Below are positions 1 through 64,000 of a DNA stretch of 64,000 nucleotides, piece after piece; the stretch's first letter is position 1, and the number at the start of each line of letters is the position of its first letter. The notes below the pieces were generated by a model. It was not told the origin of the DNA, made no database searches, and saw only the letters and a program-made list of their open reading frames with translations. The DNA comes from Kineococcus rhizosphaerae. GTDB lineage: Bacteria > Actinomycetota > Actinomycetes > Actinomycetales > Kineococcaceae. The stretch lies in NCBI RefSeq assembly GCF_003002055.1, contig NZ_PVZF01000002.1, positions 372,001 to 436,000 on the forward strand, in the 5' to 3' direction. A program made the translations under genes and the position numbers.

Positions 1-2
1 CC

Positions 3-1601
3 GACCAGCCCTACCCGACCCGGCGGGAACTGCTCGACGAGGCCGCCCCGTCGAAGGCGGCCCGCGGTCTGCGGGCCACGTTCGTCGACACCTACACGAC
101 CCTGCTGCAGGTCGGCATCGCGTTCCTGCTGCTCCTGGGCGGCAGCGCGGGCCTGCGCAACGCGCTGCGGGCCGGGCTGTCCACGAGCGGGAACGGCCCC
201 GGCTGGGTCGCGCAGACCTCCGCCGTCCTGACCGCCGTCGGGCTGTCCCTGGCCTTCACCGCCTTCGGCCTGGCCGTCTGGTGCCGCCTGGGCCCGGTCT
301 CCCTGGGCACCGCCCCCACGACCTGGTGGACCCCGCTGCCCGTCGACCGTGGCCGGCTCCTGCGGCCCGTGGTGCGCAACCGGGCGCTGGGCTCGGCGCT
401 GGCGGGCGGGCTGTTCAGCGCCTGGGCGACGTCCGTGGCCTTCGGGGTCGCGGGGCAGCTGTCCGGGGCCCTGGTCGCCGGCGGTCTGCTCGGCGGGTTC
501 GCCGTCGGGGCCGGGCTGGCCGGGCTCGGGTTCCTGCTCGTCGTGCGCCCCGCGGTCGGGGCGGGGGTGCCCGCCCTGCTGCGCGCGAGCCGGGTCCTCG
601 ACGCGGTCGGGGTCGCGCTCGTCGTGGCGCTGGCCGCCAGCGCCGTCGTCGGGATCTCCCTGGACGCCGTGCAGCCCCGGCAGGTGCTCGTCCCCGCTCT
701 CGTCGTGGGCCTGGGGGCCCTCGTGGGGCTGGTCCTGCTGGCGCGGCCCACGGCCCGGCGGGCGGGCGACGTCCCCTCGCCCTCGTTGCGGCGCGGCGCC
801 TCCCGGCTGGAGCGGCTGACGTCCTCGGTCCTGCAGTTCGACGTCCGCGAGATGGGCCGGGCCCTGTCGGCCGACTCCGACGGCCGGGTCGCCCGCCGTC
901 GGCGCTTCCCGCGCGTGCACGGGCCCGTCGCGGCGATCGTCGCGGCCGACGTCACGCTCCTGCGCCGCCAGCCGCGCCGGCTGGTGACGGCCGGGGTCCT
1001 CGCGCTCGTGCCGTTCGTGCTGGCGGCGGGCACGTCCGCGCACCGGGCCGTGGCCGCGCTGCTGCTCTGGCTCGCCGGGTACGCCGCGGCCACGACGCTG
1101 TCCGAACCGGCCCGCGGCCTGGCCCTCGTGCCGGCCGCGGCGCGGACCCTGCCCATCGCCGCGTCGACCGTCGTCATCGTGCGCTGGATCCCCGTCGCGG
1201 TGCTGTCGGCGCTGTGGGGTGCGCTCGCGTACCCGCTGGCGGTGACGACCTCCGGTCTGCTGCACGGGGAGTCGATCGGGTCGTCCTGGTGGACCTGGGC
1301 GCTGCTGGGGGCGCTGGCCGGGCCCGGGTTCGCCGCCGCCGCGCTGCGCGGGGCCGTGCGGCCCGACCCGGACCTGTCCGCGCCCGTCATCGCCACGGCC
1401 ATGGGGTCGCTGCCCCCCGGGGCGGCCGCCGCGACCACGACCGGGCCCGACCTCGCCGTCCTCGTGAGCGTGCCGGTCCTGCTGGCCGTCCTGGCGCGCG
1501 GTGCGTTCGACTGGCTGGTGCTGGGACAGTTGCTGGCCTCGGCCGCCGCCGTGGGCATCGGCTGGGCCTACGCCGCGCACCGGGCGCGCAAGATCTCCTG
1601 A
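3..1601 (+). CDS. Multi-pass membrane protein, 5' end outside window (DUF6297-like)
   Basis: The reading frame is open from the window edge to a TGA at 1599-1601, so the N-terminus is missing. About 532 residues are visible. They alternate hydrophobic Ala/Leu/Val/Gly segments of membrane-span length with short Arg-rich loops, and no catalytic motif is apparent. The arrangement resembles actinobacterial DUF6297 proteins, which are thought to be membrane partners of ABC ATPases; that family call is from memory of the pattern and is tentative. The gene ends 10 bases before rsmD on the same strand, so co-transcription is plausible. An ABC permease is the main alternative. Confidence 0.6.
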   Translation, partial: DQPYPTRRELLDEAAPSKAARGLRATFVDTYTTLLQVGIAFLLLLGGSAGLRNALRAGLSTSGNGPGWVAQTSAVLTAVGLSLAFTAFGLAVWCRLGPVSLGTAPTTWWTPLPVDRGRLLRPVVRNRALGSALAGGLFSAWATSVAFGVAGQLSGALVAGGLLGGFAVGAGLAGLGFLLVVRPAVGAGVPALLRASRVLDAVGVALVVALAASAVVGISLDAVQPRQVLVPALVVGLGALVGLVLLARPTARRAGDVPSPSLRRGASRLERLTSSVLQFDVREMGRALSADSDGRVARRRRFPRVHGPVAAIVAADVTLLRRQPRRLVTAGVLALVPFVLAAGTSAHRAVAALLLWLAGYAAATTLSEPARGLALVPAAARTLPIAASTVVIVRWIPVAVLSALWGALAYPLAVTTSGLLHGESIGSSWWTWALLGALAGPGFAAAALRGAVRPDPDLSAPVIATAMGSLPPGAAAATTTGPDLAVLVSVPVLLAVLARGAFDWLVLGQLLASAAAVGIGWAYAAHRARKIS

Positions 1602-1611
1602 AGGGTTTCGA

Positions 1612-2187
1612 GTGACACGGATCGTCGCGGGCACGGCCGGGGGACGCCGGTTGAAGGTGCCGCCGGGGGAGACCACCCGCCCCACCAGCGACCGGGTCCG
1701 CGAGGCCGTCTTCTCCGCCCTCGAGGCGGCGGGCGCGGTCGACGGCGCGCGGGTGCTGGACCTGTACGCCGGGTCCGGGGCGCTCGGGCTGGAGGCCGCC
1801 AGCCGCGGCGCGCAGCGGGTCGTCCTCGTCGAGGCCGCGCGGGCGGCGGCGGCCACGGCCCGGGCCAACGCGACCGCGGTCGGGCTGGCGGGGGTGCGCG
1901 TCGCGCCCGAGCGGGTCGAGCGGTTCCTCGCCTCGGCCGCGGCCGTCGTCGAGGGGGGCTGGGACCTGGTCTTCGTCGACCCGCCGTACGCCGTGGACTC
2001 CGACGACGTGGCCGCGGTCCTGGCGACCCTCGCGCCCCTGCTGGCCCCGGGTGCGACCGTCGTCGTCGAACGGTCCTCGCGCACGCCCGAGCCGCGCTGG
2101 CCGGACGGCGTCGACGACGTGCGCGAGCGCCGGTACGGGGAGACCTCGGTCTGGGTGGCCCGCCTCGGCGGGCGGACCGGTGGGTAG
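1612..2187 (+). CDS. rsmD: 16S rRNA (guanine(966)-N(2))-methyltransferase RsmD
   Basis: This enzyme methylates G966 of 16S rRNA using S-adenosylmethionine during 30S assembly. The 191-residue product has the class I methyltransferase glycine motif (LDLYAGSGALGLEA, about residues 49-62) and the N6/N2-type catalytic tetrapeptide DPPY near residue 123. The opening MTRIVAGTAGGRRL is characteristic of the family. The GTG at 1612 was chosen because it gives this conserved N-terminus; the frame upstream is out-of-phase sequence of the preceding membrane protein. coaD follows 10 bases downstream, the usual actinobacterial rsmD-coaD pairing. Confidence 0.95.
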   Translation: MTRIVAGTAGGRRLKVPPGETTRPTSDRVREAVFSALEAAGAVDGARVLDLYAGSGALGLEAASRGAQRVVLVEAARAAAATARANATAVGLAGVRVAPERVERFLASAAAVVEGGWDLVFVDPPYAVDSDDVAAVLATLAPLLAPGATVVVERSSRTPEPRWPDGVDDVRERRYGETSVWVARLGGRTGG

Positions 2188-2197
2188 CGTTCCGCGC

Positions 2198-2713
2198 GTG
2201 AGCGGAGCGTGCGTGTGCCCGGGCAGTTTCGACCCCGTCACGCTGGGGCACCTCGACGTGCTGCTGCGGGCGGCCGCGATCTTCGAGGTCGTCCACGCCG
2301 GGGTCGCGGTCAACCCGGGCAAGCGGGGGCTGTTCACCGGCGCCGAGCGCGTCGACCTCCTGCGCCGGGCGCTGGCCGACTCCGGGGACCCGCGGGCCGG
2401 GCGCGTCGTCGTGGAGGAGTTCGCCGGCGGCCTGCTCGTCGACCACTGCCGGCGCCTGGGCACCTCCGTCGTGGTCAAGGGCCTGCGGGGCGGTACGGAC
2501 TACGCCTACGAGTTGCCGATGGCGCTGATGAACCGGCACCTGGCCGACGTCGAGACGGTGTTCCTCGTCGGGGACCCGCGCTTCGAGCACGTCTCGAGCT
2601 CGCTGGTGAAGGAGGTCGCCCGCCACGGCGGTGACGTGTCGGGCCTGGTCCCCGCGGCGGTGCGTGCAGCCCTGGCGGTGCGGCTGGGGGAGGATGGGTC
2701 CGGTCCGGGCTGA
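2198..2713 (+). CDS. coaD: Pantetheine-phosphate adenylyltransferase
   Basis: CoaD transfers AMP from ATP to 4'-phosphopantetheine, the penultimate step of coenzyme A synthesis. The 171-residue product has the nucleotidyltransferase signature PGSFDPVTLGH (residues 8-18, T/HxGH type), KGLRGGTDYAYELPMALMN in the substrate-binding part and the late VSSSLVKEV ATP-binding motif. The length is slightly above the usual 160 because of a short Gly-rich tail. GTG 2198 was chosen because it places the signature at the usual distance; an in-frame GTG at 2180 would overlap rsmD. It lies in the rsmD-coaD-sepIVA block. Confidence 0.95.
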   Translation: MSGACVCPGSFDPVTLGHLDVLLRAAAIFEVVHAGVAVNPGKRGLFTGAERVDLLRRALADSGDPRAGRVVVEEFAGGLLVDHCRRLGTSVVVKGLRGGTDYAYELPMALMNRHLADVETVFLVGDPRFEHVSSSLVKEVARHGGDVSGLVPAAVRAALAVRLGEDGSGPG

Positions 2714-2751
2714 GAACGGGACCGGACCAGGACTCACGGGAGGCAGTTGCT

Positions 2752-3300
2752 GTGGAGGTGCACGAGAAGCTCGGCGAGCTCGCCGCGCTCGTGTCGGGTG
2801 CGCGGGGCGTCCCGTTGTCGTCGTCGGTGATGGTCGACCGCGAGCAGCTGCTCGCCCTGGTCGGCGACGTCCGGCGGCTGCTGCCCGCCGAGGTGCAGCA
2901 GGCCGGTGACGTGCTCGCCCAGCGCGACGAGGTCCTCGAGGCCGCGCGCCTGGAGGCCGAGAAGGTGCTGACCGAGGCGCGGGTGCGGGCCGAGGAGCTC
3001 GTCGACGCCCAGGCCGTGACCCGCGCCTCGCGCGAACGGGCCGACCACATCGTGGCCACGGCCCGCGAGGAGGCCAAGCGGCTGCGCGTGGACGCCGACG
3101 CCTGGGTGGACCGCAAGCTGTCGGACTTCGAGGACGAGCTGGACCGGCTCAAGCAGCAGGCCGCCCGCGGCCGCGACCGGCTGAAGGTGCGCGACGCCGA
3201 GCCCGTCGCCGAGCCCGCTCCCGAGGCCGCTGCGGCGGCCGGCGAGCACTCCGGGGCGACGGCGGCCTCGGCCGCGACCGAGACGACCGGCGGGTCCTGA
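2752..3300 (+). CDS. sepIVA: SepIVA-like DivIVA-family septation protein
   Basis: The 182-residue protein is mostly charged coiled coil (Glu/Ala/Arg-rich, about residues 60-145) after an N-terminal segment with the ARGVP motif. A C-terminal stretch, DAWVDRKLSDFEDELDRL, matches the conserved end of the mycobacterial septation factor SepIVA. Synteny supports this: mycobacteria keep sepIVA next to a DUF177 gene and rnc, as here. SepIVA is known as a cytoplasmic DivIVA-like cell division protein in mycobacteria. This copy is shorter in its central coil than the roughly 245-residue mycobacterial protein. The GTG start follows a GGGAGG-type ribosome site. Function in this host is inferred by homology. 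Confidence 0.75.
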   Translation: MEVHEKLGELAALVSGARGVPLSSSVMVDREQLLALVGDVRRLLPAEVQQAGDVLAQRDEVLEAARLEAEKVLTEARVRAEELVDAQAVTRASRERADHIVATAREEAKRLRVDADAWVDRKLSDFEDELDRLKQQAARGRDRLKVRDAEPVAEPAPEAAAAAGEHSGATAASAATETTGGS

Positions 3301-3424
3301 GCCCACGATTGGGTCGCAGGCCGCACCCTCGGTTACGCTGGGGGACGGCCTCGGCGCACGTGGGAACACCTCCACCAGCGGCGGGGCCGTGTGGTGTGTC
3401 GAAGGCCGTGCGAAGGGTGTGGAC

Positions 3425-4018
3425 GTGAGCAAGAGGCAGCTGCCGGAGGGTCACCTCGACCCGAACGCGCCGCTCGTGCTGTCCACGCACGAGCTCGGCC
3501 ACCGTCCGGGCACGATGCGCACCCTGCAGCGCACCGTCCCCGCCCCCGCCGACCTGGGGATCGCCGTCATCGGCGTCCCCGAGGGCAGCGACCTCGAGCT
3601 CGACCTGCGCCTGGAAGCCGTCATGGAGGGTGTGCTCGTCTCCGGCACCGTCCGCGGCACCGCCGTCGGGGAGTGCGTCCGGTGCCTCACCGAGGTGACG
3701 CAGCCGATCGAGGTCGACGTGCAGGAGCTGTTCGCCTACCCCGGCAAGACGCCGGTCGAGGTGGCCGACGACGAGGACGAGATCCGTGAGGTCGCCCCGG
3801 GCGAACTCGTCGACCTCGAACCCGCCGTGCGGGACGCGATCGTGCTGGAGCTGCCGTTCCAGCCCGAGTGCGACGGCCCCTGCCAGCAGGACTACGAGAT
3901 CGGGGTGTCCGAACCGGCGCCCGTCTCCGAAGAACCGGCGGACCCGCGGTGGTCCGCCTTGCAGTCCCTGCTCGACAGCAGTGACGACTCCCCGTCCGGA
4001 ACCAGAGAGAAGAGCTGA
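3425..4018 (+). CDS. DUF177 (YceD-like) protein upstream of rpmF
   Basis: The 197-residue acidic protein has the DUF177 zinc-ribbon-like cysteine pattern: [10 protein letters not shown] near residue 80 and [12 protein letters not shown] near residue 150. In bacteria and plastids this family is tied to 23S rRNA or large-subunit assembly and is almost always encoded directly before rpmF, as here, with only two bases between the genes. GTG 3425 was preferred because AAGGG lies seven bases upstream; in-frame GTGs at 3389 and 3419 are alternatives. The product probably acts in ribosome biogenesis; the exact role is inferred from family and position. Confidence 0.85.
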
Positions 4019-4020
4019 TC

Positions 4021-4224
4021 GTGGCCGTCCCGAAGCGGAAGATGTCCCGCAGCAACACGCGCGCCCGCCGTTCGCAGTGGAAGGCGTCCGAGGAGACGCT
4101 GGTCCGCAGCACCGTCCGTGGCCAGGTCGCCTACTCGCGCCCGCACACCGCCCGCGTGGTCACCGACTCCGCCGGCACCCCGCTGTACCTGGAGTACAAG
4201 GGCCGCAAGGTCAAGGACCTCTGA
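4021..4224 (+). CDS. rpmF: 50S ribosomal protein L32
   Basis: This 67-residue basic protein starts [20 protein letters not shown], the canonical L32 N-terminus, and is a component of the large ribosomal subunit. It lacks the four zinc-binding cysteines found in the C+ form of L32, so it is the zinc-independent type with a C-terminus ending GRKVKDL. The GTG start sits two bases after the DUF177 stop, so translation is probably coupled. The rnc frame begins at its stop codon. Confidence 0.97.
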
Positions 4225-4225
4225 G

Positions 4226-4975
4226 CTGACCGCTCAGCAGACTCCCGCCGTCACGCCGGGCGACGTCCGCGACGTCGCCCGGCTGACTGCTGCTCTGGGT
4301 GTGCAGATCGAGGCCGAGCTGCTGGTCCTCGCGCTCACGCACCGCTCCTACGCCTACGAGCACGGCGGGCTGCCGACCAACGAACGTCTGGAGTTCCTGG
4401 GGGACTCCGTCCTGGGCCTCGTCGTGACGCACGAGCTGTACACGCGGTTCGCGGACGTTTCCGAGGGCCGGCTCGCCAAGCTGCGGGCCGCTGTCGTGAA
4501 CTCCCGCGCGCTGGCGGACATCGCCCGTGAGCTCGAGCTCGGTGAGTACGTGCGCCTGGGCAAGGGCGAGCTCGGCACGGGCGGGCGGGACAAGAGCTCG
4601 ATCCTGGCCGACACCATGGAAGCCGTCATCGGCGCGTCCTTCCTGTCCGTCGGCATGGACGAGACCCGCGACTTCGTGCTGCGCCTGACCTCGCCGCTGA
4701 TGGAGTCCTCCGAACGCCTCGGCGCCGGGACGGACTGGAAGACGGCGTTGCAGGAGCTCACGGCGTCGGAGAACCTCGGGGTGCCCTCCTACGCGATCAC
4801 CGAGTCCGGGCCCGACCACGCCAAGAGCTTCACGGCGGACGCCGTCGTGGGGGGCACGGCCCTCGGGCACGGTGAGGGGCGCAGCAAGAAGGAGGCCGAG
4901 CAGAAGGCCGCCTCGGCCGCCGTCGAGGCGCTGCGCGCGGCCACCGCCGCGGCCGCCGTCCGCGCCTCCTCCTGA
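4226..4975 (+). CDS. rnc: Ribonuclease III
   Basis: RNase III cleaves double-stranded RNA in rRNA maturation and mRNA turnover. The product has the catalytic signature [14 protein letters not shown] (about residues 50-63), a second acidic cluster DTMEAVIGA, and a C-terminal double-stranded-RNA-binding domain ending in [17 protein letters not shown]. The start is uncertain. The first standard in-frame start after rpmF is GTG 4301, which would leave only a few residues before the conserved [12 protein letters not shown] at 4226, two bases after the rpmF stop and nine after an AAGGA, gives the usual N-terminal length of about 249 residues and is used here. Family identity is certain, the start is not. 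Confidence 0.92.
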
Positions 4976-4985
4976 GGGGCCGGTC

Positions 4986-5912
4986 GTGCCCGAACTGCCC
5001 GAGGTCGAGGTCGTCCGCCGCGGCGTGGCCCGCTGGGTCGTGGGCCGGACGGTCTCCTCGGCCCGGTTCCTGCACCCGCGGGTGACCCGCCGCCACGTCG
5101 AGGGCCCCGCCGACGCCGTCGCGCGCACCGAGGGCCTCGTCGTGGCCGACGCCGTCCGGCGCGGGAAGTACCTGTGGATGCCGCTGGCCGCGGCCGACGG
5201 GTACGCCGCCGACGCGCTGGTCGTCCACCTCGGCATGAGCGGGCAGCTGCTCGTCGAGGCCGCCGACGCCCCCCACGAGAAGCACCTGCGGGCGCTCTGG
5301 GAGTTCGACGACGACCGCGAGGACCTGCGCTTCGTCGACCAGCGCACGTTCGGCGGGATCGCTGTGGTCCCCCTCGTCGGGACCGGTGACGGCGGGCTCG
5401 GCGGGGCGGGGGAGTCCGCCGACGCGTCGTGGTCGCGGTTCGTGCCCGCCCCGGTCGCGCACATCGCCCGCGACCCCCTCGACCCGGCCTTCGACGACGA
5501 GGCCTTCTTCCGGCGGGTGCGCTCGCGCACCACGGGCCTCAAGCGGGCGCTGCTGGACCAGACGCTGGTCTCCGGGGTGGGCAACATCTACGCCGACGAG
5601 TCCCTGTGGCGCGCGAAGCTGCACTACGCCCGGCCCACGAGGTCCCTGACCCGCGCCCAGGCCGCCGCGGTGCTGGCCGGGCTGCGCGAGGTCATGACGG
5701 CGGCCCTGGCGGCGGGCGGGACGAGCTTCGACTCGCTGTACGTCAACGTCAACGGCGCCTCGGGGTACTTCGACCGGTCGCTGGCGGTCTACGGCCAGGT
5801 CGGCCGGCCCTGCCCGCGGTGCGGCTCGCTCGTGCGGCGCGACGCCTTCATGAACCGCAGCTCGTTCTCCTGCCCCGGGTGCCAGCCGGTGCCGCGCGCC
5901 GCCCACTGGTGA
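4986..5912 (+). CDS. mutM: Formamidopyrimidine-DNA glycosylase (Fpg/MutM)
   Basis: This base-excision repair enzyme removes 8-oxoguanine and other oxidised purines and nicks the abasic site. The 308-residue product begins [13 protein letters not shown], with the catalytic proline and glutamate directly after the initiator, and has the conserved RRGKYL lysine region near residue 60. It ends in a zinc finger, CPRC followed by CPGC, spanning about residues 279-302. It is somewhat long because of an insertion around residues 135-150 rich in Gly/Asp. GTG 4986 is fixed by the need to expose Pro2. It follows rnc as in many actinobacteria. Confidence 0.95.
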
Positions 5913-5916
5913 GGCC

Positions 5917-6759
5917 TCAGGCCCGGCCCCACAGCGCCGTGGGGTCGTCGGCGGGACGGAAACCCGCGGACTCCACGGCCCGCGCGACCTCGCGGAAGCG
6001 CTGACCGAGCTCACCCGGGCTGTGGGCGTCGCTGCCGAACGCGACGGCGTCGCCCCCGGCCTCGCACCACCACCGGACGATGCGCAGGTCCAGCGGCAGG
6101 GACGTGTTCACCTCCAGCGCCCGCCCTGAGGCGGCGAGCACGGACAGGGTGTGCCGCAACGGTTCCTCCAGCTCCGGCCACGGGACCTCGAGCCCGGCGG
6201 GCCAGTGCCGCAGCGGGTAGTCGACGTGGCCCAGCACCTCGAAGCGCACGTCGGAGGCCACCATCTCGCGCACCTGCTCCAGGTAGGCCAGGACCACGTC
6301 CACGGCCGTGCGCTGGGCGAACGCCGAACTCACCTCGAGGAACTGCCCCGGGTCGGCCAGGTCCGCCAGGGCGTGCACCGACCCGACGACCCGGTCGAAA
6401 CCCGTCCGCAGGAGGTCGGCGACCTCCTGCGGGTACCGGTGGCCCGCGTCGAGCTCGATGCCGGTGCGGATCGTCAGGGCGGGGAACAGGTCGCGGCAGC
6501 GCGCGACCTCGGCGACGTACGCCTCGACCTCCAGCGGTGCCCCGAGGAACCGGCCGTGCCCGTCGATCGTGCCGCGGACCCCCTCGGGCCACCGCCACCC
6601 GCCCGGCGGCGCCGACCACGCCTCGAAGTCGACGTGCTCCGTGAAGGAGACCGCCGGCAGGCCGAGGTCGACCGCGCGCCGGCAGGTCCCCTCCATGTCC
6701 CCGGCGAACGCGTCCCAGGAGAAGCGGGAGTGGACGTGGTCGTCGGCGGGCAGGCTCAC
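5917..6759 (-). CDS. PHP-domain phosphoesterase (histidinol-phosphatase HisK-like)
   Basis: The 280-residue product starts MSLPADDHVHSRFSWDAF, with the HxH metal motif of PHP phosphoesterases. It continues with TEHVDFEAWS, GIELDAG and a final FGSDAHSPGELGQRF carrying the SDAH motif. PHP enzymes of this size include histidinol-phosphate phosphatases of the HisJ/HisK type, so a role in histidine synthesis is possible, but no his genes are nearby and the substrate is unproven. It is convergent with mutM, separated by only four bases. The start is GTG 6759. Confidence 0.82.
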   Translation of the reverse strand: MSLPADDHVHSRFSWDAFAGDMEGTCRRAVDLGLPAVSFTEHVDFEAWSAPPGGWRWPEGVRGTIDGHGRFLGAPLEVEAYVAEVARCRDLFPALTIRTGIELDAGHRYPQEVADLLRTGFDRVVGSVHALADLADPGQFLEVSSAFAQRTAVDVVLAYLEQVREMVASDVRFEVLGHVDYPLRHWPAGLEVPWPELEEPLRHTLSVLAASGRALEVNTSLPLDLRIVRWWCEAGGDAVAFGSDAHSPGELGQRFREVARAVESAGFRPADDPTALWGRA

Positions 6760-6861
6760 CGGTGCCCTGCCGGGCTGCTCGCGGGGTGGGGCGGGTGAGC
6801 GACGGTGACCACGGGCTCACCGTACGGCGGGCACGGGAGGCGGACCAGGACCCCGACCCGG

Positions 6862-7711
6862 TCAGAGCCGGTCGCGCACCCGGACCAGGCGGTCCAGGGC
6901 CTCCTCGGGGTCCGGGCCGTCGGCGTCGTGGTCCAGCCAGACGACGCACCGGTGCACGCCCGCGTCCCGGAACCCGGCGAGGACCGCGGCATCCGCCGGG
7001 GCGGCCCCGATGGTCAGCGGCACCTGACGCCCGGCGCGCTCGCACGACCGGCGCCACCGCCCCAGCAGTCCCGGGGCCTCGGGGACCGGCATCCACTGCG
7101 CGTCCAGGGCGATCACCCGGTCCTCCGCGCTGGGGCCGTCGCCGCCGACGAGGATCGGCGGGTGGGGCCGCTGCACGGGTTTGGGCCAGGACTTCAGCGG
7201 GCCGAAGTCCGTGGAGGCGCTGGGGGCACCTCCCGGCGCCCTGGCGCCGGGGGAGGAACTCGGCCACGTCGTGGGTCCAGATCTCGCGGATCGCCTGCGT
7301 CCGTTCGAGGCTGGTGCGCATCCGGTCCCCCGGGGCGGTGCCGTGGGTCTGCATCTGCTCGCGGATCCAGCCGGCGCCGACCCCGAACTCGACCCGGCCC
7401 CCGGACAGGACGTCGAGGGTCGCGACGGCCTTCGCCGTGACGATCGGGTCCCGTTGCGCGACCAGGCAGACACCGAACCCCACCCGCAGCGTCGTCGTGG
7501 CCGTCGCCGCGGCCGTGAGCCCGACGAACGGGTCGAGCATCCGGGCGGTGTCGTCGGGGTGCGGTTCCCCCTCGTCGTCGCGGGCCCCCACCGGCAGGTG
7601 CGTGTGCTCACCCATCCAGAACGACTCGAACCCCCGTTCCTCGGCCAGGCGGGCGAGGACGTCCGGGCGGGTGCGGCCGTCCAGCAGCGTCGAGGCGACC
7701 CCGAGGTGCAC
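6862..7711 (-). pseudogene. LLM-class F420-dependent oxidoreductase, disrupted by a palindromic insert
   Basis: Two frames together make one luciferase-like oxidoreductase. From GTG 7711 the protein begins VHLGVASTLLDGRTRPDVLA and runs well through RVEFGVGAGWIREQMQ and IWTHDVAEF. The match then breaks, and resumes in another frame with DFGPLKSWPKPVQRPHPPIL down to the stop at 6862. The break coincides with a GC-rich palindromic element at about 7220-7256. Removing a unit of 31, 34 or 37 bases would restore the frame, because the displacement is one base modulo three. The gene is therefore most likely inactivated, unless the insert is an assembly artefact. The original enzyme would have used F420 or a flavin. 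Confidence 0.75.
7220..7256. repeat. Short palindromic (REP/SIR-like) element inside a gene
   Basis: The element consists of a GGGGGCACC lead, then CCTCCCGGCGCC, a two-base spacer CT, and GGCGCCGGGGGAGG, which is nearly the reverse complement apart from two extra Gs. Similar GGGGGCACCTCCC...GGGGGAGG palindromes occur as dispersed small repeats in Streptomyces genomes (from memory). It sits within the coding part of a disrupted LLM oxidoreductase and has no counterpart in intact members of that family. I found no second copy in this window. Confidence 0.6.
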
Positions 7712-7755
7712 GCGGGCAGCGTAGGAGCGGAGGGGGTGGGCGCGCCAGGAGCCCG

Positions 7756-8304
7756 CTACCAGTCGGCGGGCGGCGGTTCGAGGTGCGCGTGCCACAACCG
7801 GGACAACCGCGGGTTGGCCGGGGCCGGGTTCGCCGGGCACACGACGGCGTGCTGCACGCGCGCCCCGACGGAGTCCTCGTCGTCGGGGTCGTCGTCGGGG
7901 GCGGGCAGCGCCCGGCCGTCGCGGACCCGCCAGCGCGCGTCGTCGGGGACCCCGGCGGCCAGGACCGGTTCCTTGGCCAGCGCGACGGTGCCGCCGTCCG
8001 GCCCGGGGTAGCGGTGGACGAGGTGGCCGCAGTGCGGGCAGTCCTCCTCGACGTAGGGCCGTTCGGCGGCCAGGCGCTGCATCCGCCGCACGTGGTCCAG
8101 CACGACCGAGGACTGCTGGCCGAGGGTGGGCGGCAACCCCTCCACGGGTTCGTCGACCGGGACCGGGCGCGGGGCGGGTCGGGCGGCGAACCGTTCCCGG
8201 CACGCCGCGCACACCGCGACGGCGACCCCGAGACGTTCGCTGACCTGCACCCCCGCGTCCTCGTCGTCCGCACCGCAGAACGCGCACACCGCGACCCCAC
8301 CCAC
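7756..8304 (-). CDS. Hypothetical Cys-rich zinc-binding protein (DUF6083-like)
   Basis: The 182-residue product has three cysteine pairs: CAFC near residue 7, CAAC near residue 32 and CPHC near residue 89. The last is followed by GHLVHRYPGPDGG, suggesting two small zinc-ribbon units. The remainder is acidic and Pro/Asp-rich (PDDDPDDED near residue 138) with a Trp-terminated tail, and there is no signal peptide or membrane span. The pattern resembles short actinobacterial DUF6083 proteins of unknown role; that assignment is tentative. It is not obviously linked in function to its neighbours. Confidence 0.65.
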   Translation of the reverse strand: MGGVAVCAFCGADDEDAGVQVSERLGVAVAVCAACRERFAARPAPRPVPVDEPVEGLPPTLGQQSSVVLDHVRRMQRLAAERPYVEEDCPHCGHLVHRYPGPDGGTVALAKEPVLAAGVPDDARWRVRDGRALPAPDDDPDDEDSVGARVQHAVVCPANPAPANPRLSRLWHAHLEPPPADW

Positions 8305-8453
8305 GGGACCAGCATGCCGTGCGCGCGGTGGCGTCCGGCAGGGGGGACGGTCTGCGCCGTCCGGGTGGAAGGGGACGGGAACCGCCCCTGCCCTCCGGCC
8401 CGGTCACGCAGAGTGTTCACAGAGAACCTGCACCCGCACCCTGGAGGACGTCC

Positions 8454-9188
8454 GTGACCGGCCAGCAGTTCCCGACCCCGCAGTTCCCGGGCCGGGGACC
8501 CCGCCGCCCCGCCGGCGACGTGCCGTTCTTCGCCCCCGCCGCGGGGGAGTTCGGCACGGTCCCCCCGCCGCCCGGAGTCTGGGGCACGGCGGGAACGGCG
8601 GGCACGGCGGTACCGCACCGCGTGGACCTCGAACCCCTCGGCGGTCTCGGCCGGGCCGCGGTCGTCCTGGCCGTCGTGGTCTCCGCCGGTGACGTCCTGT
8701 CGGCGCTCGCGGAGTTCGGCGGGGACGACTCCCTGCTCGCGGGCCTGGTGAGCCTGCTCGGGCTCCTGGCCTACCTCGGCGGGTTGCTGGCGAACTGGAT
8801 CGTCGTGGCGCTGTGGACGAGCCGCGCCCGGCGCAACGCCGCGCGTCTGGCCCCCGGGTTCCCGCACCGCCGGGCCGCGGCGTGGGCGTGGTTCGGCTGG
8901 ATCGTGCCGATCGCCTGGTTGTTCGTCCCCCGCCAGGTCGTCCAGGACGTGTGGACCGCTTCCCGGGGCGGGGCCCTGCGCGGGGCCGACCCCAGGATCG
9001 GGCTCTGGTGGGGGTTCTGGGTCGCCGGGATGCTCCTGGGGGGTGCTGCGTTCCGGCTGTCGGTGGAAGGGGCCGGTGGGGCCGCCGACGCCCTGGGGTT
9101 GCTGTCCGCGCTGGTGTGGGCCGCGGGGATCCCCTTCTTCCGCACCGTCCTGCGCACGGTGGCCCAGGCGCAGGACGGCGTGCGCTGA
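8454..9188 (+). CDS. DUF4328-domain membrane protein
   Basis: The 244-residue protein has a Pro/Gly-rich cytoplasmic N-terminus (to about residue 50), then about five hydrophobic segments. Between them lies the DUF4328 hallmark: NAARL, then WAWFGWIVPIAWLFVPRQVV followed by DVWTAS. DUF4328 proteins are actinobacterial membrane proteins of unknown function. GTG 8454 was chosen because GGAGG lies six bases upstream and the residues before it are not hydrophobic or conserved. The 148-base upstream gap contains a possible leader stem, GGCAGGGG (8337-8344) with CCCCTGCC (8385-8392). Confidence 0.8.
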   Translation: MTGQQFPTPQFPGRGPRRPAGDVPFFAPAAGEFGTVPPPPGVWGTAGTAGTAVPHRVDLEPLGGLGRAAVVLAVVVSAGDVLSALAEFGGDDSLLAGLVSLLGLLAYLGGLLANWIVVALWTSRARRNAARLAPGFPHRRAAAWAWFGWIVPIAWLFVPRQVVQDVWTASRGGALRGADPRIGLWWGFWVAGMLLGGAAFRLSVEGAGGAADALGLLSALVWAAGIPFFRTVLRTVAQAQDGVR

Positions 9189-9207
9189 CGCCGTCCTGCG
9201 CCCCGGC

Positions 9208-10221
9208 TCAGCCCAGCAGGGCGGGCACGACCTCGCGTTCGAACAGTTCCAGCCCCGAGGTGTCCGTGGAGATCTCGGGGAAGTAGAAGTTCGCGTACCC
9301 CAGTCCGGCGTCGAGCAGGGGTTTGAGGTTCTCGACGATCTGCTCGGGCGTCCCGGCGGCGAGGCTGGAGCTCAGCCCGGCGACCTCGCGCTCGGTCGCC
9401 TCGGCGCTCACGTGCCGTTCCAGGACGGCCCGCCGCGCGGCGACGCGGTCGGCGACCTCCTTCTCGTCCCGCCCGATCGCGACGTTGTAGTCCGCGGACC
9501 GGGTGATCGAGGCGAAGTCGCGGCCGACGTCCTGGCAGTGCTTCTCCAGCACCGAGGACTTGTGGGTGAAGGTCTCCAGGGTGCCGTCGAAGTTCGTGTA
9601 GTCGGCGTACTTCGCGGCCGTCAGCAGCGTCTTGCGCTCCCCGCCGCCGGCGATCCACAGCGGGATCCCGCCCTCCTGCACGGGCAGCGGCCGGTTGATC
9701 GCCCCGGCGGTCTGGTAGTGCTTGCCCTCGAACGTGGAGATCCCGTCCTGCCACAGCTGGCGGAAGATCTGCACGCCCTCGTCGAGGCGGGCCAGGCGTT
9801 CCCCGGCGCCGGGGAACCCGTAGCCGTAGGCCCGCCACTCGTGCTCGTACCAGCCCGCGCCGATGCCCATGTTGATGCGCCCGCCGGAGACGACGTCGAC
9901 GGTCGTGGCGACCTTCGCGAGGTAGGCGGGGTTGCGGTAGCTCAGGCAGGTGCACATCTGCCCCAGCCGGATGCGTCGCGTGGAGGCGGCGAAGGCGGCC
10001 ATGAGGCTCCAGGCCTCGTGGGTGGCCTGGTCGGTGGGTTCGGGGACGGTGTGGAAGTGGTCGAAGACCCAGATCGAGTCCCACACGTCCCCGGCGTCGG
10101 CGCGCTGCGCCAGGCCGTTCATCACCGTCCAGTGGTCGACCGGGTCCACGTCCACCAGGTCGTGCTTCCAGCCCTGCGGCACGAAGAGTCCGAACTTCAG
10201 CCGCGGCGTCGCGTCAGTCAT
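9208..10221 (-). CDS. LLM-class F420-dependent oxidoreductase
   Basis: The 337-residue product is a full-length luciferase-like monooxygenase-fold oxidoreductase. It has the N-terminal strand [14 protein letters not shown], the [11 protein letters not shown] active-site segment near residue 50, [21 protein letters not shown], and [17 protein letters not shown], the phosphate-binding part of the F420/FMN site. Substrate cannot be read from the sequence. It is convergent with the DUF4328 gene and starts at ATG 10221. Unlike the LLM gene at 6862-7711, this one is intact. Confidence 0.9.
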
Positions 10222-10257
10222 GTCCGCGACCCTAGTGCGCCCGGGCCACCACCGGAA

Positions 10258-10289
10258 GGAGCCGTTCCAACGTTGTCAGGGAACGCTCC
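10258..10289 (-). terminator. Hairpin downstream of ppgK
   Basis: GGAGCCGTTCC at 10258-10268 pairs with GGAACGCTCC at 10280-10289, with a one-base bulge and an 11-base loop. It lies between the ppgK stop and the start of the next leftward gene, where a terminator would be expected. On the minus strand the stem is followed by only a short TT, so termination is inferred from position and structure. Confidence 0.45.
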
Positions 10290-10302
10290 CAGCCTTACGT
10301 CC

Positions 10303-11100
10303 TCAGTCCACCACGCTCGCCGCCAGGCAGGCCGCCCCGATGATCCCCGCGTCGTTGCGCAGCTGCGCCGGGACGATCGGGGTGCGCAGGTCGAGCAGCG
10401 GGAGGAACTTCTCGTGCTTCTTGCTCACCCCGCCCCCGACGACGATCAGGTCCGGCCACAGCAGGTCCTCGACGTGGGAGTAGTAGCGCTGCAGGCGCTT
10501 GGCCCACTGCGACCACGACAGGTCGTGGCGCTCGCGCGCGGAGTCGGCGGCCTTCTTCTCCGCGTCGTGCCCGTCGATCTCCAGGTGCCCCAGCTCGGTG
10601 TTCGGCACGAGCGTGCCGTCGACGAACAACGCGCTGCCGATCCCGGTGCCCAGCGTCGTCACCAGGACCACGCCGCGCACGCCCTTGCCCGCCCCGAACC
10701 GCACCTCGGCGTACCCGGCCGCGTCGGCGTCGTTGACCACGAGCACCTTGCGGCCCAGGGTCTCGGAGAACAGCGTGCCGGCGTCGGTCCCGATCCAGGA
10801 CTCGTCGACGTTCGCGGCGCTGCGCGCGATGCCGTGCTGGATGACGGCGGGGAACGTGATGCCCACGGGGGCGTCGTCGGCGAGCCCGTCGACGTGGGCC
10901 AGGTCCGCCAGCGTCTGGGCGACCACGGGGGCCACGGCCGCCGGGGTGGACGGCTGCGGGGTCTCCAGGCGGACCCGGTCGGCGGCGAACTCCCCGGCGG
11001 CGAGGTCGACGGGCGCGGACTTGATGCCGGAACCGCCGATGTCGACGCCGAGGGCGTACCGGAGGGCGGGGGGCTGCGAGGCGTCGGCTGCAGTGGTCAC
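10303..11100 (-). CDS. ppgK: Polyphosphate glucokinase
   Basis: PpgK phosphorylates glucose with polyphosphate (or ATP) in the cytoplasm and is typical of actinobacteria. The 265-residue product has [18 protein letters not shown] near the N-terminus (phosphate-binding), [16 protein letters not shown] in the middle (catalytic Asp) and [18 protein letters not shown], all PPGK-type ROK-family hallmarks. GTG 11100 gives a normal length with the phosphate loop near residue 18. It is divergent from the pelG-pelF pair; the 231-base gap between them probably carries both promoters. Confidence 0.93.
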
Positions 11101-11331
11101 GGCGACTGAGCTTAGGGCGCGTGGACGGCACCGCACCCGGCGACGCTCCCGGCGACGGTCCGTGTCCCCGCCTCGGCCGAACGGGGTTCGTTGGGCAGTC
11201 CGGGTGGGGTTGTGCCTGCCTCCGAGTGACGGACCGGGACCTGCCGTTCGCGCACGGCTACTTTCGAACTCATCCCCGCAATTCGATCGACGCCCCCTGC
11301 CGGGGGGCCGCTGAGAGGCTGTGCACCGAGC

Positions 11332-12756
11332 ATGAGCACCCCCGTCGTGCCGCCCCGAGAGACCCCCGCCCGGGTTCGCCGGCCGGTGACCGGTGTCGTG
11401 GTCCTCGCCGGCACGCTCGCCCTCACGGCGGCCGCGCCGTGGGTCGCTCCCACGACCCTGTCCGTGGTCGCCGTCCTGGTAGCCGTCGCGGCCCTCGTGG
11501 TGGTCGCCCGCCACCACCGCGGCCCGCGCGACCTGGGCGGCTGGACCGTCCAGCTGCTGCTGAGCCTGGCCCCCGTGGTCCTCCTGACCCTCGCCTACCC
11601 TGTCGCGAGTCGGCACTTCACCGGGCACGAGGTCGGTGGGACGCCCTTGACCACCCTGCTCCTGGCGTCCTCGCTCACCGTCCCGTGGCTGAGCCAGGCC
11701 GTGTGCATGCCGCTGTACCGCGGGTTGGGCGACCGCTCGGGCGGCCACCGCGCCGTGGAGGACCGGTTCGCCGAGATCTGGCCGGCCCTGTTCGTGCAGG
11801 GCCTGCCCGTGGTCGCGGCGTTCGCCGTCCCGGTCGCCCTGGCTCTGCACCTGAGCCCGGCCGCGGTCGGCGCCTACCTCCTCCTGACCCTCACGCACTC
11901 GGCCTTCGCGCAGCTGCTCGTCGTGTCCAACGGAGCGGGCAGGCGCCGCGAGTGGGCCCTGGCCTGGGCCGTGTACGCGCTGGCCCTGCTGGTGGCGCCC
12001 ACGGCGTGGCTGCTGCCGCCGCTGGCCGGCGTGCTCGTGCAGCTGGTCGTGCTGCGCCGTTCGCTGCCGACGCTGGTGCGCGGGGTGCGCGCCCCGGTCC
12101 GCCTGCCGAACCGCGACGTCCTGGCCGACCTGGGCCGCGGTCTGGTCCTGGGCGCGGTGCTGTGGAGCGACAAGCTCGTCCTCTTCCTCGTGGCCGACGC
12201 CCAGATCGCGGTGCAGACCATCTTCACGGCGCTGCTTCCCGCCGTCCTGGCCTACAACGTGTACTTCGTGCGGCTGGCTCCGACCGTCGACGAGTCGGTG
12301 GCCGTGATGCGCACCGCGATGACCAGCGAGGCGTACTCGGTCCTCGCCCGTCGTTCCGCCGAGCTGTCCGCGACCGTCGGGCGCTCGGTCCTGCGCACCG
12401 GGCTGACCGCGTCCGTGGTCGGCCTGGTCGTGACCGCTGCCGTGGCGCGCCTGTCGCCGGTGTCGCTGCACCTGTCGGTGCCGGTCACGCTCGCTTCCTG
12501 GCTGCTGCTGATGATCACGCTGCTCAGCTACAAGCTGGATTACATCGGCCGTCGCGCTGTCGCGCTCGGGGTCTCCGGTCTGCACCTGCTGGTCTGCCTC
12601 GTCGCGTTCACCGTTCCCGGGATCGCCGTGGCCGACGCCTTCTGGTTCATGGCCGCAGCCGACGTCGCCCTCGCGGTGGCCGCCCTGGTCGCCGTGCGCC
12701 GGCACTGGGCGAGCGCCGAGTACACCCTGTTCTGGCGCCTGGCCACCTCGTGGTGA
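11332..12756 (+). CDS. pelG: PelG-like exopolysaccharide flippase
   Basis: The 474-residue protein is built almost entirely of hydrophobic helices, about twelve, with a cytoplasmic N-terminus of roughly 20 residues. The segment [17 protein letters not shown] and the motif [13 protein letters not shown]-like end, together with the size, fit PelG, a MATE/polysaccharide-transporter-type membrane protein of the Pel pathway. The identification rests strongly on the following gene, a clear PelF-type glycosyltransferase 44 bases downstream. In known systems PelG works with PelD, PelE and PelF; no pelD or pelE is visible here. A generic oligosaccharide flippase is the alternative. Confidence 0.75.
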
Positions 12757-12800
12757 CGCGACCTCGAACCCGACCCGCAGGACCGACCGCAGGAGTGACC

Positions 12801-14609
12801 GTGTACAGCACCCACCGCAGCAACGGCCGCGAGGTCGACCTGACCGCGGGCCCGGGAGACCGCACCGAGGCGCGTCGCCAGGACCGGCGGTCGCTGTGCG
12901 ACGTCGACGTGGCGATCGTCATGGAGTCGACGTACCCCTACCTCAAGGGGGGTGTCTCGGCAGTGGTGCACGACATCGTGGTCGGGAACCCGGACCTGAC
13001 GTTCGGGATCATCCACATCACCTGGGACCGCGACTCCCCGCACGAGGACCTCTACGGCGTGCCGGAGAACGTGCGCTGGGTCGAACCGGTCTACCTGAGC
13101 ATGCAGGAGCACCGCGAGGACTTCATGCGGATGTCCCCCCAGGCGCTGCGGATGCGCGCCTCGGGCCGTCGCCGGCTCGCGCACCGGCTCTACGACGCGC
13201 TCGAGGCGCTGGCCCGCAAGGGTGACCCCACGCCCCTGTGGGAGCTGTACGACGTGGGGGCGAACCCGCTGACGCAGGAGTTCCCGATCTGGGGCCTGCT
13301 GGGGACGCGGGAGTTCATGGAGGCCACCCGCGACCGGCTGCCCGGCCTCGGCCTGCCGCTGACCGACACCTTCTGGCTGATGCGGGAGTTCTTCTCGCTC
13401 GCCTACGCCCTGTTGTCCGTCGAGTTCCCGAAGGCCCGCGTCTACCACGCGCACACCACGGGTTACGCGTCGCTGCTGGGGGCCGCGGCGGCCCGCCAGC
13501 ACGGGACGGGTTTCCTGCTCACCGAGCACAACCTCTACGTCCGCGACACGGTGAACACGCTCCTGGAGCGGAGCATGGCGCTGCCGCTGACCCGGAACGA
13601 CTACCGCACGTTCGACGTGACACCCACCCAGCGGGCCTGGATGGCGTGGTGGACCGAGATGGGGCGGTTCTGCTACCCGAGCGCGCAGACCATCACCTAC
13701 CTCTACCCGCGGGCGATCACCGAGGCGGCCGACCTGGGTGCACCGGTCGAGCGCAGCGTCGTCGTGCCCAACGGCATGGTCGTCGAGCAGTTCGCCGACG
13801 TGGCCGCCGTGCGCGCCGCCAGGACCGCGGAGATCCTGACCGCGGACACCGGACGCACCTGGCGCTTCGCGTCCATCGCCCGCGTGGTCCCGATCAAGGG
13901 CGTGCACGACCTGATCGACTCGGTGGCCGCGCTCGTCGAGCGGGGCGTCACGAACCTGGTCGTCGACGTCCTCGGCCCCACCGACCACGTCCCTGCGTAC
14001 TACGAGGCCTGCAAGGCGAAGGTCGAGGCCCTCGGCCTGACGGAGCACGTCGTGTTCCGGGGGGTCGTGAAGGTCCGTGAGCTCCTGGAGGACTACGACG
14101 CGCTCGTCCTGTCCTCCTACAACGAGGGGCAGCCGATCGTGGTGCTGGAGGCCATGACGGCCGGGATCCCCACCGTCGGGACCGAGGTGGGCGGCATGGC
14201 CCAGCTCATCGACGACCCGCTGACGACCACGGCGGGCCGCACGTGGGACGCCTGCGGCCTGCTCGTCACGCCGGGTGACGTGCTCGAGATGGCCGACGGG
14301 ATCGAGCGGCTCATGGGCGACCCCGAGCTGTACGAACGCCTGGCCCGCAACGCCCGCGGTCGCGTCGAGGCCTTCTTCCAGCTCGCCGACGCCAACGACG
14401 CCTACAACGCGCTGTACCGGGAAGCGGGTGGTCTGCCCCCCCGGGAGCCGGCCTCGGTGCGCGAGCAGGTGCTGGACGTCGTCCAGGCGGGCGTGCCGGC
14501 GCCCAGGGTGTCGACGGGACCGCGGGTCATCGACCTGCGTGACGTGGTGCTCGAGGCCCTCGACGGCGAGGACGCGGCCGGACGGGACGTGGAACCGGAG
14601 GTCGTTTGA
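12801..14609 (+). CDS. pelF: PelF-type GT4 family glycosyltransferase
   Basis: PelF polymerises Pel polysaccharide from UDP-sugar in the cytoplasm. The 602-residue product carries the PelF N-terminal signature [20 protein letters not shown] at about residue 41, preceded by a polar extension. [14 protein letters not shown] follows in the acceptor domain. The C-terminal GT4 domain has [14 protein letters not shown] and the donor-site E(x7)E-type motif in [21 protein letters not shown]. Length exceeds the usual 500 because of the N-terminal and C-terminal tails. GTG 12801 follows AGGAG by five bases. It is probably co-transcribed with pelG. Confidence 0.88.
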
Positions 14610-14624
14610 GCAGTGCTCGCCCGA

Positions 14625-15704
14625 CTACCCCCGCCGGAACACCTGACCCCGGTGGGGGTCGAGCACCAGCTGCTCCGGAGCGCTGGTCCCGTCGGCCCCG
14701 ACGAGTCCGGCGGGGACGTCGTAGCGGATCCGGCGGCGCTTCGCCTCGTTGAGGTTCACGACGGCCCACCCCCCGGTGAACTCCCGGGACCAGCCGTTGC
14801 CGCGCTGCACGGCTGCCCCCCGGGGGGTACCGAGGTCCCAGTCGAGCTCCGGGATCCACGGGGTCGTCGAGTAGGCGTCGTGCGCGGTCGCAGCGATCGC
14901 CACGTCGGCGTCACCGCCGAACACCCAGGACGCCGCGAGGGCGTAGCGGAAGTTCGGGTGCTCGTCGGTGCCGTCGCTGGGCACCCGCAGGACCGTCAGC
15001 CCGGGGCCGGTGAGCTGGGGCATCTGAGCGAGCGTCGTCGCCGGGTCGAAGTAGTCCTCCGTCGTCCACCCGAGCCAGACCTCCTCGAAACCGCCTCCGT
15101 AGGAGGCGTGCCGGTCCCAGCGGCCCGGGTCGCGCCGCGACTCGGCGATGTTGGGGACCAGCAGCTTGCCCATCGAGTTCAGCCGGCGCCCCGCCCGGGG
15201 CACGAAGGCGTCGAGCACGGCCCGCAGGTCGGCCATGGTCCGCCCGCCCTCCAGGGGCGGGCGCAGACCGTAGTAGTCGTCGTACACGTCGTTGTCCGCC
15301 ATGACCCCGTCGAAGGGGGAGTCCTCGAGCTCGTCGGCGACGTTGTCGCACCAGCGCTCCTGGTACTCCTCCTCCCACGTGGCCATCTGCCAGTGGCCGG
15401 GGTAGGTGCTCCACTCGATGCGCGAGCCGTCGAGGCGGTGGGCGAACCAGTGCTCACCCGCTTCCTCGGCCTCCTCGGAGCAGACCCCGGAGGAGTACCG
15501 GGGTCCGGGTTCGTAGGAGCGGGTCGAGCTGAGGCACTTGTAGGCCAGCACGGTCGTGGCGGGGGACAGCGCCTTGAGGCGGGCGGCGCCCGCGGTCTCC
15601 CAGGGTTGGAGGACGGCGACGCGGTAGTGCCGGGCCGCGAACTCGACCTGCTCGTCGCTCAGGCGGTCCCCGTACCGGATCCACGCCCCACGTCGCCTCG
15701 TCAC
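14625..15704 (-). CDS. Putative glycoside hydrolase (GHL15/GH114-like TIM barrel)
   Basis: The 359-residue product resembles hypothetical glycosyl hydrolase family GHL15. It has strand-like segments YRVAVLQPWE, TTVLAYKCLS, a central acidic motif SPFDGVMADNDVYDDYYG at about residues 130-147 that could supply catalytic acids, and LNSMGKLLVPNIAES. No signal peptide is evident, so location is unclear. It is convergent with pelF, 15 bases away. Pel loci elsewhere encode PelA with a glycosidase domain related to GH114, so this enzyme may process the same polysaccharide; that link is inference. Confidence 0.6.
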   Translation of the reverse strand: MTRRRGAWIRYGDRLSDEQVEFAARHYRVAVLQPWETAGAARLKALSPATTVLAYKCLSSTRSYEPGPRYSSGVCSEEAEEAGEHWFAHRLDGSRIEWSTYPGHWQMATWEEEYQERWCDNVADELEDSPFDGVMADNDVYDDYYGLRPPLEGGRTMADLRAVLDAFVPRAGRRLNSMGKLLVPNIAESRRDPGRWDRHASYGGGFEEVWLGWTTEDYFDPATTLAQMPQLTGPGLTVLRVPSDGTDEHPNFRYALAASWVFGGDADVAIAATAHDAYSTTPWIPELDWDLGTPRGAAVQRGNGWSREFTGGWAVVNLNEAKRRRIRYDVPAGLVGADGTSAPEQLVLDPHRGQVFRRG

Positions 15705-15738
15705 CCCTCCAGGTTAACGATGGTCCGTGATCCAGCGA

Positions 15739-15942
15739 TCACGAACGGTAGCCGCCCGTGTCCTTCGGCAGCACGATCCACAGCACGACGTAGACGATGA
15801 ACTGCGGGCCCGGCAGGAGGCAGGACACCAGGAACAGCAGCCGGACCACGTTCGGGGACAGCCCGAAGCGGCGGGCCAGGCCGGCGCAGACGCCGGCGAT
15901 GAGCTTGCCCTGGGTCGGGCGGGACAGGACGGGGACGCTCAC
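15739..15942 (-). CDS. PspC-domain membrane protein
   Basis: This 67-residue protein is essentially a single PspC domain. LIAGVCAGLARRFGLSPNVVRLLF is followed by one long membrane segment, LPGPQFIVYVVLWIVLPK. Small PspC proteins are common in actinobacteria and are linked to envelope stress by family only. It starts at GTG/ATG-equivalent position 15942 on the minus strand and is separated from map by about 120 bases containing short CCCCCGGGG palindromes. Confidence 0.9.
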   Translation of the reverse strand: MSVPVLSRPTQGKLIAGVCAGLARRFGLSPNVVRLLFLVSCLLPGPQFIVYVVLWIVLPKDTGGYRS

Positions 15943-16066
15943 GGGGGCTCCTCAGGTGGTCGGGGTGGTCTCCTGCGACCATCCAACGCCCGAGACCCCC
16001 GGTTCGTCGCACCCCCGGGGACCGATCTTCGACTGCGACCACGGGCGGACCCCCGGGGGGCGCTCG

Positions 16067-16954
16067 TCAGACGAGCGTCAGGACCTCCGAGCCCGTCTCG
16101 GTCACCACGAGCGTGTGCTCGAACTGCGCCGTGCGCCTGCGGTCCTTGGTGACGACCGTCCAGCCGTCCTCCCACATGTCCCACTCGTGGGTGCCCAGGG
16201 TCAGCATGGGCTCGATGGTGAAGACCATGCCCGGCTCCATCACCAGGTCGTGGGCCGGGTTGTCGTAGTGGGGGATGACCAGGCCGGTGTGGAAGGCCGG
16301 CCCGACGCCGTGGCCCGTGAAGTCGCGCACCACGCCGTAGCCGAAGCGGGCGGCGTACTTCTCGATGACCCGGCCGATGACGTTGACGGCGCGGCCGGGG
16401 GCGACGGCCTTGATGGCGCGCACCGTCGCCTCGTGGGTGCGCTCGACGAGCAGCCGCGACTGCTCGTCGACGTCCCCGCACAGGTAGGTGGCGTTCGTGT
16501 CGCCGTGCATGCCGTCGAGGTAGGCGGTGATGTCGATGTTCACGATGTCGCCGTCGGCCAGCACCGTGGAGTCCGGGATGCCGTGGCAGATGACCTCGTT
16601 GACGCTGCTGCACAACGACTTCGGGAACGAGCGGTAACCCAGCGTCGAGGGGTAGGCGCCGTGGTCGCAGAGGAACTCGTGACCGATGCGGTCCAGCTCG
16701 TCCGTCGTCGTGCCCGGCACGACGTGCTCGGCCACCAGCGCCATGGCCTGCGCGGCGAGCCGGCCCGCGCGGCGGATCCGTTCGACGCCCTCGGGGTCGA
16801 TGACGTTGGAGCCCGTGTAGGGGCGCGGGGCCGGCTGGTCGACGTACTCGGGACGGGCGATCGAGGCCGGGACCGCACGGCGCGGGGAGACGGTGCCGGG
16901 CACCAGGGTGCCCAGGGGTGCGGTGTCCACGTGCGTGCCGGTTCCCGTGCTCAT
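16067..16954 (-). CDS. map: Type I methionine aminopeptidase
   Basis: This enzyme removes the initiator methionine from nascent proteins. The 295-residue product has the five metal ligands of the family: two Asp in [20 protein letters not shown], the His in [13 protein letters not shown], one Glu in [15 protein letters not shown] and the last Glu in [13 protein letters not shown]. It carries an N-terminal extension of about 40 residues typical of the longer actinobacterial MAPs. It is divergent from the small SPOR-like gene. Confidence 0.95.
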
Positions 16955-17065
16955 GGGGCGAGTCTAGGTCGCCGCGCGCGGCCCCCTCGCGACGATCCGT
17001 TCCCGGACGGACGGACGGACGGGACGGGGGAGGCGGACGGGGCGCGTCCGCGCGAGGATGCGGGC

Positions 17066-17248
17066 ATGGCGACGCAGTGGTTCTACGACACGAGCACCGG
17101 CACGGTGCAGGAGCTGGAGAAGAAGGGGCAGCAGAAGGACCTGCTGGGGCCCTACGCGACCCGCGAGGAGGCCGAGAACGCGTTGGCCACCGCCCACGCG
17201 CGCACCGAGGCCAACGACGCGCGGGACCGGGAGGAGGACGACTGGTGA
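17066..17248 (+). CDS. Small SPOR-like protein
   Basis: This 60-residue, highly charged protein starts MATQWFYDTSTGTVQELEKK and contains GPYATREEAENALATAHART. That pattern matches short actinobacterial proteins annotated with a SPOR-type fold. Its role is unknown. It starts at ATG 17066, and its neighbour map reads the other way. An 18-base perfect palindrome, CCCCGACCC/GGGTCGGGG, lies 23 bases past the stop and may act as terminator. Confidence 0.75.
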   Translation: MATQWFYDTSTGTVQELEKKGQQKDLLGPYATREEAENALATAHARTEANDARDREEDDW

Positions 17249-17271
17249 GGGGCTGAGTCCGTCGGGGAGGA

Positions 17272-17289
17272 CCCCGACCCGGGTCGGGG
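17272..17289 (+). terminator. Perfect palindrome after the SPOR-like gene
   Basis: CCCCGACCC is followed directly by GGGTCGGGG, an 18-base perfect palindrome. As RNA it would form a stem of about seven pairs with a four-base loop. It lies 23 bases after the stop at 17248 and has no T-tract. A terminator role is inferred from position. Confidence 0.35.
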
Positions 17290-17440
17290 GCACCCCTGAG
17301 GTCGTCCGCGCGTTGGCCTGGGTGATCCGCGACGACGGACGTACGGGGAGGCACCGTTCCTCCACCGTGGGGTGGATGCCCGGGGCTCGCACCGTCGGTG
17401 AGGATCGGACGACCGCCCGCGACGGCTCCGGGCACCGACC

Positions 17441-17446
17441 TAGGAT
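17441..17446 (+). promoter_or_regulatory. Possible -10 element of the telA operon
   Basis: TAGGAT lies 60 bases before the telA start, in an otherwise extremely GC-rich gap. TANNNT-type -10 boxes of this form are usual for the housekeeping sigma factor of actinobacteria. No good -35 is visible at 16-18 bases upstream, so confidence is modest. Confidence 0.35.
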
Positions 17447-17505
17447 CGGGGCCACGCCCGAGGGGGCGCGGGTGGACGCACGCCGTGACGAGGGGAACGC
17501 ACCAC

Positions 17506-18774
17506 ATGTCGGAGTCGCTGGACCTGAGCAAGCCGCTGAACCCGCCGGCCGCGGCGACCCCGCCGGCCCCGGCCGTCAGCGACCTGCAGCTCACCCCGCC
17601 CGCCCCCGTGCCCGTGGTCGCCGAGGACGCCGCCGAGGGCATGATCCCGCTGGACGAGGCCACCAGGGTCGAACTGACCCGCAAGGCCCAGGCGTTCGTC
17701 GCCGACCTCGCCGCCCAGGACCCGCGCAGCCCCGCCTTCCAGAAGAAGGTCGACGACATCACGCGCATGGGCGAGCAGGAGGTCCGCTCCTCCGCCCAGG
17801 TCTCCAACCGGATGCTCGAACGGCCCCAGTCCAGCCTGGCCGGGGCCAAGGGGCAGAAGGCCTCCGGCCCGGGCGCCGACGCGCAGGTCAAGGTCGCGAA
17901 CACGCTGCTGGAGCTGCGTCAGACCGTCACCGACCTCGACCCCGGTCGCGCCGACCTGCGCGGGGCCAAGAAGGTGCTGGGGATCATCCCCTTCGGCAGC
18001 AAGATCCAGCGCTACTTCGAGCGCTACCAGGACGCCCAGTCCCAGCTCGACGCCATCATCAAGGCGCTCGCCAGCGGGCAGGACGAGCTGCGCAAGGACA
18101 ACGCCTCCATCGAGTCCGAGAAGCAGAACCTGTGGACGACGATGGGCAAGCTCACCGAGTACGCGACCCTGGCCAAGGCGCTCGACGCGGCCACGGTCGC
18201 CAAGATCGACGAGCTGCGCGTGACCAACCCCCAGGCCGCTGACGCCCTGACCTCCGACGCGCTCTTCCCCATCCGCCAGCGCCACCAGGACCTGCTGACC
18301 CAGCTCGCCGTCAGCGTCCAGGGCTACCTCGCGCTGGACCTGGTGCGCAAGAACAACATCGAGCTCATCAAGGGTGTCGACCGGGCGCAGACGACGACGG
18401 TCGCCGCGCTGCGCACGGCCGTGATCGTCGCCCAGGCCCTGGCCAACCAGAAGCTCGTCCTGGACCAGATCAACGCCCTGAACACGACGACGAACCAGAT
18501 GATCCTGTCGACGTCGGAGATGCTCAAGCAGCAGACCGCGCAGATCCACCAGCAGGCCTCCACCGCGATGGTCGACGTCGCGACGCTGCAGAAGGCGTTC
18601 GACAACGTCTTCGCGACGATGGACGCCATCGACACCTTCAAGCAGCAGGCCGTCGTGAGCATGGCCTCCACCGTCGACGCCCTCGAGGGCCAGGTGCACC
18701 GGTCGCGGTCCTACCTCGAGCGCGCGCGCAACGGTGAGCAGGGGGCCGGTCCGGCCCTCGAAGGTCCCCGGTGA
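17506..18774 (+). CDS. telA: TelA-family toxic anion resistance protein
   Basis: The 422-residue cytoplasmic protein is largely helical. It contains the family segments DITRMGEQEVRSSAQVSNRML, LRGAKKVLGIIPFGSKIQRYFERY and TNQMILSTSEMLKQQTAQIHQ, and matches TelA/YaaN. TelA proteins are known from tellurite resistance and envelope stress loci, and their molecular activity is unsettled. In Bacillus the yaaN gene pairs with xpaC. Here telA overlaps by four bases (GTGA) the first of three genes with an XpaC-like C-terminal domain, which suggests a similar complex. ATG 17506 follows GAGGGGAA. Confidence 0.9.
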   Translation: MSESLDLSKPLNPPAAATPPAPAVSDLQLTPPAPVPVVAEDAAEGMIPLDEATRVELTRKAQAFVADLAAQDPRSPAFQKKVDDITRMGEQEVRSSAQVSNRMLERPQSSLAGAKGQKASGPGADAQVKVANTLLELRQTVTDLDPGRADLRGAKKVLGIIPFGSKIQRYFERYQDAQSQLDAIIKALASGQDELRKDNASIESEKQNLWTTMGKLTEYATLAKALDAATVAKIDELRVTNPQAADALTSDALFPIRQRHQDLLTQLAVSVQGYLALDLVRKNNIELIKGVDRAQTTTVAALRTAVIVAQALANQKLVLDQINALNTTTNQMILSTSEMLKQQTAQIHQQASTAMVDVATLQKAFDNVFATMDAIDTFKQQAVVSMASTVDALEGQVHRSRSYLERARNGEQGAGPALEGPR

Positions 18775-19721
18775 GCTCGGTGGCCGGCCCGACCGCGCGC
18801 TCGCGCAGCGACGTGCGACCCTCGCGCGCCCTGCGGCGGCCACCGGGCGCGACCGGGGCGGTCGAGGGGGCCGTCGAGGGGGCGGTCGTGCGCCGGGGAG
18901 CCGCGCAGGCCCCGCCCGAGCTCGTCTCGCGGCGGCTGCGCAGCCGGACGTGGCGGGCCGCGAACTCGTGGTGGCTGGCGATCCCGGCGGTGGGGTTGCC
19001 GTGGTTGTCGTTCCTCTACATGGGGCTGCGGGCCCGCCGGGTCCGCTGGGTCCTGGCCGCGATCGCCTACCTGCTCGCCTTCGTGGGGGCGGGGACGACG
19101 ATCGGGCTGGGGCTCGTGGGAAGCGAACTGCTGATCGTGCTCGGGGCCCTCGTCGGCACCGGCGCGTGGGGTCTGGGGTTGATGCACTCGGTCATGGCGA
19201 ACTCGACGTGGTTGCGGATCAAGGCGGCCTTCACGGGCGAGCCGGTGGTCGAGGCCGTCCCGGCCCCGGCGCCGGTGGGACCGGCCGCGCCGGCCGACCC
19301 CGTCGCGGCGCTGCAGGAGCGGCTGCGCGACGTCGTGCGCACGGCGAACCGCGCCGGCGGGCGCCTGCCCGACGGGGCCGTGCCCGCCGTCCGCGAGATC
19401 GAGGACGTCCTGAGGCCCCTCCTGGCCCACGTCGCCAAGCGCGGCGCCGACGTCGAGGAGCTGCACAACCTCGAGGCCATCGTCACCGAGTACCTGCCGG
19501 GCGCGCTGGAGCACTACCTCGACCTGCCCGAGGACTACGCCCTGACGAACCGAGGACCGAACGGCGCGACCCCGGCCGAGGAGCTCGTGAACCAGCTCGG
19601 CCTGCTCGTGGAGGGCTCGCGCGACCTGCAGCGCGCCGTCTACGACCAGGACGCGCGCAAGCTGTCCGTCCAGGGGCGCTTCCTCGACGCGAAGTTCCGC
19701 CGCTCGGACCTGGACCTGTAG
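18771..19721 (+). CDS. Membrane protein with XpaC-like C-terminal domain, paralogue 1
   Basis: The 316-residue product has a basic N-terminal tail and three hydrophobic segments between about residues 62 and 145. These are followed by a Pro/Ala linker and a helical C-terminal domain (about residues 175-316) ending RFLDAKFRRSDLDL. The domain shares HNLEAIVTEYLP, a DLPEDYAL-like stretch, PAEELVNQLGLLVEGSRDL and the terminal SDLDL with the next two genes. This arrangement resembles XpaC, the partner of TelA in Bacillus; the similarity is by pattern and context. The start overlaps the telA stop, implying translational coupling. Confidence 0.7.
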   Translation: MSSVAGPTARSRSDVRPSRALRRPPGATGAVEGAVEGAVVRRGAAQAPPELVSRRLRSRTWRAANSWWLAIPAVGLPWLSFLYMGLRARRVRWVLAAIAYLLAFVGAGTTIGLGLVGSELLIVLGALVGTGAWGLGLMHSVMANSTWLRIKAAFTGEPVVEAVPAPAPVGPAAPADPVAALQERLRDVVRTANRAGGRLPDGAVPAVREIEDVLRPLLAHVAKRGADVEELHNLEAIVTEYLPGALEHYLDLPEDYALTNRGPNGATPAEELVNQLGLLVEGSRDLQRAVYDQDARKLSVQGRFLDAKFRRSDLDL

Positions 19722-19732
19722 GGAGGACGCCG

Positions 19733-20578
19733 GTGGGAGTCGAACTCGGCAAGGGGGACGGCGGCAAGCCCCGGGAGCGGGTCGAGCCGCTGCCGCAGGT
19801 GCGCACCGACGGGGCGCTCGCCCGGACCACGCCGCCGCCCGCGCCCTACGAGAAGCGGGAACCGTCGGTGCCGGCCCAGGCCGAGCCCGCCCGGGGGGTG
19901 AGCCCGCAGGCCCTCGGTCTGCTCACGGCGGCCTGGACCGCGGGCTGGATCATCGCCTTCGCCAACGGCGTGTGGTGGCTCGGCCTGGTCATGCTCATGG
20001 TGAACGGCCCCCTGTTCGGGTACGTGCGGCACCGGGGCGTGCCGTGGGCCGGCGGCGAGCGCCGGGCCCGGCGCCTGGAGCGGCACCGCGCCCGGGCCCT
20101 GCGCCACCAGGGCACCCCGCTGCAGGGACCACCCGCGCCGCAGGCCCTCCCGGACCCCGTCTCGCAGGCCGAACGGGCGCTGGCCGGTGCCGTGGTGCGT
20201 TCCGAGACCTCCGGCGGGCGCATCGACGCCGAGTCCGTGGAGCTCGTCCGGGAGGTCGACCACCTGCTGCGGCCCATGCTCGCGCAGCTGCGCACGCGCG
20301 AGGCCGACCCGCAGGTCCGCCACGACCTGGAGACCCTGGCGGGCGAGCACCTGCCGCGCACCGTCGACGACTACCTCGTCCTGCCCGACGACTACGCCCA
20401 CGAGCACCGCACGTCGGCCGGGACGACCCCGGCCGACGAGCTGCGCAGCCAGCTGCAGCTGCTCGTCGAGGGCTGCCGGCAGCTGCGCGAGGCCGTGCTG
20501 GCCCGCGACGTGGACCGCCAGCAGCAGCAGAGCCGGTTCCTGGAGTCGAAGTTCCGCAAGAGCGACCTGGACCTGTGA
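19733..20578 (+). CDS. Membrane protein with XpaC-like C-terminal domain, paralogue 2
   Basis: The 281-residue product has a polar, Pro-rich N-terminus of about 57 residues and one hydrophobic region (two short spans, about residues 60-95). A basic stretch follows, then the shared C-terminal domain with VRHDLETLAGEHLPRTVDDY, LPDDYAHEH and a GSRFLESKFRKSDLDL-type end. The domain is nearly identical in its last 100 residues to paralogue 3, indicating recent duplication or gene conversion. GTG 19733 follows GGGAGG. It lies 11 bases after paralogue 1. Confidence 0.7.
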   Translation: MGVELGKGDGGKPRERVEPLPQVRTDGALARTTPPPAPYEKREPSVPAQAEPARGVSPQALGLLTAAWTAGWIIAFANGVWWLGLVMLMVNGPLFGYVRHRGVPWAGGERRARRLERHRARALRHQGTPLQGPPAPQALPDPVSQAERALAGAVVRSETSGGRIDAESVELVREVDHLLRPMLAQLRTREADPQVRHDLETLAGEHLPRTVDDYLVLPDDYAHEHRTSAGTTPADELRSQLQLLVEGCRQLREAVLARDVDRQQQQSRFLESKFRKSDLDL

Positions 20579-20585
20579 GCCCGGC

Positions 20586-21416
20586 GTGGGGATCGAGCTG
20601 AGCAGACCCGGCGAGGAGCCGCGGCGGGCCGTGGTGCCCGAGCGGGAGGTCGAGGTCGTGCGGGCCGAGGACCTCGAACCGCGGCTGGGGGCGGACCTGC
20701 CGGTGCTCGGCTGGATCCCGGACGCGCAGTTCCAGCTCTTCCGCTTCGTCGGTCTCGGGGGCTGGATCGTGCTGTACGCGGTCCTCGGCCCCCTCGGGTT
20801 GTGGTGGGTCGGGTTCCTGGCGATGTGGGCGTGGATCGGGGCCAACGTCGCCTACGAGAACGAGGCCCGTCGCCGTCGCCGGCTGCGCCGGCACTACCGG
20901 CGCGCGGTGAAGCTCGGCTTGGCCGTCCCGGCGTTCGGGGTCGAGGCGGCCCCACCCCGGCGGGCGCCCGAACCCGCCGTCGCCACCCCGGCCGCGCCGC
21001 CCGCCGCCCCGGCCCCCCGGGTCAGCGCCGCGGAGAAGGCGCTCGTCGCGACCGTCCGCCGCGTCGACACCAGCGACCGCTTCGAGCGCACCGACGTCGT
21101 CCTGGTCCACGAGGTCGCCGACCTGCTCGGGCCGCTGCTCGTGCGGGTCGCCGAACGCGGGGCCGACCCGCAGGTCCGCCACGACCTGGAGACGGTCGCC
21201 GGTGAGCACCTGCCCCGCACGGTCGACGACTTCCTGTCGTTGCCGCGCGACGTGGCCAGCGACGGTCCGGCGCAGGAGCTGCGCAGCCAGCTGCACCTGC
21301 TCGTCGAGGGCTGCCGGCAGCTGCGCACGGCGGTGCTGGCCGCCGACGTGGACCGCCAGCAGCAGCAGAGCCGGTTCCTGGAGACCAAGTTCCGGCGCAG
21401 CGACCTCGACCTGTGA
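20586..21416 (+). CDS. Membrane protein with XpaC-like C-terminal domain, paralogue 3
   Basis: The 276-residue product has two hydrophobic segments around residues 50-85, a strongly basic RRRRRLRRHYRRA-like stretch, a Pro/Ala linker and the common C-terminal domain ending RFLETKFRRSDLDL. Compared with paralogue 2 it keeps VRHDLETVAGEHLPRTVDDF and QLHLLVEGCRQLR but has a shorter loop before the last helices. GTG 20586 is seven bases past the previous stop. The triple arrangement next to telA suggests the three form hetero-oligomers at the membrane, which is inference. Confidence 0.7.
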   Translation: MGIELSRPGEEPRRAVVPEREVEVVRAEDLEPRLGADLPVLGWIPDAQFQLFRFVGLGGWIVLYAVLGPLGLWWVGFLAMWAWIGANVAYENEARRRRRLRRHYRRAVKLGLAVPAFGVEAAPPRRAPEPAVATPAAPPAAPAPRVSAAEKALVATVRRVDTSDRFERTDVVLVHEVADLLGPLLVRVAERGADPQVRHDLETVAGEHLPRTVDDFLSLPRDVASDGPAQELRSQLHLLVEGCRQLRTAVLAADVDRQQQQSRFLETKFRRSDLDL

Positions 21417-21470
21417 CCCCCGGGGACCGGTGATCCCCCCGGGACTCACCTCGTGCGGTAGGAAGGGATC

Positions 21471-22280
21471 ATGACCCTCGACGTTCAGCTCGTCGGCTCG
21501 ACCACGCAGATGGCCGTGGTGACGCTGCGTCCCGGCCAGACGGTCTACTGCGAGGCCGGCAAGTTCCTCTTCTCCTCCGGCGACGTCGTCATGGAGACCA
21601 AGCTGTCGGCGCCCAGCGACCCGAACGGCCCCGGTGGCGGCGGTGCCGGGGGGCTCGGCGGTCTGCTGCGCGGTGCCGCGAACGCCGGCAAGCGGATGCT
21701 GGCGGGGGAGTCGTTCGCCTTCCAGCACTTCCACACCCCCGGTGGGGACGGTCTGCTCGGCCTGGCCGGGGTCCTGCCCGGGGAGATGCGCGTCCTGGAG
21801 CTCGACGGGCGCACGACGTGGTTCGCCGAGAAGGACGCGTTCGTGGCCGCCGAGGCGGGGGTCCACTTCGACATCGCCTTCTCGGGGTTCGGGCAGGGCC
21901 TCATGGGCGGGGAGGGCTTCATCCTGGAGAAGTTCACCGGCCGCGGCTCGCTGATGATCGCCGGCGCCGGGGACTTCATCGACATCAACCCCGCCGACTA
22001 CGGGGGCACCATCCGCGTCGACACCGGCTGCATCGTGGCCTGGGACGACCGGATCACCTACGGCGTCGAGACCGTGGGCCGGCTCAACCGGCAGGGGATC
22101 ATGAGCGCCGTCTTCGGCGGCGAGGGGCTGACGCTGGCGACCCTGCGCGGCAACGGGCGCGTCATCCTGCAGTCGGTCACCATCGAGGCCTTCGCCAAGG
22201 CCCTCGTCAAGAACAGCGCCAAACCCGACCAGCAGGGGTTCGGCGCGCTCGGCGGCCTGTTCTCGGGGTCGCGGGACTGA
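21471..22280 (+). CDS. AIM24/TIGR00266-family protein
   Basis: The 269-residue product has the family layout: [19 protein letters not shown] near the start, a Gly-rich segment [20 protein letters not shown], then repeated beta-strand elements including [16 protein letters not shown] and [14 protein letters not shown], and a C-terminus ending [12 protein letters not shown]24-like beta proteins are frequent in Ter/stress clusters; their role is unknown. ATG 21471 has AGGAAGGG just upstream. It sits 54 bases after the third XpaC-like gene, so it is probably in the same operon. Confidence 0.85.
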
Positions 22281-22389
22281 GCCCGCGGGACCGGACGGGC
22301 CCGCCGGGCACTTCCGTGGGCCGGTGATCGTTGGCCCACCGTCAGCACCACCGACACGATCCAGAACGACACCAGAGGAGCGACACACC

Positions 22390-22965
22390 ATGGGCGTCAG
22401 CCTCAGCAAGGGCGGCAACGTCTCCCTGTCCAAGGAAGCGCCGGGCATGACCAAGGCCGTCATCGGCCTGGGCTGGGACGCCAACTCCTTCACCGGGTCC
22501 GAGTTCGACCTGGACGCGCAGGCCATCATGGTCGGCCCGAACGGCAAGGTGCCCAGCGACGGCTACTTCGTCTTCTTCAACCAGCTGAAGTCCCCCGAGG
22601 GCTCGGTCGAGCACACCGGCGACAACCGCACGGGCGAGGGCGAGGGGGACGACGAGGTCATCAACGTCAACCTCGCGACCGTCCCGGCCGAGATCGACAA
22701 GGTCGTCTTCACCGTCGCGATCTACGACGCCGACACCCGCAAGCAGTCCTTCGGCCAGGTGCGCAACGCCTACGTGCGCGTCGTGAACGCCGAGGGCGGC
22801 ACCGAGGTCGCGCGCTACGACCTGTCCGAGGACGCCTCCACCGAGACCGCGATGGTCTTCGGCGAGCTGTACCGCAACGGCAGCGACTGGAAGTTCCGCG
22901 CGGTCGGCCAGGGCTACGCCAACGGTCTGCGCGGCATCGCGACCGACTTCGGCGTCAGCGTCTGA
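22390..22965 (+). CDS. terD: TerD-family stress protein (copy 1)
   Basis: The 191-residue product begins [20 protein letters not shown], the TerD signature. It also contains GLGWDANSF, the calcium-binding DLDAQAIMV region, [28 protein letters not shown] and a C-terminal [15 protein letters not shown]. TerD proteins are cytoplasmic Ca-binding proteins associated with tellurite and other stresses. The ATG follows AGAGGAG. The second TerD at 25164 shares the same motifs but differs in the middle, so both probably act together with the TerA-like protein between them. Confidence 0.95.
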
Positions 22966-22978
22966 CCCTCGCGCTCCC

Positions 22979-23020
22979 CACCGACCGCGCGGCCCGCAGG
23001 ACGGGGCCGCGCGGTCGGTG
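22979..23020 (+). terminator. 17-bp hairpin after terD copy 1
   Basis: CACCGACCGCGCGGCCC (22979-22995) and GGGCCGCGCGGTCGGTG (23004-23020) are perfect reverse complements with an 8-base loop, 14 bases after the terD stop. No T-run follows; a GTGCGTGTGCGTG dinucleotide-like tract comes next. It may attenuate rather than fully stop transcription into the DUF475 gene. Confidence 0.65.
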
Positions 23021-23104
23021 CGTGTGCGTGTGCGTGGGCTGGGCGTCAGGTGAGAGGGTGCGGTGTCCGGCCCTCACGGGCCCCAACGAACAGGAAGCTG
23101 ACTG

Positions 23105-24226
23105 GTGATCCTCAAGACCTACGGGTGGGCCTTCGGCGTCACCGCACTGGGCCTGGTGCTGGCCGTGCTCTACGACGGCTGGGCCGGCATCGGGCTCGTC
23201 GCGATCCTGGCCGTCCTGGAGATCAGCCTCTCCTTCGACAACGCGGTCGTCAACGCGACGGTGCTGCGGCGGATGAACGCCTTCTGGCAGAAGATCTTCC
23301 TGTCCGTCGGCATCATCATCGCCGTCTTCGGGATGCGGCTGGTCTTCCCGCTGCTGCTGGTCGGCATCACGGCCAGCCTCACCCCCGTCGAGGCGGTCCG
23401 GCTGGCTCTGCAGAAGGGCGACCCGGAGGAACCGGGCACCTACGGGTACCTGCTCAACGCCGCGCACCCCACGATCGCGGCCTTCGGCGGCATGTTCCTG
23501 CTGATGCTCTTCCTCAACTGGATCTTCGGGGAGAAGGAGCACCACTGGCTCGCCCCGCTGGAGCGGCTGCTGGAGAAGGTCGGCCGCGTCGAGGCCATGT
23601 CGACCATCGTCGGCGGCGCGATCCTGTTCCTCGTCGCGGAGACCTTCGCGCAGGACCACGCCCAGACGGTGCTGGCCTCCGGGATCCTCGGCATGGTCGT
23701 GTACCTGCTGGTCAACGGGCTGGGTGAGCTCTTCAACGTCGAGGACGACGACGAGGAGGACGACGAGGACGCACCGGAAGGCGCCGGGGAGCCCAGGGCG
23801 GCCCGCGGGCCCTCGCAGCTGGCCGTCGTCGGCGGCAAGGCCGCCTTCTTCCTGTTCCTCTACCTCGAGGTCCTCGACGCGTCCTTCTCCTTCGACGGCG
23901 TCATCGGCGCGTTCGCCATCACCAACGACGCGATCGTCATCGCCATCGGCCTGGGGGTCGGCGCGATGTACATCCGGTCCATGACGGTCCACCTGGTCCG
24001 CGAGGGCACGCTCTCGCAGTACGTGTTCCTCGAGAACGGCGCCCTGTGGGCCATCGGGGCGCTGGCGGCGATCCTGCTCTACAGCATCGAGCACGAGGTG
24101 CCCGAGGTCGTCACGGGGCTGATCGGGGTCGCGTTCATCGTGGCGGCGCTGATCACCTCGATCGTGCACAACCGGCAGCACCCCGAGGACAAGCACCTGG
24201 ACCGGACGCCGCAGCACGCGAGCTGA
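23105..24226 (+). CDS. TerC-like DUF475 integral membrane protein
   Basis: The 373-residue protein has about nine hydrophobic segments. The two TerC-superfamily acidic motifs lie in membrane helices: LEISLSFDNAVVNATVL near residue 40 and LDASFSFDGVIGAFAITNDA near residue 258. An acidic loop rich in Asp/Glu (about residues 215-230) separates the halves. DUF475 proteins belong to the TerC family, linked to metal-ion export or Ter complexes at the membrane. The GTG start follows AGGAAG. It sits between the TerD genes, as in other Ter clusters. Confidence 0.9.
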   Translation: MILKTYGWAFGVTALGLVLAVLYDGWAGIGLVAILAVLEISLSFDNAVVNATVLRRMNAFWQKIFLSVGIIIAVFGMRLVFPLLLVGITASLTPVEAVRLALQKGDPEEPGTYGYLLNAAHPTIAAFGGMFLLMLFLNWIFGEKEHHWLAPLERLLEKVGRVEAMSTIVGGAILFLVAETFAQDHAQTVLASGILGMVVYLLVNGLGELFNVEDDDEEDDEDAPEGAGEPRAARGPSQLAVVGGKAAFFLFLYLEVLDASFSFDGVIGAFAITNDAIVIAIGLGVGAMYIRSMTVHLVREGTLSQYVFLENGALWAIGALAAILLYSIEHEVPEVVTGLIGVAFIVAALITSIVHNRQHPEDKHLDRTPQHAS

Positions 24227-24271
24227 CGCCGGGGACGCGGGACGGGACGGGGAGGAGCAGGAGGGACGACG

Positions 24272-25099
24272 GTGAGCGGGACGAACGGCCGACCGGCCGA
24301 GGCGGTGCACAACTTCCTCGGGCGCCCCGGGCCCCGGCGCAGCACCCGCTCGCTCGCCGACCACCTGAACCCGCCCCGCCCCGCCCCGCGACCGGCTCCG
24401 AGCCCCGCACCGCGACCCGCCCCGACGCCCCCCGCGGCACCGGCGCGGGTCTCCGCCCCGCCACCGGAGGCCGTGGTCGGGCAGGCCAGGGCCAGCGAGC
24501 GCCGGGTCGTCCTGGACGACGAGCGCCCCGTCCTGACCATCCCGGCGGCCGAGCGCGGCGGCGGCACCCTGCGCTTCACCCTCGCCTGGGAGCAGATCGT
24601 GACGTCGTCCGGGCTGCACCGTTCGTCCGACGTCCACCTGGGGTGCTTCTGGCAGACGCGCGACCGTCGCTCGGGGGCGCTGCAGTCGCTGGGTGAGCTG
24701 CTCGCCGCCCCGGGGTTCGGCGCCCGGCAGGTGCTGCGCCTGGGGGCGCGCAGCGAACAGGCCGGCGAGGAGGTCCTCGCCGACGCCGCGCACCTCGACC
24801 TGCTGCGCCGGGTGGTCTTCTACGCCTACTCGCAGGGCTCGCGGCCCCCGGACTACGCGCGCCTGGCACCGCACCTGAGCATCGCCCGCCGGGCAGGGGG
24901 CACCGTCCAGCTGTGGACGGGGGAGCCGCCCGCCGGGGCCCGCACGTGCGCGCTCGCCTCGATCCACGACGTCGGCGGTGACCTCGTCGTGCGCCGCGAG
25001 AACGAGTTCTTCGAGGGCCCTGCGCGCGACGTCGCCCTCGCCTACGGTTTCGACGACCTCGACTGGAACGCCGAGGGCACCGTGCCCCGCCCGTCCTGA
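24272..25099 (+). CDS. TerA-like/TerD-related protein with Pro-rich N-terminus
   Basis: The 275-residue product has a Pro/Ala/Arg-rich N-terminal stretch (about residues 25-65). A beta-rich domain follows with LTIPAAERGGGTLRFTLAWE, DVHLGCFWQTRDR, GALQSLG and a C-terminal NEFFEGPARDVALAYGFDDL. This pattern matches the TerA-type domain of tellurium-resistance proteins related to TerD. It carries no membrane span. The Pro-rich tail may be a docking linker. The gene lies between DUF475 and the second TerD, and GTG 24272 follows a GGAGG-type site. Confidence 0.7.
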   Translation: MSGTNGRPAEAVHNFLGRPGPRRSTRSLADHLNPPRPAPRPAPSPAPRPAPTPPAAPARVSAPPPEAVVGQARASERRVVLDDERPVLTIPAAERGGGTLRFTLAWEQIVTSSGLHRSSDVHLGCFWQTRDRRSGALQSLGELLAAPGFGARQVLRLGARSEQAGEEVLADAAHLDLLRRVVFYAYSQGSRPPDYARLAPHLSIARRAGGTVQLWTGEPPAGARTCALASIHDVGGDLVVRRENEFFEGPARDVALAYGFDDLDWNAEGTVPRPS

Positions 25100-25163
25100 G
25101 CCGTCGTCCCGAGCCGTCCGTCCCGAGCACCGCCCGCACCCGTCCGACCCACGAGGAGGAACC

Positions 25164-25742
25164 ATGGCCGTGAGCCTGACCAAGGGCCAGAAGCTGTCGC
25201 TGAGCAAGACCGGGGGCGGTGAGCTCACCCGCGTCTTCATGGGCCTGGGCTGGGACGCCGTGGCCAGGGGCCTGTTCCGCAAGAAGTCCGTGGACATCGA
25301 CCTCGACGCCAGCGTCCTGCTCTTCGACGCCTCGAGGAAGCTCGTCGACGAGGTGTGGTTCCAGCAGCTGCGCAGCAAGGACGGCTCGGTCACCCACACC
25401 GGGGACAACCTCACCGGCGAGGGCGACGGCGACGACGAGGTCATCCACATCGACCTGCCCGCCGTGCCCGCGAACGTCGCCTCGCTGGTCTTCACGGTCT
25501 CCAGCTTCACCGGGCAGAACTTCTCCCAGGTGCAGAACGCCGTGTGCCGGCTCGTCGACGCCGGCCAGCCCGCCGAGGTCGAGCTCGCCCGCTACGAGCT
25601 GTCCGACGCCGGCCCGCACACCGCCCAGATCATGGCCAAGCTGACGCGCGAGGGGTCGGGCTGGGCCATGACCGCCATCGGCGCCCCCGCCCAGGGCCGG
25701 CACATCCGCGACCTGCGCGACGCCGTCGCGGCCCACCTGTAG
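25164..25742 (+). CDS. terD: TerD-family stress protein (copy 2)
   Basis: The 192-residue product begins MAVSLTKGQKLSLSKTGGGE and contains MGLGWDAV, the DIDLDASVLLFD metal site, VTHTGDNLTGEGDGDDEVIHIDLP and FSQVQNAVCRLVD, all TerD hallmarks. It is a cytoplasmic stress protein like copy 1 but has a KKSVDID insertion before the first acidic motif. The start is ATG 25164 after GAGGAGGA. Six bases separate it from the HpcH/HpaI gene. Confidence 0.95.
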   Translation: MAVSLTKGQKLSLSKTGGGELTRVFMGLGWDAVARGLFRKKSVDIDLDASVLLFDASRKLVDEVWFQQLRSKDGSVTHTGDNLTGEGDGDDEVIHIDLPAVPANVASLVFTVSSFTGQNFSQVQNAVCRLVDAGQPAEVELARYELSDAGPHTAQIMAKLTREGSGWAMTAIGAPAQGRHIRDLRDAVAAHL

Positions 25743-25748
25743 CCACCG

Positions 25749-26993
25749 GTGCGGCACTTCAGCACCCTCGACGAGGACCAGACGCAGCGGCTCTTCCTGC
25801 ACCGCCCGCGCCCCGTCGACGTCACCGCCGACCGCGACCAGCTCGCGGTCGCCCTCGGGGCCACGCTGTACTGCCCCGCGACCCGGCAGAAGCTGGCCGG
25901 GGACCTGCTCAAGCTCGCCCGCCGCGGGGTCCTGTCCGCCGTGGCGTGCCTGGAGGACTCCGTGCCCGACCACCGCGTGGCCGAGGCCGAGGAGATCCTC
26001 GTTCGCGAGCTCGCGGGCCTGGCCCGGACCCCCGAGTGGACCGCGGGGTCCCCGCTCATGCTGTTCGTCCGCACCCGGACCCCCGCGCAGCTGCTCGACG
26101 TCGTCGACCGGGCCGGGGTGGGCCTGGAGTGCCTGCAGGGCTTCGTCGTGCCCAAGTTCGGCGGCGCGGGCCAGCCCGACCCGCACGAGTGGCTCGAGGC
26201 CGTCCGGACCGCCTCGGCGCGCGCGGGCCGGCGGCTGTGGGCCATGCCCGTCCTGGAGAGCCGCGACGTGGCCCACCTCGACACCCGGCAGGCCGCCCTG
26301 TTCGCCATCCGCGACGTGCTGGACGCCCACCGCGACGTCGTCCTGGCCGTGCGCACCGGCGCCACCGACCTGTCCGCCGCCTACGGCCTGCGCCGGCCCC
26401 GCGGGCAGACCGTCTGGGACGTGCGCGTCGTCGCCGACGTGCTCGGCGACGTCATCAACGTCCTCGGCCGCGCCGACGGGACCGGGTACCCCATCACCGC
26501 CCCCGTCTGGGAGCACTTCAGCTCCGGTGAACGCGTCTTCCGCACCTCCCTGGCCGCCTCGCCGTTCGCCGAGGGGGCCGAGGAGCTGCGCGAGCAGCTC
26601 ATCGCCGACGACCTCGACGGCCTCGTGCGCGAACTCGTCCTCGACCGCGTCAACGGGCTGCAGGGCAAGACCGTCATCCACCCCTCGCACGTCGCCGTCG
26701 TGCACGCCACGTCCGTGGTCACCCACGAGGACTTCTGCGACGCCAGCGACGTCGTCGCCCAGGACGGCGGCGGGGCGATGGCCTCGGCCTACCGCAACAA
26801 GATGAACGAGGCCGGACCGCACCGGGCCTGGGCCGAGCGGGTCCTGCTGCGCGCGCGGGCGTTCGGGGTGGCCCGTGAGGACGTCTCCTACGCCCACCTG
26901 CTGCAGGCCCAGGACGACGCCTGGCGCGCCTACCGCGCCGCCGCCGACGCCGCCACCGCCGACGTCGCCACCGACGGGGCCGACGTCGCGTGA
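25749..26993 (+). CDS. Ter-associated HpcH/HpaI aldolase family protein
   Basis: The 414-residue product resembles citrate lyase beta/HpcH aldolases. It has LYCPATRQKLAGDLLKL, VACLEDSVPDHRV with a likely metal-binding acidic pair, a FVVPKFGG strand, WAMPVLESRDVAH with a Glu ligand, and AVRTGATDLSAAYGLRR. In Ter clusters this enzyme occurs with a phosphoribosyltransferase, StiP and a HAD phosphatase, a set proposed from comparative genomics to make a nucleotide-like metabolite. The four follow each other here. Substrate is unknown. Its stop overlaps the next start by four bases. Confidence 0.85.
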   Translation: MRHFSTLDEDQTQRLFLHRPRPVDVTADRDQLAVALGATLYCPATRQKLAGDLLKLARRGVLSAVACLEDSVPDHRVAEAEEILVRELAGLARTPEWTAGSPLMLFVRTRTPAQLLDVVDRAGVGLECLQGFVVPKFGGAGQPDPHEWLEAVRTASARAGRRLWAMPVLESRDVAHLDTRQAALFAIRDVLDAHRDVVLAVRTGATDLSAAYGLRRPRGQTVWDVRVVADVLGDVINVLGRADGTGYPITAPVWEHFSSGERVFRTSLAASPFAEGAEELREQLIADDLDGLVRELVLDRVNGLQGKTVIHPSHVAVVHATSVVTHEDFCDASDVVAQDGGGAMASAYRNKMNEAGPHRAWAERVLLRARAFGVAREDVSYAHLLQAQDDAWRAYRAAADAATADVATDGADVA

Positions 26994-28381
26994 GGCCCAC
27001 CACGACCGGCACCACCCGGCAGTGGGTCGCCGACCGCCTCGGGGTGCGCGTCGAGGGGGACCCCGGCGTCGACGGGCTCACCGTCGGCGACCTCGTGGGC
27101 CTGGCCCTGCGGCGCAACCCCCGCCGCGCGCACCTGCTCGTCAGCCGCGTCCTCGGCAAGCACGTCCCCACCGACCCCCGGCTGGTGCGCGCCGCCGGGC
27201 TGCGGCTCGGGGCCCGCGTCGCGGCCGTCCTCGGCGTCCCCGATACCCCGGGCGCCGACCCCGCCACCTGGCGCGCGGCCCTGGACTCCGAGCCCGTGGC
27301 GGCCGCGGCCGTGCTCGCCGGCGCCCGCCGCGCCCCCGCCCGCCCGGACGCCGTCGTCCTCGGCTACGCCGAGACGGCCACCGGCCTCGGGCAGACCGTC
27401 GCCGACGCCCTCGGCTGCGCCGGGCTGCACTCCACCCGCCGCGACGTGCCCGGCGCGCCCGACTGGGCCGGTTTCGAGGAGGAGCACTCCCACGCCACCG
27501 GCCACCGGCTGCTGCCCACCGACCCCGCCGTGCGCGCGGCGCTCGCCGATCCCGCGGCCCCCCTCGTCCTCGTCGACGACGAGCTGTCCACCGGCCGGAC
27601 GGTCGTGAACACCCTGCGCGCCGTCCACGCGCTGGCCCCGCACCGGCACTACGTCGTGGCGGGTCTGGTGGACCTGCGCTCGCCGGCCGACCGGGCCCGG
27701 CTGGACGACCTGGCGGCCGAGCTGTCCACGCGGATCGACGTGGTGGCGCTCGCCGACGGCCGGGTGGAGCTGCCCGAGGACGTCCTGGTGCGCGCCGCCG
27801 AGCTCACCGCGAGCGTCGAGCCCGTCGTCCCGGCCCCCGCGACGGCCCGCGCGACGGCCGGCGAGGTCGAACCGGTCCGGGTGGACTGGCCAGCGGGCCT
27901 GCCCACGACGGCCCGGTTCGGGACGGCCCCCGGGCACGGGGAACGCGTGGCGTCGGCCGACCTGGTGCGGCACCTGCTGCCCGGGCTCACCCCGGGCGGC
28001 GACGTCCTCGTGCTGGGCTCGGAGGAACTCCTGCACGCGCCGCTGGCCGTCGCGACCCAGCTCGCCGAACGGTTCGCCGGCACCGTCCGGTTCTCCTCCA
28101 CGACGCGCTCACCGGTGCTGGCCGTGGACGACCCCGGCTACGCCGTCCGCAGCTCCGTCGCGTTCGGCTCCCACGACCCGGCGCAGGACGGGCCGGGGGT
28201 CCGCTACGCGCACAACGTGTCCCGGCCCACGCCCTGGGACGCCGTCGTGCTGGTCGTCGACTCCGCCTCCGACCCCGCCGCCCTGCGCGCCCCCGACGGC
28301 GTCCTCGCCGCCCTGGCCCCGCACACCGCGCGCCTGCTGCTCCTGACGCTGCCCGCCGACTCCTGGAGGAAACCCGCGTGA
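26990..28381 (+). CDS. Ter-associated phosphoribosyltransferase (PRTase plus TRSP domain)
   Basis: The 463-residue product has an N-terminal PRTase-like domain. It includes the PRPP-binding motif LVLVDDELSTGRTVVNTL at about residues 190-207 and an upstream YAETATGLGQTVADAL segment. The C-terminal part (from about residue 290) corresponds to the TRSP domain of Ter-linked PRTases. These enzymes are predicted to attach a base or related group to PRPP in the Ter biosynthetic module. It overlaps both neighbours by four bases (GTGA), so the three genes are translationally coupled. Confidence 0.82.
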   Translation: MRPTTTGTTRQWVADRLGVRVEGDPGVDGLTVGDLVGLALRRNPRRAHLLVSRVLGKHVPTDPRLVRAAGLRLGARVAAVLGVPDTPGADPATWRAALDSEPVAAAAVLAGARRAPARPDAVVLGYAETATGLGQTVADALGCAGLHSTRRDVPGAPDWAGFEEEHSHATGHRLLPTDPAVRAALADPAAPLVLVDDELSTGRTVVNTLRAVHALAPHRHYVVAGLVDLRSPADRARLDDLAAELSTRIDVVALADGRVELPEDVLVRAAELTASVEPVVPAPATARATAGEVEPVRVDWPAGLPTTARFGTAPGHGERVASADLVRHLLPGLTPGGDVLVLGSEELLHAPLAVATQLAERFAGTVRFSSTTRSPVLAVDDPGYAVRSSVAFGSHDPAQDGPGVRYAHNVSRPTPWDAVVLVVDSASDPAALRAPDGVLAALAPHTARLLLLTLPADSWRKPA

Positions 28382-29523
28382 GCCTGCCCCCGGCCCTGAG
28401 CGGCCCGCAGTTCGGTTCCTACCGTCCCGACGAGGTGAGCTGGTTGCTCACCGACCTGTCCGGTGCCGAACTCGAAGCCCCCGCCGAGGAACGCGAGGAG
28501 GCCATCCAGAGCGGCGGCGCGCACTACGCCGAGTCGCTGCCCGTGGAGTACCAGCCCAGCCCCGAGTACCAGCGGCTCTTCCTCGACGCGCTGGCGCGCG
28601 GCGCGCGGCGGGTGGCCCTCGGCGTGGGCGTCGTCGCCGAGCTCCTGCAGGCCGACCGCGGCGAGGACCTGCTCCTGGCCTCGCTGGCCCGCGCCGGCAC
28701 CCCCATCGGAATCCTGTTGCGCCGGTGGGCGATCCGGCAGGGCCGGCACTGGCCGCACGTCGCCGTCTCCATCGTGCGCGGCAAGGGGATCGACGAGGTC
28801 GCGCTGCGCTGGATCGCCGCGCACCACGACCCGGCGAAGGTCGTCTTCGTCGACGGCTGGACCGGCAAGGGGGCGATCGTGCGGGAGCTGTCCGCGGCGC
28901 TGGCCCGGTTCGGCGGGTTCAGCGACGACCTCGCGGTGCTCGCCGACCCCGGCCGCTGCGTGCGGACGTTCGGCACCCGCGAGGACTACCTGATCCCGTC
29001 GGCGTGCCTGAACTCCACGGTCTCCGGGCTCGTCTCGCGCACCGTCCTGAACGACCGGCTCACCGGACCGGGGCAGTTCCACGGCGCGAAGTTCTACGCC
29101 GACCTCGCCGGCGCCGACCTGTCGAACCGCTTCCTGGACGAGGTGGCGGCGTGCTTCGACGACGTCGCCGCCGAGGTCCCCGCGGCGCTCGCGGCGATCC
29201 GGGCCGGGGACCGGGAGGCCGCCTTCACGGGCTGGGCCGAGGTGGAGCGCGTCAGCGAGCACTACGGCATCGGTGACGTGAACCTCGTCAAACCCGGGGT
29301 GGGGGAGACGACGCGCGTCCTGCTGCGGCGCGTGCCGTGGCGGGTGCTCGTGCGGCCCGAGGCCGAACTCGCCCACCCCGACGACCTGGCCCACGTGCGG
29401 TTGCTCGCCGACCAGCGCGGCGTGGTCGTCGAGGAGGTCCCCGGGCTGTCGTACTCCGCGATCGGCCTGATCCACCCGCGGTACACGCGCGGGGCGACCG
29501 GGGCGGACGGGAAGGCCGTCTGA
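28378..29523 (+). CDS. StiP-family protein (Ter-associated)
   Basis: The 381-residue product contains SGGAHYAESLPVEYQPSPEY near residue 43, then ARAGTPIGILLRRW, VSIVRGKGIDEVALRW and VVFVDGWTGKGAIVREL, the last resembling a PRPP-loop. StiP proteins were annotated as cysteine proteases but their sequence suggests a PRTase-like fold, and activity in this module is unproven. They are typical of Ter clusters. GTG 28378 overlaps the previous stop and its own stop overlaps the HAD start by one base. Confidence 0.82.
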   Translation: MSLPPALSGPQFGSYRPDEVSWLLTDLSGAELEAPAEEREEAIQSGGAHYAESLPVEYQPSPEYQRLFLDALARGARRVALGVGVVAELLQADRGEDLLLASLARAGTPIGILLRRWAIRQGRHWPHVAVSIVRGKGIDEVALRWIAAHHDPAKVVFVDGWTGKGAIVRELSAALARFGGFSDDLAVLADPGRCVRTFGTREDYLIPSACLNSTVSGLVSRTVLNDRLTGPGQFHGAKFYADLAGADLSNRFLDEVAACFDDVAAEVPAALAAIRAGDREAAFTGWAEVERVSEHYGIGDVNLVKPGVGETTRVLLRRVPWRVLVRPEAELAHPDDLAHVRLLADQRGVVVEEVPGLSYSAIGLIHPRYTRGATGADGKAV

Positions 29524-30341
29524 TGCGGTTGCTCGCGGCCAGCGACCTGGACCAGACGCTCGTCTTCTCCTCCCGCTCGGCGCAGGCCGACCCCGCCGGG
29601 CTGGTCCCCGTGGAGGAGTACCGGGACGCGACGATCTCCTGGGTCACCCCCGGGGCGTGGTCGGTGCTCGCCGACCTCGTCGCCTCGGGCGGTTTCGTCC
29701 CGGTGACCACCCGGACGCCCGAGCAGTACGCCCGGATCCGGTGGCCGCAGGAGCCGCCGCGGTACGCGGTGTGCGCCAACGGCGGGGTCGTCCTCGTCGA
29801 CGGGGTCCCCGACGCGGACTGGGACACGGCCGTGCGGGAACGGCTGCGGGCCTCGGCGCCGCTGGCGGACGTGGTGGCCGTCCTGACGCGGCTGGCCCGC
29901 GAACTCCTCGCCGTGGTGCCCGGGTCGCAGGAACCGTCGGTGCGGGAGGTCCCCGGCCTGTTCGGCTACGTCGTCCTGCGCGAGGGCCAGCGGGAGGCGC
30001 TCGAGGGCCCCCGGTTGGGCGACCTCACCGCCCGGTTCGACGCGTGGGGGTACGCGGTGTCGCTGCAGGGGCGCAAGCTCTACGCCGTCCCGCGCCCGCT
30101 GACGAAGTCGGCGGCCGTCGCCGAGGTCGTCACCCGTTGCGGAGCGGAGGGTTTCGTCGCCGCGGGGGACTCCCTGCTGGACGTCGACCTGCTGCTGGCG
30201 GCGCAGTCCGCGCGTCGTCCGCGGCACGGGGAACTGCTGCGCACCGGGTGGCAGGACCCGGGCGTGGAACTCACCGACGCGGCCGGGGCCGCGGCGGGTG
30301 AGGAGATCGCCCGCTGGTTGCTGGCCCGGACCGCGGGCTGA
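29523..30341 (+). CDS. HAD-family phosphatase (Ter-associated)
   Basis: The 272-residue product has the HAD nucleophile motif DLDQT at residues 8-12, a VTTRTPEQY motif II-like strand and a late GDSLLDVDLL with the motif IV aspartates. It is a soluble phosphatase of the Cof/SPP-like subgroup. It is the last gene of the Ter-associated enzyme set, so it may dephosphorylate that pathway's product, by inference from position. ATG 29523 overlaps the StiP stop as TGATG. Confidence 0.85.
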   Translation: MRLLAASDLDQTLVFSSRSAQADPAGLVPVEEYRDATISWVTPGAWSVLADLVASGGFVPVTTRTPEQYARIRWPQEPPRYAVCANGGVVLVDGVPDADWDTAVRERLRASAPLADVVAVLTRLARELLAVVPGSQEPSVREVPGLFGYVVLREGQREALEGPRLGDLTARFDAWGYAVSLQGRKLYAVPRPLTKSAAVAEVVTRCGAEGFVAAGDSLLDVDLLLAAQSARRPRHGELLRTGWQDPGVELTDAAGAAAGEEIARWLLARTAG

Positions 30342-30352
30342 GCCGCCCCGGA

Positions 30353-30364
30353 CCGGCGCGCCGG
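30353..30364 (+). terminator. CCGGCGCGCCGG palindrome after the HAD gene
   Basis: A 12-base perfect palindrome begins 12 bases after the HAD stop codon at the end of the Ter cluster. It could act as a weak terminator. No T-tract follows. Confidence 0.3.
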
Positions 30365-30433
30365 CTGTCGTCGATGGCCGCTCCTGGTCCGGGCCCTCAG
30401 CTGATCCTCGGGGGACCACCAGCGTTCTCCCGC

Positions 30434-30527
30434 GACGCAGCGCTGTCAAGGCGTTGCGTCGGAACCGCTTTCCGGGGCGAACCCCGGAAACCCCCGGGGG
30501 TGGTGACCCCCTTCCGGGTGCCTTGAC
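30434..30527 (+). ncRNA. Putative structured leader RNA with pseudoknot potential
   Basis: This part of the 417-base gap before the neprosin operon can fold strongly. Hairpin 1 is GACGCAGCGC (30434-30443) with GCGTTGCGTC (30451-30460), ten pairs including one G-U, and loop TGTCAAG. Hairpin 2 is TTTCCGGGG (30469-30477) with CCCCGGAAA (30482-30490) and tetraloop CGAA. A third possible stem pairs GGGGG (30496-30500) with CCCCC (30507-30511). CTTGAC at 30522-30527 is complementary to GTCAAG in loop 1, which would form a pseudoknot. The layout suggests a riboswitch or other cis-regulatory RNA, but I recognise no known class. The rest of the gap, 30528-30758, shows no coding signal. Confidence 0.4.
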
Positions 30528-30758
30528 GCTCCGTGCTGGGGGGAGTACACCTTCATGCGTTCGGTACGCACGTCGGGGAGCGTCGGGGGGCGCGCCCGGA
30601 CGGCGCCGGGCACGTGCCGGTGCGGACACGTCGGTGTGTCCGCCACCCCCCCGCTCCCCGCCGGGCCGCGAGTCCTCCCCACGTCACGTCCGGGTTCCTC
30701 GACGGTGGCCACCGGGCGCCGGCCCACTTCCGCTGCACGCGAGAACCAGGAGACGGCG

Positions 30759-32012
30759 ATGGACGTCGGCACCATCGAGGAGAACCCGCAGGCCGGTCGG
30801 CGCCGGTCGCTGCTGTCGGCGCCCCACCTCGACCGGCCCCCGCTCGACCGCCCGCCGGGCGACCCGGCGGTCGCCGCGGAGCGGCTCGAGGAGATCCGCC
30901 AGCACCACCTCGACCGCTACCGCCGGCGGGAGGTCGTCGCGGCGACGACCACACCCGCCGGGGACCGGGTCGACTGGGTCCCCGTGGAGTCCCAGGCGCC
31001 GGGGCGGCCCGCCGAACCCCCCGAAGCTCCCGAAACTCCCGAAGCCCCCGAGGCCGCGGGGTCCGGCGTCGGCGCCGAACGGCCCACCCGGTCCGCGGCA
31101 CGGCCGCCCGTCGAGCAAGGGCCACCCGGAACGGTTCCGTTGCTGCGCAAGGACATCGACGCCATGCGGCCGGTCGGCACCCTGCAGGACTACCTGGCCA
31201 AGGGCTTGCACCCGCGCATCGTCACCCCGCCCGACAACCCCAACCGGCCCGAGACCGGCGCCGCGCACGAGTACGCCCACGCCTGGCAGACGGTCACCAA
31301 CTACGGGACCGAGGGGTACGTCAACACCTGGAAACCCTACGTGCAGTGGTCGAACGAGTTCTCCCTCGGCCAGCAGTGGACCGTGCGGGGCACCGGCACG
31401 GGGCTGCAGACCCTCGAGGTGGGCGCGCAGACCTACAAGGACGTCTACGGCGACTGGGAACCGCACCTGTTCATCTACTACACGACCACCGGGTACACGA
31501 GCAGCGGCGACGACGTCGGCGGCTACAACACCGACGTCCGGGGGTGGGTGCAGGTCGCCACGAGTTCCTTCCCGGGCATGCGGGTCGCCGAGAGCGTCGC
31601 CGGTGGCGACCAGTACGACCTGTTCGTCAAGGTGCAGCTGCACCAGGGCAACTGGTGGGTCCGCATCGGGGCCGAGTGGATGGGGTACTACCCGGCCAGC
31701 TTGTACTCCGAGACGGGGCTGCGGTCGATGGCCGACCAGACCGACTGGGGCGGGGAGATCGTCGACGACACGGTCAACCACCCCGAGAGCTCCCAGACCG
31801 ACATGGGCAGCGGCGCCTTCGCCCGCGAGGGGTGGACGCACGCGGCGTACATGCGGAACCTGCGCTACCAGAGCGACGACGCCGGGACCATGACGGACCT
31901 GCAGGGGACCCCGCAGGTCACCGACGCCACCGAGTACGACATCTCCGCCGACTTCAGCGGGACCAGCGGGTGGGGTTCGTACTTCTACTGGGGCGGACCG
32001 GGGGCCGCGTGA
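30759..32012 (+). CDS. Neprosin-family prolyl endopeptidase
   Basis: The 417-residue product has a polar, Pro/Glu/Arg-rich N-terminal region. From about residue 170 it carries a clear neprosin (PF03080/DUF239) domain: QTVTNYGTEGYVNTWKPYV, NEFSLGQQWTVRG, QTYKDVYGDWEPHLFIYY, a GNWWVRIGAEWMGYYPASLY segment and WGGEIVD. Plant neprosin is a glutamate-dependent prolyl endopeptidase, and conserved glutamates are present, though I cannot prove which are catalytic. No signal peptide is visible, unusual for this family. The ATG follows AGGAG by about six bases. It leads a run of overlapping genes rich in Pro linkers that could be its substrates. Confidence 0.8.
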   Translation: MDVGTIEENPQAGRRRSLLSAPHLDRPPLDRPPGDPAVAAERLEEIRQHHLDRYRRREVVAATTTPAGDRVDWVPVESQAPGRPAEPPEAPETPEAPEAAGSGVGAERPTRSAARPPVEQGPPGTVPLLRKDIDAMRPVGTLQDYLAKGLHPRIVTPPDNPNRPETGAAHEYAHAWQTVTNYGTEGYVNTWKPYVQWSNEFSLGQQWTVRGTGTGLQTLEVGAQTYKDVYGDWEPHLFIYYTTTGYTSSGDDVGGYNTDVRGWVQVATSSFPGMRVAESVAGGDQYDLFVKVQLHQGNWWVRIGAEWMGYYPASLYSETGLRSMADQTDWGGEIVDDTVNHPESSQTDMGSGAFAREGWTHAAYMRNLRYQSDDAGTMTDLQGTPQVTDATEYDISADFSGTSGWGSYFYWGGPGAA

Positions 32013-32260
32013 TGCCGGACGGCGCCCCGGACCTGCCGCAGGTCCTGCCCTCGGCGGCCGACGCCGAGTTCGAGTGCGTGCTCGCCGACCCGGCGGCGGC
32101 CCGGGCCCCCTCGACCGGCGGTTCCCCGACGGCGGTGTGCCCGCCCGGGTACGTGCCGCGCCGCAAGCAGACGACGGCGTACCGCCTGCGGGGCAAAGAG
32201 GCCGTCACCGAGGGGCCGCCGCAGGAGAACCCCGGGGGGAGGGACGGTGCCGGGAGCTGA
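32012..32260 (+). CDS. Small protein resembling a neprosin activation peptide
   Basis: This 82-residue protein starts at the ATG overlapping the neprosin stop (TGATG) and overlaps the next gene by 14 bases. Near its centre is AVCPPGYVPRRKQTTAYRL. Plant neprosins carry an N-terminal activation domain with a closely similar CPxGTIPIRRT segment, and that domain is absent from the neprosin gene upstream. The small protein could be the activation or inhibitory part encoded separately. This is inference from motif and position. It has two cysteines and no membrane segment. Confidence 0.5.
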   Translation: MPDGAPDLPQVLPSAADAEFECVLADPAAARAPSTGGSPTAVCPPGYVPRRKQTTAYRLRGKEAVTEGPPQENPGGRDGAGS

Positions 32261-34589
32261 GGTGCTCGGCGGACCGGCCCGCCGGGCCCTGCTGGGGATC
32301 GACCTGGAGGTGCTGCACCGCGTCCTGCCCTTCCGTCCCGGGGTCCCCCGCGCCGAGGTCGGCGTCCCGGTCAGCCCCACCGGGCGGGTCGACGACACCG
32401 TCCTGTTCGAGGACCCCCTCGATCCCGCGGCGGTGTCCTACCTGCCGCGGTACCGGTTGCGGGTGCTCGCCGAGACCGGTCGCTACGACATCGCCACGAC
32501 CCTGGTGGACGGGCTGTGGCGCACGGTGTTCGGTCTGGAGAGCTACCCCGCCCCCGAAGTGGACCGCCCCGGCGCGGCGATCCTGCCGCACGAGCTCTCC
32601 GTCACCGTGTCCACCCGCGGGGAACTCGCCCGCGAGTACCCCGTGGCCGAGCTCGACCCCGGCCTGGGGCCGACCCGCAACACCCCGCAGGTCGTGCTGC
32701 TGCTGACCCTGCCGGAGCGGGACGCGCTGCTGCGGGCGTTCACGCGCGACGAGGACCAGGCCCTGCTCGTGGTGCACCGCAGCGTCTCGGTGGCCGTCCC
32801 CGCCCACCGGCTCCCGCCACGTCCCGACCTGGCCGTCGCCCTCGGGCCGGACGTCCTGGCCACCCACGTGATCCTGCCCGACCTCCTCGTGGACCCCGAC
32901 CCGGGCCCTCACCCGGAGCCGGTGCAGGAGCTGGTCGAGCACGTCGAACGCGTGCCGGTCGACCGGCCGCGACCGGAGGAGACCGGCACCGCCGTCGTCA
33001 CCGCCGGCCTGGCCCGGGCCGCCGGGCTGCACGTGGACTTCCGCCAGCAGCTCACCGTCGACCGGGGCTTCGCCGGTGCCCTGCGCCCCGTCGACGTGGG
33101 CGCCGGTGCGCTGCTGCGACGGTTCCAGTCCCCCGAGGTGGCCGAGGTCGGCGAGGTCGCCGAGGTGGCTGACCTCGCCCGCCTGGAGCGGTTCCGGGAC
33201 GTGGTGCGCGACCACCGGGGGCTGCCCGGTCGGGGACCGGTCCGGGGCTGGCCCCGGCCCTTCCCGAAACCCTTCCCGTGGCCCTTCCCCGCACCCGTCC
33301 CGGACCCCGATCCCGACCCCGGTTTCGTCGTGACCAGCTCGAGGCAGGACTGCGGGATCGCGCTGCGCTTCGACGTCGCCACCCACCCGTACCTGTTCCC
33401 CTCCGGGCAGCCGCCCACGACGAAGGGCTTCGCGACGTTCGTCGTGCCCTGGCCCCCCGAGGGACCGGCCTCGCGCGGGCACGTCTACCTCCAGGACCAG
33501 GACTGCGGCAACGTCTTCCTGCACCTGCCCGACGTCTTCCTCGTGGGCCGGGCGGGGGAGGCGCCGTACGGGCCCGAGCTGTCGTTCACCGTGGGCCGCG
33601 CGAGCGCGCCCGACGGCACGGAGCAGGCGCTGGCGCTGGTCAGCGCGCACCTGGTGCCGCAGACGTCCGCGGCCCGGCTGGCCGACGCCCGGCGGGCCCT
33701 GGCCGCGCACGTCCCCGCCGGTGGGGCCCCCGTGGAGCTGCGACCGGCGATCCAGCCCGCCACCTGCCGCCTGGACCTGCCCGGCGGTCCCGTGACGACG
33801 GCCGCCGCCCCCGACCTCGTCGCCGGCTGGTGGATCGCGGAGAGCTTCTCCTTCGAGGCGTTGCGGGAGGTCTACGCCGTGCTCGGGTCCGGGGCGGGGA
33901 ACCCGCTGCGCGGGCGGGTCGACGTCACGGCCGGGGACGCCACCCACCAGGTGCCCGTGGAGCTGCGGCTGGACCGGCCCGCGGTGCCCCCGCTGAGCTG
34001 GACCGAGACGCCGCGCGAGGACGGGTCCTGGACCGTGACCCTGACGAACGTCGGTACCGACCCGCTGAGCGTGCCCGGACCCCCGGCGTGGGTCGTCACG
34101 GACGCCGGCCCGGTCCCGGCCACCGTGACGGGCCCGACCCCGGCCACGATCGCCCCGGCCGCGACCCTGGACCTGGTCGTCACCGGTCCCCCCGGGGCGA
34201 GCGACGTCCAGCTGGACGTGACGGGCGTCCGGGTCGTCGTGACCCCCGAGGCCGTCGTGGCCCAGACCCTGGACCGGCGCGTCGAGCGCCTGCCGCGCAG
34301 GGTGAAGCTGCTGACGACCGCCGCCGGCCTGGGACGCACGGGCGACCCGGCGCAGGACCTCAGCGCCATCGGCGTCGAGTTCGAGGGGGTCGCCGGCGCG
34401 GTGCTGCTCGACGCCGACACCCTGCAGCTCGACGTCGCCGTCCCCGTCCCGCTGCGCGACTGGCTGCTCGACCGCGGGGAGGGGACGTACTCGTTCCGGC
34501 AGACGCTCGTCCACGTCGCGGGCACCAGCACGGCCGACACCGCGTGGCGGTCCTCGGACAGCAGCCTCCTCACGTTCCCGCAGGCGTAG
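32247..34589 (+). CDS. Large beta-rich protein A of the neprosin cluster
   Basis: The 780-residue product is of unknown function. Its N-terminus has LFEDPLDPAAVSYLPRYRLRV (about residues 53-73), a Tyr-Leu-Pro motif that recurs in variant form in the other large proteins downstream. A Pro/Phe/Trp linker, RPFPKPFPWPFPAPVPDP, sits near residues 334-351. The second half is strand-rich (DGSWTVTLTNVGTDPL, VTGPPGASDVQLDVTG) and suggests Ig-like modules. There is no signal peptide or membrane span. GTG 32247 lies inside the end of the small upstream gene. Protein-protein scaffolding is possible, but no function can be assigned. Confidence 0.65.
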   Translation: MPGAEVLGGPARRALLGIDLEVLHRVLPFRPGVPRAEVGVPVSPTGRVDDTVLFEDPLDPAAVSYLPRYRLRVLAETGRYDIATTLVDGLWRTVFGLESYPAPEVDRPGAAILPHELSVTVSTRGELAREYPVAELDPGLGPTRNTPQVVLLLTLPERDALLRAFTRDEDQALLVVHRSVSVAVPAHRLPPRPDLAVALGPDVLATHVILPDLLVDPDPGPHPEPVQELVEHVERVPVDRPRPEETGTAVVTAGLARAAGLHVDFRQQLTVDRGFAGALRPVDVGAGALLRRFQSPEVAEVGEVAEVADLARLERFRDVVRDHRGLPGRGPVRGWPRPFPKPFPWPFPAPVPDPDPDPGFVVTSSRQDCGIALRFDVATHPYLFPSGQPPTTKGFATFVVPWPPEGPASRGHVYLQDQDCGNVFLHLPDVFLVGRAGEAPYGPELSFTVGRASAPDGTEQALALVSAHLVPQTSAARLADARRALAAHVPAGGAPVELRPAIQPATCRLDLPGGPVTTAAAPDLVAGWWIAESFSFEALREVYAVLGSGAGNPLRGRVDVTAGDATHQVPVELRLDRPAVPPLSWTETPREDGSWTVTLTNVGTDPLSVPGPPAWVVTDAGPVPATVTGPTPATIAPAATLDLVVTGPPGASDVQLDVTGVRVVVTPEAVVAQTLDRRVERLPRRVKLLTTAAGLGRTGDPAQDLSAIGVEFEGVAGAVLLDADTLQLDVAVPVPLRDWLLDRGEGTYSFRQTLVHVAGTSTADTAWRSSDSSLLTFPQA

Positions 34590-34599
34590 GGGGACGGCC

Positions 34600-36567
34600 G
34601 TGTTCACCGGACTGCCCGACCTCGGCCGGCCCGACGGGCCGCGCGGTTTCGCCGTCCACGACGAACCGGGGGCGGTGTGCGTGCTCCCGACGCGCCTGAG
34701 CGCGCACCCGCTGCGGATCGACCGGTACGTGCAGGACCGCGGCGACCGCGTCACGCGCTTCACCCTGGTGCAGGCGGGTTTCGAGATCGGCGGGGACGAA
34801 CCGGGCCCGTCCCGGGTCCGCCCGGCCCCGCTGGGGTCGGGGTGGGTCCGGCTCAGCGCCCCGGCGGCCCTCGACGTCCCCGCCGCCGCCCTCGCCCCGC
34901 AGCCCTGGGACGCCGCGACCGGGGTCGTGCTGCCCACCCTGGTCCGGCTCGACGACGTCACCGGCGAACTGCTCGCCGGGGCCGTGCGGGGCGGGCTGCA
35001 GACCCTCGGCGCCGTCGTGCTCGTGACCGTGCCCGGCGTCGCCGCGCGGTGCCCGGGGCAGGTCACCGTCGACGCGCGACGGTTCCTCGCCGACGTCGGG
35101 ACCGACCCCGTGGCCCCGGACGACCTCCTCGACCGCACCGCCGCCGGCTGGGCCGGGGTGTCCGTCGCGGGCGGGCCGCAGGACCCGCGGACCTGGGCCG
35201 CGGCGGTGCTGGACCGCCTCGTCGCACGGCTCGCGGTGCCCGCCCTGGACGCGGACCGCGAGGGCTGGCGCTTCGCGGCCGACCCCGGCGGGACGCCGAC
35301 GTTCTCCTGGGACCTGACCGGACCCTGCGCGGCGCGACGGCTGCTCCGGCTGGCCTGCGACCCGCTGCGGGGAACGGCCGCGGTCGTCACCGACCACGTC
35401 GTGGCCCCGCTGAGCGACGGCCGGGAACGGGTCCTCGTCCACAGCACCCTGCCCGGCCTGCCCGCGGGGGTGCTGGCCGCCACCGCGACCCTCACCGCCC
35501 CCGCGACCCCCGCCCGGCCGTTCCCGGCCGAGGTGACCGCCGACCTGCGACCCCCCGGCCCCAGCGAGGTCGTCCTGGCGCTGGCCCCCGGCGAGACGCT
35601 CGCCTACGACCTCACCGGCGCCGCGGCCCTGGAGACCGACCGCGGCCCCCGCACCGTCGAGGGCGCCGCCCGCCCCGTCGCCGAGGACCGCACGCCCGTG
35701 CTCACCCCCGCCGACCTCGGGATCCGGGTCCTGCCCGTGCACGCGACCCGCGCCCTGCTCGACCTCGCCGACGTCACCGTCAGCGCCCGCACCACCCGGC
35801 TCGTGCGCGACCCCGCGGTGTGCACCGCCTCCGTCGTCCTGCGGGCCGGGGCGGGGGACGGCTGGCTGGCCGTCCCCCGCGACGCGCACCAGGTGAGCCT
35901 CACGGCGCTCGCGAGCGCCCACGCCGACCCCGCGCGGACCGTGGGCCGGGACCTGCCCGACGCGGAGGTCTGGCTCGACCCGTTCTCCTTCCCCGACGCC
36001 CCGTGGGCCGACCCCGGACCCCGGCCCGAACCGGTCCTGGTCGCGGAGGTGGACGGGCTGCGGGCGGCCGGGACGGCGACGGACCCCGACTGGCGGTTCC
36101 TGCCGCTGCGCGCCGGGGTCGTGCGCGACGGGACGGGACAGCCCCAGCTCACCCTCGTGGAGGCGGCCGGGCTGGCCTGGCTGACCGTCGGCACCGCCCT
36201 GGAGCTGTCCGACGCCGCCCAGGACGCGCTGCGCACGCGGGCCCTGGCCGCGGGCGCGCCCGCCGGGCTGCGGCTGGCCCCGGCACCCTTCGAGGTCGAC
36301 GGCGCGGCCGAGCTCCGGCTCGCGCGCGACGGCTCGGACACCACCCTGGCCACGGCCGTGACGTCGGCGACCACGAGCCAGGACGCCGCGTTCAGCGTCC
36401 AGCTCGCCCCCGACGACCTGGCGCCGGTGCACCGGGCGCTGGCCGGTGAGACGGGCCTGCTCCGGGTCCGGTACGTGCTGCGGGTCGCCGCCTCCGGCCC
36501 GCTCGCGCAGGCCCTGGCCGCCGGGCCCGTCACCGTCGAGACCGACGCCGCCACCTGGCGGCCCTGA
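34600..36567 (+). CDS. Large protein B of the neprosin cluster
   Basis: The 655-residue product is Ala/Val/Asp-rich with no recognisable enzyme motif, signal peptide or membrane span. Near residues 492-525 it has DPDWRFLPLRAGVVRDGTGQ followed by PQLTLVEAAGL. This parallels the WYYLPTRPHLSVVDGTPVFQ region of protein D, so B probably contains the same domain placed at its C-terminal side. The GTG at 34600 is ten bases after the stop of protein A. Function is unknown. It belongs to the same closely spaced gene run. Confidence 0.6.
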   Translation: MFTGLPDLGRPDGPRGFAVHDEPGAVCVLPTRLSAHPLRIDRYVQDRGDRVTRFTLVQAGFEIGGDEPGPSRVRPAPLGSGWVRLSAPAALDVPAAALAPQPWDAATGVVLPTLVRLDDVTGELLAGAVRGGLQTLGAVVLVTVPGVAARCPGQVTVDARRFLADVGTDPVAPDDLLDRTAAGWAGVSVAGGPQDPRTWAAAVLDRLVARLAVPALDADREGWRFAADPGGTPTFSWDLTGPCAARRLLRLACDPLRGTAAVVTDHVVAPLSDGRERVLVHSTLPGLPAGVLAATATLTAPATPARPFPAEVTADLRPPGPSEVVLALAPGETLAYDLTGAAALETDRGPRTVEGAARPVAEDRTPVLTPADLGIRVLPVHATRALLDLADVTVSARTTRLVRDPAVCTASVVLRAGAGDGWLAVPRDAHQVSLTALASAHADPARTVGRDLPDAEVWLDPFSFPDAPWADPGPRPEPVLVAEVDGLRAAGTATDPDWRFLPLRAGVVRDGTGQPQLTLVEAAGLAWLTVGTALELSDAAQDALRTRALAAGAPAGLRLAPAPFEVDGAAELRLARDGSDTTLATAVTSATTSQDAAFSVQLAPDDLAPVHRALAGETGLLRVRYVLRVAASGPLAQALAAGPVTVETDAATWRP

Positions 36568-36591
36568 TCCCCGCTGCGAGAGGAAGACGAG

Positions 36592-38790
36592 ATGCTCAAG
36601 CTCGACGACGTCCGGCTGCTCGAAGGCCACCAGATCCACGGTGACGACGACCCCGGCCGGTCGAACGTGTTCTACGTCATGCCGCGCTACCCGCGGATCG
36701 CACGGCTGGAGACCGGGGGACTGGCCCTGCGGTTCGTCGAGTACGACGCGATCCGCCGCCAGGGGGAGAGCCAGTTCGGGGGTTTCGTCGCCTTCGACAC
36801 CGACCTCAGCTTCCTGCCCGGGACGATGGACCTCATCCGCAAGGGGCTGCAGGACGAGCTGGACCACCGGTTCAGGCCGTTCGGGGGGGACGCGCTGAAA
36901 CCCGACATCCAGACCGTCCCGTGGCTGAGGGGCGCCGTGAAGCTCCTCCTGCAGCAGGACGGCAAGATCGTCGAGAAGCTCAGCGGTTCCACCGTCCCCT
37001 CGCTGACCGGGTACAACACCGCCTGCTTCTTCCTGGAGCTGACCGTCCTCGGGACGGCGATCTTCAAGGAGACCCTGAGCCGGGGGACCGCCTCGGCCAT
37101 CCAGGTGATCTACGACCTCGACCACTACGTGCGCCTGCCGCAGTCGCACGCGTGGGGCCACTGGCACGCGGACTCGTTCTACTCGTTCTTCCAGGACGTC
37201 GACACCGAGGACAACTTCTGGAGCGAGGACAGCTACACCGAGATCACCAACTCGACGCGGTACAAGAACGAGGTCACCGAGACCCACTTCGACCTCGTCG
37301 CCGACCCGGGCCTGACGGGGGAGCAGCAGGCCGAGTTCGACGCCGCCATGCGGGCCTCGATCATGAGCCAGCTCGACGCGGCCGTGCAGCGCAACCTCCT
37401 CGAGGCCGTCCAGGCCGTCGACCCGAACGTGAAGGGCTGGACCGAGGACCAGGACATCGAGGACGTCCACCGGGAGATCTCCACGACGCAGATCTCCGAC
37501 GTCCGCGTGGAGTGGACCGAGGCCAAGGCGGTGATCCGCACCATCCACCCGCAGGGGATGCTGCCGACCGTCACCAGCCTGCAGGACACGAACGGCGCCG
37601 CCCTGAGGTGGGAGGACTACTACTCCAGGATCAGCGTCGACGAGTTCCTGCGCTCCCTGCTCGTCTCGGTCCGGGTGGACGCCGACTTCCCGGGGTACGG
37701 CATCACCCTCGTCGAGGTGAAGATCCGCTACCCGCACGGCGAGAACGCCAAGACCGTCGAGGCGACCTTCACGAAGGACGACGCCGGCACGCCCCAGAAG
37801 GCGGAGTTCATCGTCGCGGACAAGATCCGGACGTTCTTCTGGTCGTACACGGTGAACTTCACCGGGGACACCCCGCCGTGGACGTCGCCGGAGGTCGAGG
37901 ACGACGGGACGGACCTCAACGTCAAGGTGCACGACCTGCCGGTCCTCAAGCTCGACGTCGTCAACGGGGACATCAACTTCGAGCAGGTCGCCCGGGCCCG
38001 GGTCCGGGTGCGCTACGAGGGGGGCGAGCACCCCGTCGAACGGTTCTTCAACCTCACCGAGCAGGACGGCACGCACCAGCTGCTGGAGGTGATCGGCGAA
38101 CCCCGCGCGGGGGACGTCACCTACCAGACCACCTACACGATGAAGGGTGACGGCCGGGAGATCACGGGCCCCGAGCTGCGGACGGACGCGAGCACCATCT
38201 CCGTCGACGACCCGTTCCGGGCCCTGCGCACCGTCACGTTCCAGGCCGTGGGGGACCTGACGGACGACATCGACGACGTGACCGTGCAGGCCGTCTACGA
38301 GGAGCCCGCGAACACCTACCGCCGCGACTTCGCGGTGACCCTCAGCGGCACCGGCAAGCCGTTCGACGTCTGGACGTTCCCGACGGTCGACGAGGCGCAG
38401 GGCAAGCTCTCCTACACCGCGACCGTGCGCCACCGCGACGGCACGAGCGAGGACGTCGAGGTCACCGACGCCAAGGGCACCCGCTTCGAGCTCGGCCGCA
38501 AGTTCGTCGACAAGCTCGACGTCGCGATCGTGCCGGACCTGCTGGACTGGACGAAGCTGAAGCTGGTCAACGTGTCGCTGAAGTACCTGCACAGCACCCC
38601 GCCGAAGACCGACGACTTCCTCTTCCGGTCGGGGGACACCGGCGCCAGGACGTGGTCGGTGTTCCTGCCGAAGGGCGAACCGGCCTCCTACAGCTACAGC
38701 GCCACGTTCTTCCTCCTCGACGGCAGCAAGAAGACCGACGCGAAGGACGACGCCACCGAGGAGTCCCTGTTCCTGGACCTTCCCGCCTGA
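36592..38790 (+). CDS. Large beta-module repeat protein C of the neprosin cluster
   Basis: The 732-residue product starts with NVFYVMPRYPRIARLETGGL (about residues 24-43) and FGGFVAFDTDLSF, equivalent to the N-terminal domain of D and E. The middle has AVIRTIHPQGMLPTVTSLQ, matching RRSIYPQGHL in D. The rest is a series of about 95-residue beta modules, for example TVTFQAVGDLTDDIDDVTV plus a WTFPTVDEAQGKLSYTATV strand pair. No signal peptide is seen. The ATG follows GAGAGGAAG. Repeated modules and missing catalytic motifs point to a structural or binding role. Confidence 0.65.
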   Translation: MLKLDDVRLLEGHQIHGDDDPGRSNVFYVMPRYPRIARLETGGLALRFVEYDAIRRQGESQFGGFVAFDTDLSFLPGTMDLIRKGLQDELDHRFRPFGGDALKPDIQTVPWLRGAVKLLLQQDGKIVEKLSGSTVPSLTGYNTACFFLELTVLGTAIFKETLSRGTASAIQVIYDLDHYVRLPQSHAWGHWHADSFYSFFQDVDTEDNFWSEDSYTEITNSTRYKNEVTETHFDLVADPGLTGEQQAEFDAAMRASIMSQLDAAVQRNLLEAVQAVDPNVKGWTEDQDIEDVHREISTTQISDVRVEWTEAKAVIRTIHPQGMLPTVTSLQDTNGAALRWEDYYSRISVDEFLRSLLVSVRVDADFPGYGITLVEVKIRYPHGENAKTVEATFTKDDAGTPQKAEFIVADKIRTFFWSYTVNFTGDTPPWTSPEVEDDGTDLNVKVHDLPVLKLDVVNGDINFEQVARARVRVRYEGGEHPVERFFNLTEQDGTHQLLEVIGEPRAGDVTYQTTYTMKGDGREITGPELRTDASTISVDDPFRALRTVTFQAVGDLTDDIDDVTVQAVYEEPANTYRRDFAVTLSGTGKPFDVWTFPTVDEAQGKLSYTATVRHRDGTSEDVEVTDAKGTRFELGRKFVDKLDVAIVPDLLDWTKLKLVNVSLKYLHSTPPKTDDFLFRSGDTGARTWSVFLPKGEPASYSYSATFFLLDGSKKTDAKDDATEESLFLDLPA

Positions 38791-38809
38791 CCCGTCGCGA
38801 GGTGACGTG

Positions 38810-41050
38810 ATGCTGCTGCTCGACTCCCGCTGCGCCGTGATCGACGGTGTCTCGGTGTTCCCCGACCACGCCGACCCGGCGCAGTGGTACTACCTGCCGA
38901 CCCGTCCCCACCTGTCGGTCGTCGACGGGACACCGGTGTTCCAGCTCATCGGCTTCCGCGGGGCCCGCACCGGTGGCCTGTTGTCCTTCGACTGCGACCT
39001 CTCCCTGGGGCAGGCGCAGGTCGACGCCCTGCGGGGGAAGGTCAAGACGCAGTTCGACCTCGACGTCGCACCGCGGCTGGCGCCGGTCCCGCCCGTCGAC
39101 GGGACCGTCCACCTCATCAGCATGGGGACCGACAGCTCCGCACCCGCGGGCGAGGCGCCGGCCTTCGTCGTCGACGCCGTCCACAACGCGAAACCCTCGC
39201 TCGTCGACGACAACACGGCCTCGTTCTCGGTCCTGCTCGACGAGACCGGTTACGCCCTCGTCGAGGGGACCCTGGACGCGGCGATCCTGCCCGTCGCCGT
39301 CGTCTACTCCCTCGACCACCTCGCCCTGCGCCCGGCGTACCGGGTGACGCTGTCGATCGACTGGGACCGGGTGCAGAAGCACCTCGACGAGACGTTCGGG
39401 GCGAAGGCGTGGATCTTCTCCGCCGACATCTCCCGGGCCGTCGACGAGCTCGACGACTCCAAGGCCATCGACCTGCGCGCCGACACGTTCGTCACCGAGG
39501 ACACCGAGGGGGTCGTCGACCGCCGCGACGCGGCCCTGGCCCAGGTCAAGGCGATGATCACCTCCGCGTTCTTCGAACCGAGCCTGCCCCCGTGGAAACC
39601 CGACGAGCCCTCGGGGTGGGTCCAGGACCTCGAGGCGCTGGGGGACTTCGCCACGAGGACGGCCGCGGCCGCCGCCGGGGGACCGGCGGTGACGAACCCA
39701 CCGGTCACGTTCTCCTACAAGAAGACCGACTACACGCGGATCGACCGGAAGAACCTCGACGTCACGTTCTCCGAGCGGACAACGGTGCGCCGCTCGATCT
39801 ACCCGCAGGGGCACCTCGCGTCGCTGTTCTCGGCCATCAGCGCCTCACCGGAGCTCAGGGGCCGGCTCGTCCGGGAGATCAGCCCGGACGAGTTCTTCAC
39901 CAAGCGCAAGCTCCAGGTCCTCTACCGACCCAACCTCGGGGCCCCCTTCATCGACAGCATCGACGTCAAGGCCCGCTACGGCGGGCTCACGCGCAACGCC
40001 CTGCTGACCCCCGACGACTGGTCCACGACCTTCGAGTGGCTCAGCGACGTCCACGACGGGGTGGTGACGAAGGACGTCGACGTGTCCTACGACGTCCGGT
40101 TCAAGGCCGCCGACACCTCCGAGCGACCCGGCCAGCTCACCAGTGCGCACCGACCCGCCGACGCCGACCTCGTCTCGCTGCTGCCCGAGGACGAGGTGTT
40201 CACCGTCCGCTCGGTCGCGGTCCTGGCCGAGCGGATCCCCTGGACCCGGTTCGACACCGTCGAGGTCCACGTCCGGTACCGCGACGCGGACCACGGCGTC
40301 GACCAGCAGGACGTGTTCCGGCTCGTCGAGAAGGCCCCCTCGACCGTGTGGCCGGTGTTCGTGGTCGACCGCGACCACCGGGTCTACGAGGTCCGCACCG
40401 TCCTGCGCGCGGTCGACGGCAACGACGTCGACTCCGGCTGGGCGACGAGCGACCTGGAGGAGATCCAGGTCCGCAACCCGTTCCGGGCGCGGACGCTGGC
40501 CGTGCTGGCGAACGTGCGGTGGACCGAGGTCAGCGACGTGTTCGTCGACGTGACGTACGAGGACCCCGCCCACGACGTCCTCGTCCAGGAAACGTTGCAC
40601 CTGACCCAGACCGTGACCCCACCGCCGTTCGTGGTGGACCTGCGCGACCCCACCCGCACCGGGATCGAGTTCACGGTGACGTTCAGCTACCTCGACGGCC
40701 GGGTCGTCCAGACCCCGCCGTCGACCACCTTCGCGCCCCGCATCACCGTCGACCCCGCGATGCGCGGTCACCGGGTCGTGCAGGTGCGGCCACCGGCGGA
40801 CTGGACGGCGAAGGGCGTCGAGCGGGTCACCGTGGAACTGCGGTTCGAGGACTTCGCCGAGAACCTCAGCTTCGCCGACCGCTTCGAGCTCGACGGCCCC
40901 GGCACGACGGCGCGGTTCGAGTTCGACTACGCCGACGTGACCCGGGACCGGTACGAGTGGCGCGAGACGGTCCTCTACCGCAACGGCCTGCGGCACACCA
41001 CCGACTGGACGACCGGGGCCGACGCCGTCCTCGTGCCGAGACTGCCGTGA
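38810..41050 (+). CDS. Large beta-module repeat protein D of the neprosin cluster
   Basis: The 746-residue product is a close structural paralogue of protein C. DHADPAQWYYLPTRPHLSVV (about residues 19-38) is followed by GGLLSFDCDLSLGQAQV. ERTTVRRSIYPQGHLASLF lies near residue 325. Three to four beta modules make up the C-terminal half, such as TLAVLANVRWTEVSDVFVDV and YLDGRVVQTPPS. ATG 38810 was preferred over GTG 38807 because AGG at 38800 gives better spacing. There is no signal peptide. Function is unknown; C, D and E share one architecture and probably assemble together, which is inference. Confidence 0.65.
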   Translation: MLLLDSRCAVIDGVSVFPDHADPAQWYYLPTRPHLSVVDGTPVFQLIGFRGARTGGLLSFDCDLSLGQAQVDALRGKVKTQFDLDVAPRLAPVPPVDGTVHLISMGTDSSAPAGEAPAFVVDAVHNAKPSLVDDNTASFSVLLDETGYALVEGTLDAAILPVAVVYSLDHLALRPAYRVTLSIDWDRVQKHLDETFGAKAWIFSADISRAVDELDDSKAIDLRADTFVTEDTEGVVDRRDAALAQVKAMITSAFFEPSLPPWKPDEPSGWVQDLEALGDFATRTAAAAAGGPAVTNPPVTFSYKKTDYTRIDRKNLDVTFSERTTVRRSIYPQGHLASLFSAISASPELRGRLVREISPDEFFTKRKLQVLYRPNLGAPFIDSIDVKARYGGLTRNALLTPDDWSTTFEWLSDVHDGVVTKDVDVSYDVRFKAADTSERPGQLTSAHRPADADLVSLLPEDEVFTVRSVAVLAERIPWTRFDTVEVHVRYRDADHGVDQQDVFRLVEKAPSTVWPVFVVDRDHRVYEVRTVLRAVDGNDVDSGWATSDLEEIQVRNPFRARTLAVLANVRWTEVSDVFVDVTYEDPAHDVLVQETLHLTQTVTPPPFVVDLRDPTRTGIEFTVTFSYLDGRVVQTPPSTTFAPRITVDPAMRGHRVVQVRPPADWTAKGVERVTVELRFEDFAENLSFADRFELDGPGTTARFEFDYADVTRDRYEWRETVLYRNGLRHTTDWTTGADAVLVPRLP

Positions 41051-41063
41051 GGGAGGGGCCGTC

Positions 41064-44000
41064 GTGCTGAGCCTGGAGAAGCCGCTCGTCGTGGACGGCA
41101 TCACCGTCTACCGCGACCACGCCGACAGGAGCCGGTTCTGGTACCTGCCCGGCCGGGTCGCCCTGGCGCACCGCACCGACGGCGCGCCGGCCCTGTCGCT
41201 GCTCACCTACCGGCCCGCCGAGGCCGGCGGGGTGCAGCGCGGCGGCGGCTTCATGCAGTTCGAGAGCGCCCTGGAACTGCCGCGGACGACCCTGAGCCGG
41301 ATCGAGTCGCGGGTCTCGTCCGAGCCCGGGGTCGAACTGCCCGTGAGCCTGGCCCCGCCGCCCTTCGAGACCGGGACCGTGCAGTGCATCGCGCTGGACC
41401 TGCAGGGCCCGGGCGGGACCTCCGCGGGACCGGCCCCGGAGGGGGCGTTCCGGGCCACGGAGCAGATCCTCGGTGCCACCGTCCCCACGATGGACGCGGC
41501 GAACCGGGCCGCGTTCAACCTGGTCCTCAGCCAGGAGGGCGCCGTCATCGCCGAGGCGGCGCTGAGGGAGGGTGCGACCCCGTTCGGCGTCGTCTACTCG
41601 TTGCAGTACCTCGCGCTGCGGCCCACGCTCGACGTCACCGTCACCGCCCACCTCGACCAGGTCTACACCGGTCTGACCGCGGGGCTGGAGGGGCAGTACG
41701 TCTACTTCAAGGTCGGGCTGGAGGCCGCGCTGGAGTGGTTGCACTCCCGGGGGGCCATCGAGATCGTCGTGCACGACTTCACCGGCGACCTGACCCAGGC
41801 GGACCAGGAGAAGTGGGCGCTGCAGCTGTTCACCGACCACCTGCTGAGCACCTGGTTCACGCCGACCCTCGCACCGGGGAAGACGGCTGCGGGGACGCCC
41901 GCGCCGAACCCGACGCCGAACCCGACGCCGAACCCGACGCCGAACCCGACGCCGAACCCGACGCCGAACCCGACGCCGAACCCCGCCCCCCCTCCGAACC
42001 CCGCCCCCGCACCGGGGCCCGGTGCACCTCCCGCCCCGGGCGGGACCGGCCGGCCCGCGGTCCCCGAGGCCGCCCCCTCCGGGGTGGTCACCGCCCCCGT
42101 GGCGCCGGCGCCGGCCACGCTGGAGGTCCGCAGCAGCACCCCCGTCCCGCTGCCCGCGGGTCAGGCGGTGACGTTCACCGCCGCCACCACCGGCACGGTG
42201 GAGACCCTGCACGTCGCCGGGCCGGGGGCCCGCGTCCGGGTCGACGGTCAGGACGTCGCGCTCGGCCCGGACGGGAACCTCACGCGCGACGTCGCCGCGG
42301 GGGGTTCCCTGACCGTCGACGTCACGTGGGACGCGCCCGCGTCCGCTGAGGTGTTCTGCCTGTTCTTCGACATGGACCAGCCGGCCGAGGACGGCTGGTC
42401 GACGCAGCCGCCGAGCGCCGGGTTCCGCTCCTACGTCGAGAACACCACGACCGACCCCCGGTTCCGCTCCGCGACGGGCGTCCAGCGCGTCGAGGGGGAC
42501 GGTTCCTGGACCGGTCCCGAGGTGGGGGCCGACCGGCTGACCCGCTGGATCGACGGGCTGCCGGCCCCGCAGCGGGTCGAGGTCCGCGGGTACGCCAGCC
42601 ACGAGCACGCGACCCCGCAACCCGACCCCGCCCGCGCCGCCCACAACGCGCGGTTGTCGCGCCGCCGCCTCGACGTCGCGGTCGCGCTCGTGCGGCGCGC
42701 CGGCGGCGACCCCGTCGTGCAGGAGGCCCTGGGTGACACCGTCGCCGCGGCCAGACCCGGCAGCCACGGGCCCTTCGGGGGCGACCCGGACAACCGCGTC
42801 GCGCAGGTCCGGGTGGCCGGGGGCGGGACGACGTCGAGCTGGAGCGGCGTGCTGCGACGAGCCGCCGCCGTGAACCCGACGCCGAACCCGAACCCGACGC
42901 CGAACCCGAACCCGACGCCGAACCCGAACCCGACGCCGAACCCGAACCCGACCGAACCCGAACCCCACGCCGAACCCGAACCCGAACCCGAACCCCACGC
43001 CGAACCCGAACCCGACGCCGAAGCCGGGCGAGCTCCCGACCCTCGCCGCGTTCAAGCTCCGGTTCGTCCGTCAGGACGAGCGCAAGGACCTGGTGCTGAA
43101 GTACCAGCGCACCGACGCCGTCCGCCGGACCCTGGCCCCGCAGGGTTTCCTCGGCCTGCTCGCCGCGGACCTCGCCGCCGCGGAGAAGGTCGTCACGCTC
43201 GTCGACCTGGACCACCCCTTCTTCCGCGAGCTGACGGTCACCGCGAGGATGCCCGGGGACGTCAGCGCCCTCGGGCTCACCGAGGCCCACCTGTCGATCG
43301 ACTACGGCCCGGCGAGCCACGTCCGGCACGGCGACCTCGTCCTCACCCCGCAGCACGCCGACCCGCAGACGTTCACGACGTTCCTCGACGAGGAGCTGAC
43401 CCTGAGCTACGACGCCCTCCTCGAGCTCACCTTCGACGCCACGTCCGGCTGGGACGGCGACGCGCTGCGCTACGCGGTCCCGCTGCCCGGCTCGACCGAC
43501 CGGGACGTCGTCGTCAACCCCTACGAGCACCTCGACCTGCGCACGTACACCGTCCAGCCGGGCGACGTGGACTGGGACGTCGTCGCCTCGATCGACGTCC
43601 AGCTCAGCGCGACCGGCTACGGCGACCGCGAGCTGCGGCACCTGGTGACCCTCGAGGAGGGCACCCCGCCGCAGGTCTGGAAGCTGCGGGGCGCGTTGCC
43701 CGCCCCGGCCGACCGGGGGGTGCGGGTCGCCTACCGGCAGGTGCTCACCGACGGCACCGTCGAGCGCACCGGGCCCGTCGACGTCGACCTCACCCTGCTG
43801 CGGGTCGACGACCTGTTCACCGACGCCCTGGACCTCGTCCTCGTGCCGTCCTTCGTCCCGGCGGGCATCGACCGGGTGATCGTCGACATCGAGTACCACA
43901 GCGACCTGCCCACGCCCTACGACCGCACGGTCCGGGAGGAACTGCCGGGCACCGCGACCGAACCGCTGCGGGTGCACCTCGCCCTGCGCGACCCGACGCA

Positions 44001-44097
44001 GCGCGAGTACTCCGTGCGGTTCACGTTCACCGGGCCCGGGGTGTTCGACCAGCGCGCCTTCGTGCGCACGAGCGAGGAGGTGCTCCCGATCCGGTGA
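41064..44097 (+). CDS. Large protein E: YLP domain, OmpA-like domain and beta modules, frameshifted
   Basis: The N-terminal part has DHADRSRFWYLPGRVALAHR (residues 18-37) and GGFMQFESALEL. A linker of NPTP repeats (41907-41978) follows, then a beta domain and an OmpA-like segment with VEVRGYASHEHA, NARLSRRRLDVAVALVRRAG and DPDNRVAQVRV (about residues 510-590). A second NPNPTP linker (42873-43020) follows. At about 42951-42953 one repeat is two bases short and the frame changes. The homologous C-terminus, with RRTLAPQGFLGLL and more beta modules, continues in the other frame to TGA 44095-44097. Corrected length is about 1011 residues. The shift may be real or an assembly error in the repeat. 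Confidence 0.6.
41907..41978 (+). repeat. Six copies of a 12-base repeat encoding Asn-Pro-Thr-Pro
   Basis: The unit AACCCGACGCCG occurs six times without mismatch, in frame in gene E, and encodes (NPTP)6. The product would be a rigid polyproline-like linker. Perfect tandem copies of a 12-base unit are prone to length change by slippage, always in steps that keep the frame. Confidence 0.95.
42873..43020 (+). repeat. Imperfect 18-base repeat encoding Asn-Pro-Asn-Pro-Thr-Pro
   Basis: The unit AACCCGAACCCGACGCCG is repeated with variants in gene E. The copy at 42939-42954 has 16 bases instead of 18 (GACCG in place of GACGCCG), which causes the frame change described for that gene. After the short copy the downstream frame again reads NPTPNPNP and then KPGELP, showing the linker continued in the ancestral gene. 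Confidence 0.9.
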
Positions 44098-45011
44098 GGA
44101 CCGCCCCGGCCCTCGACGCCGCCTGCACCCGGGGTCTGGCCCGGTGGCGGGCCTGCCCGGGCGTCGACCCGCGCGACGTCGACGCGTCCGGGGCCGAGCT
44201 GGCCGACGTCCTCGCCCCGCTGGCCCGGTCCGCGTGGCCGGAGGTGGCGTGGCGCTGCGGCGTGCTCACCGCGACGGGCTACCCCGTCGAACTGGCCTGG
44301 GCCTCGCGCGACGCCGCCGTCCGCTGGACCTGCGAGGTCGCCGGCCCCGAAGCGCCCCAGGCGGGGCGGCTGGAGCGGGCCGGGCAGCTGGCCGGGGTGG
44401 ACGTCGCGGCGTGGGGAGCCGCGCAGCGGGGTGGGCCGCTGCGCTACGGGGCCTGGCTGGGGGTGCGGTGGCTGGCCGGCGCGCGCCGGGCCAAGGTCTA
44501 CGCCGAACTGCCCACCGGGACGCTGCCCCCGGGGTCGTGGACGCCGGCGGCGCGGGACCTGGCGCGCGCGGTCCTGGACCTGACGTGGCGGATGGCCGGG
44601 GTGAACGACGACGGCTCGGTCGAGCTGTACGCCCGGGTGCCCGAACCGTCGTGGGCGCAGCTGCGGGCGGTGTCGGCGACGGTGGGCGACACCGGCGCCC
44701 TGGTGGCCGGGGTCCGTGGACTCCTGGGCGAGCGGGGCGAGCACCTGCCCCGGCCGTCGGGGCTGAGCCTGGCGGTCTCACCGGCGGGGGTCCCGCTGGC
44801 GCTGACCTGGTTCACCGTCGCCGCCCGCGTGTGGTCGCGCGACGGGTCCGTCGGCCGGTCCCTGGAACGGGTGGTCCCCGCGCTGCGCGCCGGGTCGTAC
44901 CCGGCGCTGGCGGCCGGCCCCGCGGACGGGCGCTGGCGGCACGGGGTGGTCGGGGCAGGGGTGGACGCGGCCGGCCGGACGTGGTTCCAGGCCGGTCTGC
45001 GGCCGACGTGA
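44094..45011 (+). CDS. Unknown protein F of the neprosin cluster
   Basis: The 305-residue product is Trp/Arg/Ala-rich and has no signal peptide. I see no confident family. Strand-like segments such as PVELAWASRDAAVRWTCEVA, RRAKVYAELPTG and GSVELYARVPEP, spaced with helices, would fit an alpha/beta barrel, but no catalytic motif is clear. Its GTG overlaps the stop of protein E by four bases and its stop overlaps protein G by four bases, so the three are translationally coupled. A functional pairing with the cyclase-like protein G is suggested only by this coupling. Confidence 0.65.
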   Translation: MRTAPALDAACTRGLARWRACPGVDPRDVDASGAELADVLAPLARSAWPEVAWRCGVLTATGYPVELAWASRDAAVRWTCEVAGPEAPQAGRLERAGQLAGVDVAAWGAAQRGGPLRYGAWLGVRWLAGARRAKVYAELPTGTLPPGSWTPAARDLARAVLDLTWRMAGVNDDGSVELYARVPEPSWAQLRAVSATVGDTGALVAGVRGLLGERGEHLPRPSGLSLAVSPAGVPLALTWFTVAARVWSRDGSVGRSLERVVPALRAGSYPALAAGPADGRWRHGVVGAGVDAAGRTWFQAGLRPT

Positions 45012-45808
45012 ACGACCCCCCGCCCAGCGTCGTCCGCTGGGCCGACGGGCGCACCGCGCAGGACGCGAACGGCTTCGTGACGGGGTTGCTCGTGCGCGAG
45101 CTCCGGCTGGCCGGGCACCGGGCCCCGGCGGGCTGGCTCGACGCGCTGGGCCGCTGCGCCCGCCCCGACGGGTCGTTCGGCTTCTGGCCCGAGGGTGGGC
45201 GGCCCGCGTGGGCTCCCGAGCTGCCGCCCGACAGCGACGACACGGCCGTGCTCCTGACCGAGCTGCACCTGGCGGGCCGCCTCGACCGCACCCGGACGCG
45301 CCGGGTGGCGTGCCGGACGCTGGGCAACCGGCGGCTGCGCCGGGTCCTGGACCCCGGACCGCCCTGGATCCGGGTGGGGACCTTCACGACGTGGCACCGG
45401 GGCCGTGACGCGGGGGTCGTCGACCTGACCGCCGTGGCCAACGTCCTGGCCCTGCTGCGGGTGACGGGGCTGCAGGCGGTCCCGGGGTTCGAGGAGTCCA
45501 GGGCGTCGGTGCTCGCGGGGGCGCGGTGGGCGGGGTCCTCCCGGGCCCGGTGGGAGAGCCTGTCGCCGTTCTACCCCGAACCGGACGAGCTGCGGCGGGC
45601 GCTGGTGAACGCCGCGCGGTGCGGGGTCGAGGGGCTCGCCGGGGCCGTCGCCGCGGTGGCGCGGGCCTGCCCCCGCCGCGACCCCGACGTCGTGTGCTCC
45701 CGGGCCTACGGACCACCCACCTGGCACAGCCCCGCGCTGGCCGCCCTGCGCCGGGACGGGCCGGTGGCGGGCGCCGCCACCGGCCGGGGGACGACCGCGG
45801 GACCCTGA
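45008..45808 (+). CDS. Alpha/alpha-toroid (prenyltransferase/squalene-cyclase repeat-like) protein G
   Basis: The 266-residue product has GSFGFWPEGG near residue 55, a QW-like motif. DSDDTA at residues 75-80 has the form DxDDTA used as the acid motif of class II terpene cyclases and kept in related toroid proteins. ANVLALLRVTGLQAVPG is a further helical pair. The protein is too short for a full class II cyclase (beta-gamma didomain), so it may be a single-domain relative or a binding protein rather than an enzyme. It ends the gene run that begins with neprosin. Overlap with F implies coupling. Confidence 0.65.
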   Translation: MNDPPPSVVRWADGRTAQDANGFVTGLLVRELRLAGHRAPAGWLDALGRCARPDGSFGFWPEGGRPAWAPELPPDSDDTAVLLTELHLAGRLDRTRTRRVACRTLGNRRLRRVLDPGPPWIRVGTFTTWHRGRDAGVVDLTAVANVLALLRVTGLQAVPGFEESRASVLAGARWAGSSRARWESLSPFYPEPDELRRALVNAARCGVEGLAGAVAAVARACPRRDPDVVCSRAYGPPTWHSPALAALRRDGPVAGAATGRGTTAGP

Positions 45809-45827
45809 CGGTCCGGGCCGCCGCGGT

Positions 45828-46622
45828 TCAGCGGGAGATCTCCTCGAGCACCGACAGGTGCCCCGCGCCGGGCACCGTCACGAGGTCGGCGCCGGGGATC
45901 AGCGCCGCGAGGCGCCGGGCGTGGGCGAGGGGGACCACCCGGTCCGCCTCGCCGTGCACGAGGGTGACCGGGACGGTGATCGCCGCCGGGTCGAAACCCC
46001 AGGGGTTCACGTGGGCGACGTCGTCGTCGACGACCCCGCCGCGACCGTCGGCCGTCGCCTCGGCGACCACGGTCCCGAACCAGCCCCAGGGACCCTCCAG
46101 GGTGGCCCAGTCGTCGTCGGTGAAGTCGACCCCGCCGGACCCGCCGGCCGCCTCGAACTGCTCCTTGGCCCTGCGGCCGCCGGTGGCCCGGCCCAGGGAG
46201 GCGCGCGAGTGCGGACCCATGCCCTCGAACCAGTCGGCGCCGGAGAAGGGGGCCAGCCCCGAGATCGACAGCGCCGACGTGGTGCGTTCGGGCAGCAGCG
46301 CCGCGCACGCCAGTGCGTGCGACCCCCCGCCGGAGTGCCCCACCGAGCGGCAGGTCTCGACACCGAGGTGGTCCAGGACGGCCCGCACGTCCGCCGCGAC
46401 GTCCGCGACCCGGCGACCGGGCAGGCGGGGGGAGCGGCCGAAGCCGGGACGGTCCACGCCGATCCAGCGCGTGTCGGTCTCGCGCCAGGGCGCCGGCGGT
46501 TCCCCGGTGTTCGGCGTCCCGCCGTGCCACAGGACGACGTCCCCCGCCCCGCCGGTGTCGTGGATCCCGAGGGTCCGGCCGTCGGGGAGTTCCAGTTCGG
46601 TGCGTTCCACGGTGCGGGTCAC
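45828..46622 (-). CDS. Alpha/beta hydrolase
   Basis: The 264-residue product has the oxyanion-hole region [13 protein letters not shown], the nucleophile elbow [11 protein letters not shown] (Ser at about residue 96), a catalytic-acid strand [14 protein letters not shown] and a terminal GAGHLSV His. It is a soluble esterase/lipase-like enzyme of unknown substrate. GTG 46622 overlaps the stop of the Cds1-like gene by four bases, so the two are co-translated on the minus strand. It converges with gene G. Confidence 0.88.
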
Positions 46623-47671
46623 GGGAAGAAGGGTTCCACCGCGGCGCGGCCGGCGTCCAGGTCGATGCCCCTGGCCCGTACCCAGTCGTCCGCGTAGTAG
46701 GTGTCCAGGTAGCGGTTCCCGTCGTCGCAGATGAGCGTCACCACCGAACCCGGCCGACCCTGCCGCCGCATCCGGTCCACCAGCCGCAGCGCCGCGGACA
46801 GGTTCGTGCCCGTCGAGGCACCCGCCCGGATCCCGTTGCGCTCGAACAGGATCCGCATCGCCGCGACCGACTCGGCGTCCGGCACGGTGAACACCTCGTC
46901 GACGACCGTGGGCACGAACGAGGGTTCGACACGGGGGCGGCCGATGCCCTCGATGCGCGAGCCCGGCCCGGTCACGGCGCGCGAGCCGGTGCGCCACGCC
47001 TCCTCGAACACCGACCCCTCCGGGTCCACCACGGCCAGCCGCGTCGCGCGCTTCGAGTACCGGCAGTACCGGCCGATCGTCGCGCTCGTGCCGCCCGTCC
47101 CGGCGCCCACGACGATCCACTCGGGTTCGGGGTGGGGTTCGAGGGCGAGCTGCTCGAAGATGGAGCAGGCGATGTTGTTGTTGCCGCGCCAGTCCGTGAC
47201 CGTCGAGGCGTTGGCGAACTGGTCGAGGTAGAACCACCCGTCCTGCGCGCCGAGGGCCTCGGCCGCCGCGTACACGTCCCCGGGCTCGACCAGGTGCAAC
47301 CGGCCGCCCTGACGGGTGATGAGGTCGAGCTTGGCCGCCGACGTCTGCGCGGGCACGACGGCGACGAACTGCAGCCCCAGCAGGCGGGCGAAGTACGCCT
47401 CGGAGACGGCCGTCGACCCGCTGGAGGCCTCCACGAGCGTCGTGCCCTCGGTGATGTCGCCGTTGCTGAGGCCGAACAGGAACAACGACCGGGCGAGGCG
47501 GTGCTTGAGCGAGCCCGTGGGGTGCACCGACTCGTCCTTGAGGTAGAGCCGGACGCCCCACTCCTGCGGCAGGTCGAACACCCGCAGGTGGGTGTCGGCG
47601 CTGCGGTTGGCGTCCGCCTCGATGATGCGGACGGCGCGGTGCACCCAGTCGCGGGCGGTGGGGGAGCTCAC
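46619..47671 (-). CDS. cds1: Cds1-like PLP-dependent cysteine synthase/desulfhydrase
   Basis: The 350-residue product has the PLP-lysine region [20 protein letters not shown], the [13 protein letters not shown] active-site loop and [14 protein letters not shown] for phosphate binding. The N-terminus [24 protein letters not shown] closely matches Mycobacterium Cds1, a cysteine desulfhydrase that yields H2S from cysteine. Whether this copy makes or breaks cysteine cannot be told from sequence. GTG 47671 gives the family N-terminus. It reads divergently from the small membrane protein genes. Confidence 0.85.
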
Positions 47672-47730
47672 CGGGTGACGGTACCGACGATCCGGGTCCC
47701 TCCCGCCCCCGCGCTCCGTAGCCTCACCCG

Positions 47731-48255
47731 GTGCCCGTCCCGCCCCGTCCACCCCTGACCACCCTGAGCGTCGCTGCCGTCCTCGCCGCGGCGCTGCCGG
47801 TCGTCCTCCTGCTCGGCGACCTCGTGGTGAGCACCCTGCCCACTGACGACGACGCCGTGTTCACCGCGACCGGGGGTGACTGGGCCGTGGCGGTGGAGGA
47901 CGTCACCGAGCCCGGCCCGGTCGAGCAGCTGCTGCAGACGCTGGCGACCACGTCCGTGGCCCCGGCCCTGCTGGCCTCCTGCTTGGGCCTGGCCGTGCTG
48001 GGGGCCCTGAGCGTCGCCGGTCACCGCCTGCGCCCGGGGGTGCGCGCCGGGGGAGTCGTCGTGGCCGGTGCGGTCGTCGCGGTGGCGCTCGCCGCGGCCG
48101 CCGCGGCCGTGGTGGAGGTGCCGTACGACGGAGGCCTGGTCCCCGATCCGGGCGGGGCGCTGCGGGACGCTCCCGTCGTCGGGCCGCTGGTGGCGCTGGC
48201 GGTCCTGTCCGCGCTGGCCGCCGCGGCGCTCGGACGTCGGGCGCCGGGCGCGTGA
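47731..48255 (+). CDS. Small membrane protein
   Basis: The 174-residue protein has about four hydrophobic Ala/Val/Leu-rich segments (about residues 10-32, 75-95, 103-125, 145-165). A more polar loop with [20 protein letters not shown] follows the first. No known domain is recognised. It overlaps the following similar-sized membrane gene by four bases (GTGA), so the two probably form a membrane complex. Function unknown. Confidence 0.65.
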
Positions 48256-48809
48256 GGGTCCGGTCCTGGCGGCACGCGGCGCTGCTGGCAGCGGCCCTCG
48301 TCCCCGTCCTGATCACGGTCGTCGCGGCGGCCCGGGCCTGGACGGGCGCCGGGTCCTACGTGCCGCCGGAGGTCGCGGTCGTGGGTCTCACCCCGGTGCC
48401 GGGCGTCGTGGACCGCCTCGGCTGGGTCAGCGCCGAGGTCGGGTTCTCGACGGCCCTGGCCTGCGCGGCGCTCGCCTGCACCCTGCTCGCCGCGTGCCGG
48501 TGGGCGCCCGGGACCTGGCGGCTGGACGGGGTCCTCGTACCGGCCGCGGCTGCGACGGCGGTGTTCAGCGCGGTCGTCGGGGTCGTGGCCGCGGCTGCGC
48601 GGCTGGTGGCGTGGTTCGCCCCGTCCACGGGGTTCGGGTGGAGCACGACGTACTCGGGCGTCTACCTGGCCCTGGACGCGGGCGTGGACGCGGTGCCCTG
48701 GCCGGTGGTGTCGGCGGGCCCGTACGTCGACGCGGCCACCGCGCTCGTCCCGGCGGGGATCTGCGCGGCGGCCGCGTGGCTCCTGCTGCGGCGCGAGCCT
48801 CAGGCCTGA
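48252..48809 (+). CDS. Small membrane protein, coupled to the preceding gene
   Basis: The 185-residue protein begins [20 protein letters not shown] and has about four hydrophobic segments separated by short loops including SPSTGFGWSTTYS-like polar stretches. Topology resembles the preceding gene, which it overlaps by four bases. Its last ten bases overlap the end of the convergent GH13 gene. No family is recognised. Confidence 0.65.
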   Translation: MRVRSWRHAALLAAALVPVLITVVAAARAWTGAGSYVPPEVAVVGLTPVPGVVDRLGWVSAEVGFSTALACAALACTLLAACRWAPGTWRLDGVLVPAAAATAVFSAVVGVVAAAARLVAWFAPSTGFGWSTTYSGVYLALDAGVDAVPWPVVSAGPYVDAATALVPAGICAAAAWLLLRREPQA

Positions 48810-50410
48810 ACCCACACCGTGGTGTCCGGCGGGACGCGGTCGCCGTCCAGCGGGCCGCTGGCCAGCACGAGTTCCCCGGCGGGTACGTCCACGGGCTCGG
48901 TCCCGGCGTTCGTCAGCACCGTCCACCCGCCGGGGCGGGAGAACGACACCACGTCCGGGGCCGAGGGGAGCCAGGTGAGGTCCTCGGTGGTCCGCAGGCG
49001 CCGGCGCGCGGCCAGGGCCTGGCGGTAGAACTCCAGCGTCGAGCCCTCGACCCCGTCCTGCCGGTCGACGGCGACGTCGGCGAACCACGCCGGTTGCGGC
49101 AGGTGGGACCCGCCCGGCCCGAACCCGTGCGAGGACCCCTCGGCGGTCCAGGGCAGCGGGACGCGGCAGCCGTCGCGGCCCTTCTCCTCGCCCTGCGAGC
49201 GCAGCCAGGTCGGGTCCTGCAGGTCCTCGGCGGGCAGGTCGGCGACCTCGACCAGGCCGAGTTCCTCGCCCTGGTAGAGGTAGGTGCTGCCGGGCAGGGC
49301 GAGGATGAACGCCGTCGCGGCGCGGGCCCGGCGCAGCCCGCCCGCGGTGTCGGGCGCGGGGTCGGTGCCGTTCGAGAGCAGCCAGGCGTTCTGGTCGGCG
49401 CCGGCGGGCAGGGCGTAGCGGCTGGCGTGCCGGACGACGTCGTGGTTGGACAGCACCCACGTCGAGGAGCTGCCGGCGTCGGCGGCGAAGCGCAGGTTGT
49501 CGGTGACGATCTCGCGGAACGCGTCCGCGGCGAAGTCGGCCTTGAGCAGGTCGAAGTTGAACGCCTGGCCGAGCCCCTCGGGGGAGGCGTAGCGGGCGCG
49601 GCGGTGGGCCGGGACCCAGGCCTCGGCGACGGCCGTGCGCGGCGGGTCGTACTGGTCGAAGAGCTTGCGCCACTCGGCGTACACCTCGTGCACCTCGTCG
49701 CGGTCGAGGTAGCGGTGCGCGCCGTCGACGAGCCCGTCCAGCTCGGCCGTCGTCGGCAGCGGCTCGCTGAGGTCCTTGGTCAGGGCGTTGGCGACGTCGA
49801 TGCGGAACCCGTCGACACCGCGGTCGGCCCAGAACCGCAGGGTCTGCAGGTGGTCCGCGCGCACGTCGGGGTGGTCCCAGTTCCAGTCCGGCTGCTCGGG
49901 GGCGAACAGGTGCAGGTACCAGTCGCCGTCGCCGACGGGTTCCCACGCCGACCCGCCGAACATCGCGGTCCAGTCGCTGGGGGGCAGTTCGCCGTGCTCG
50001 CCGCCGCCGCGGCGGAACACGTACCGCTCCCGCTCGGGGGAGCCGGGGCCGGCGGCCAGGGCGGCCTGGAACCAGCGGTGCCGGTTCGAGGAGTGGTTGG
50101 GGACGATGTCGACGACGAGCTTGATCCCCGCGCCGTGCAGGGCGGCGACCAGTTCGTCGAACTGCTCCAGGGTGCCGATCTTCGGGTCGACGTCGCGGTG
50201 GTCGTCGACGTCGTACCCGCCGTCGGCCAGGGCCGAGGGGTAGAAGGGCGAGAGCCACACGGCGTCGACGCCGAGGCGGGTCAGGTACGGGACGCGGGAG
50301 GTGATGCCGGGCAGGTCGCCGATGCCGTCGCCGTTCGAGTCGGCGAAGCTGCGCGGGTAGACCTGGTAGACGACGGCCTGCCGCCACCAGTCCTTCGTGG
50401 GCTGTTCCAC
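48800..50410 (-). CDS. GH13 alpha-glucosidase
   Basis: The 536-residue cytoplasmic enzyme starts DWWRQAVVYQVYPRSFADSN, typical of oligo-1,6-/alpha-glucosidases. It has VDIVPNHSSNRH (conserved region I), GFRIDVANAL with the nucleophile Asp (region II), VAEAWVP with the acid Glu (region III) and LSNHDVVRHAS (region IV). There is no signal peptide, so it probably acts on imported maltose, isomaltose or trehalose-type sugars. It is divergent from a ROK regulator whose operator lies in the 90-base gap, so control by that regulator is likely. The start is GTG 50410. Confidence 0.92.
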   Translation of the reverse strand: MEQPTKDWWRQAVVYQVYPRSFADSNGDGIGDLPGITSRVPYLTRLGVDAVWLSPFYPSALADGGYDVDDHRDVDPKIGTLEQFDELVAALHGAGIKLVVDIVPNHSSNRHRWFQAALAAGPGSPERERYVFRRGGGEHGELPPSDWTAMFGGSAWEPVGDGDWYLHLFAPEQPDWNWDHPDVRADHLQTLRFWADRGVDGFRIDVANALTKDLSEPLPTTAELDGLVDGAHRYLDRDEVHEVYAEWRKLFDQYDPPRTAVAEAWVPAHRRARYASPEGLGQAFNFDLLKADFAADAFREIVTDNLRFAADAGSSSTWVLSNHDVVRHASRYALPAGADQNAWLLSNGTDPAPDTAGGLRRARAATAFILALPGSTYLYQGEELGLVEVADLPAEDLQDPTWLRSQGEEKGRDGCRVPLPWTAEGSSHGFGPGGSHLPQPAWFADVAVDRQDGVEGSTLEFYRQALAARRRLRTTEDLTWLPSAPDVVSFSRPGGWTVLTNAGTEPVDVPAGELVLASGPLDGDRVPPDTTVWVQA

Positions 50411-50442
50411 GGTGGATCTCCGATGATCGTGTACTTGATGTT

Positions 50443-50460
50443 GGCCCTAAATCTAAGGCC
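50443..50460. promoter_or_regulatory. Palindromic operator candidate for the ROK regulator
   Basis: GGCCCTAAATCTAAGGCC is an 18-base near-palindrome: GGCC arms with TA and AT inner symmetry, 14 of 18 positions symmetric. It is in the only AT-richer stretch between the divergent GH13 and ROK genes. Position and symmetry suit binding of a dimeric ROK repressor controlling both promoters. Confidence 0.5.
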
Positions 50461-50500
50461 TGGTTAAAGTGTGCCCAGGTCGGGCGAGAGGGGTCAAGGG

Positions 50501-51691
50501 GTGCCGACGGGAGTCTCGGTGACGCGCCGGCTGCGCGACGAGAACGCGCTCGCGGTGCTCCACCACGTCTGGGACCTGCCCGCCGGCCCGGACGGCTCCG
50601 AACCCGCCGTGACCGGCACCGACCTCATCGCCGCCACGGGGCTGTCCCGCGCGACCGTCCACGACGTGTGCGAGGAGCTCATCGGTCGCGGGTGGTTGCG
50701 GGAGCTGCCCAACGAGCGGGCCGCCGGCACCTACACCAAGGGCCGCCCCGCCCGCCGGTACGCGTTCGACGTCCACGCCGGGGTCGTCGTGGGGATCGAC
50801 GCGGGGCAGCACCGGATCGCGGCGCGGGTGGGCGACCTGCGCGGACGTCCGCTGGCCGACGTCGCGCGCGAGGTCGCCCACGAACCGGCGAGCACCCCCG
50901 CCGCCGAGCGCCTCGAGGTCGTGGCGGCGACCGTCCGGCAGGCCCTGGCGCAGGCCGGTTCCCCGCAGGTGCTGTCCGTCGTCCTCGGCGTCCCGGCCCC
51001 CGTGGGGCCCTCGGGCCGCACCGAGTTCTCCGGCAACCCCTACTGGGGGTTCGTCAACGCCGACCTGGCCGGTGGGCTGTCGTCCCGGCACGGGTGGCCG
51101 GTCCTGGCCGAGAACGACGCCAACCTCGCCGCGCTGGCCGAGGGGTGGATCGGCAGCGGCCGGGGCGTGCGCCACCAGGTGACCCTGCTCGCCGGCGAGC
51201 GCATCGGGGCCGGTGTCGTCGACGACGGCCGGCTGCTGCGCGGGGCCCGCGGCGGGGTGGGGGAGATGCGCTACCTGACCATCGTCGACGGCGTCGGTTC
51301 CCCCGCCGGGCTCGGCAAGGTGCTGCGCGACCTGGTGGCCGAGGCGGGCGGGACGGGCGCGGCCGAGGACGTCGTCGCCGCGGCCGCCGCCGGCGAGGAA
51401 CTGGCCGGGTCGCTGCTCGCCGTGGCCGCCGACCGGCTGGCCCGCGTCGTCGTGACCCTCGCGAGCCTGTTCGACCCCGAACGCGTCGTCGTCGCCGGCG
51501 GGGTCGCCGGGGCGCTCGGCCTCGTCGAGCGGGTCAACGCCGAACTGCCCCGCTTCCTCGACGAACCCCGGCCCCTCGTCGTCGCCTCCACCCTCGGGCG
51601 CGACGTCGTCGTCCTCGGCGCGGTGCGCCGGGCCCTGGACGACGTGCGGGACCGGGTGCTGTCGCTGTCCCTGGAGCGGGCCGGGAGCTAG
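50501..51691 (+). CDS. ROK-family transcriptional regulator
   Basis: The product of about 396 residues has an N-terminal helix-turn-helix ([21 protein letters not shown], about residues 40-60) and a ROK sugar-kinase-like domain starting [19 protein letters not shown]. The domain lacks the zinc CxCGxxGCxE motif and its EIGH-type region reads GEMRYLT, so it is probably a sugar sensor, not a kinase. It likely controls the divergent GH13 gene. The start is uncertain: GTG 50501 is used, while GTG 50471 and 50519 are in frame. Its last bases overlap panB by four on the opposite strand. Confidence 0.85.
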
Positions 51692-52509
51692 AAGGAGTGC
51701 TCCGGGCCGGGGAAGCTCGCGTCCTCGACCTCGGCCGCGTACGCGCGGGCCGCGTCGCCGAGCGCGGTGCGCAGGTCGGCGAACTTCTTCACGAACGTCG
51801 CCGTGCGGTCGCTGAGGCCCGCGAAGTCCTGCCACACCAGGACCTGCGCGTCGCAGCCGTTCCCGGCGCCGATCCCGACCGTGGGGACGGCCAGGGACTC
51901 GGTGACCTGCCGGGCCACGTCGGCCGGGACCATCTCCAGCACCACCGCGAACGCCCCCGCCTCGGCCACCGCGCGGGCGTCCTGCAGCACCCCGGCGGCC
52001 GCCTCGCCCCGGCCCTGCACGCGGTACCCGCCCAGGGCGTGCTCGGACTGCGGGGTGAACCCGATGTGCCCCATCACGGGGATCCCGGCGTCCACCACGG
52101 CCCGCACCCGCGAGGCCGTCCGGGCCCCGCCCTCGAGCTTGACGGCGTGGGCGCCGCCCTCCTTCATGAGCCGCACGGCCGACTGGACGGCCTGCTCGTC
52201 GGAGGCCTCGTAGGAGCCGAACGGCAGGTCGGCCACCACGAGGGCGTTCGGGGCACCGGCCACGACGGCGCGGGTCAGCGGCAGCAGGTGGTCCAGCGTG
52301 ACGGGCAGGGTGCTGGACATGCCGAACACCGTGTTCGCCGCGGAGTCGCCGACGAGCAGCACCGGGATGCCGGCCTCGTCGAAGACCTGGGCCGTCATGG
52401 TGTCGTAGCTGGTGAGCATGGCCCACCGGTGGCCCGTCTCCTTCCACTGCTGCAGGTGGTGGACGCGGGTCCGGCGGCGGCGGGCGGGAGGTTCGGTCGC
52501 GTACGACAC
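51688..52509 (-). CDS. panB: 3-methyl-2-oxobutanoate hydroxymethyltransferase
   Basis: PanB makes ketopantoate from alpha-ketoisovalerate and methylenetetrahydrofolate in pantothenate synthesis. The 273-residue product has [31 protein letters not shown] with the metal-binding Asp, [11 protein letters not shown] and [11 protein letters not shown], all family hallmarks, and [21 protein letters not shown]. Start GTG 52509 leaves one base between it and the nadE stop. nadE-panB may be one transcript. Confidence 0.95.
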
Positions 52510-52510
52510 C

Positions 52511-54247
52511 TCAGTTCGCCCCCAGCTCCTGCTGGGCCTCGCGTTCGCGCCAGCGGTTCGTGATGGGCAGCCGCCGGTCGCGGCCGAACGCCTTGAACGA
52601 GATCTTCGGACCCGGCGCGAACTGCCGGCGCTTCCACTCGGCGCGGTCGACGAGCGTGACGATCGAGTCCACCAGCGCCCCGTCGAAACCCGCCGCCAGC
52701 ATGTCCGCGCGGCCCTGGTCGCCCTCGACGTAGTCCTCCAGGATCGCGTCGAGCACGTCGTACGGCGGCAGCGAGTCCTGGTCGGTCTGGTCCGGGCGCA
52801 GCTCGGCCGACGGCGGCTTGTCGATCGTGTTCTCCGGGATCGGCGGCTGCTCGCCGCGGGCCGCCGCGTCGGCGTTGCGCCAGCGCGACAGTTCCCACAC
52901 CAGCGTCTTCGGGACGTCCTTCAGCGGTGCGTAGCCGCCGACCGAGTCGCCGTACAGCGTCGAGTACCCGACCGCGAGCTCGCTCTTGTTGCTCGTCGCC
53001 AGCGTGAGGTGGCCCTCCTGGTTGGCCAGGCCCATGATCGTCGTCCCGCGCACGCGCGCCTGCAGGTTCTCCTCCGCCACGCCCTTCAGCGGGACGGTCG
53101 CCAGGAACGCGTCGACCATCGGCGCGATGGCGTACTGGCGGTACTCGAAGCCGCAGCGCCGCGCGAGGTCCTCGGCGTCGTCGCGGGAGTGCTGGCTGGA
53201 GTACCCCGACGGCAGCGAGATCCCCACGACGTTCTCCGCGCCGATCGCGTCGCACGCCAGGCTCGCCACCAGCGCGGAGTCGATGCCGCCCGAGACGGCG
53301 ATGACCACCGAGCGGAACCCGTTCTTGCGCACGTAGTCCCGCAGGCCCAGCACGATCGCGGCGTGCACGTCGGCCACGTCGGGCAGCGGTTCGTGCAGCT
53401 CGGGGGTGCGGGGCTCGTAGGCGGGGACGAGCTCCTCGCTGACCGTGACGCGGGAGATGTGCTCCTCCCACCCCGGCGCCCGGGACGCCTCGGGCAGGTC
53501 CAGGTCGGTGACGACCAGGGCCTCGCGGAACTGCGGCCCGCGGTTGAGCACCGTGCCGTCCTGGGCGACGACGAGGGAGTCGCCGTCGAAGACGAGCTCG
53601 TCCTGGCCACCGACCGCGTTGACGTACGCGATGGGGCACCCCGCCTCCGCGGCCCGGCGCGCGACCAGCTCGAGGCGGACGTCGTCCTTGTTGCGCTCGT
53701 ACGGCGAGCCGTTGATGACGGCGAGCAGCCCGGCGCCGGCGTCGTCGGCCATCTGCACCGGCCCGCCGTCCTGCCACAGGTCCTCGCAGATCGCGATCGC
53801 CACGTCCACGCCCCGCACCCGCGCCACCAGGAGGTCGTCGCCCGGGGTGAAGATGCGGTACTCGTCGAACACCCCGTAGTTCGGCAGGTGGTGCTTGGCG
53901 TAGCGCCCCACGACCCGCCCGCCCTGCAGGACCGCCGCGCAGTTCTGCGGCCGGCCGGAGCCCTCGTGCTGGTCGACGTAGCCCACGACGACCGTCACGT
54001 CCCCGAAGCCGTCGTCGGCGATCTCCGCCGCCAGCCGCCCCACCGCCTGCTGCGAGGCGGCGACGAAGCTGCGCCGCAGGGCCAGGTCCTCCACCGGGTA
54101 CCCCGTCACCGCCGTCTCCGGGAACAGCACCAGGTGCGCCCCGTCGCCCGCGGCCCTCCTCGTCCACTCCCGGATCGCCGCGACGTTGCCGTCGAGGTCG
54201 CCGACGGTCGTGTCGATCTGGGCCATGGCCACGCGCAGCTGGGGCAT
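52511..54247 (-). CDS. nadE: Glutamine-dependent NAD+ synthetase
   Basis: NadE amidates deamido-NAD to NAD using ammonia released from glutamine. The 578-residue product has an N-terminal nitrilase-like glutaminase domain with the triad in LFPETAVTG (Glu), [13 protein letters not shown] (Lys) and [12 protein letters not shown] (Cys). The C-terminal synthetase domain has [19 protein letters not shown] as ATP loop. Start ATG 54247 was chosen to give [13 protein letters not shown]; an open frame continues upstream without homology. It lies upstream of panB on the same strand. Confidence 0.95.
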
Positions 54248-54608
54248 GGGGCCAGCGTAGTGAGCCGCGGCGGGGTCCCCGCGCGGTGGTGCGCGGCCCG
54301 CGCACCGTCGGCGCACCCCCGTCGCACCCACCGGTGCACCGACCGGTCCACGCAGCGGCGGCGAGGGGGTGCAGCGGCGCGCGCCGGGACCCCGCGCCCC
54401 GGGCTCCAGGGGGCTGGGACGCGCCGGTGCGCCTGCGGGCGCGCGGACGGGTGCGACGCGAGGGGGCGGCGCGGGGGAGGCGACGGGTGCGGCGCGGCGG
54501 GGTGCCGGGCCCGCCCGGAGCCCCGGTGCGCGATGATGACCACCACTGACCCGCGGGGGCCGCGGGTCCGCCGGGGGACCGGCGAGCGGATGCGACGGAG
54601 AGGGTGCC
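54248..54608. other. Non-coding gap between nadE and glnA2
   Basis: This 361-base gap is extremely GC-rich and lies between divergent genes, so it should hold both promoters. No clear -35/-10 pair is visible. A perfect 9-bp hairpin, GACCCGCGG (54548-54556) with CCGCGGGTC (54560-54568) and loop GGG, lies 40 bases before glnA2 and could be a leader element. I see no gene of any credible length. Confidence 0.6.
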
Positions 54609-55952
54609 ATGGACCGCCAGCAGGAGTTCGTGCTGCGGACGCTGGAGGAGCGGGACATCCGCTTCGTCCGGCTCTGGTTCACCGACGTCATCGGCACCCT
54701 GAAGTCGGTGGCGATCGCGCCGGCCGAGCTCGAGGGGGCCTTCGGCGAGGGCATCGGCTTCGACGGGTCGGCCATCGAGGGCCTGAGCCGGGTCTCGGAG
54801 TCGGACATGCTGCTGCAGCCCGAACCCTCGACGTTCCAGGTGCTGCCCTGGCGCACCAGCGACGAGCACCAGGGCACCGCGCGCATCTTCTGCGACATCC
54901 TGACGCCCGACGGCCAGCCGGCCCGCTCAGACCCGCGGTTCGTCCTCAAGCGCGCCCTCGACAAGGCCGCGCAGGCGGGCTACACCTTCTACACGCACCC
55001 CGAGATCGAGTTCTACCTCTTCAAGGGACCGCTGGAGCGGGGCCAGACGCCCGAACCCGTCGACTACGTCGGGTACTTCGACAACCACCCCGGCAGCACG
55101 ACGACCGACTTCCGGCGCACCGCGATCTCCACCCTGGAGAGCATGGGCATCTCCGTGGAGTTCAGCCACCACGAGGGCGGCCCCGGGCAGAACGAGATCG
55201 ACCTGCGCTACGCCGACGCGCTGACCACGGCGGACAACATCATGACGTTCCGCACGGTCCTGAAGGAGGTCGCCCGCGACCAGGGCGTCTACGCCTCCTT
55301 CATGCCCAAACCCCTCGCGGGGGAACCGGGGTCGGGGATGCACACGCACCTGTCCCTGTTCGACGGCGACGCCAACGCCTTCTACGAGGCGGGGGCGGAG
55401 TACCAGCTCTCGCGGACCGGCCGGCAGTTCATCGCCGGGATCCTGCGCCACGCCGCCGAGATCACCGCGGTGACCAACCAGTTCGTGAACTCCTACAAGC
55501 GGCTGTGGGCCGGCGGCGAGGCCCCGAGCTACATCTGCTGGGGCCACAACAACCGCTCCGCCCTCGTCCGCGTCCCGATGTACAAACCCTCCAAGGGCCA
55601 GTCGGTGCGCATCGAGTACCGCGCCCTGGACTCCGCGGCCAACCCCTACCTCGCCTTCGCGCTGCTGCTGAGCGCGGGCCTGAAGGGCATCGAGGAGGGC
55701 TACGACCTGCCCGACGGCGCCGAGGACGACGTCTGGTCCCTCACCGACGCCGAACGGCGGTCCATGGGCATCGAGCCGCTGCCGCAGAGCCTCGAGCACG
55801 CGATCTCGGTCATGGAGAAGTCCGAGCTCGTCGCCGAGACCCTGGGCGAGGGCGTCTTCGACTACTTCCTGCGCAACAAGCGCCAGGAGTGGGCGGACTA
55901 CCGCGCGCAGGTCACGCCGTTCGAGCTGCAGCGGTACCTGCCCCTGCTGTGA
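54609..55952 (+). CDS. glnA2: Glutamine synthetase GlnA2-type
   Basis: The 447-residue product has GFDGSAIEGLSRVSESDM, HPEIEFYLF with the metal-binding Glu, SHHEGGPGQNEIDL, and the GSGMHTHLSLF active-site segment. It is the actinobacterial GlnA2 form that sits directly before glnE, as here. At the adenylylation site the sequence reads EDDVWSLTDAE, with Trp where glnA1-type enzymes have Tyr (compare DLYELPPEE in the gene at 63635). It is therefore probably not regulated by GlnE. ATG 54609 follows GGAGAGGG. The stop overlaps glnE by four bases. Confidence 0.93.
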   Translation: MDRQQEFVLRTLEERDIRFVRLWFTDVIGTLKSVAIAPAELEGAFGEGIGFDGSAIEGLSRVSESDMLLQPEPSTFQVLPWRTSDEHQGTARIFCDILTPDGQPARSDPRFVLKRALDKAAQAGYTFYTHPEIEFYLFKGPLERGQTPEPVDYVGYFDNHPGSTTTDFRRTAISTLESMGISVEFSHHEGGPGQNEIDLRYADALTTADNIMTFRTVLKEVARDQGVYASFMPKPLAGEPGSGMHTHLSLFDGDANAFYEAGAEYQLSRTGRQFIAGILRHAAEITAVTNQFVNSYKRLWAGGEAPSYICWGHNNRSALVRVPMYKPSKGQSVRIEYRALDSAANPYLAFALLLSAGLKGIEEGYDLPDGAEDDVWSLTDAERRSMGIEPLPQSLEHAISVMEKSELVAETLGEGVFDYFLRNKRQEWADYRAQVTPFELQRYLPLL

Positions 55953-58900
55953 GCACCACGACGGGGCGCAGGTCGTCGGCGGCGGCGCAACTGGTCCGGG
56001 CCGGGTTCGCCGACCCGGACCGCGCGCTGCGGCTGCTGCGCGACCCGGTCCTGACCGGCGTCGTGCGCGCCGAGGGCGACGGTGAGCTGACCGACGGGAC
56101 CGCCGACCTCGTCAGGGCGCTGGGGCGCACGGCCGACCCCGACCAGGCCCTGCTCGGCGTCGTGCGCTGGGCCGAGGCCCTCACCGCCGGCCTCGACCGC
56201 GACTCCGAGGCGGCCGACGTCGAGAGCGCCGCCGCCGCGCTGAACCTGCTGCGCGGCGGGGACGCCCCCGACGTGGTGGGCACCCTCGCCCGGCTGCTGG
56301 GGGTCCTCGGCGGCTCCCTGGCCCTCGGCGACCACCTCGTGCGCCACCCGCGGCAGTGGACCGTCCTGGCCTCGGCGAGCCCGCCGGACCCCGACGAGCT
56401 GCGCGCCGAGCTCCTCACCGCCGTCGGGGCCGACCCCGCCGACCCCACCCCCGTCGCGGGGACGGCGCGCTCCGGCCGGACCCCCGTCGACGCCCTGCGG
56501 GTCGCCTACCGGCGCCGCCTCCTCGCCCTCGCCGGCCGCGACCTCGCCTCCGCCGACCCGCTCGCGGTCCTGCACATCACCTCCGCCGAGCTCGCCGACC
56601 TCGCCTCCGCGGCCCTCGAGACGGCGCTCGCGATCGCACGCTCCGAACTGCCCGGCCACGACCCCGGCACCGGTCCGGGCTCCTGGCGGGCCTGCCGCCT
56701 GGCCGTGCTCGGCATGGGCAAGACCGGCGGGCGGGAACTGAACTACCTCTCCGACGTCGACGTCGTCTACGTCGCCGAACCAGCGGCCGGGGCCGGCGAG
56801 GACGACGCCCTCGCCGTCGGCACCAAGCTCGCTGCCGGGCTGCAGCGCACCTGCTCGGCACCCACCGGCGAAGGGGCCCTGTGGGAGGTCGACGCGGCCC
56901 TGCGGCCCGAGGGCAAGAACGGCCCCCTCGTGCGGACCCTGGCCAGCCACCTGGAGTACTACCGCCGCTGGGCCAAGACGTGGGAGTTCCAGGCCCTGCT
57001 CAAGGCCCGCCCCGTCGCCGGCGACGCCGGGCTCGGCTGGGACTACGTCACCCGCATCGCCCCCCTGGTCTGGAGCGCCACCGAACGCGAGGGGTTCGTC
57101 GGCGAGGTCCAGGCCATGCGCCGGCGCGTCGAGTCGCTCATCCCCTCCAAGGAGGCCGACCGCCAGCTCAAGCTCGGGGTGGGCGGGCTGCGCGACGTGG
57201 AGTTCAGCATCCAGCTGCTGCAGATGGTCCACGGCCGCACCGACGAACGGCTGCGCCGCAGCGCGAACACGCTGGAGGCGCTGGAGGCGCTCGCGGCCTA
57301 CGGGTACGTCGGGCGCAGCGACGCCGGGGAGCTCGACCGCGACTACCGGCTGCTGCGCTCCCTGGAGCACCGCATCCAGGTCCACCGGCTGCGGCGCACC
57401 CACGTCCTGCCCACCGCCGAGGCCGACCTGCGCCGCCTCGGCCGCTCGCTGGGGTTGCGGCCCGACCCCGTCAAGGCCCTCGACGAGGTCTGGCGCGGGA
57501 CCCGCCGCGACGTCCGGCGGCTGCACGAGAAGCTCTTCTACCGCCCCCTGCTGACGGCCGTCGCCAAGCTGCCCGCGGCCGACGCCCGCATCGGCGTCGA
57601 CGAGCGGCTGTCCGCCGAGGCCGCCCGCGAACGGCTCGCCGCGCTCGGCTACCGCGACCCCGCCGGGGCCCTGCGCCACCTCGAGGCCCTCACCGGCGGG
57701 GTCAGCCGCCGCGCGAGCATCCAGCGCACTCTGCTGCCCGTCATGCTCGGCTGGTTCGCCGACGGCGCCGACCCCGACGCCGGGCTGCTGGCCTTCCGGC
57801 AGGTCTCCGAGGCGCTCGCGGGCACCCAGTGGTACCTGACGATGCTGCGCGACGCCGGGGCCGCCGCCGAACGCCTGGCCTACGTGCTGTCCGCCGCGCG
57901 CATGCCCACCGAGCTGCTCATGCGCTCGCCCGAGGCCGTGTCCGTCTTCGCCGACGACGACCGGCTCGCCGCCGAGGACGTCGACGAGGTCCTCGCCGAC
58001 GCCGAGGCGGCCGCCTCCCGCCGCGACGACCTCGCCGCCGCCGTCCTCGCCGCCCGCGGGGTGCGCCGGCGCGAGCAGTTCCGCACCGTCGTCGCCGACC
58101 TCGTGGGGGTCCGCGACCTCGCCGGGGTCGGGCGGGCGCTGGCCGACGCCGACCAGGCCGTCCTCGACGTCACGTTGCGCCGCACCGTGTCCGAGGTCGA
58201 ACGGCGGCGGGGTGCCCCGCTGCCGACCCGGCTGCTGGTCGTCGGCATGGGCCGGCTCGGCGCGGGGGAGACGGGCTACGGCAGCGACGCGGACGTCCTG
58301 TTCGTCCACGACCCCGTGCCCGGGGCCGACGAGACGGACGCGCAGAAGGCGGCCACCGAGGTCGTCGCCGAGCTGCGGCGGCAGCTGGGAGCCGCGGGGG
58401 CCGAGCCGGCCCTGGAGGTGGACGCCGACCTGCGCCCGGAGGGACGCAACGGCCCCCTCGTGCGGTCCCTGGACAGCTACCGCGCCTACTACGAGCGCTG
58501 GTCGCTGTCGTGGGAGGCGCAGGCGCTGCTGCGCGCACGGCCCGTCGCCGGGGACGCCGACCTCGGGGAGCGGTTCCTCGAGCTCGTCGACCCGTTGCGC
58601 TGGCCCGCGGGGGGTCTGCGGGAGGCGGACCTGCGCGAGGTCCGGCGCATCAAGGCCCGCGTCGAGGCCGAGCGGCTGCCGCGCGGGGCCGACCCCGCCC
58701 GCCACCTCAAGCTCGGTCGCGGCGCCACCTCCGACGTGGAGTGGACCGCGCAGCTGCTGCAGCTGCAGCACGCCGCCGAGCACGAGGCCCTGCGCTCGTT
58801 GTCGACGCCGGGGGTGCTGCGGGCCGCCTCGGCGGCCGGGCTGCTGTCGGGTGAGGACGCCGAGACGCTCCTGACGGCCTGGGACCTGGCCTCCCGCGCC

Positions 58901-59095
58901 CGCAACGCCGTCGCCCTGTGGCGGGGCAAGGCGGGGGACTCCCTGCCCACCCAGGCGCGCGACCTGGACGGGGTGGCCCGCATGTTCGGGTTCGAGCCGG
59001 GCAGCTCGCGCGAGTTCGAGGAGCTGTACCTGCGCACCACCCGGCGCTGCCGGGCCGTCGTCGAGCGCGTCTTCTACGGCCGCGCCGAGGACTGA
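55949..59095 (+). CDS. glnE: Bifunctional glutamine-synthetase adenylyltransferase/deadenylase
   Basis: GlnE adds and removes AMP on the glutamine synthetase tyrosine. The 1048-residue product has two nucleotidyltransferase domains: GMGKTGGRELNYLSDVDVVY near residue 253 and GMGRLGAGETGYGSDADVLF near residue 767. The two helical halves also show the LKLGVGGLRDVEFSIQLLQ and LKLGRGATSDVEWTAQLLQ repeats. Start GTG 55949 overlaps the glnA2 stop (GTGA). Longer in-frame starts upstream are in shadow sequence. Target is likely GlnA1, whose site tyrosine is intact. Confidence 0.95.
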   Translation: MSTTTGRRSSAAAQLVRAGFADPDRALRLLRDPVLTGVVRAEGDGELTDGTADLVRALGRTADPDQALLGVVRWAEALTAGLDRDSEAADVESAAAALNLLRGGDAPDVVGTLARLLGVLGGSLALGDHLVRHPRQWTVLASASPPDPDELRAELLTAVGADPADPTPVAGTARSGRTPVDALRVAYRRRLLALAGRDLASADPLAVLHITSAELADLASAALETALAIARSELPGHDPGTGPGSWRACRLAVLGMGKTGGRELNYLSDVDVVYVAEPAAGAGEDDALAVGTKLAAGLQRTCSAPTGEGALWEVDAALRPEGKNGPLVRTLASHLEYYRRWAKTWEFQALLKARPVAGDAGLGWDYVTRIAPLVWSATEREGFVGEVQAMRRRVESLIPSKEADRQLKLGVGGLRDVEFSIQLLQMVHGRTDERLRRSANTLEALEALAAYGYVGRSDAGELDRDYRLLRSLEHRIQVHRLRRTHVLPTAEADLRRLGRSLGLRPDPVKALDEVWRGTRRDVRRLHEKLFYRPLLTAVAKLPAADARIGVDERLSAEAARERLAALGYRDPAGALRHLEALTGGVSRRASIQRTLLPVMLGWFADGADPDAGLLAFRQVSEALAGTQWYLTMLRDAGAAAERLAYVLSAARMPTELLMRSPEAVSVFADDDRLAAEDVDEVLADAEAAASRRDDLAAAVLAARGVRRREQFRTVVADLVGVRDLAGVGRALADADQAVLDVTLRRTVSEVERRRGAPLPTRLLVVGMGRLGAGETGYGSDADVLFVHDPVPGADETDAQKAATEVVAELRRQLGAAGAEPALEVDADLRPEGRNGPLVRSLDSYRAYYERWSLSWEAQALLRARPVAGDADLGERFLELVDPLRWPAGGLREADLREVRRIKARVEAERLPRGADPARHLKLGRGATSDVEWTAQLLQLQHAAEHEALRSLSTPGVLRAASAAGLLSGEDAETLLTAWDLASRARNAVALWRGKAGDSLPTQARDLDGVARMFGFEPGSSREFEELYLRTTRRCRAVVERVFYGRAED

Positions 59096-59105
59096 CCCGC
59101 ACCCC

Positions 59106-59176
59106 TCCCCGCGCAACGCACACGTCGGGCCCTCGTCAGCGACTGACGAGGGCCCGACGTGTGCGTTGCGCGGGGA
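59106..59176. terminator. 34-bp perfect hairpin, bidirectional terminator between glnE and fgd
   Basis: The arm 59106-59139 and the arm 59143-59176 are perfect reverse complements for 34 bases, with loop CGA. The core reads CGCAACGCACACGTCGGG on the left. It lies 11 bases after the glnE stop and 22 bases before the fgd stop on the other strand, so it would end both convergent transcripts. The stem is far longer than usual intrinsic terminators and lacks a T-tract. Confidence 0.75.
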
Positions 59177-59198
59177 AGGGGAGAGAGGGGTCGCCGGG

Positions 59199-60221
59199 TC
59201 AGGGGCGCAGCAGGGGGACGACGTCGGCGGTGAACTGGGTCAGGAACCGCGACTGGTCGTGACCGGGGGCGTGGAAGACCAGGTGCGTGAACCCGGCGTC
59301 GACGTACTGCTGCACCTGCGCGGCCACCTCGGCCGGGTCCGAGGCCACGATCCAGCGCTTGGCGACCTGCTCGATGGGCAGCTCGTCGGCCAGCCGCGCC
59401 ATCTCGATCGGGTCGTGGACCTGCGACTTCTGCTCCGCGCTCAGCGACAGCGGCGCCCAGAACCGGGTGTTCTCCAACGCCTGGGCGGGGTCCTCGTCGA
59501 AGGACAGCTTGATCTCGATGGTCCGGTCGATCTGGGCCTCGGTGCGCCCCGAGGCCTCCAGACCCTCCTTCAGGGCCGGCAGCAGGGTCTCGGAGTACAG
59601 GTCCATGCCCTTGCCGGAGGTGCAGATGTAGCCGTCCCCGGCGCGCCCGGCGTACTTGGTGACCCCCGGCCCGCCGCCGGCGACGTAGATCGGGACCGGC
59701 ACCTCGGGACGGTCGTAGACGGTCGCGTCGTGCAGGCGGTAGTAGTCGCCCTCGAACGTGACCCGTTCCTCGCTCCACAGGCGCTTGATGAGCCGCACCG
59801 CCTCGCGCAGGCGGGCGAAGCGTTCCTTGACCTCGGGGAAGTCCACGCCCACGGCGTGCTCGTTGAGCGCCTCACCGGTGCCGATGCCCAGGATGGCCCG
59901 CCCGGGGGCCAGGACGCCGAGGGTGGCGAAGGCCTGGGCGACGACGGCGGGGTTGTAGCGCAGCGTGGGGGTCAGCACGCTGGTGCCGAGCTGGACGCGC
60001 GACGTCTTGGCCGCCACCCACGGCAGCCACACCAGGGCCGAGGGGGCGTGCCCGTCGACGTGGCGCCAGGGCTGGAAGTGGTCGGAGATCCACACCGAGT
60101 CCAGGCCCTGCTCCTCGGCCTGGACGGCGAAGTCGGCCAGCTGGGCGGGCTCGAACTGCTCCGCGGAGGCCTTGTACCCCAGCTTCAAGGGCTGGCCGTG
60201 CGTGTCCACCGTCTGACTCAC
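59199..60221 (-). CDS. fgd: F420-dependent glucose-6-phosphate dehydrogenase
   Basis: Fgd reduces F420 with glucose-6-phosphate and supplies F420H2. The 340-residue product starts [14 protein letters not shown] and has [20 protein letters not shown] with the catalytic His, [28 protein letters not shown] and [15 protein letters not shown], all characteristic of Fgd1. It also has the late [18 protein letters not shown] segment. This supports an F420-producing host, consistent with the LLM oxidoreductase at 9208-10221. The GTG 60221 follows AAGGTGG. Confidence 0.93.
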
Positions 60222-60387
60222 CGTTCCACCTTCTCCACTCCAGCACTGCGACGCTTCGTGTGCGCTCAACCTACGACGCCGCGCGCGGCGCGCCCGTCCG
60301 GGTGGTGGCAGCGCAGAACGCCTCCCCGAGGCGGCCGCCCGCCCCTGGGGTCTGTGCGCCCGCACAGCCCACCCACCGGGGAACCAC

Positions 60388-60738
60388 GTGATCCGCTTCC
60401 TGCCCTTCGCCGTCGAGTTCGCGCTCCTCGTCTTCTGCCTGGTCGACCGCGTCCAGGCCGACTCCGGGCGGATCCGGAACCTCGGCAAGGCGACCTGGGC
60501 GTTCCTCGTCGGCCTGCTGCCGCTCGTCGGCGGCATCGCCTGGCTCGTCGCCGGCCGCCCCGAGGGGCCTGCGCCGCGCGGCCGCTGCAGCCCCGGCTCC
60601 CCCGAGCACGAGCGTCCCGACGGACCCACCCCGTCCCAGGTCGACCGGCGCGTGCGCGAGGAGCAGGCCCGCGTCGACGCCGAGTTCGACGCCGCCGTCC
60701 GGCGCGCGAAGGCCCGCCGGCCCTCGCCGGGGGCCTGA
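60388..60738 (+). CDS. PLDc_N-domain membrane protein
   Basis: The 116-residue protein has two hydrophobic helices, [19 protein letters not shown] and [20 protein letters not shown], separated by a short loop. This is the PLD-nuclease N-terminal (PLDc_N) type of small membrane module. A basic C-terminal tail of about 55 residues is cytoplasmic. No enzymatic domain is attached. It starts at GTG 60388 and has no obvious partner. Confidence 0.8.
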
Positions 60739-60805
60739 AGGGCCTTCCCCCTCCCCGTCGTGGTGCGGTAGAAGTTCGGGACACCGAGATCACGAGGGAG
60801 CCCGA

Positions 60806-61816
60806 GTGCACACCCTGGACGACAGCGTCGAGGTCGTCGAGTTCACCCCGACGCCCGAGCAGTACGCGTGGACCTTCGGCGGTGTCGCCCCCGTGGCCAC
60901 CGTGCGCCCCGGCACGGCGCTGAAGCTGTGGAGCGACGACGCGTTCTGCGGCCGGCTCCGGTCGGTCACCGACCTGCCCGGCGCCAGCCTGCAGATGCCG
61001 TACGTCAACCCCCAGACCGGGCCGTTCTTCGTCGAGGGCGCCGAACCCGGTGACACCCTCGTGCTGCACGTCGTCGACCTCGAACCCGCCCGCGACTGGG
61101 GCGCCTCCGCGCTCATCCCGTTCTTCGGCGGTCTCACCTCCACCGACCGGACCGCGACCCTGCAGGACCCGCTGCCCGAACGCACGTGGATCTACCACCT
61201 CGACTCCGCCCGGGGCACCATCGGGGTCCAGCTGGGGGAGACCACCCTCGAACTGCCCGTGGAACCGATGCTCGGCACCGTCGGTGTCGCCCCCGCCGCG
61301 GGGGAGGTGCGCAGCTCCCTGGTCCCCGACACCTTCGGCGGCAACATGGACACCCCCGAGCTGAAACCCGGGACGACGGTCTACCTGCGCGTCAACGTCG
61401 AGGGCGCCCTGTTCTCCCTGGGGGACGGGCACTACCGGCAGGGCGAGGGGGAGTCCTGCGGGACCGCGGTCGAGGGGGCGATGAACTCCCTCGTCCTCGT
61501 CGACCTGCTCAAGACGCCCGGCCCGGCGTGGCCGCGCCTGGAGAGCGACACCCACTGGACCGTCGTCGGGTCCTCGCGCCCGCTCGAGGACGCCTGGCGC
61601 GCGGGGCAGGTCGACGCCGTCGGGTGGATCCGCGAACTCACCGGCCTCGACGTCCTCGACGCCTACCAGGTGCTCTCGCAGATCAGCGAGGTGCCGCTGG
61701 CCAACGCCGTCGACGTGAACTACAGCGTCGCCACGAAGCTCCCGAAGCGGCTGCTGCCCACCCGGCGTCCGGCCTACGACGGGATCCACGACCGGTTGCG
61801 CGCCCTGGTGCGCTGA
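60806..61816 (+). CDS. Acetamidase/formamidase family protein
   Basis: The 336-residue product matches FmdA/AmdA-type amidohydrolases. It has [53 protein letters not shown] with the His/Asp-rich active-site region, and [20 protein letters not shown] with conserved Gly-His and Cys. It hydrolyses short-chain amides in known members; the substrate here is unproven. It is followed 12 bases later by an SDR gene, so the two may be one operon. The start is GTG 60806 after GAGGGAG. Confidence 0.9.
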
Positions 61817-61828
61817 GAGGAGTTCTGC

Positions 61829-62587
61829 GTGGACCTGCAGCTGGACGGCGCCCGCGTCCTCGTGACGGGCGGCACCCGGGGGATCGGGGCGGCCATCGTC
61901 GCCGAGTTCCTCGCCGAGGGGGCCGACGTGGCGATCTGCGCCCGCACCGGCGCCGACGTCGAGGTCGCCGTGGAACGGGCCGTGGGACCGGGAACCCTGC
62001 GGGGTTCGGTCGTCGACGTGTCCCGGCGCGAGGACGTCTTCGCCTGGGTCGAGGAGAGCGCCGCCGAACTCGGCGGGATCGACGTCGTCGTCGCCAACGT
62101 CAGCGCCATCGCCGCCGCGAACGACGTCGAGTCGTGGCGGTTGTCCCTCGACGTCGACCTGCTCGGCACCGTCTCGCTCGTCGACGCCGCCCTGCCCCAC
62201 CTGCGCCGCTCCGGAGCCGGGGCGATCGTCACCATCGGCAGCGTGTCCGGTCGGGAGGTCGACGCCTTCGCCGGGCCCTACGGCACCGTCAAGGCCGCGC
62301 TCGTCGCCTACACGCAGGGCCTGGCGCACCAGCTGGCCGCCGAGGGGATCCGCGCCAACACCGTCTCCCCGGGGAACACCTACTTCGACGGTGGCGTGTG
62401 GCAGCTCACCGAACGCAACGACCCGGAGTTCTTCGCCGAGGCCCTCGCGCTGAACCCCACCGGGCGGATGGCGACGCCGCAGGAAGTGGCCCGGCCCGTG
62501 GTGTTCCTGTCCAGCCCGGCGGCGAGCTTCGTCACGGGCACCAACCTCGTCGTCGACGGCGCCCTGACCCGGGGGATCCAGCTGTGA
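61829..62587 (+). CDS. SDR-family oxidoreductase
   Basis: The 252-residue product has the Rossmann motif VTGGTRGIGAAIV (residues 11-23), NVSAIAAANDVESW, the catalytic Ser in IVTIGSVSGREV and the Tyr/Lys pair in GPYGTVKAALVAYTQ. It is a classical NAD(P)-dependent SDR. Its substrate is unknown; the neighbouring amidase suggests shared catabolic use, by position only. The start is GTG 61829 after AGAGGAG, and its stop directly abuts the end of the convergent gene. Confidence 0.93.
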   Translation: MDLQLDGARVLVTGGTRGIGAAIVAEFLAEGADVAICARTGADVEVAVERAVGPGTLRGSVVDVSRREDVFAWVEESAAELGGIDVVVANVSAIAAANDVESWRLSLDVDLLGTVSLVDAALPHLRRSGAGAIVTIGSVSGREVDAFAGPYGTVKAALVAYTQGLAHQLAAEGIRANTVSPGNTYFDGGVWQLTERNDPEFFAEALALNPTGRMATPQEVARPVVFLSSPAASFVTGTNLVVDGALTRGIQL

Positions 62588-63448
62588 TCAGGCGTTCGCG
62601 AACGCGACGTCGCTGATCGCGGTGCGGTCGAACCGGCCGCCGGCGCCGGGCGAGGTGACGCCGTCGATCGTCAGGTCCACCGACGTCACCTCGACGGGGG
62701 TGACGGTGAGCCGTTGCAGGCCCCGGTCGCCGTCCTGCAGCTGCTGCGTCACCTGCAACGGGCCGGCAGCCGTCCGGAACGTCCACGTCACCGACGTGAT
62801 GCGCCGGCCCTGGGCGTAGCGGTCGGTGCCGTCGTACGGGTCGACCTTGGCGAAACCGTTCACCAGTCCCACCTCGGTGAGGCGGACCGTGCCGGCGAAG
62901 GAGAACGTCAGCGTCGACCCCGTGGCGTTCCCCTCGGTGCGCCACGCCGTTGCCGGGTCCTGGTCGAGCAGGTTGGCTGCGGCGTAGGAGGTGGTGCGCC
63001 CGCCCGCGTCGGCGCTGTCGGGGGAGGTCCTCGGTGCCTGCACGCCCGACGGGACGACCGGGCCCACGGCGTAGCTCGCCGTGGGGGTGGGGGTGGGGGT
63101 GGGCGTCGGAGCGGGTGAGGCGGGCGCCGGGGTGGTGGCCACGGGGGAGGCGGCCTGCGCACCGGCCCGCGGGGGCGACGGACTCGCGGCCGCCGCGGTC
63201 GTGGCCGTGTCGGACGGTTTCACCAGCCACCACCCGGAGACGCCCACGGCCGCGACCAGCGCCACCGTGAACACCGCGAGCACCGGCCAGGAACGGCGCC
63301 CACCCGGGTGCCCGTCCTGCGCCCCGGGGGCGTGGACGACCTCCAGGCGGTCCGGTGCCGCGTCCCGGGGTTCCCCGCAGGTCCAGCAGAAGCGGTCCGC
63401 CTCGCGCATCCCCGCCCGACACGACGAGCAGGTGGTGGTGGTCGGCAC
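62588..63448 (-). CDS. Zinc-ribbon, single-pass protein with discoidin/NADase-type glycan-binding domain
   Basis: The 286-residue product begins with a zinc ribbon (CSSC at about residues 7-10 and CWTC near residue 22), a polar stretch and one membrane segment, SWPVLAVFTVALVAAVGV. A Pro/Thr/Ala linker encoded by a GGGGGT-rich repeat follows (63081-63105 on the plus strand). The C-terminal beta domain has NLLDQDPATAWRTEG and VRLTEVGLVNGFAKVDPYDG. That C-terminal pattern is the NADase-type glycan-binding (discoidin-like) domain, probably outside the membrane. Start GTG 63448 was chosen to include the ribbon. Confidence 0.8.
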   Translation of the reverse strand: MPTTTTCSSCRAGMREADRFCWTCGEPRDAAPDRLEVVHAPGAQDGHPGGRRSWPVLAVFTVALVAAVGVSGWWLVKPSDTATTAAAASPSPPRAGAQAASPVATTPAPASPAPTPTPTPTPTASYAVGPVVPSGVQAPRTSPDSADAGGRTTSYAAANLLDQDPATAWRTEGNATGSTLTFSFAGTVRLTEVGLVNGFAKVDPYDGTDRYAQGRRITSVTWTFRTAAGPLQVTQQLQDGDRGLQRLTVTPVEVTSVDLTIDGVTSPGAGGRFDRTAISDVAFANA

Positions 63449-63577
63449 GCGGAGCGCCCCCGTCCTTGGGTTCGTCGATCGGCGACGTCCTGTCACCGGG
63501 AGGTGCACAAGGTACTCCGAGCGGGCGAACGACCGCCAGCGTCCGGACCCGGCGGGCGCCGACCGCGCCGGGGACGA

Positions 63578-63611
63578 CGGAACCCCCGTCCCGACCGGGA
63601 CGGGGGTTCCG
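63578..63611 (-). terminator. 15-bp hairpin downstream of glnA1
   Basis: CGGAACCCCCGTCCC (63578-63592) pairs perfectly with GGGACGGGGGTTCCG (63597-63611), loop GACC. On the minus strand it lies 23 bases after the glnA1 stop, which supports a terminator role. No T-run is visible. Confidence 0.7.
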
Positions 63612-63634
63612 CAGAGCACGGCGGACGCCGGGAC

Positions 63635-64000
63635 TCAGATGTCGTAGTAGAGCTCGAACTCGTGGGGGTGCGGGCGCAGACGGATCGGGTCGATCTCGTT
63701 GGTGCGCTTGTAGTCGATCCACGTCTCGATGAGGTCGGCGGTGAACACGCCGCCCTCGAGGAGGTAGTCGTGGTCGGCCTCGAGCGCGTCCAGCACCGAA
63801 CCGAGGTCGTAGGGGACCGTCTTGATGTTCGCGTGCTCCTCGGGCGGGAGCTCGTACAGGTCCTTGTCGACCGGGTCCGCCGGCTCGATGCGGTTCTTGA
63901 TGCCGTCCAGGCCCGCCATCAGCTGGGCCGCGAACGCCAGGTACGGGTTCGCCGACGGGTCCGGCACGCGGAACTCGATGCGCTTGGCCTTCGGGGAGTT
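63635..64000 (-). CDS. glnA1: Glutamine synthetase GlnA1, C-terminal part, continues past window
   Basis: Only the last part is present. It includes [50 protein letters not shown] with the tyrosine that GlnE adenylylates, and a terminal [18 protein letters not shown]-type end. The site is the Tyr-Glu-Leu-Pro form used in GlnA1 and contrasts with GlnA2 at 54609. The gene extends beyond base 64000. The hairpin at 63578-63611 follows its stop. Confidence 0.95.

Follow-up and report, generated by a model that had tools for sequence, protein, structure and literature searches.

The locus raises the question of what is encoded by an operon of Kineococcus rhizosphaerae whose five large products, A to E, reach no curated family cut-off (Pfam, NCBIfam). 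The window, meaning the whole stretch of 64,000 nucleotides that was analysed, contains nine tightly packed plus-strand genes, spaced by -4, -14, 10, 24, 16, 13, -4 and -4 nt and separated from the preceding gene by 417 nt. The original prediction of nine closely spaced or overlapping genes is borne out by these spacings (-14 to 24 nt). The features considered are as follows.

30345..30758, + strand: intergenic leader of the operon; modest RNA structure predicted, first half only
30759..32012, + strand: neprosin-family glutamic endopeptidase, 417 aa, accessory (Pfam PF03080, E 6.4e-45)
32009..32260, + strand: 82-residue proline-rich protein with CPPGYVPRRK, accessory, travelling with neprosin (Cellulomonas homologue)
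32247..34589, + strand: protein A, 780 aa, with motifs YLPRYRLR and HLPD; conserved first core gene
34600..36567, + strand: protein B, 655 aa, whose C-terminal part and the N-terminal domain of D are homologous (profile comparison)
36592..38790, + strand: protein C, 732 aa; most widely retained subunit of the putative scaffold (in core loci and C-U-cyc triads)
38807..41050, + strand: protein D, 747 aa; alpha/beta domain with WYYLP at the N-terminus, then a PQG stretch and Ig-like beta-sandwich modules
41064..44097, + strand: protein E; FWYLP domain at the N-terminus, two linkers flanking an OmpA-like insert, then PQG/beta modules
41898..41983, + strand: 12-bp tandem repeat that codes for the first linker of E, Asn-Pro-Thr-Pro (repeat analysis)
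42354..42824, + strand: insert of E with a tentative OmpA likeness; conserved across eight E proteins
42872..43026, + strand: 18-bp/6-bp tandem repeat of the second linker, where the frame of E changes (repeat analysis)
44094..45011, + strand: U, DMATS-type (ABBA-fold) aromatic prenyltransferase-like protein, 305 aa (predicted structure and profile comparison)
45008..45808, + strand: cyc, one-domain class II terpene-cyclase-like protein, 266 aa, with DSDDTA (profile matches)

The operon had been described as following a structured leader, and this holds in part: modest structure is predicted for 30345-30560 (fold z -3.06) but not for 30560-30758 (z -0.10), a promoter search of the leader gave no match, and no known RNA leader was matched in the Rfam search of the window. 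The best blastn match of the leader to the Cellulomonas locus covers 37 nt (E 6e-4) and is sited elsewhere in that locus. A link with the tellurium-type stress module just upstream was not adopted, since three module proteins (tblastn) match none of nine loci within the fetched flanks.

The operon is rare but widely scattered in bacteria. The core order A-B-C-D-E-U-cyc was found in all eight long-enough loci (the window and seven others, with flanks fetched 10 kb upstream of C), which come from Actinomycetota, Pseudomonadota and Nitrospirota. This recurrence of A to E as one ordered set across phyla fits an assembled complex, as had been proposed. A C-U-cyc triad occurs in Azospirillum, Calothrix and a pseudomonadote (G773). 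In a set of 396 genomes from the window's phylum, with that of the window among them, the D, U and cyc profiles each match two (G000 and G112), and the two further matches are marginal. A marginal U match (G417), a marginal cyc match (G187) and a marginal A8 match (G825) were discarded, as tblastn at E 1e-3 showed no core gene in their vicinity. The Pararhizobium and G514 clusters hold A/C/D/E-like genes, U and cyc were not detected in the stretches searched, and U was rejected as a member of the Pararhizobium cluster. None of ten congeners carries the cluster. It is present in 15 of 20 sampled Lysobacter genomes, a genus with tractable laboratory strains, and the two fully read Lysobacter loci have no hydrolase between core genes, which points to a lineage trait more than a mobile defence island. 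No relative was found in viral contigs searched with the D, C and U profiles or in phage records searched with the D profile; a phage origin was also set aside given that PHROGs yielded only non-significant matches (E 0.041 and 0.12). PADLOC recognised no known defence system among the window proteins.

The first gene had been identified as a neprosin, and its Pfam match and catalytic residues confirm this: the glutamates E188 and E297 of pitcher-plant neprosin (PMC9343461) are kept in an alignment to 7zu8 that covers residues 155-416, the catalytic part only. The N-terminal part holds a PPGTVP stretch and matched no pro-domain family in Pfam, and no signal peptide was evident by hydropathy, a crude test of location. 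The adjacent 82-residue protein, which contains no Trp, has a 58.7% identical homologue adjoining the Cellulomonas neprosin. It matched nothing in Pfam up to E 1, and its sole match in scans of Pfam, PHROGs, NCBIfam and PADLOC was a non-significant PHROG (E 0.12). Its proposed role as a detached activation peptide is unproven; it has no more than a PPGxVPxxRK-like stretch, recognised by eye, in common with the N-terminal part of the neprosin gene. The two genes had been expected to recur with A to E. Within the fetched flanks they are present in only two of the eight long-enough loci (the window and Cellulomonas), and neither is core. Two of the eight carry inside the operon, in place of neprosin, a caspase-family gene with SGHG and DSCHSGG motifs, and a divergent plasmid relative in Paracoccus, a single locus, lies among genes for EAD1-trypsin, an AAA-STAND-like NTPase, phospholipase D and tyrosinase. 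Neprosin is one of several interchangeable add-ons outside the conserved core. This accessory turnover (neprosin, caspase, EAD1-trypsin/NTPase/PLD/tyrosinase) and the sporadic distribution were counted in favour of a conflict role.

The five large proteins carry Tyr-Leu-Pro-like motifs, and C, D and E have the PQG motif and beta modules in common, both as originally described. Their supposed common paralogy is more restricted. C, D and E are full-length paralogues (hhalign 100%), and B has one domain in common with D, an alignment (92%, E 5e-7) that sets FLPL against YYLP; the relation of A is unproven, hhalign giving only 6% and 12%, and 0.2% against B, and the idea of five equal paralogues was rejected for A. 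The best library match of A, NCBIfam choice_anch_D (E 0.0052), scores 17.3 bits where the cut-off is 45, and B matched only a PHROG over 12 residues (E 0.041). A solved-structure sequence search with C and D returned nothing meaningful. The C-terminal modules of the D model, mostly at pLDDT about 90, resemble the tandem-repeat adhesins 6xi3 and 4p99, as generic Ig-array matches with TM < 0.2 among the rows listed; a likeness to complement/alpha-2-macroglobulin was dismissed on the same grounds, and the viral structure library likewise gave only generic matches. No signal peptide was evident in the subunits checked, where peak 19-residue hydropathy means reach 1.69, again a crude location test.

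The reading frame of E switches inside the GAACCC repeat at 42872-43026. Its Cellulomonas homologue is a single open frame, so E is here either frame-shifted or misassembled. The OmpA-like insert gave no OmpA match in Pfam, and its best PDB profile matches, RsiG (E 0.067) and then YfiB (E 0.1), are both non-significant. A tRNA-Leu call inside E was judged a probable false positive. The first of the two linkers consists of Gly/Ser repeats in both Lysobacter loci, and proline-rich linkers are also present in loci without neprosin, such as that of Marmoricola.

The gene called unknown in the original prediction, U, is by predicted fold and profile a DMATS-type aromatic prenyltransferase-like protein, for which prenyl transfer is predicted. 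Its model (pLDDT 90.1) has five beta-hairpins between helices and matches the ABBA fold, a ten-stranded beta barrel of repeated alpha-beta-beta-alpha units. In Foldseek comparison with the PDB (prob 1.00, query TM up to 0.77), the best 50 rows are all aromatic prenyltransferases, at 12-18% identity among those rows, and hhalign comparison with DMATS gave 96% (E 2.5e-9). E66, R77, K134-x-Y136 and E177-x-Y179 are invariant in all 12 U proteins. The first three align to positions of DMATS-type enzymes, a group that includes FgaPT2, CymD, IptA, PriB and FunA, and the position equivalent to R77 is R in one and Q in the other of two DMATS compared. DMATS enzymes conserve an acceptor-activating Glu and diphosphate-binding Arg, Lys and Tyr residues. 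Unlike these enzymes, U has glutamate (E177, 12 of 12) for the lysine of R-x-K-x-Y and has not kept the arginine (x-x-E-x-Y), indicating that diphosphate binding may be altered or lost. It also remains below the Pfam Trp_DMAT cut-off: four of nine members match at E up to 10, the best at 0.04.

The last gene, overlapping U by 4 nt, had been noted for DxDDTA, and DSDDTA is indeed present. Cyc resembles one-domain class II terpene cyclases, and cyclisation is predicted. An 11-sequence profile matches drimenol synthase 9mhs in the PDB over about 150 residues, at E 5.2e-5 for the whole sequence and at E 8.1e-4 for the stretch; it also matches squalene-hopene cyclase 1gsz (E 0.0072), and three SHC-like proteins gave 69% in hhalign. 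With a nine-sequence profile the PDB search brought up no cyclase, and no Pfam cyclase family was matched. DxDDT is present in 12 of 12 cyc proteins and aligns to the motif of drimenol synthase, and a thirteenth protein compared, toroid-like and from Paracoccus, has DSDST instead. DxDD is the protonation motif of class II terpene cyclases. Unlike HAD-type drimenol synthase or squalene-hopene cyclase, cyc is free-standing, without a HAD or second toroid domain. One of nine members matches Pfam VMAP-M20, a conflict-system domain (E 6.5e-4). U, with its prenyltransferase fold, and cyc form the predicted enzymatic core of the system, which the original prediction missed.

By description, the U-cyc pair looks like a split NctPC, an enzyme in which an ABBA-fold prenyltransferase is fused to an MstE-like terpene cyclase and which geranylgeranylates a peptide Trp and then cyclises the chain (PMC13290415). 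The same two activities are predicted here in the same order, prenyltransferase first; in contrast to NctPC, U and cyc are separate genes whose constant partner is a scaffold protein of at least 700 residues. RiPP prenylation clusters of the cyanobactin/NctPC type contain a short precursor peptide gene; among genes of at least 60 aa, no small one was seen to be common to the loci here, and the 82-residue gene is found in two of eight and lacks Trp. A constant core with exchangeable hydrolases (caspase, neprosin) recalls the EAD/MoxR-vWA/STAND conflict systems (Kaur et al., 2020; PMC7159879), as do the EAD1, trypsin and STAND-like NTPase genes adjoining the one divergent relative and the weak VMAP-M20 match. 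However, no MoxR, vWA, VMAP-C or NTPase was found in the window operon proteins and no MoxR/vWA ternary set in the operon or ten flanking proteins scanned, and the main text of PMC7159879 makes no mention of neprosin, tyrosinase, prenyl, terpen or squalene. No description of the cluster was found among the matches listed from a literature lying mostly outside subscription journals.

A conflict system in which a terpenoid-modified scaffold carries interchangeable effectors is put forward as a plausible but tentative explanation, for which we infer catalysis, substrate, membrane anchoring, location and role. Its directly supported parts are the gene set and order, the homologies, the predicted U fold, the active-site-like residues and the accessory turnover. 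A to E would probably form a cytoplasmic multi-subunit scaffold, C, D and E each starting with an FYxLP-type domain and continuing into beta-sandwich modules, and the scaffold would come with its own two-step terpenoid-modification pair. U would use a prenyl diphosphate to prenylate an aromatic acceptor; cyc would protonate and cyclise the attached chain, as NctPC does on peptide tryptophan. The likeliest acceptor may be an aromatic residue of a scaffold subunit, and C is favoured, since the minimal loci have no recognisable core genes apart from C-U-cyc. Being bulky and hydrophobic, the attached group could anchor or assemble the scaffold at the membrane, where it would carry or release an exchangeable enzyme, neprosin here and caspase elsewhere; the operon would thus be best read as an effector-deploying conflict system, in defence or competition. 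The change in the U motif and its sub-threshold Trp_DMAT matches, the lack of a Pfam cyclase match for cyc and the cyclase-free result of its nine-sequence profile, the clusters without detected U and cyc, the prevalence in Lysobacter, the single EAD1 locus, the crude hydropathy test and the lack of matches in the viral contigs, phage records and PADLOC searched were counted against this explanation. It is rather doubtful that bacteria covalently install a cyclised terpenoid on an aromatic side chain of full-size scaffolds via a split NctPC-like pair, the membrane-anchored platform holding and releasing effectors (neprosin, caspase and others) as a protein-terpenylation conflict system; no counterpart of such a system was found among the literature matches listed.

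An aromatic prenyltransferase with a terpene cyclase is a usual meroterpenoid pairing. U and cyc might accordingly make a small diffusible meroterpenoid, a prenylated and cyclised amino-acid derivative, which A to E store, traffic or detoxify, the operon being a biosynthetic gene cluster with unusual carriers. Many characterised U relatives have free Trp, His or small aromatics as substrates, judging by PDB titles, whereas no other tailoring, transport or synthase gene was seen in common among the loci (crude gene lists) and the fixed partners of U-cyc are the large scaffold proteins, down to C alone; this alternative is unlikely while deserving serious attention. The altered R-x-K-x-Y motif would also suit a recruitment of U and cyc, no longer active as enzymes, into the scaffold as structural or ligand-sensing subunits. 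Neutral decay would hardly keep E66, R77 and K134-x-Y136 of U and DxDDT of cyc invariant in 12 of 12 each across several phyla, and such a recruitment seems distinctly unlikely.

The adhesin-like modules of D and the OmpA-like insert of E would be expected of an adhesin- or matrix-like structure of the cell surface or envelope with no conflict role, in which Ig-like arrays act as spacers and the OmpA-like part holds peptidoglycan. The structural matches are generic, the OmpA-like match is non-significant and the subunits checked have no evident signal peptide by hydropathy, making this improbable. In the original model, neprosin acts on the proline linkers of a filament or complex. In its favour are a neprosin that opens the operon with its catalytic glutamates kept and the long NP-rich linkers of E. 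Neprosin is nevertheless found in only two of the eight long-enough loci, and the linkers are not conserved as a substrate: proline-rich ones persist without the protease, and the first is Gly/Ser in Lysobacter. Moreover, plant neprosin loses its activity reversibly above pH 5 (PMC9343461), and no signal peptide is evident. Linker processing is thus the least probable of these accounts, to be considered very improbable.

Regardless of terpenylation, five large proteins in an order conserved across phyla constitute an undescribed multi-gene system; A to E lie below the Pfam and NCBIfam cut-offs, and nothing in PADLOC-DB corresponds to them. The predicted enzymes make its function checkable through a mass shift of a subunit. 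Modification of the scaffold by U and cyc, if real, would amount to native terpenylation of full-size bacterial proteins, not of short peptides, and to a lipid-anchoring chemistry distinct from cysteine prenylation.

The operon under study consists of nine genes, closely spaced or overlapping as first noted (spacings in order -4, -14, 10, 24, 16, 13, -4 and -4 nt), in a source genome of 5.6 Mb whose closest relatives point to an actinobacterium; the window covers 372001-436000 of its contig C2:

30759-45808, plus strand: nine genes encoding, in order, a neprosin-family protein, an 82-residue protein, five large scaffold-like proteins (A, B, C, D and E), a protein resembling DMATS-type aromatic prenyltransferases (U) and a one-domain class II terpene-cyclase-like protein (cyc)

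Scans of the operon proteins against Pfam, PHROGs, NCBIfam and PADLOC revealed Neprosin as the single solid family (Pfam E 6.4e-45), and the first gene is indeed of this family, retaining E188 and E297 (numbering as in excerpts of PMC9343461). Under curated cut-offs, choice_anch_D (E 0.0052) and Trypan_PARP (0.85) were matched by A, UmpB (0.13) and, in the proline repeats, several families (best E 4.8e-8) by E, and Phage_TTP_16 (0.15) by the neprosin protein; sub-cut-off PHROGs matches were found for B (0.041) and the 82-residue gene (0.12). The window's C, D, U and cyc had zero matches in these four collections, even below cut-offs. Within a GAACCC tandem repeat at 42872-43026 the E reading frame shifts, reflecting either an assembly error or a true frame change. 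A tRNA-Leu called by ARAGORN inside E (41472-41562, minus strand) is probably a false positive.

Using C as query, a single scan of 84,980 species genomes found nine loci, in Cellulomonas, Marmoricola, Nakamurella, Hydrogenophaga, two Lysobacter and MAGs labelled Nitrospira, Sphingomonadaceae and Kuenenia, a count that is a lower bound because the scan requires short exact peptide patterns. Mapping of the window proteins onto these loci gave the order A-B-C-D-E-U-cyc in 8/8 long-enough loci (the window and seven others), the fetched stretches of Hydrogenophaga and Nitrospira ending within cyc. B is split into two genes at several loci, and a second E paralogue occurs in Hydrogenophaga and Nitrospira. 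The Sphingomonadaceae contig (6.6 kb) stops within E. In the Kuenenia MAG, A, B, a C-like protein ending like E, U and cyc were found, but no separate D or E was detected at this locus (L011); the C-terminal part of the C-like protein (10001-12271) is closer to E than to C. Protein A of the Nitrospira MAG locus (L009) looks interrupted, with a first open frame of just 226 codons (4274-4951) and a second matching stretch at 5662-6948. These genes form a genuine, conserved system, of which no description was found among the literature matches listed.

Protein C was present in 1/59 relatives, namely the window's own genome, and in 0/10 congeners. Profile D matched 2/396 genomes of the window's phylum, own genome counted. 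For the system, the counts were 4/398 in Lysobacter's phylum, centre counted and one of the four marginal, and 15/20 within the genus Lysobacter, centre again counted. The system is therefore rare and scattered, though kept in one genus. In the C tree, the four actinobacterial rows cluster at 95/98 and Hydrogenophaga stands next to Lysobacter at 96/96. Upstream of the operon on the same strand (21471-30341) lies a tellurium-type stress module (AIM24, TerC/DUF475, C-C bond lyase, PRTase_2+TRSP and StiP+PELOTA, plus a gene without Pfam match that is HAD-like by eye); three of its proteins had no tblastn match in the nine C-bearing loci within the fetched flanks.

It had been proposed that the protease and the 82-residue gene belong with A-E and that the former may process the proline linkers of the set. 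A-E do recur together and in order, but the two accessory genes accompany them in only 2/8 long-enough loci (window and Cellulomonas), and a model built around the protease is not the preferred one. Other enzymes are found elsewhere. For instance, in Hydrogenophaga and Nitrospira, which are not sisters in the C tree, the two E genes flank one for a caspase-family protein (Pfam E 1.9e-23 and 3.4e-19) with SGHG and DSCHSGG. Crude gene lists showed no hydrolase among the core genes of Marmoricola, the two Lysobacter and Nakamurella. A patatin-like phospholipase gene (Pfam E 2e-14; Marmoricola locus L004, 4073-5182, minus strand) lies just upstream of, and divergent from, the cluster start. In excerpts of Kaur et al. 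(PMC7159879), the exchange of enzymes beside an unchanging core counts as one sign of conflict systems, and mainly for this reason the operon may be read as such a system; in contrast to those systems, MoxR, vWA and VMAP-C parts were absent from the window operon in the Pfam scan.

The five large proteins had been called paralogous. This holds for C with D (hhalign prob 100, E 1.1e-45, 698 columns) and with E (prob 100, E 3.9e-45), and for one domain of B, whose C-terminal part aligned with the N-terminal domain of D (92%, E 5e-7) with FLPL falling on YYLP, but for A the values of 6% and 12% are at most suggestive of kinship. In the D model (21-row alignment, pLDDT 77, pTM 0.42) the N-terminal region is mixed alpha/beta and varies in confidence, residues 254-314 are poorly predicted, and the beta-sandwich modules beyond ~370 are well predicted. 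Its N-terminal domain was not assigned from structure, because matches in the PDB and among viral structures were generic Ig-like arrays. The insert between the two linkers of E looks OmpA-like by eye; it had no OmpA match in Pfam, and a PDB profile search gave RsiG (0.067) and YfiB (0.1), neither significant. By crude Kyte-Doolittle hydropathy no signal peptide is evident in the proteins checked, the highest 19-residue means (1.6-1.7; B, C-terminal E, cyc) being borderline for a membrane segment.

U, earlier regarded as unknown, is predicted to have an aromatic prenyltransferase fold. Its AlphaFold2 model from nine sequences (pLDDT 90.1, pTM 0.89) shows five beta-hairpins between helices, and the best 50 of 100 PDB matches (E <= 0.001) are all aromatic prenyltransferases (best E 9.5e-11, prob 1.00, query TM 0.53-0.77 among the matches listed). 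Two DMATS proteins of one fetched genome aligned with U by hhalign at 94%, rising to 96% (E 2.5e-9) with a deeper U alignment. Direct searches gave weaker results: Pfam Trp_DMAT was matched by 4/9 members, best E only 0.04; a PDB sequence search with a nine-row profile found none, and FgaPT2 appeared at E 0.77 with eleven rows. Residues E66, R77, K134-x-Y136 and E177-x-Y179 are invariant in 12/12 proteins. By hhalign, the first three match E, R and K-x-Y in one DMATS, and E177 aligns where DMATS carries lysine; the second DMATS has Q at the place of R77. In FgaPT2, residues of this kind are the acceptor-activating Glu and the diphosphate-binding Arg, Lys and Tyr. The K-x-Y correspondence is that of hhalign, since a direct MAFFT alignment of U and DMATS failed to bring this strand together.

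The DxDDT noted earlier in cyc is present in 12/12 proteins examined. An 11-sequence profile matched drimenol synthases 9mhs (E 5.2e-5 whole sequence, 8.1e-4 stretch), with the DxDDT region on DDLDTTS, and 9m7d (7.3e-4 and 0.011), as well as squalene-hopene cyclase 1gsz (0.0072); a nine-sequence profile found nothing related in the PDB. Three squalene-hopene-cyclase-like proteins aligned by hhalign at 40%, later 69%. Pfam cyclase families were matched by 0/9 members and VMAP-M20 by 1/9 (E 6.5e-4).

Among the 396 genomes of the window's phylum, the profiles of U and cyc both matched the two D carriers, the window's own genome and G112, in which A-B-C end one contig and D-E-U-cyc start another; one of the two being the window's genome, this is one independent co-occurrence in addition to the C-bearing loci. 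One further marginal match each (U E 7.8e-4, cyc E 4.9e-4) had no core gene nearby. A precedent is NctPC, described in excerpts of a 2026 review (PMC13290415) as an ABBA-fold prenyltransferase fused to an MstE-like one-domain terpene cyclase, by which a C20 group is put onto tryptophan and then cyclised. Compared by description, U and cyc have the same order and the same predicted activities, but are two genes.

Plasmid searches matched three records with D, four with C, three with an E paralogue, one with U and two with cyc. On Pararhizobium p2, genes resembling A, C (two copies), D and E are accompanied by three others, none recognisable as U; genome G514 has a similar layout but a single C. 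In Paracoccus pNSM5a, several C/D/E-like genes, together with a 698-aa protein bearing DSDST (squalene-hopene-cyclase match below threshold, E 0.076), adjoin EAD1-trypsin, EAD1 protein, NTPase (AAA_16 above cut-off, STAND models under theirs), phospholipase D, tyrosinase and trypsin genes; protease and tyrosinase at this locus (L017, 2020-27872) are reminiscent of a phenoloxidase cascade. Consecutive C-U-cyc genes, with A, B, D and E not recognisable beside them, occur in Azospirillum AZO_p5, Calothrix plasmid3 and genome G773, and this triad is taken as the minimal core. Three small genes directly precede it in Azospirillum (L027, 10481-18285), one annotated as HBL/NHE family next to two small proteins. 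Calothrix plasmid3 additionally encodes a C-type N-terminal domain as a protein of its own and a 1494-aa protein with a segment common to C; with these, behind the triad (L068, 13804-21033), stands a protein that is endonuclease/exonuclease/phosphatase-like by eye, without Pfam match. Directly behind the triad of G773 is a 1198-codon open frame (L069, 12150-15743, minus strand).

The scaffold itself may be the substrate of U and cyc, and the system may serve conflict; the enzymatic centre of the operon is predicted to be this pair, a prenyltransferase and a terpene cyclase linked with scaffold proteins.
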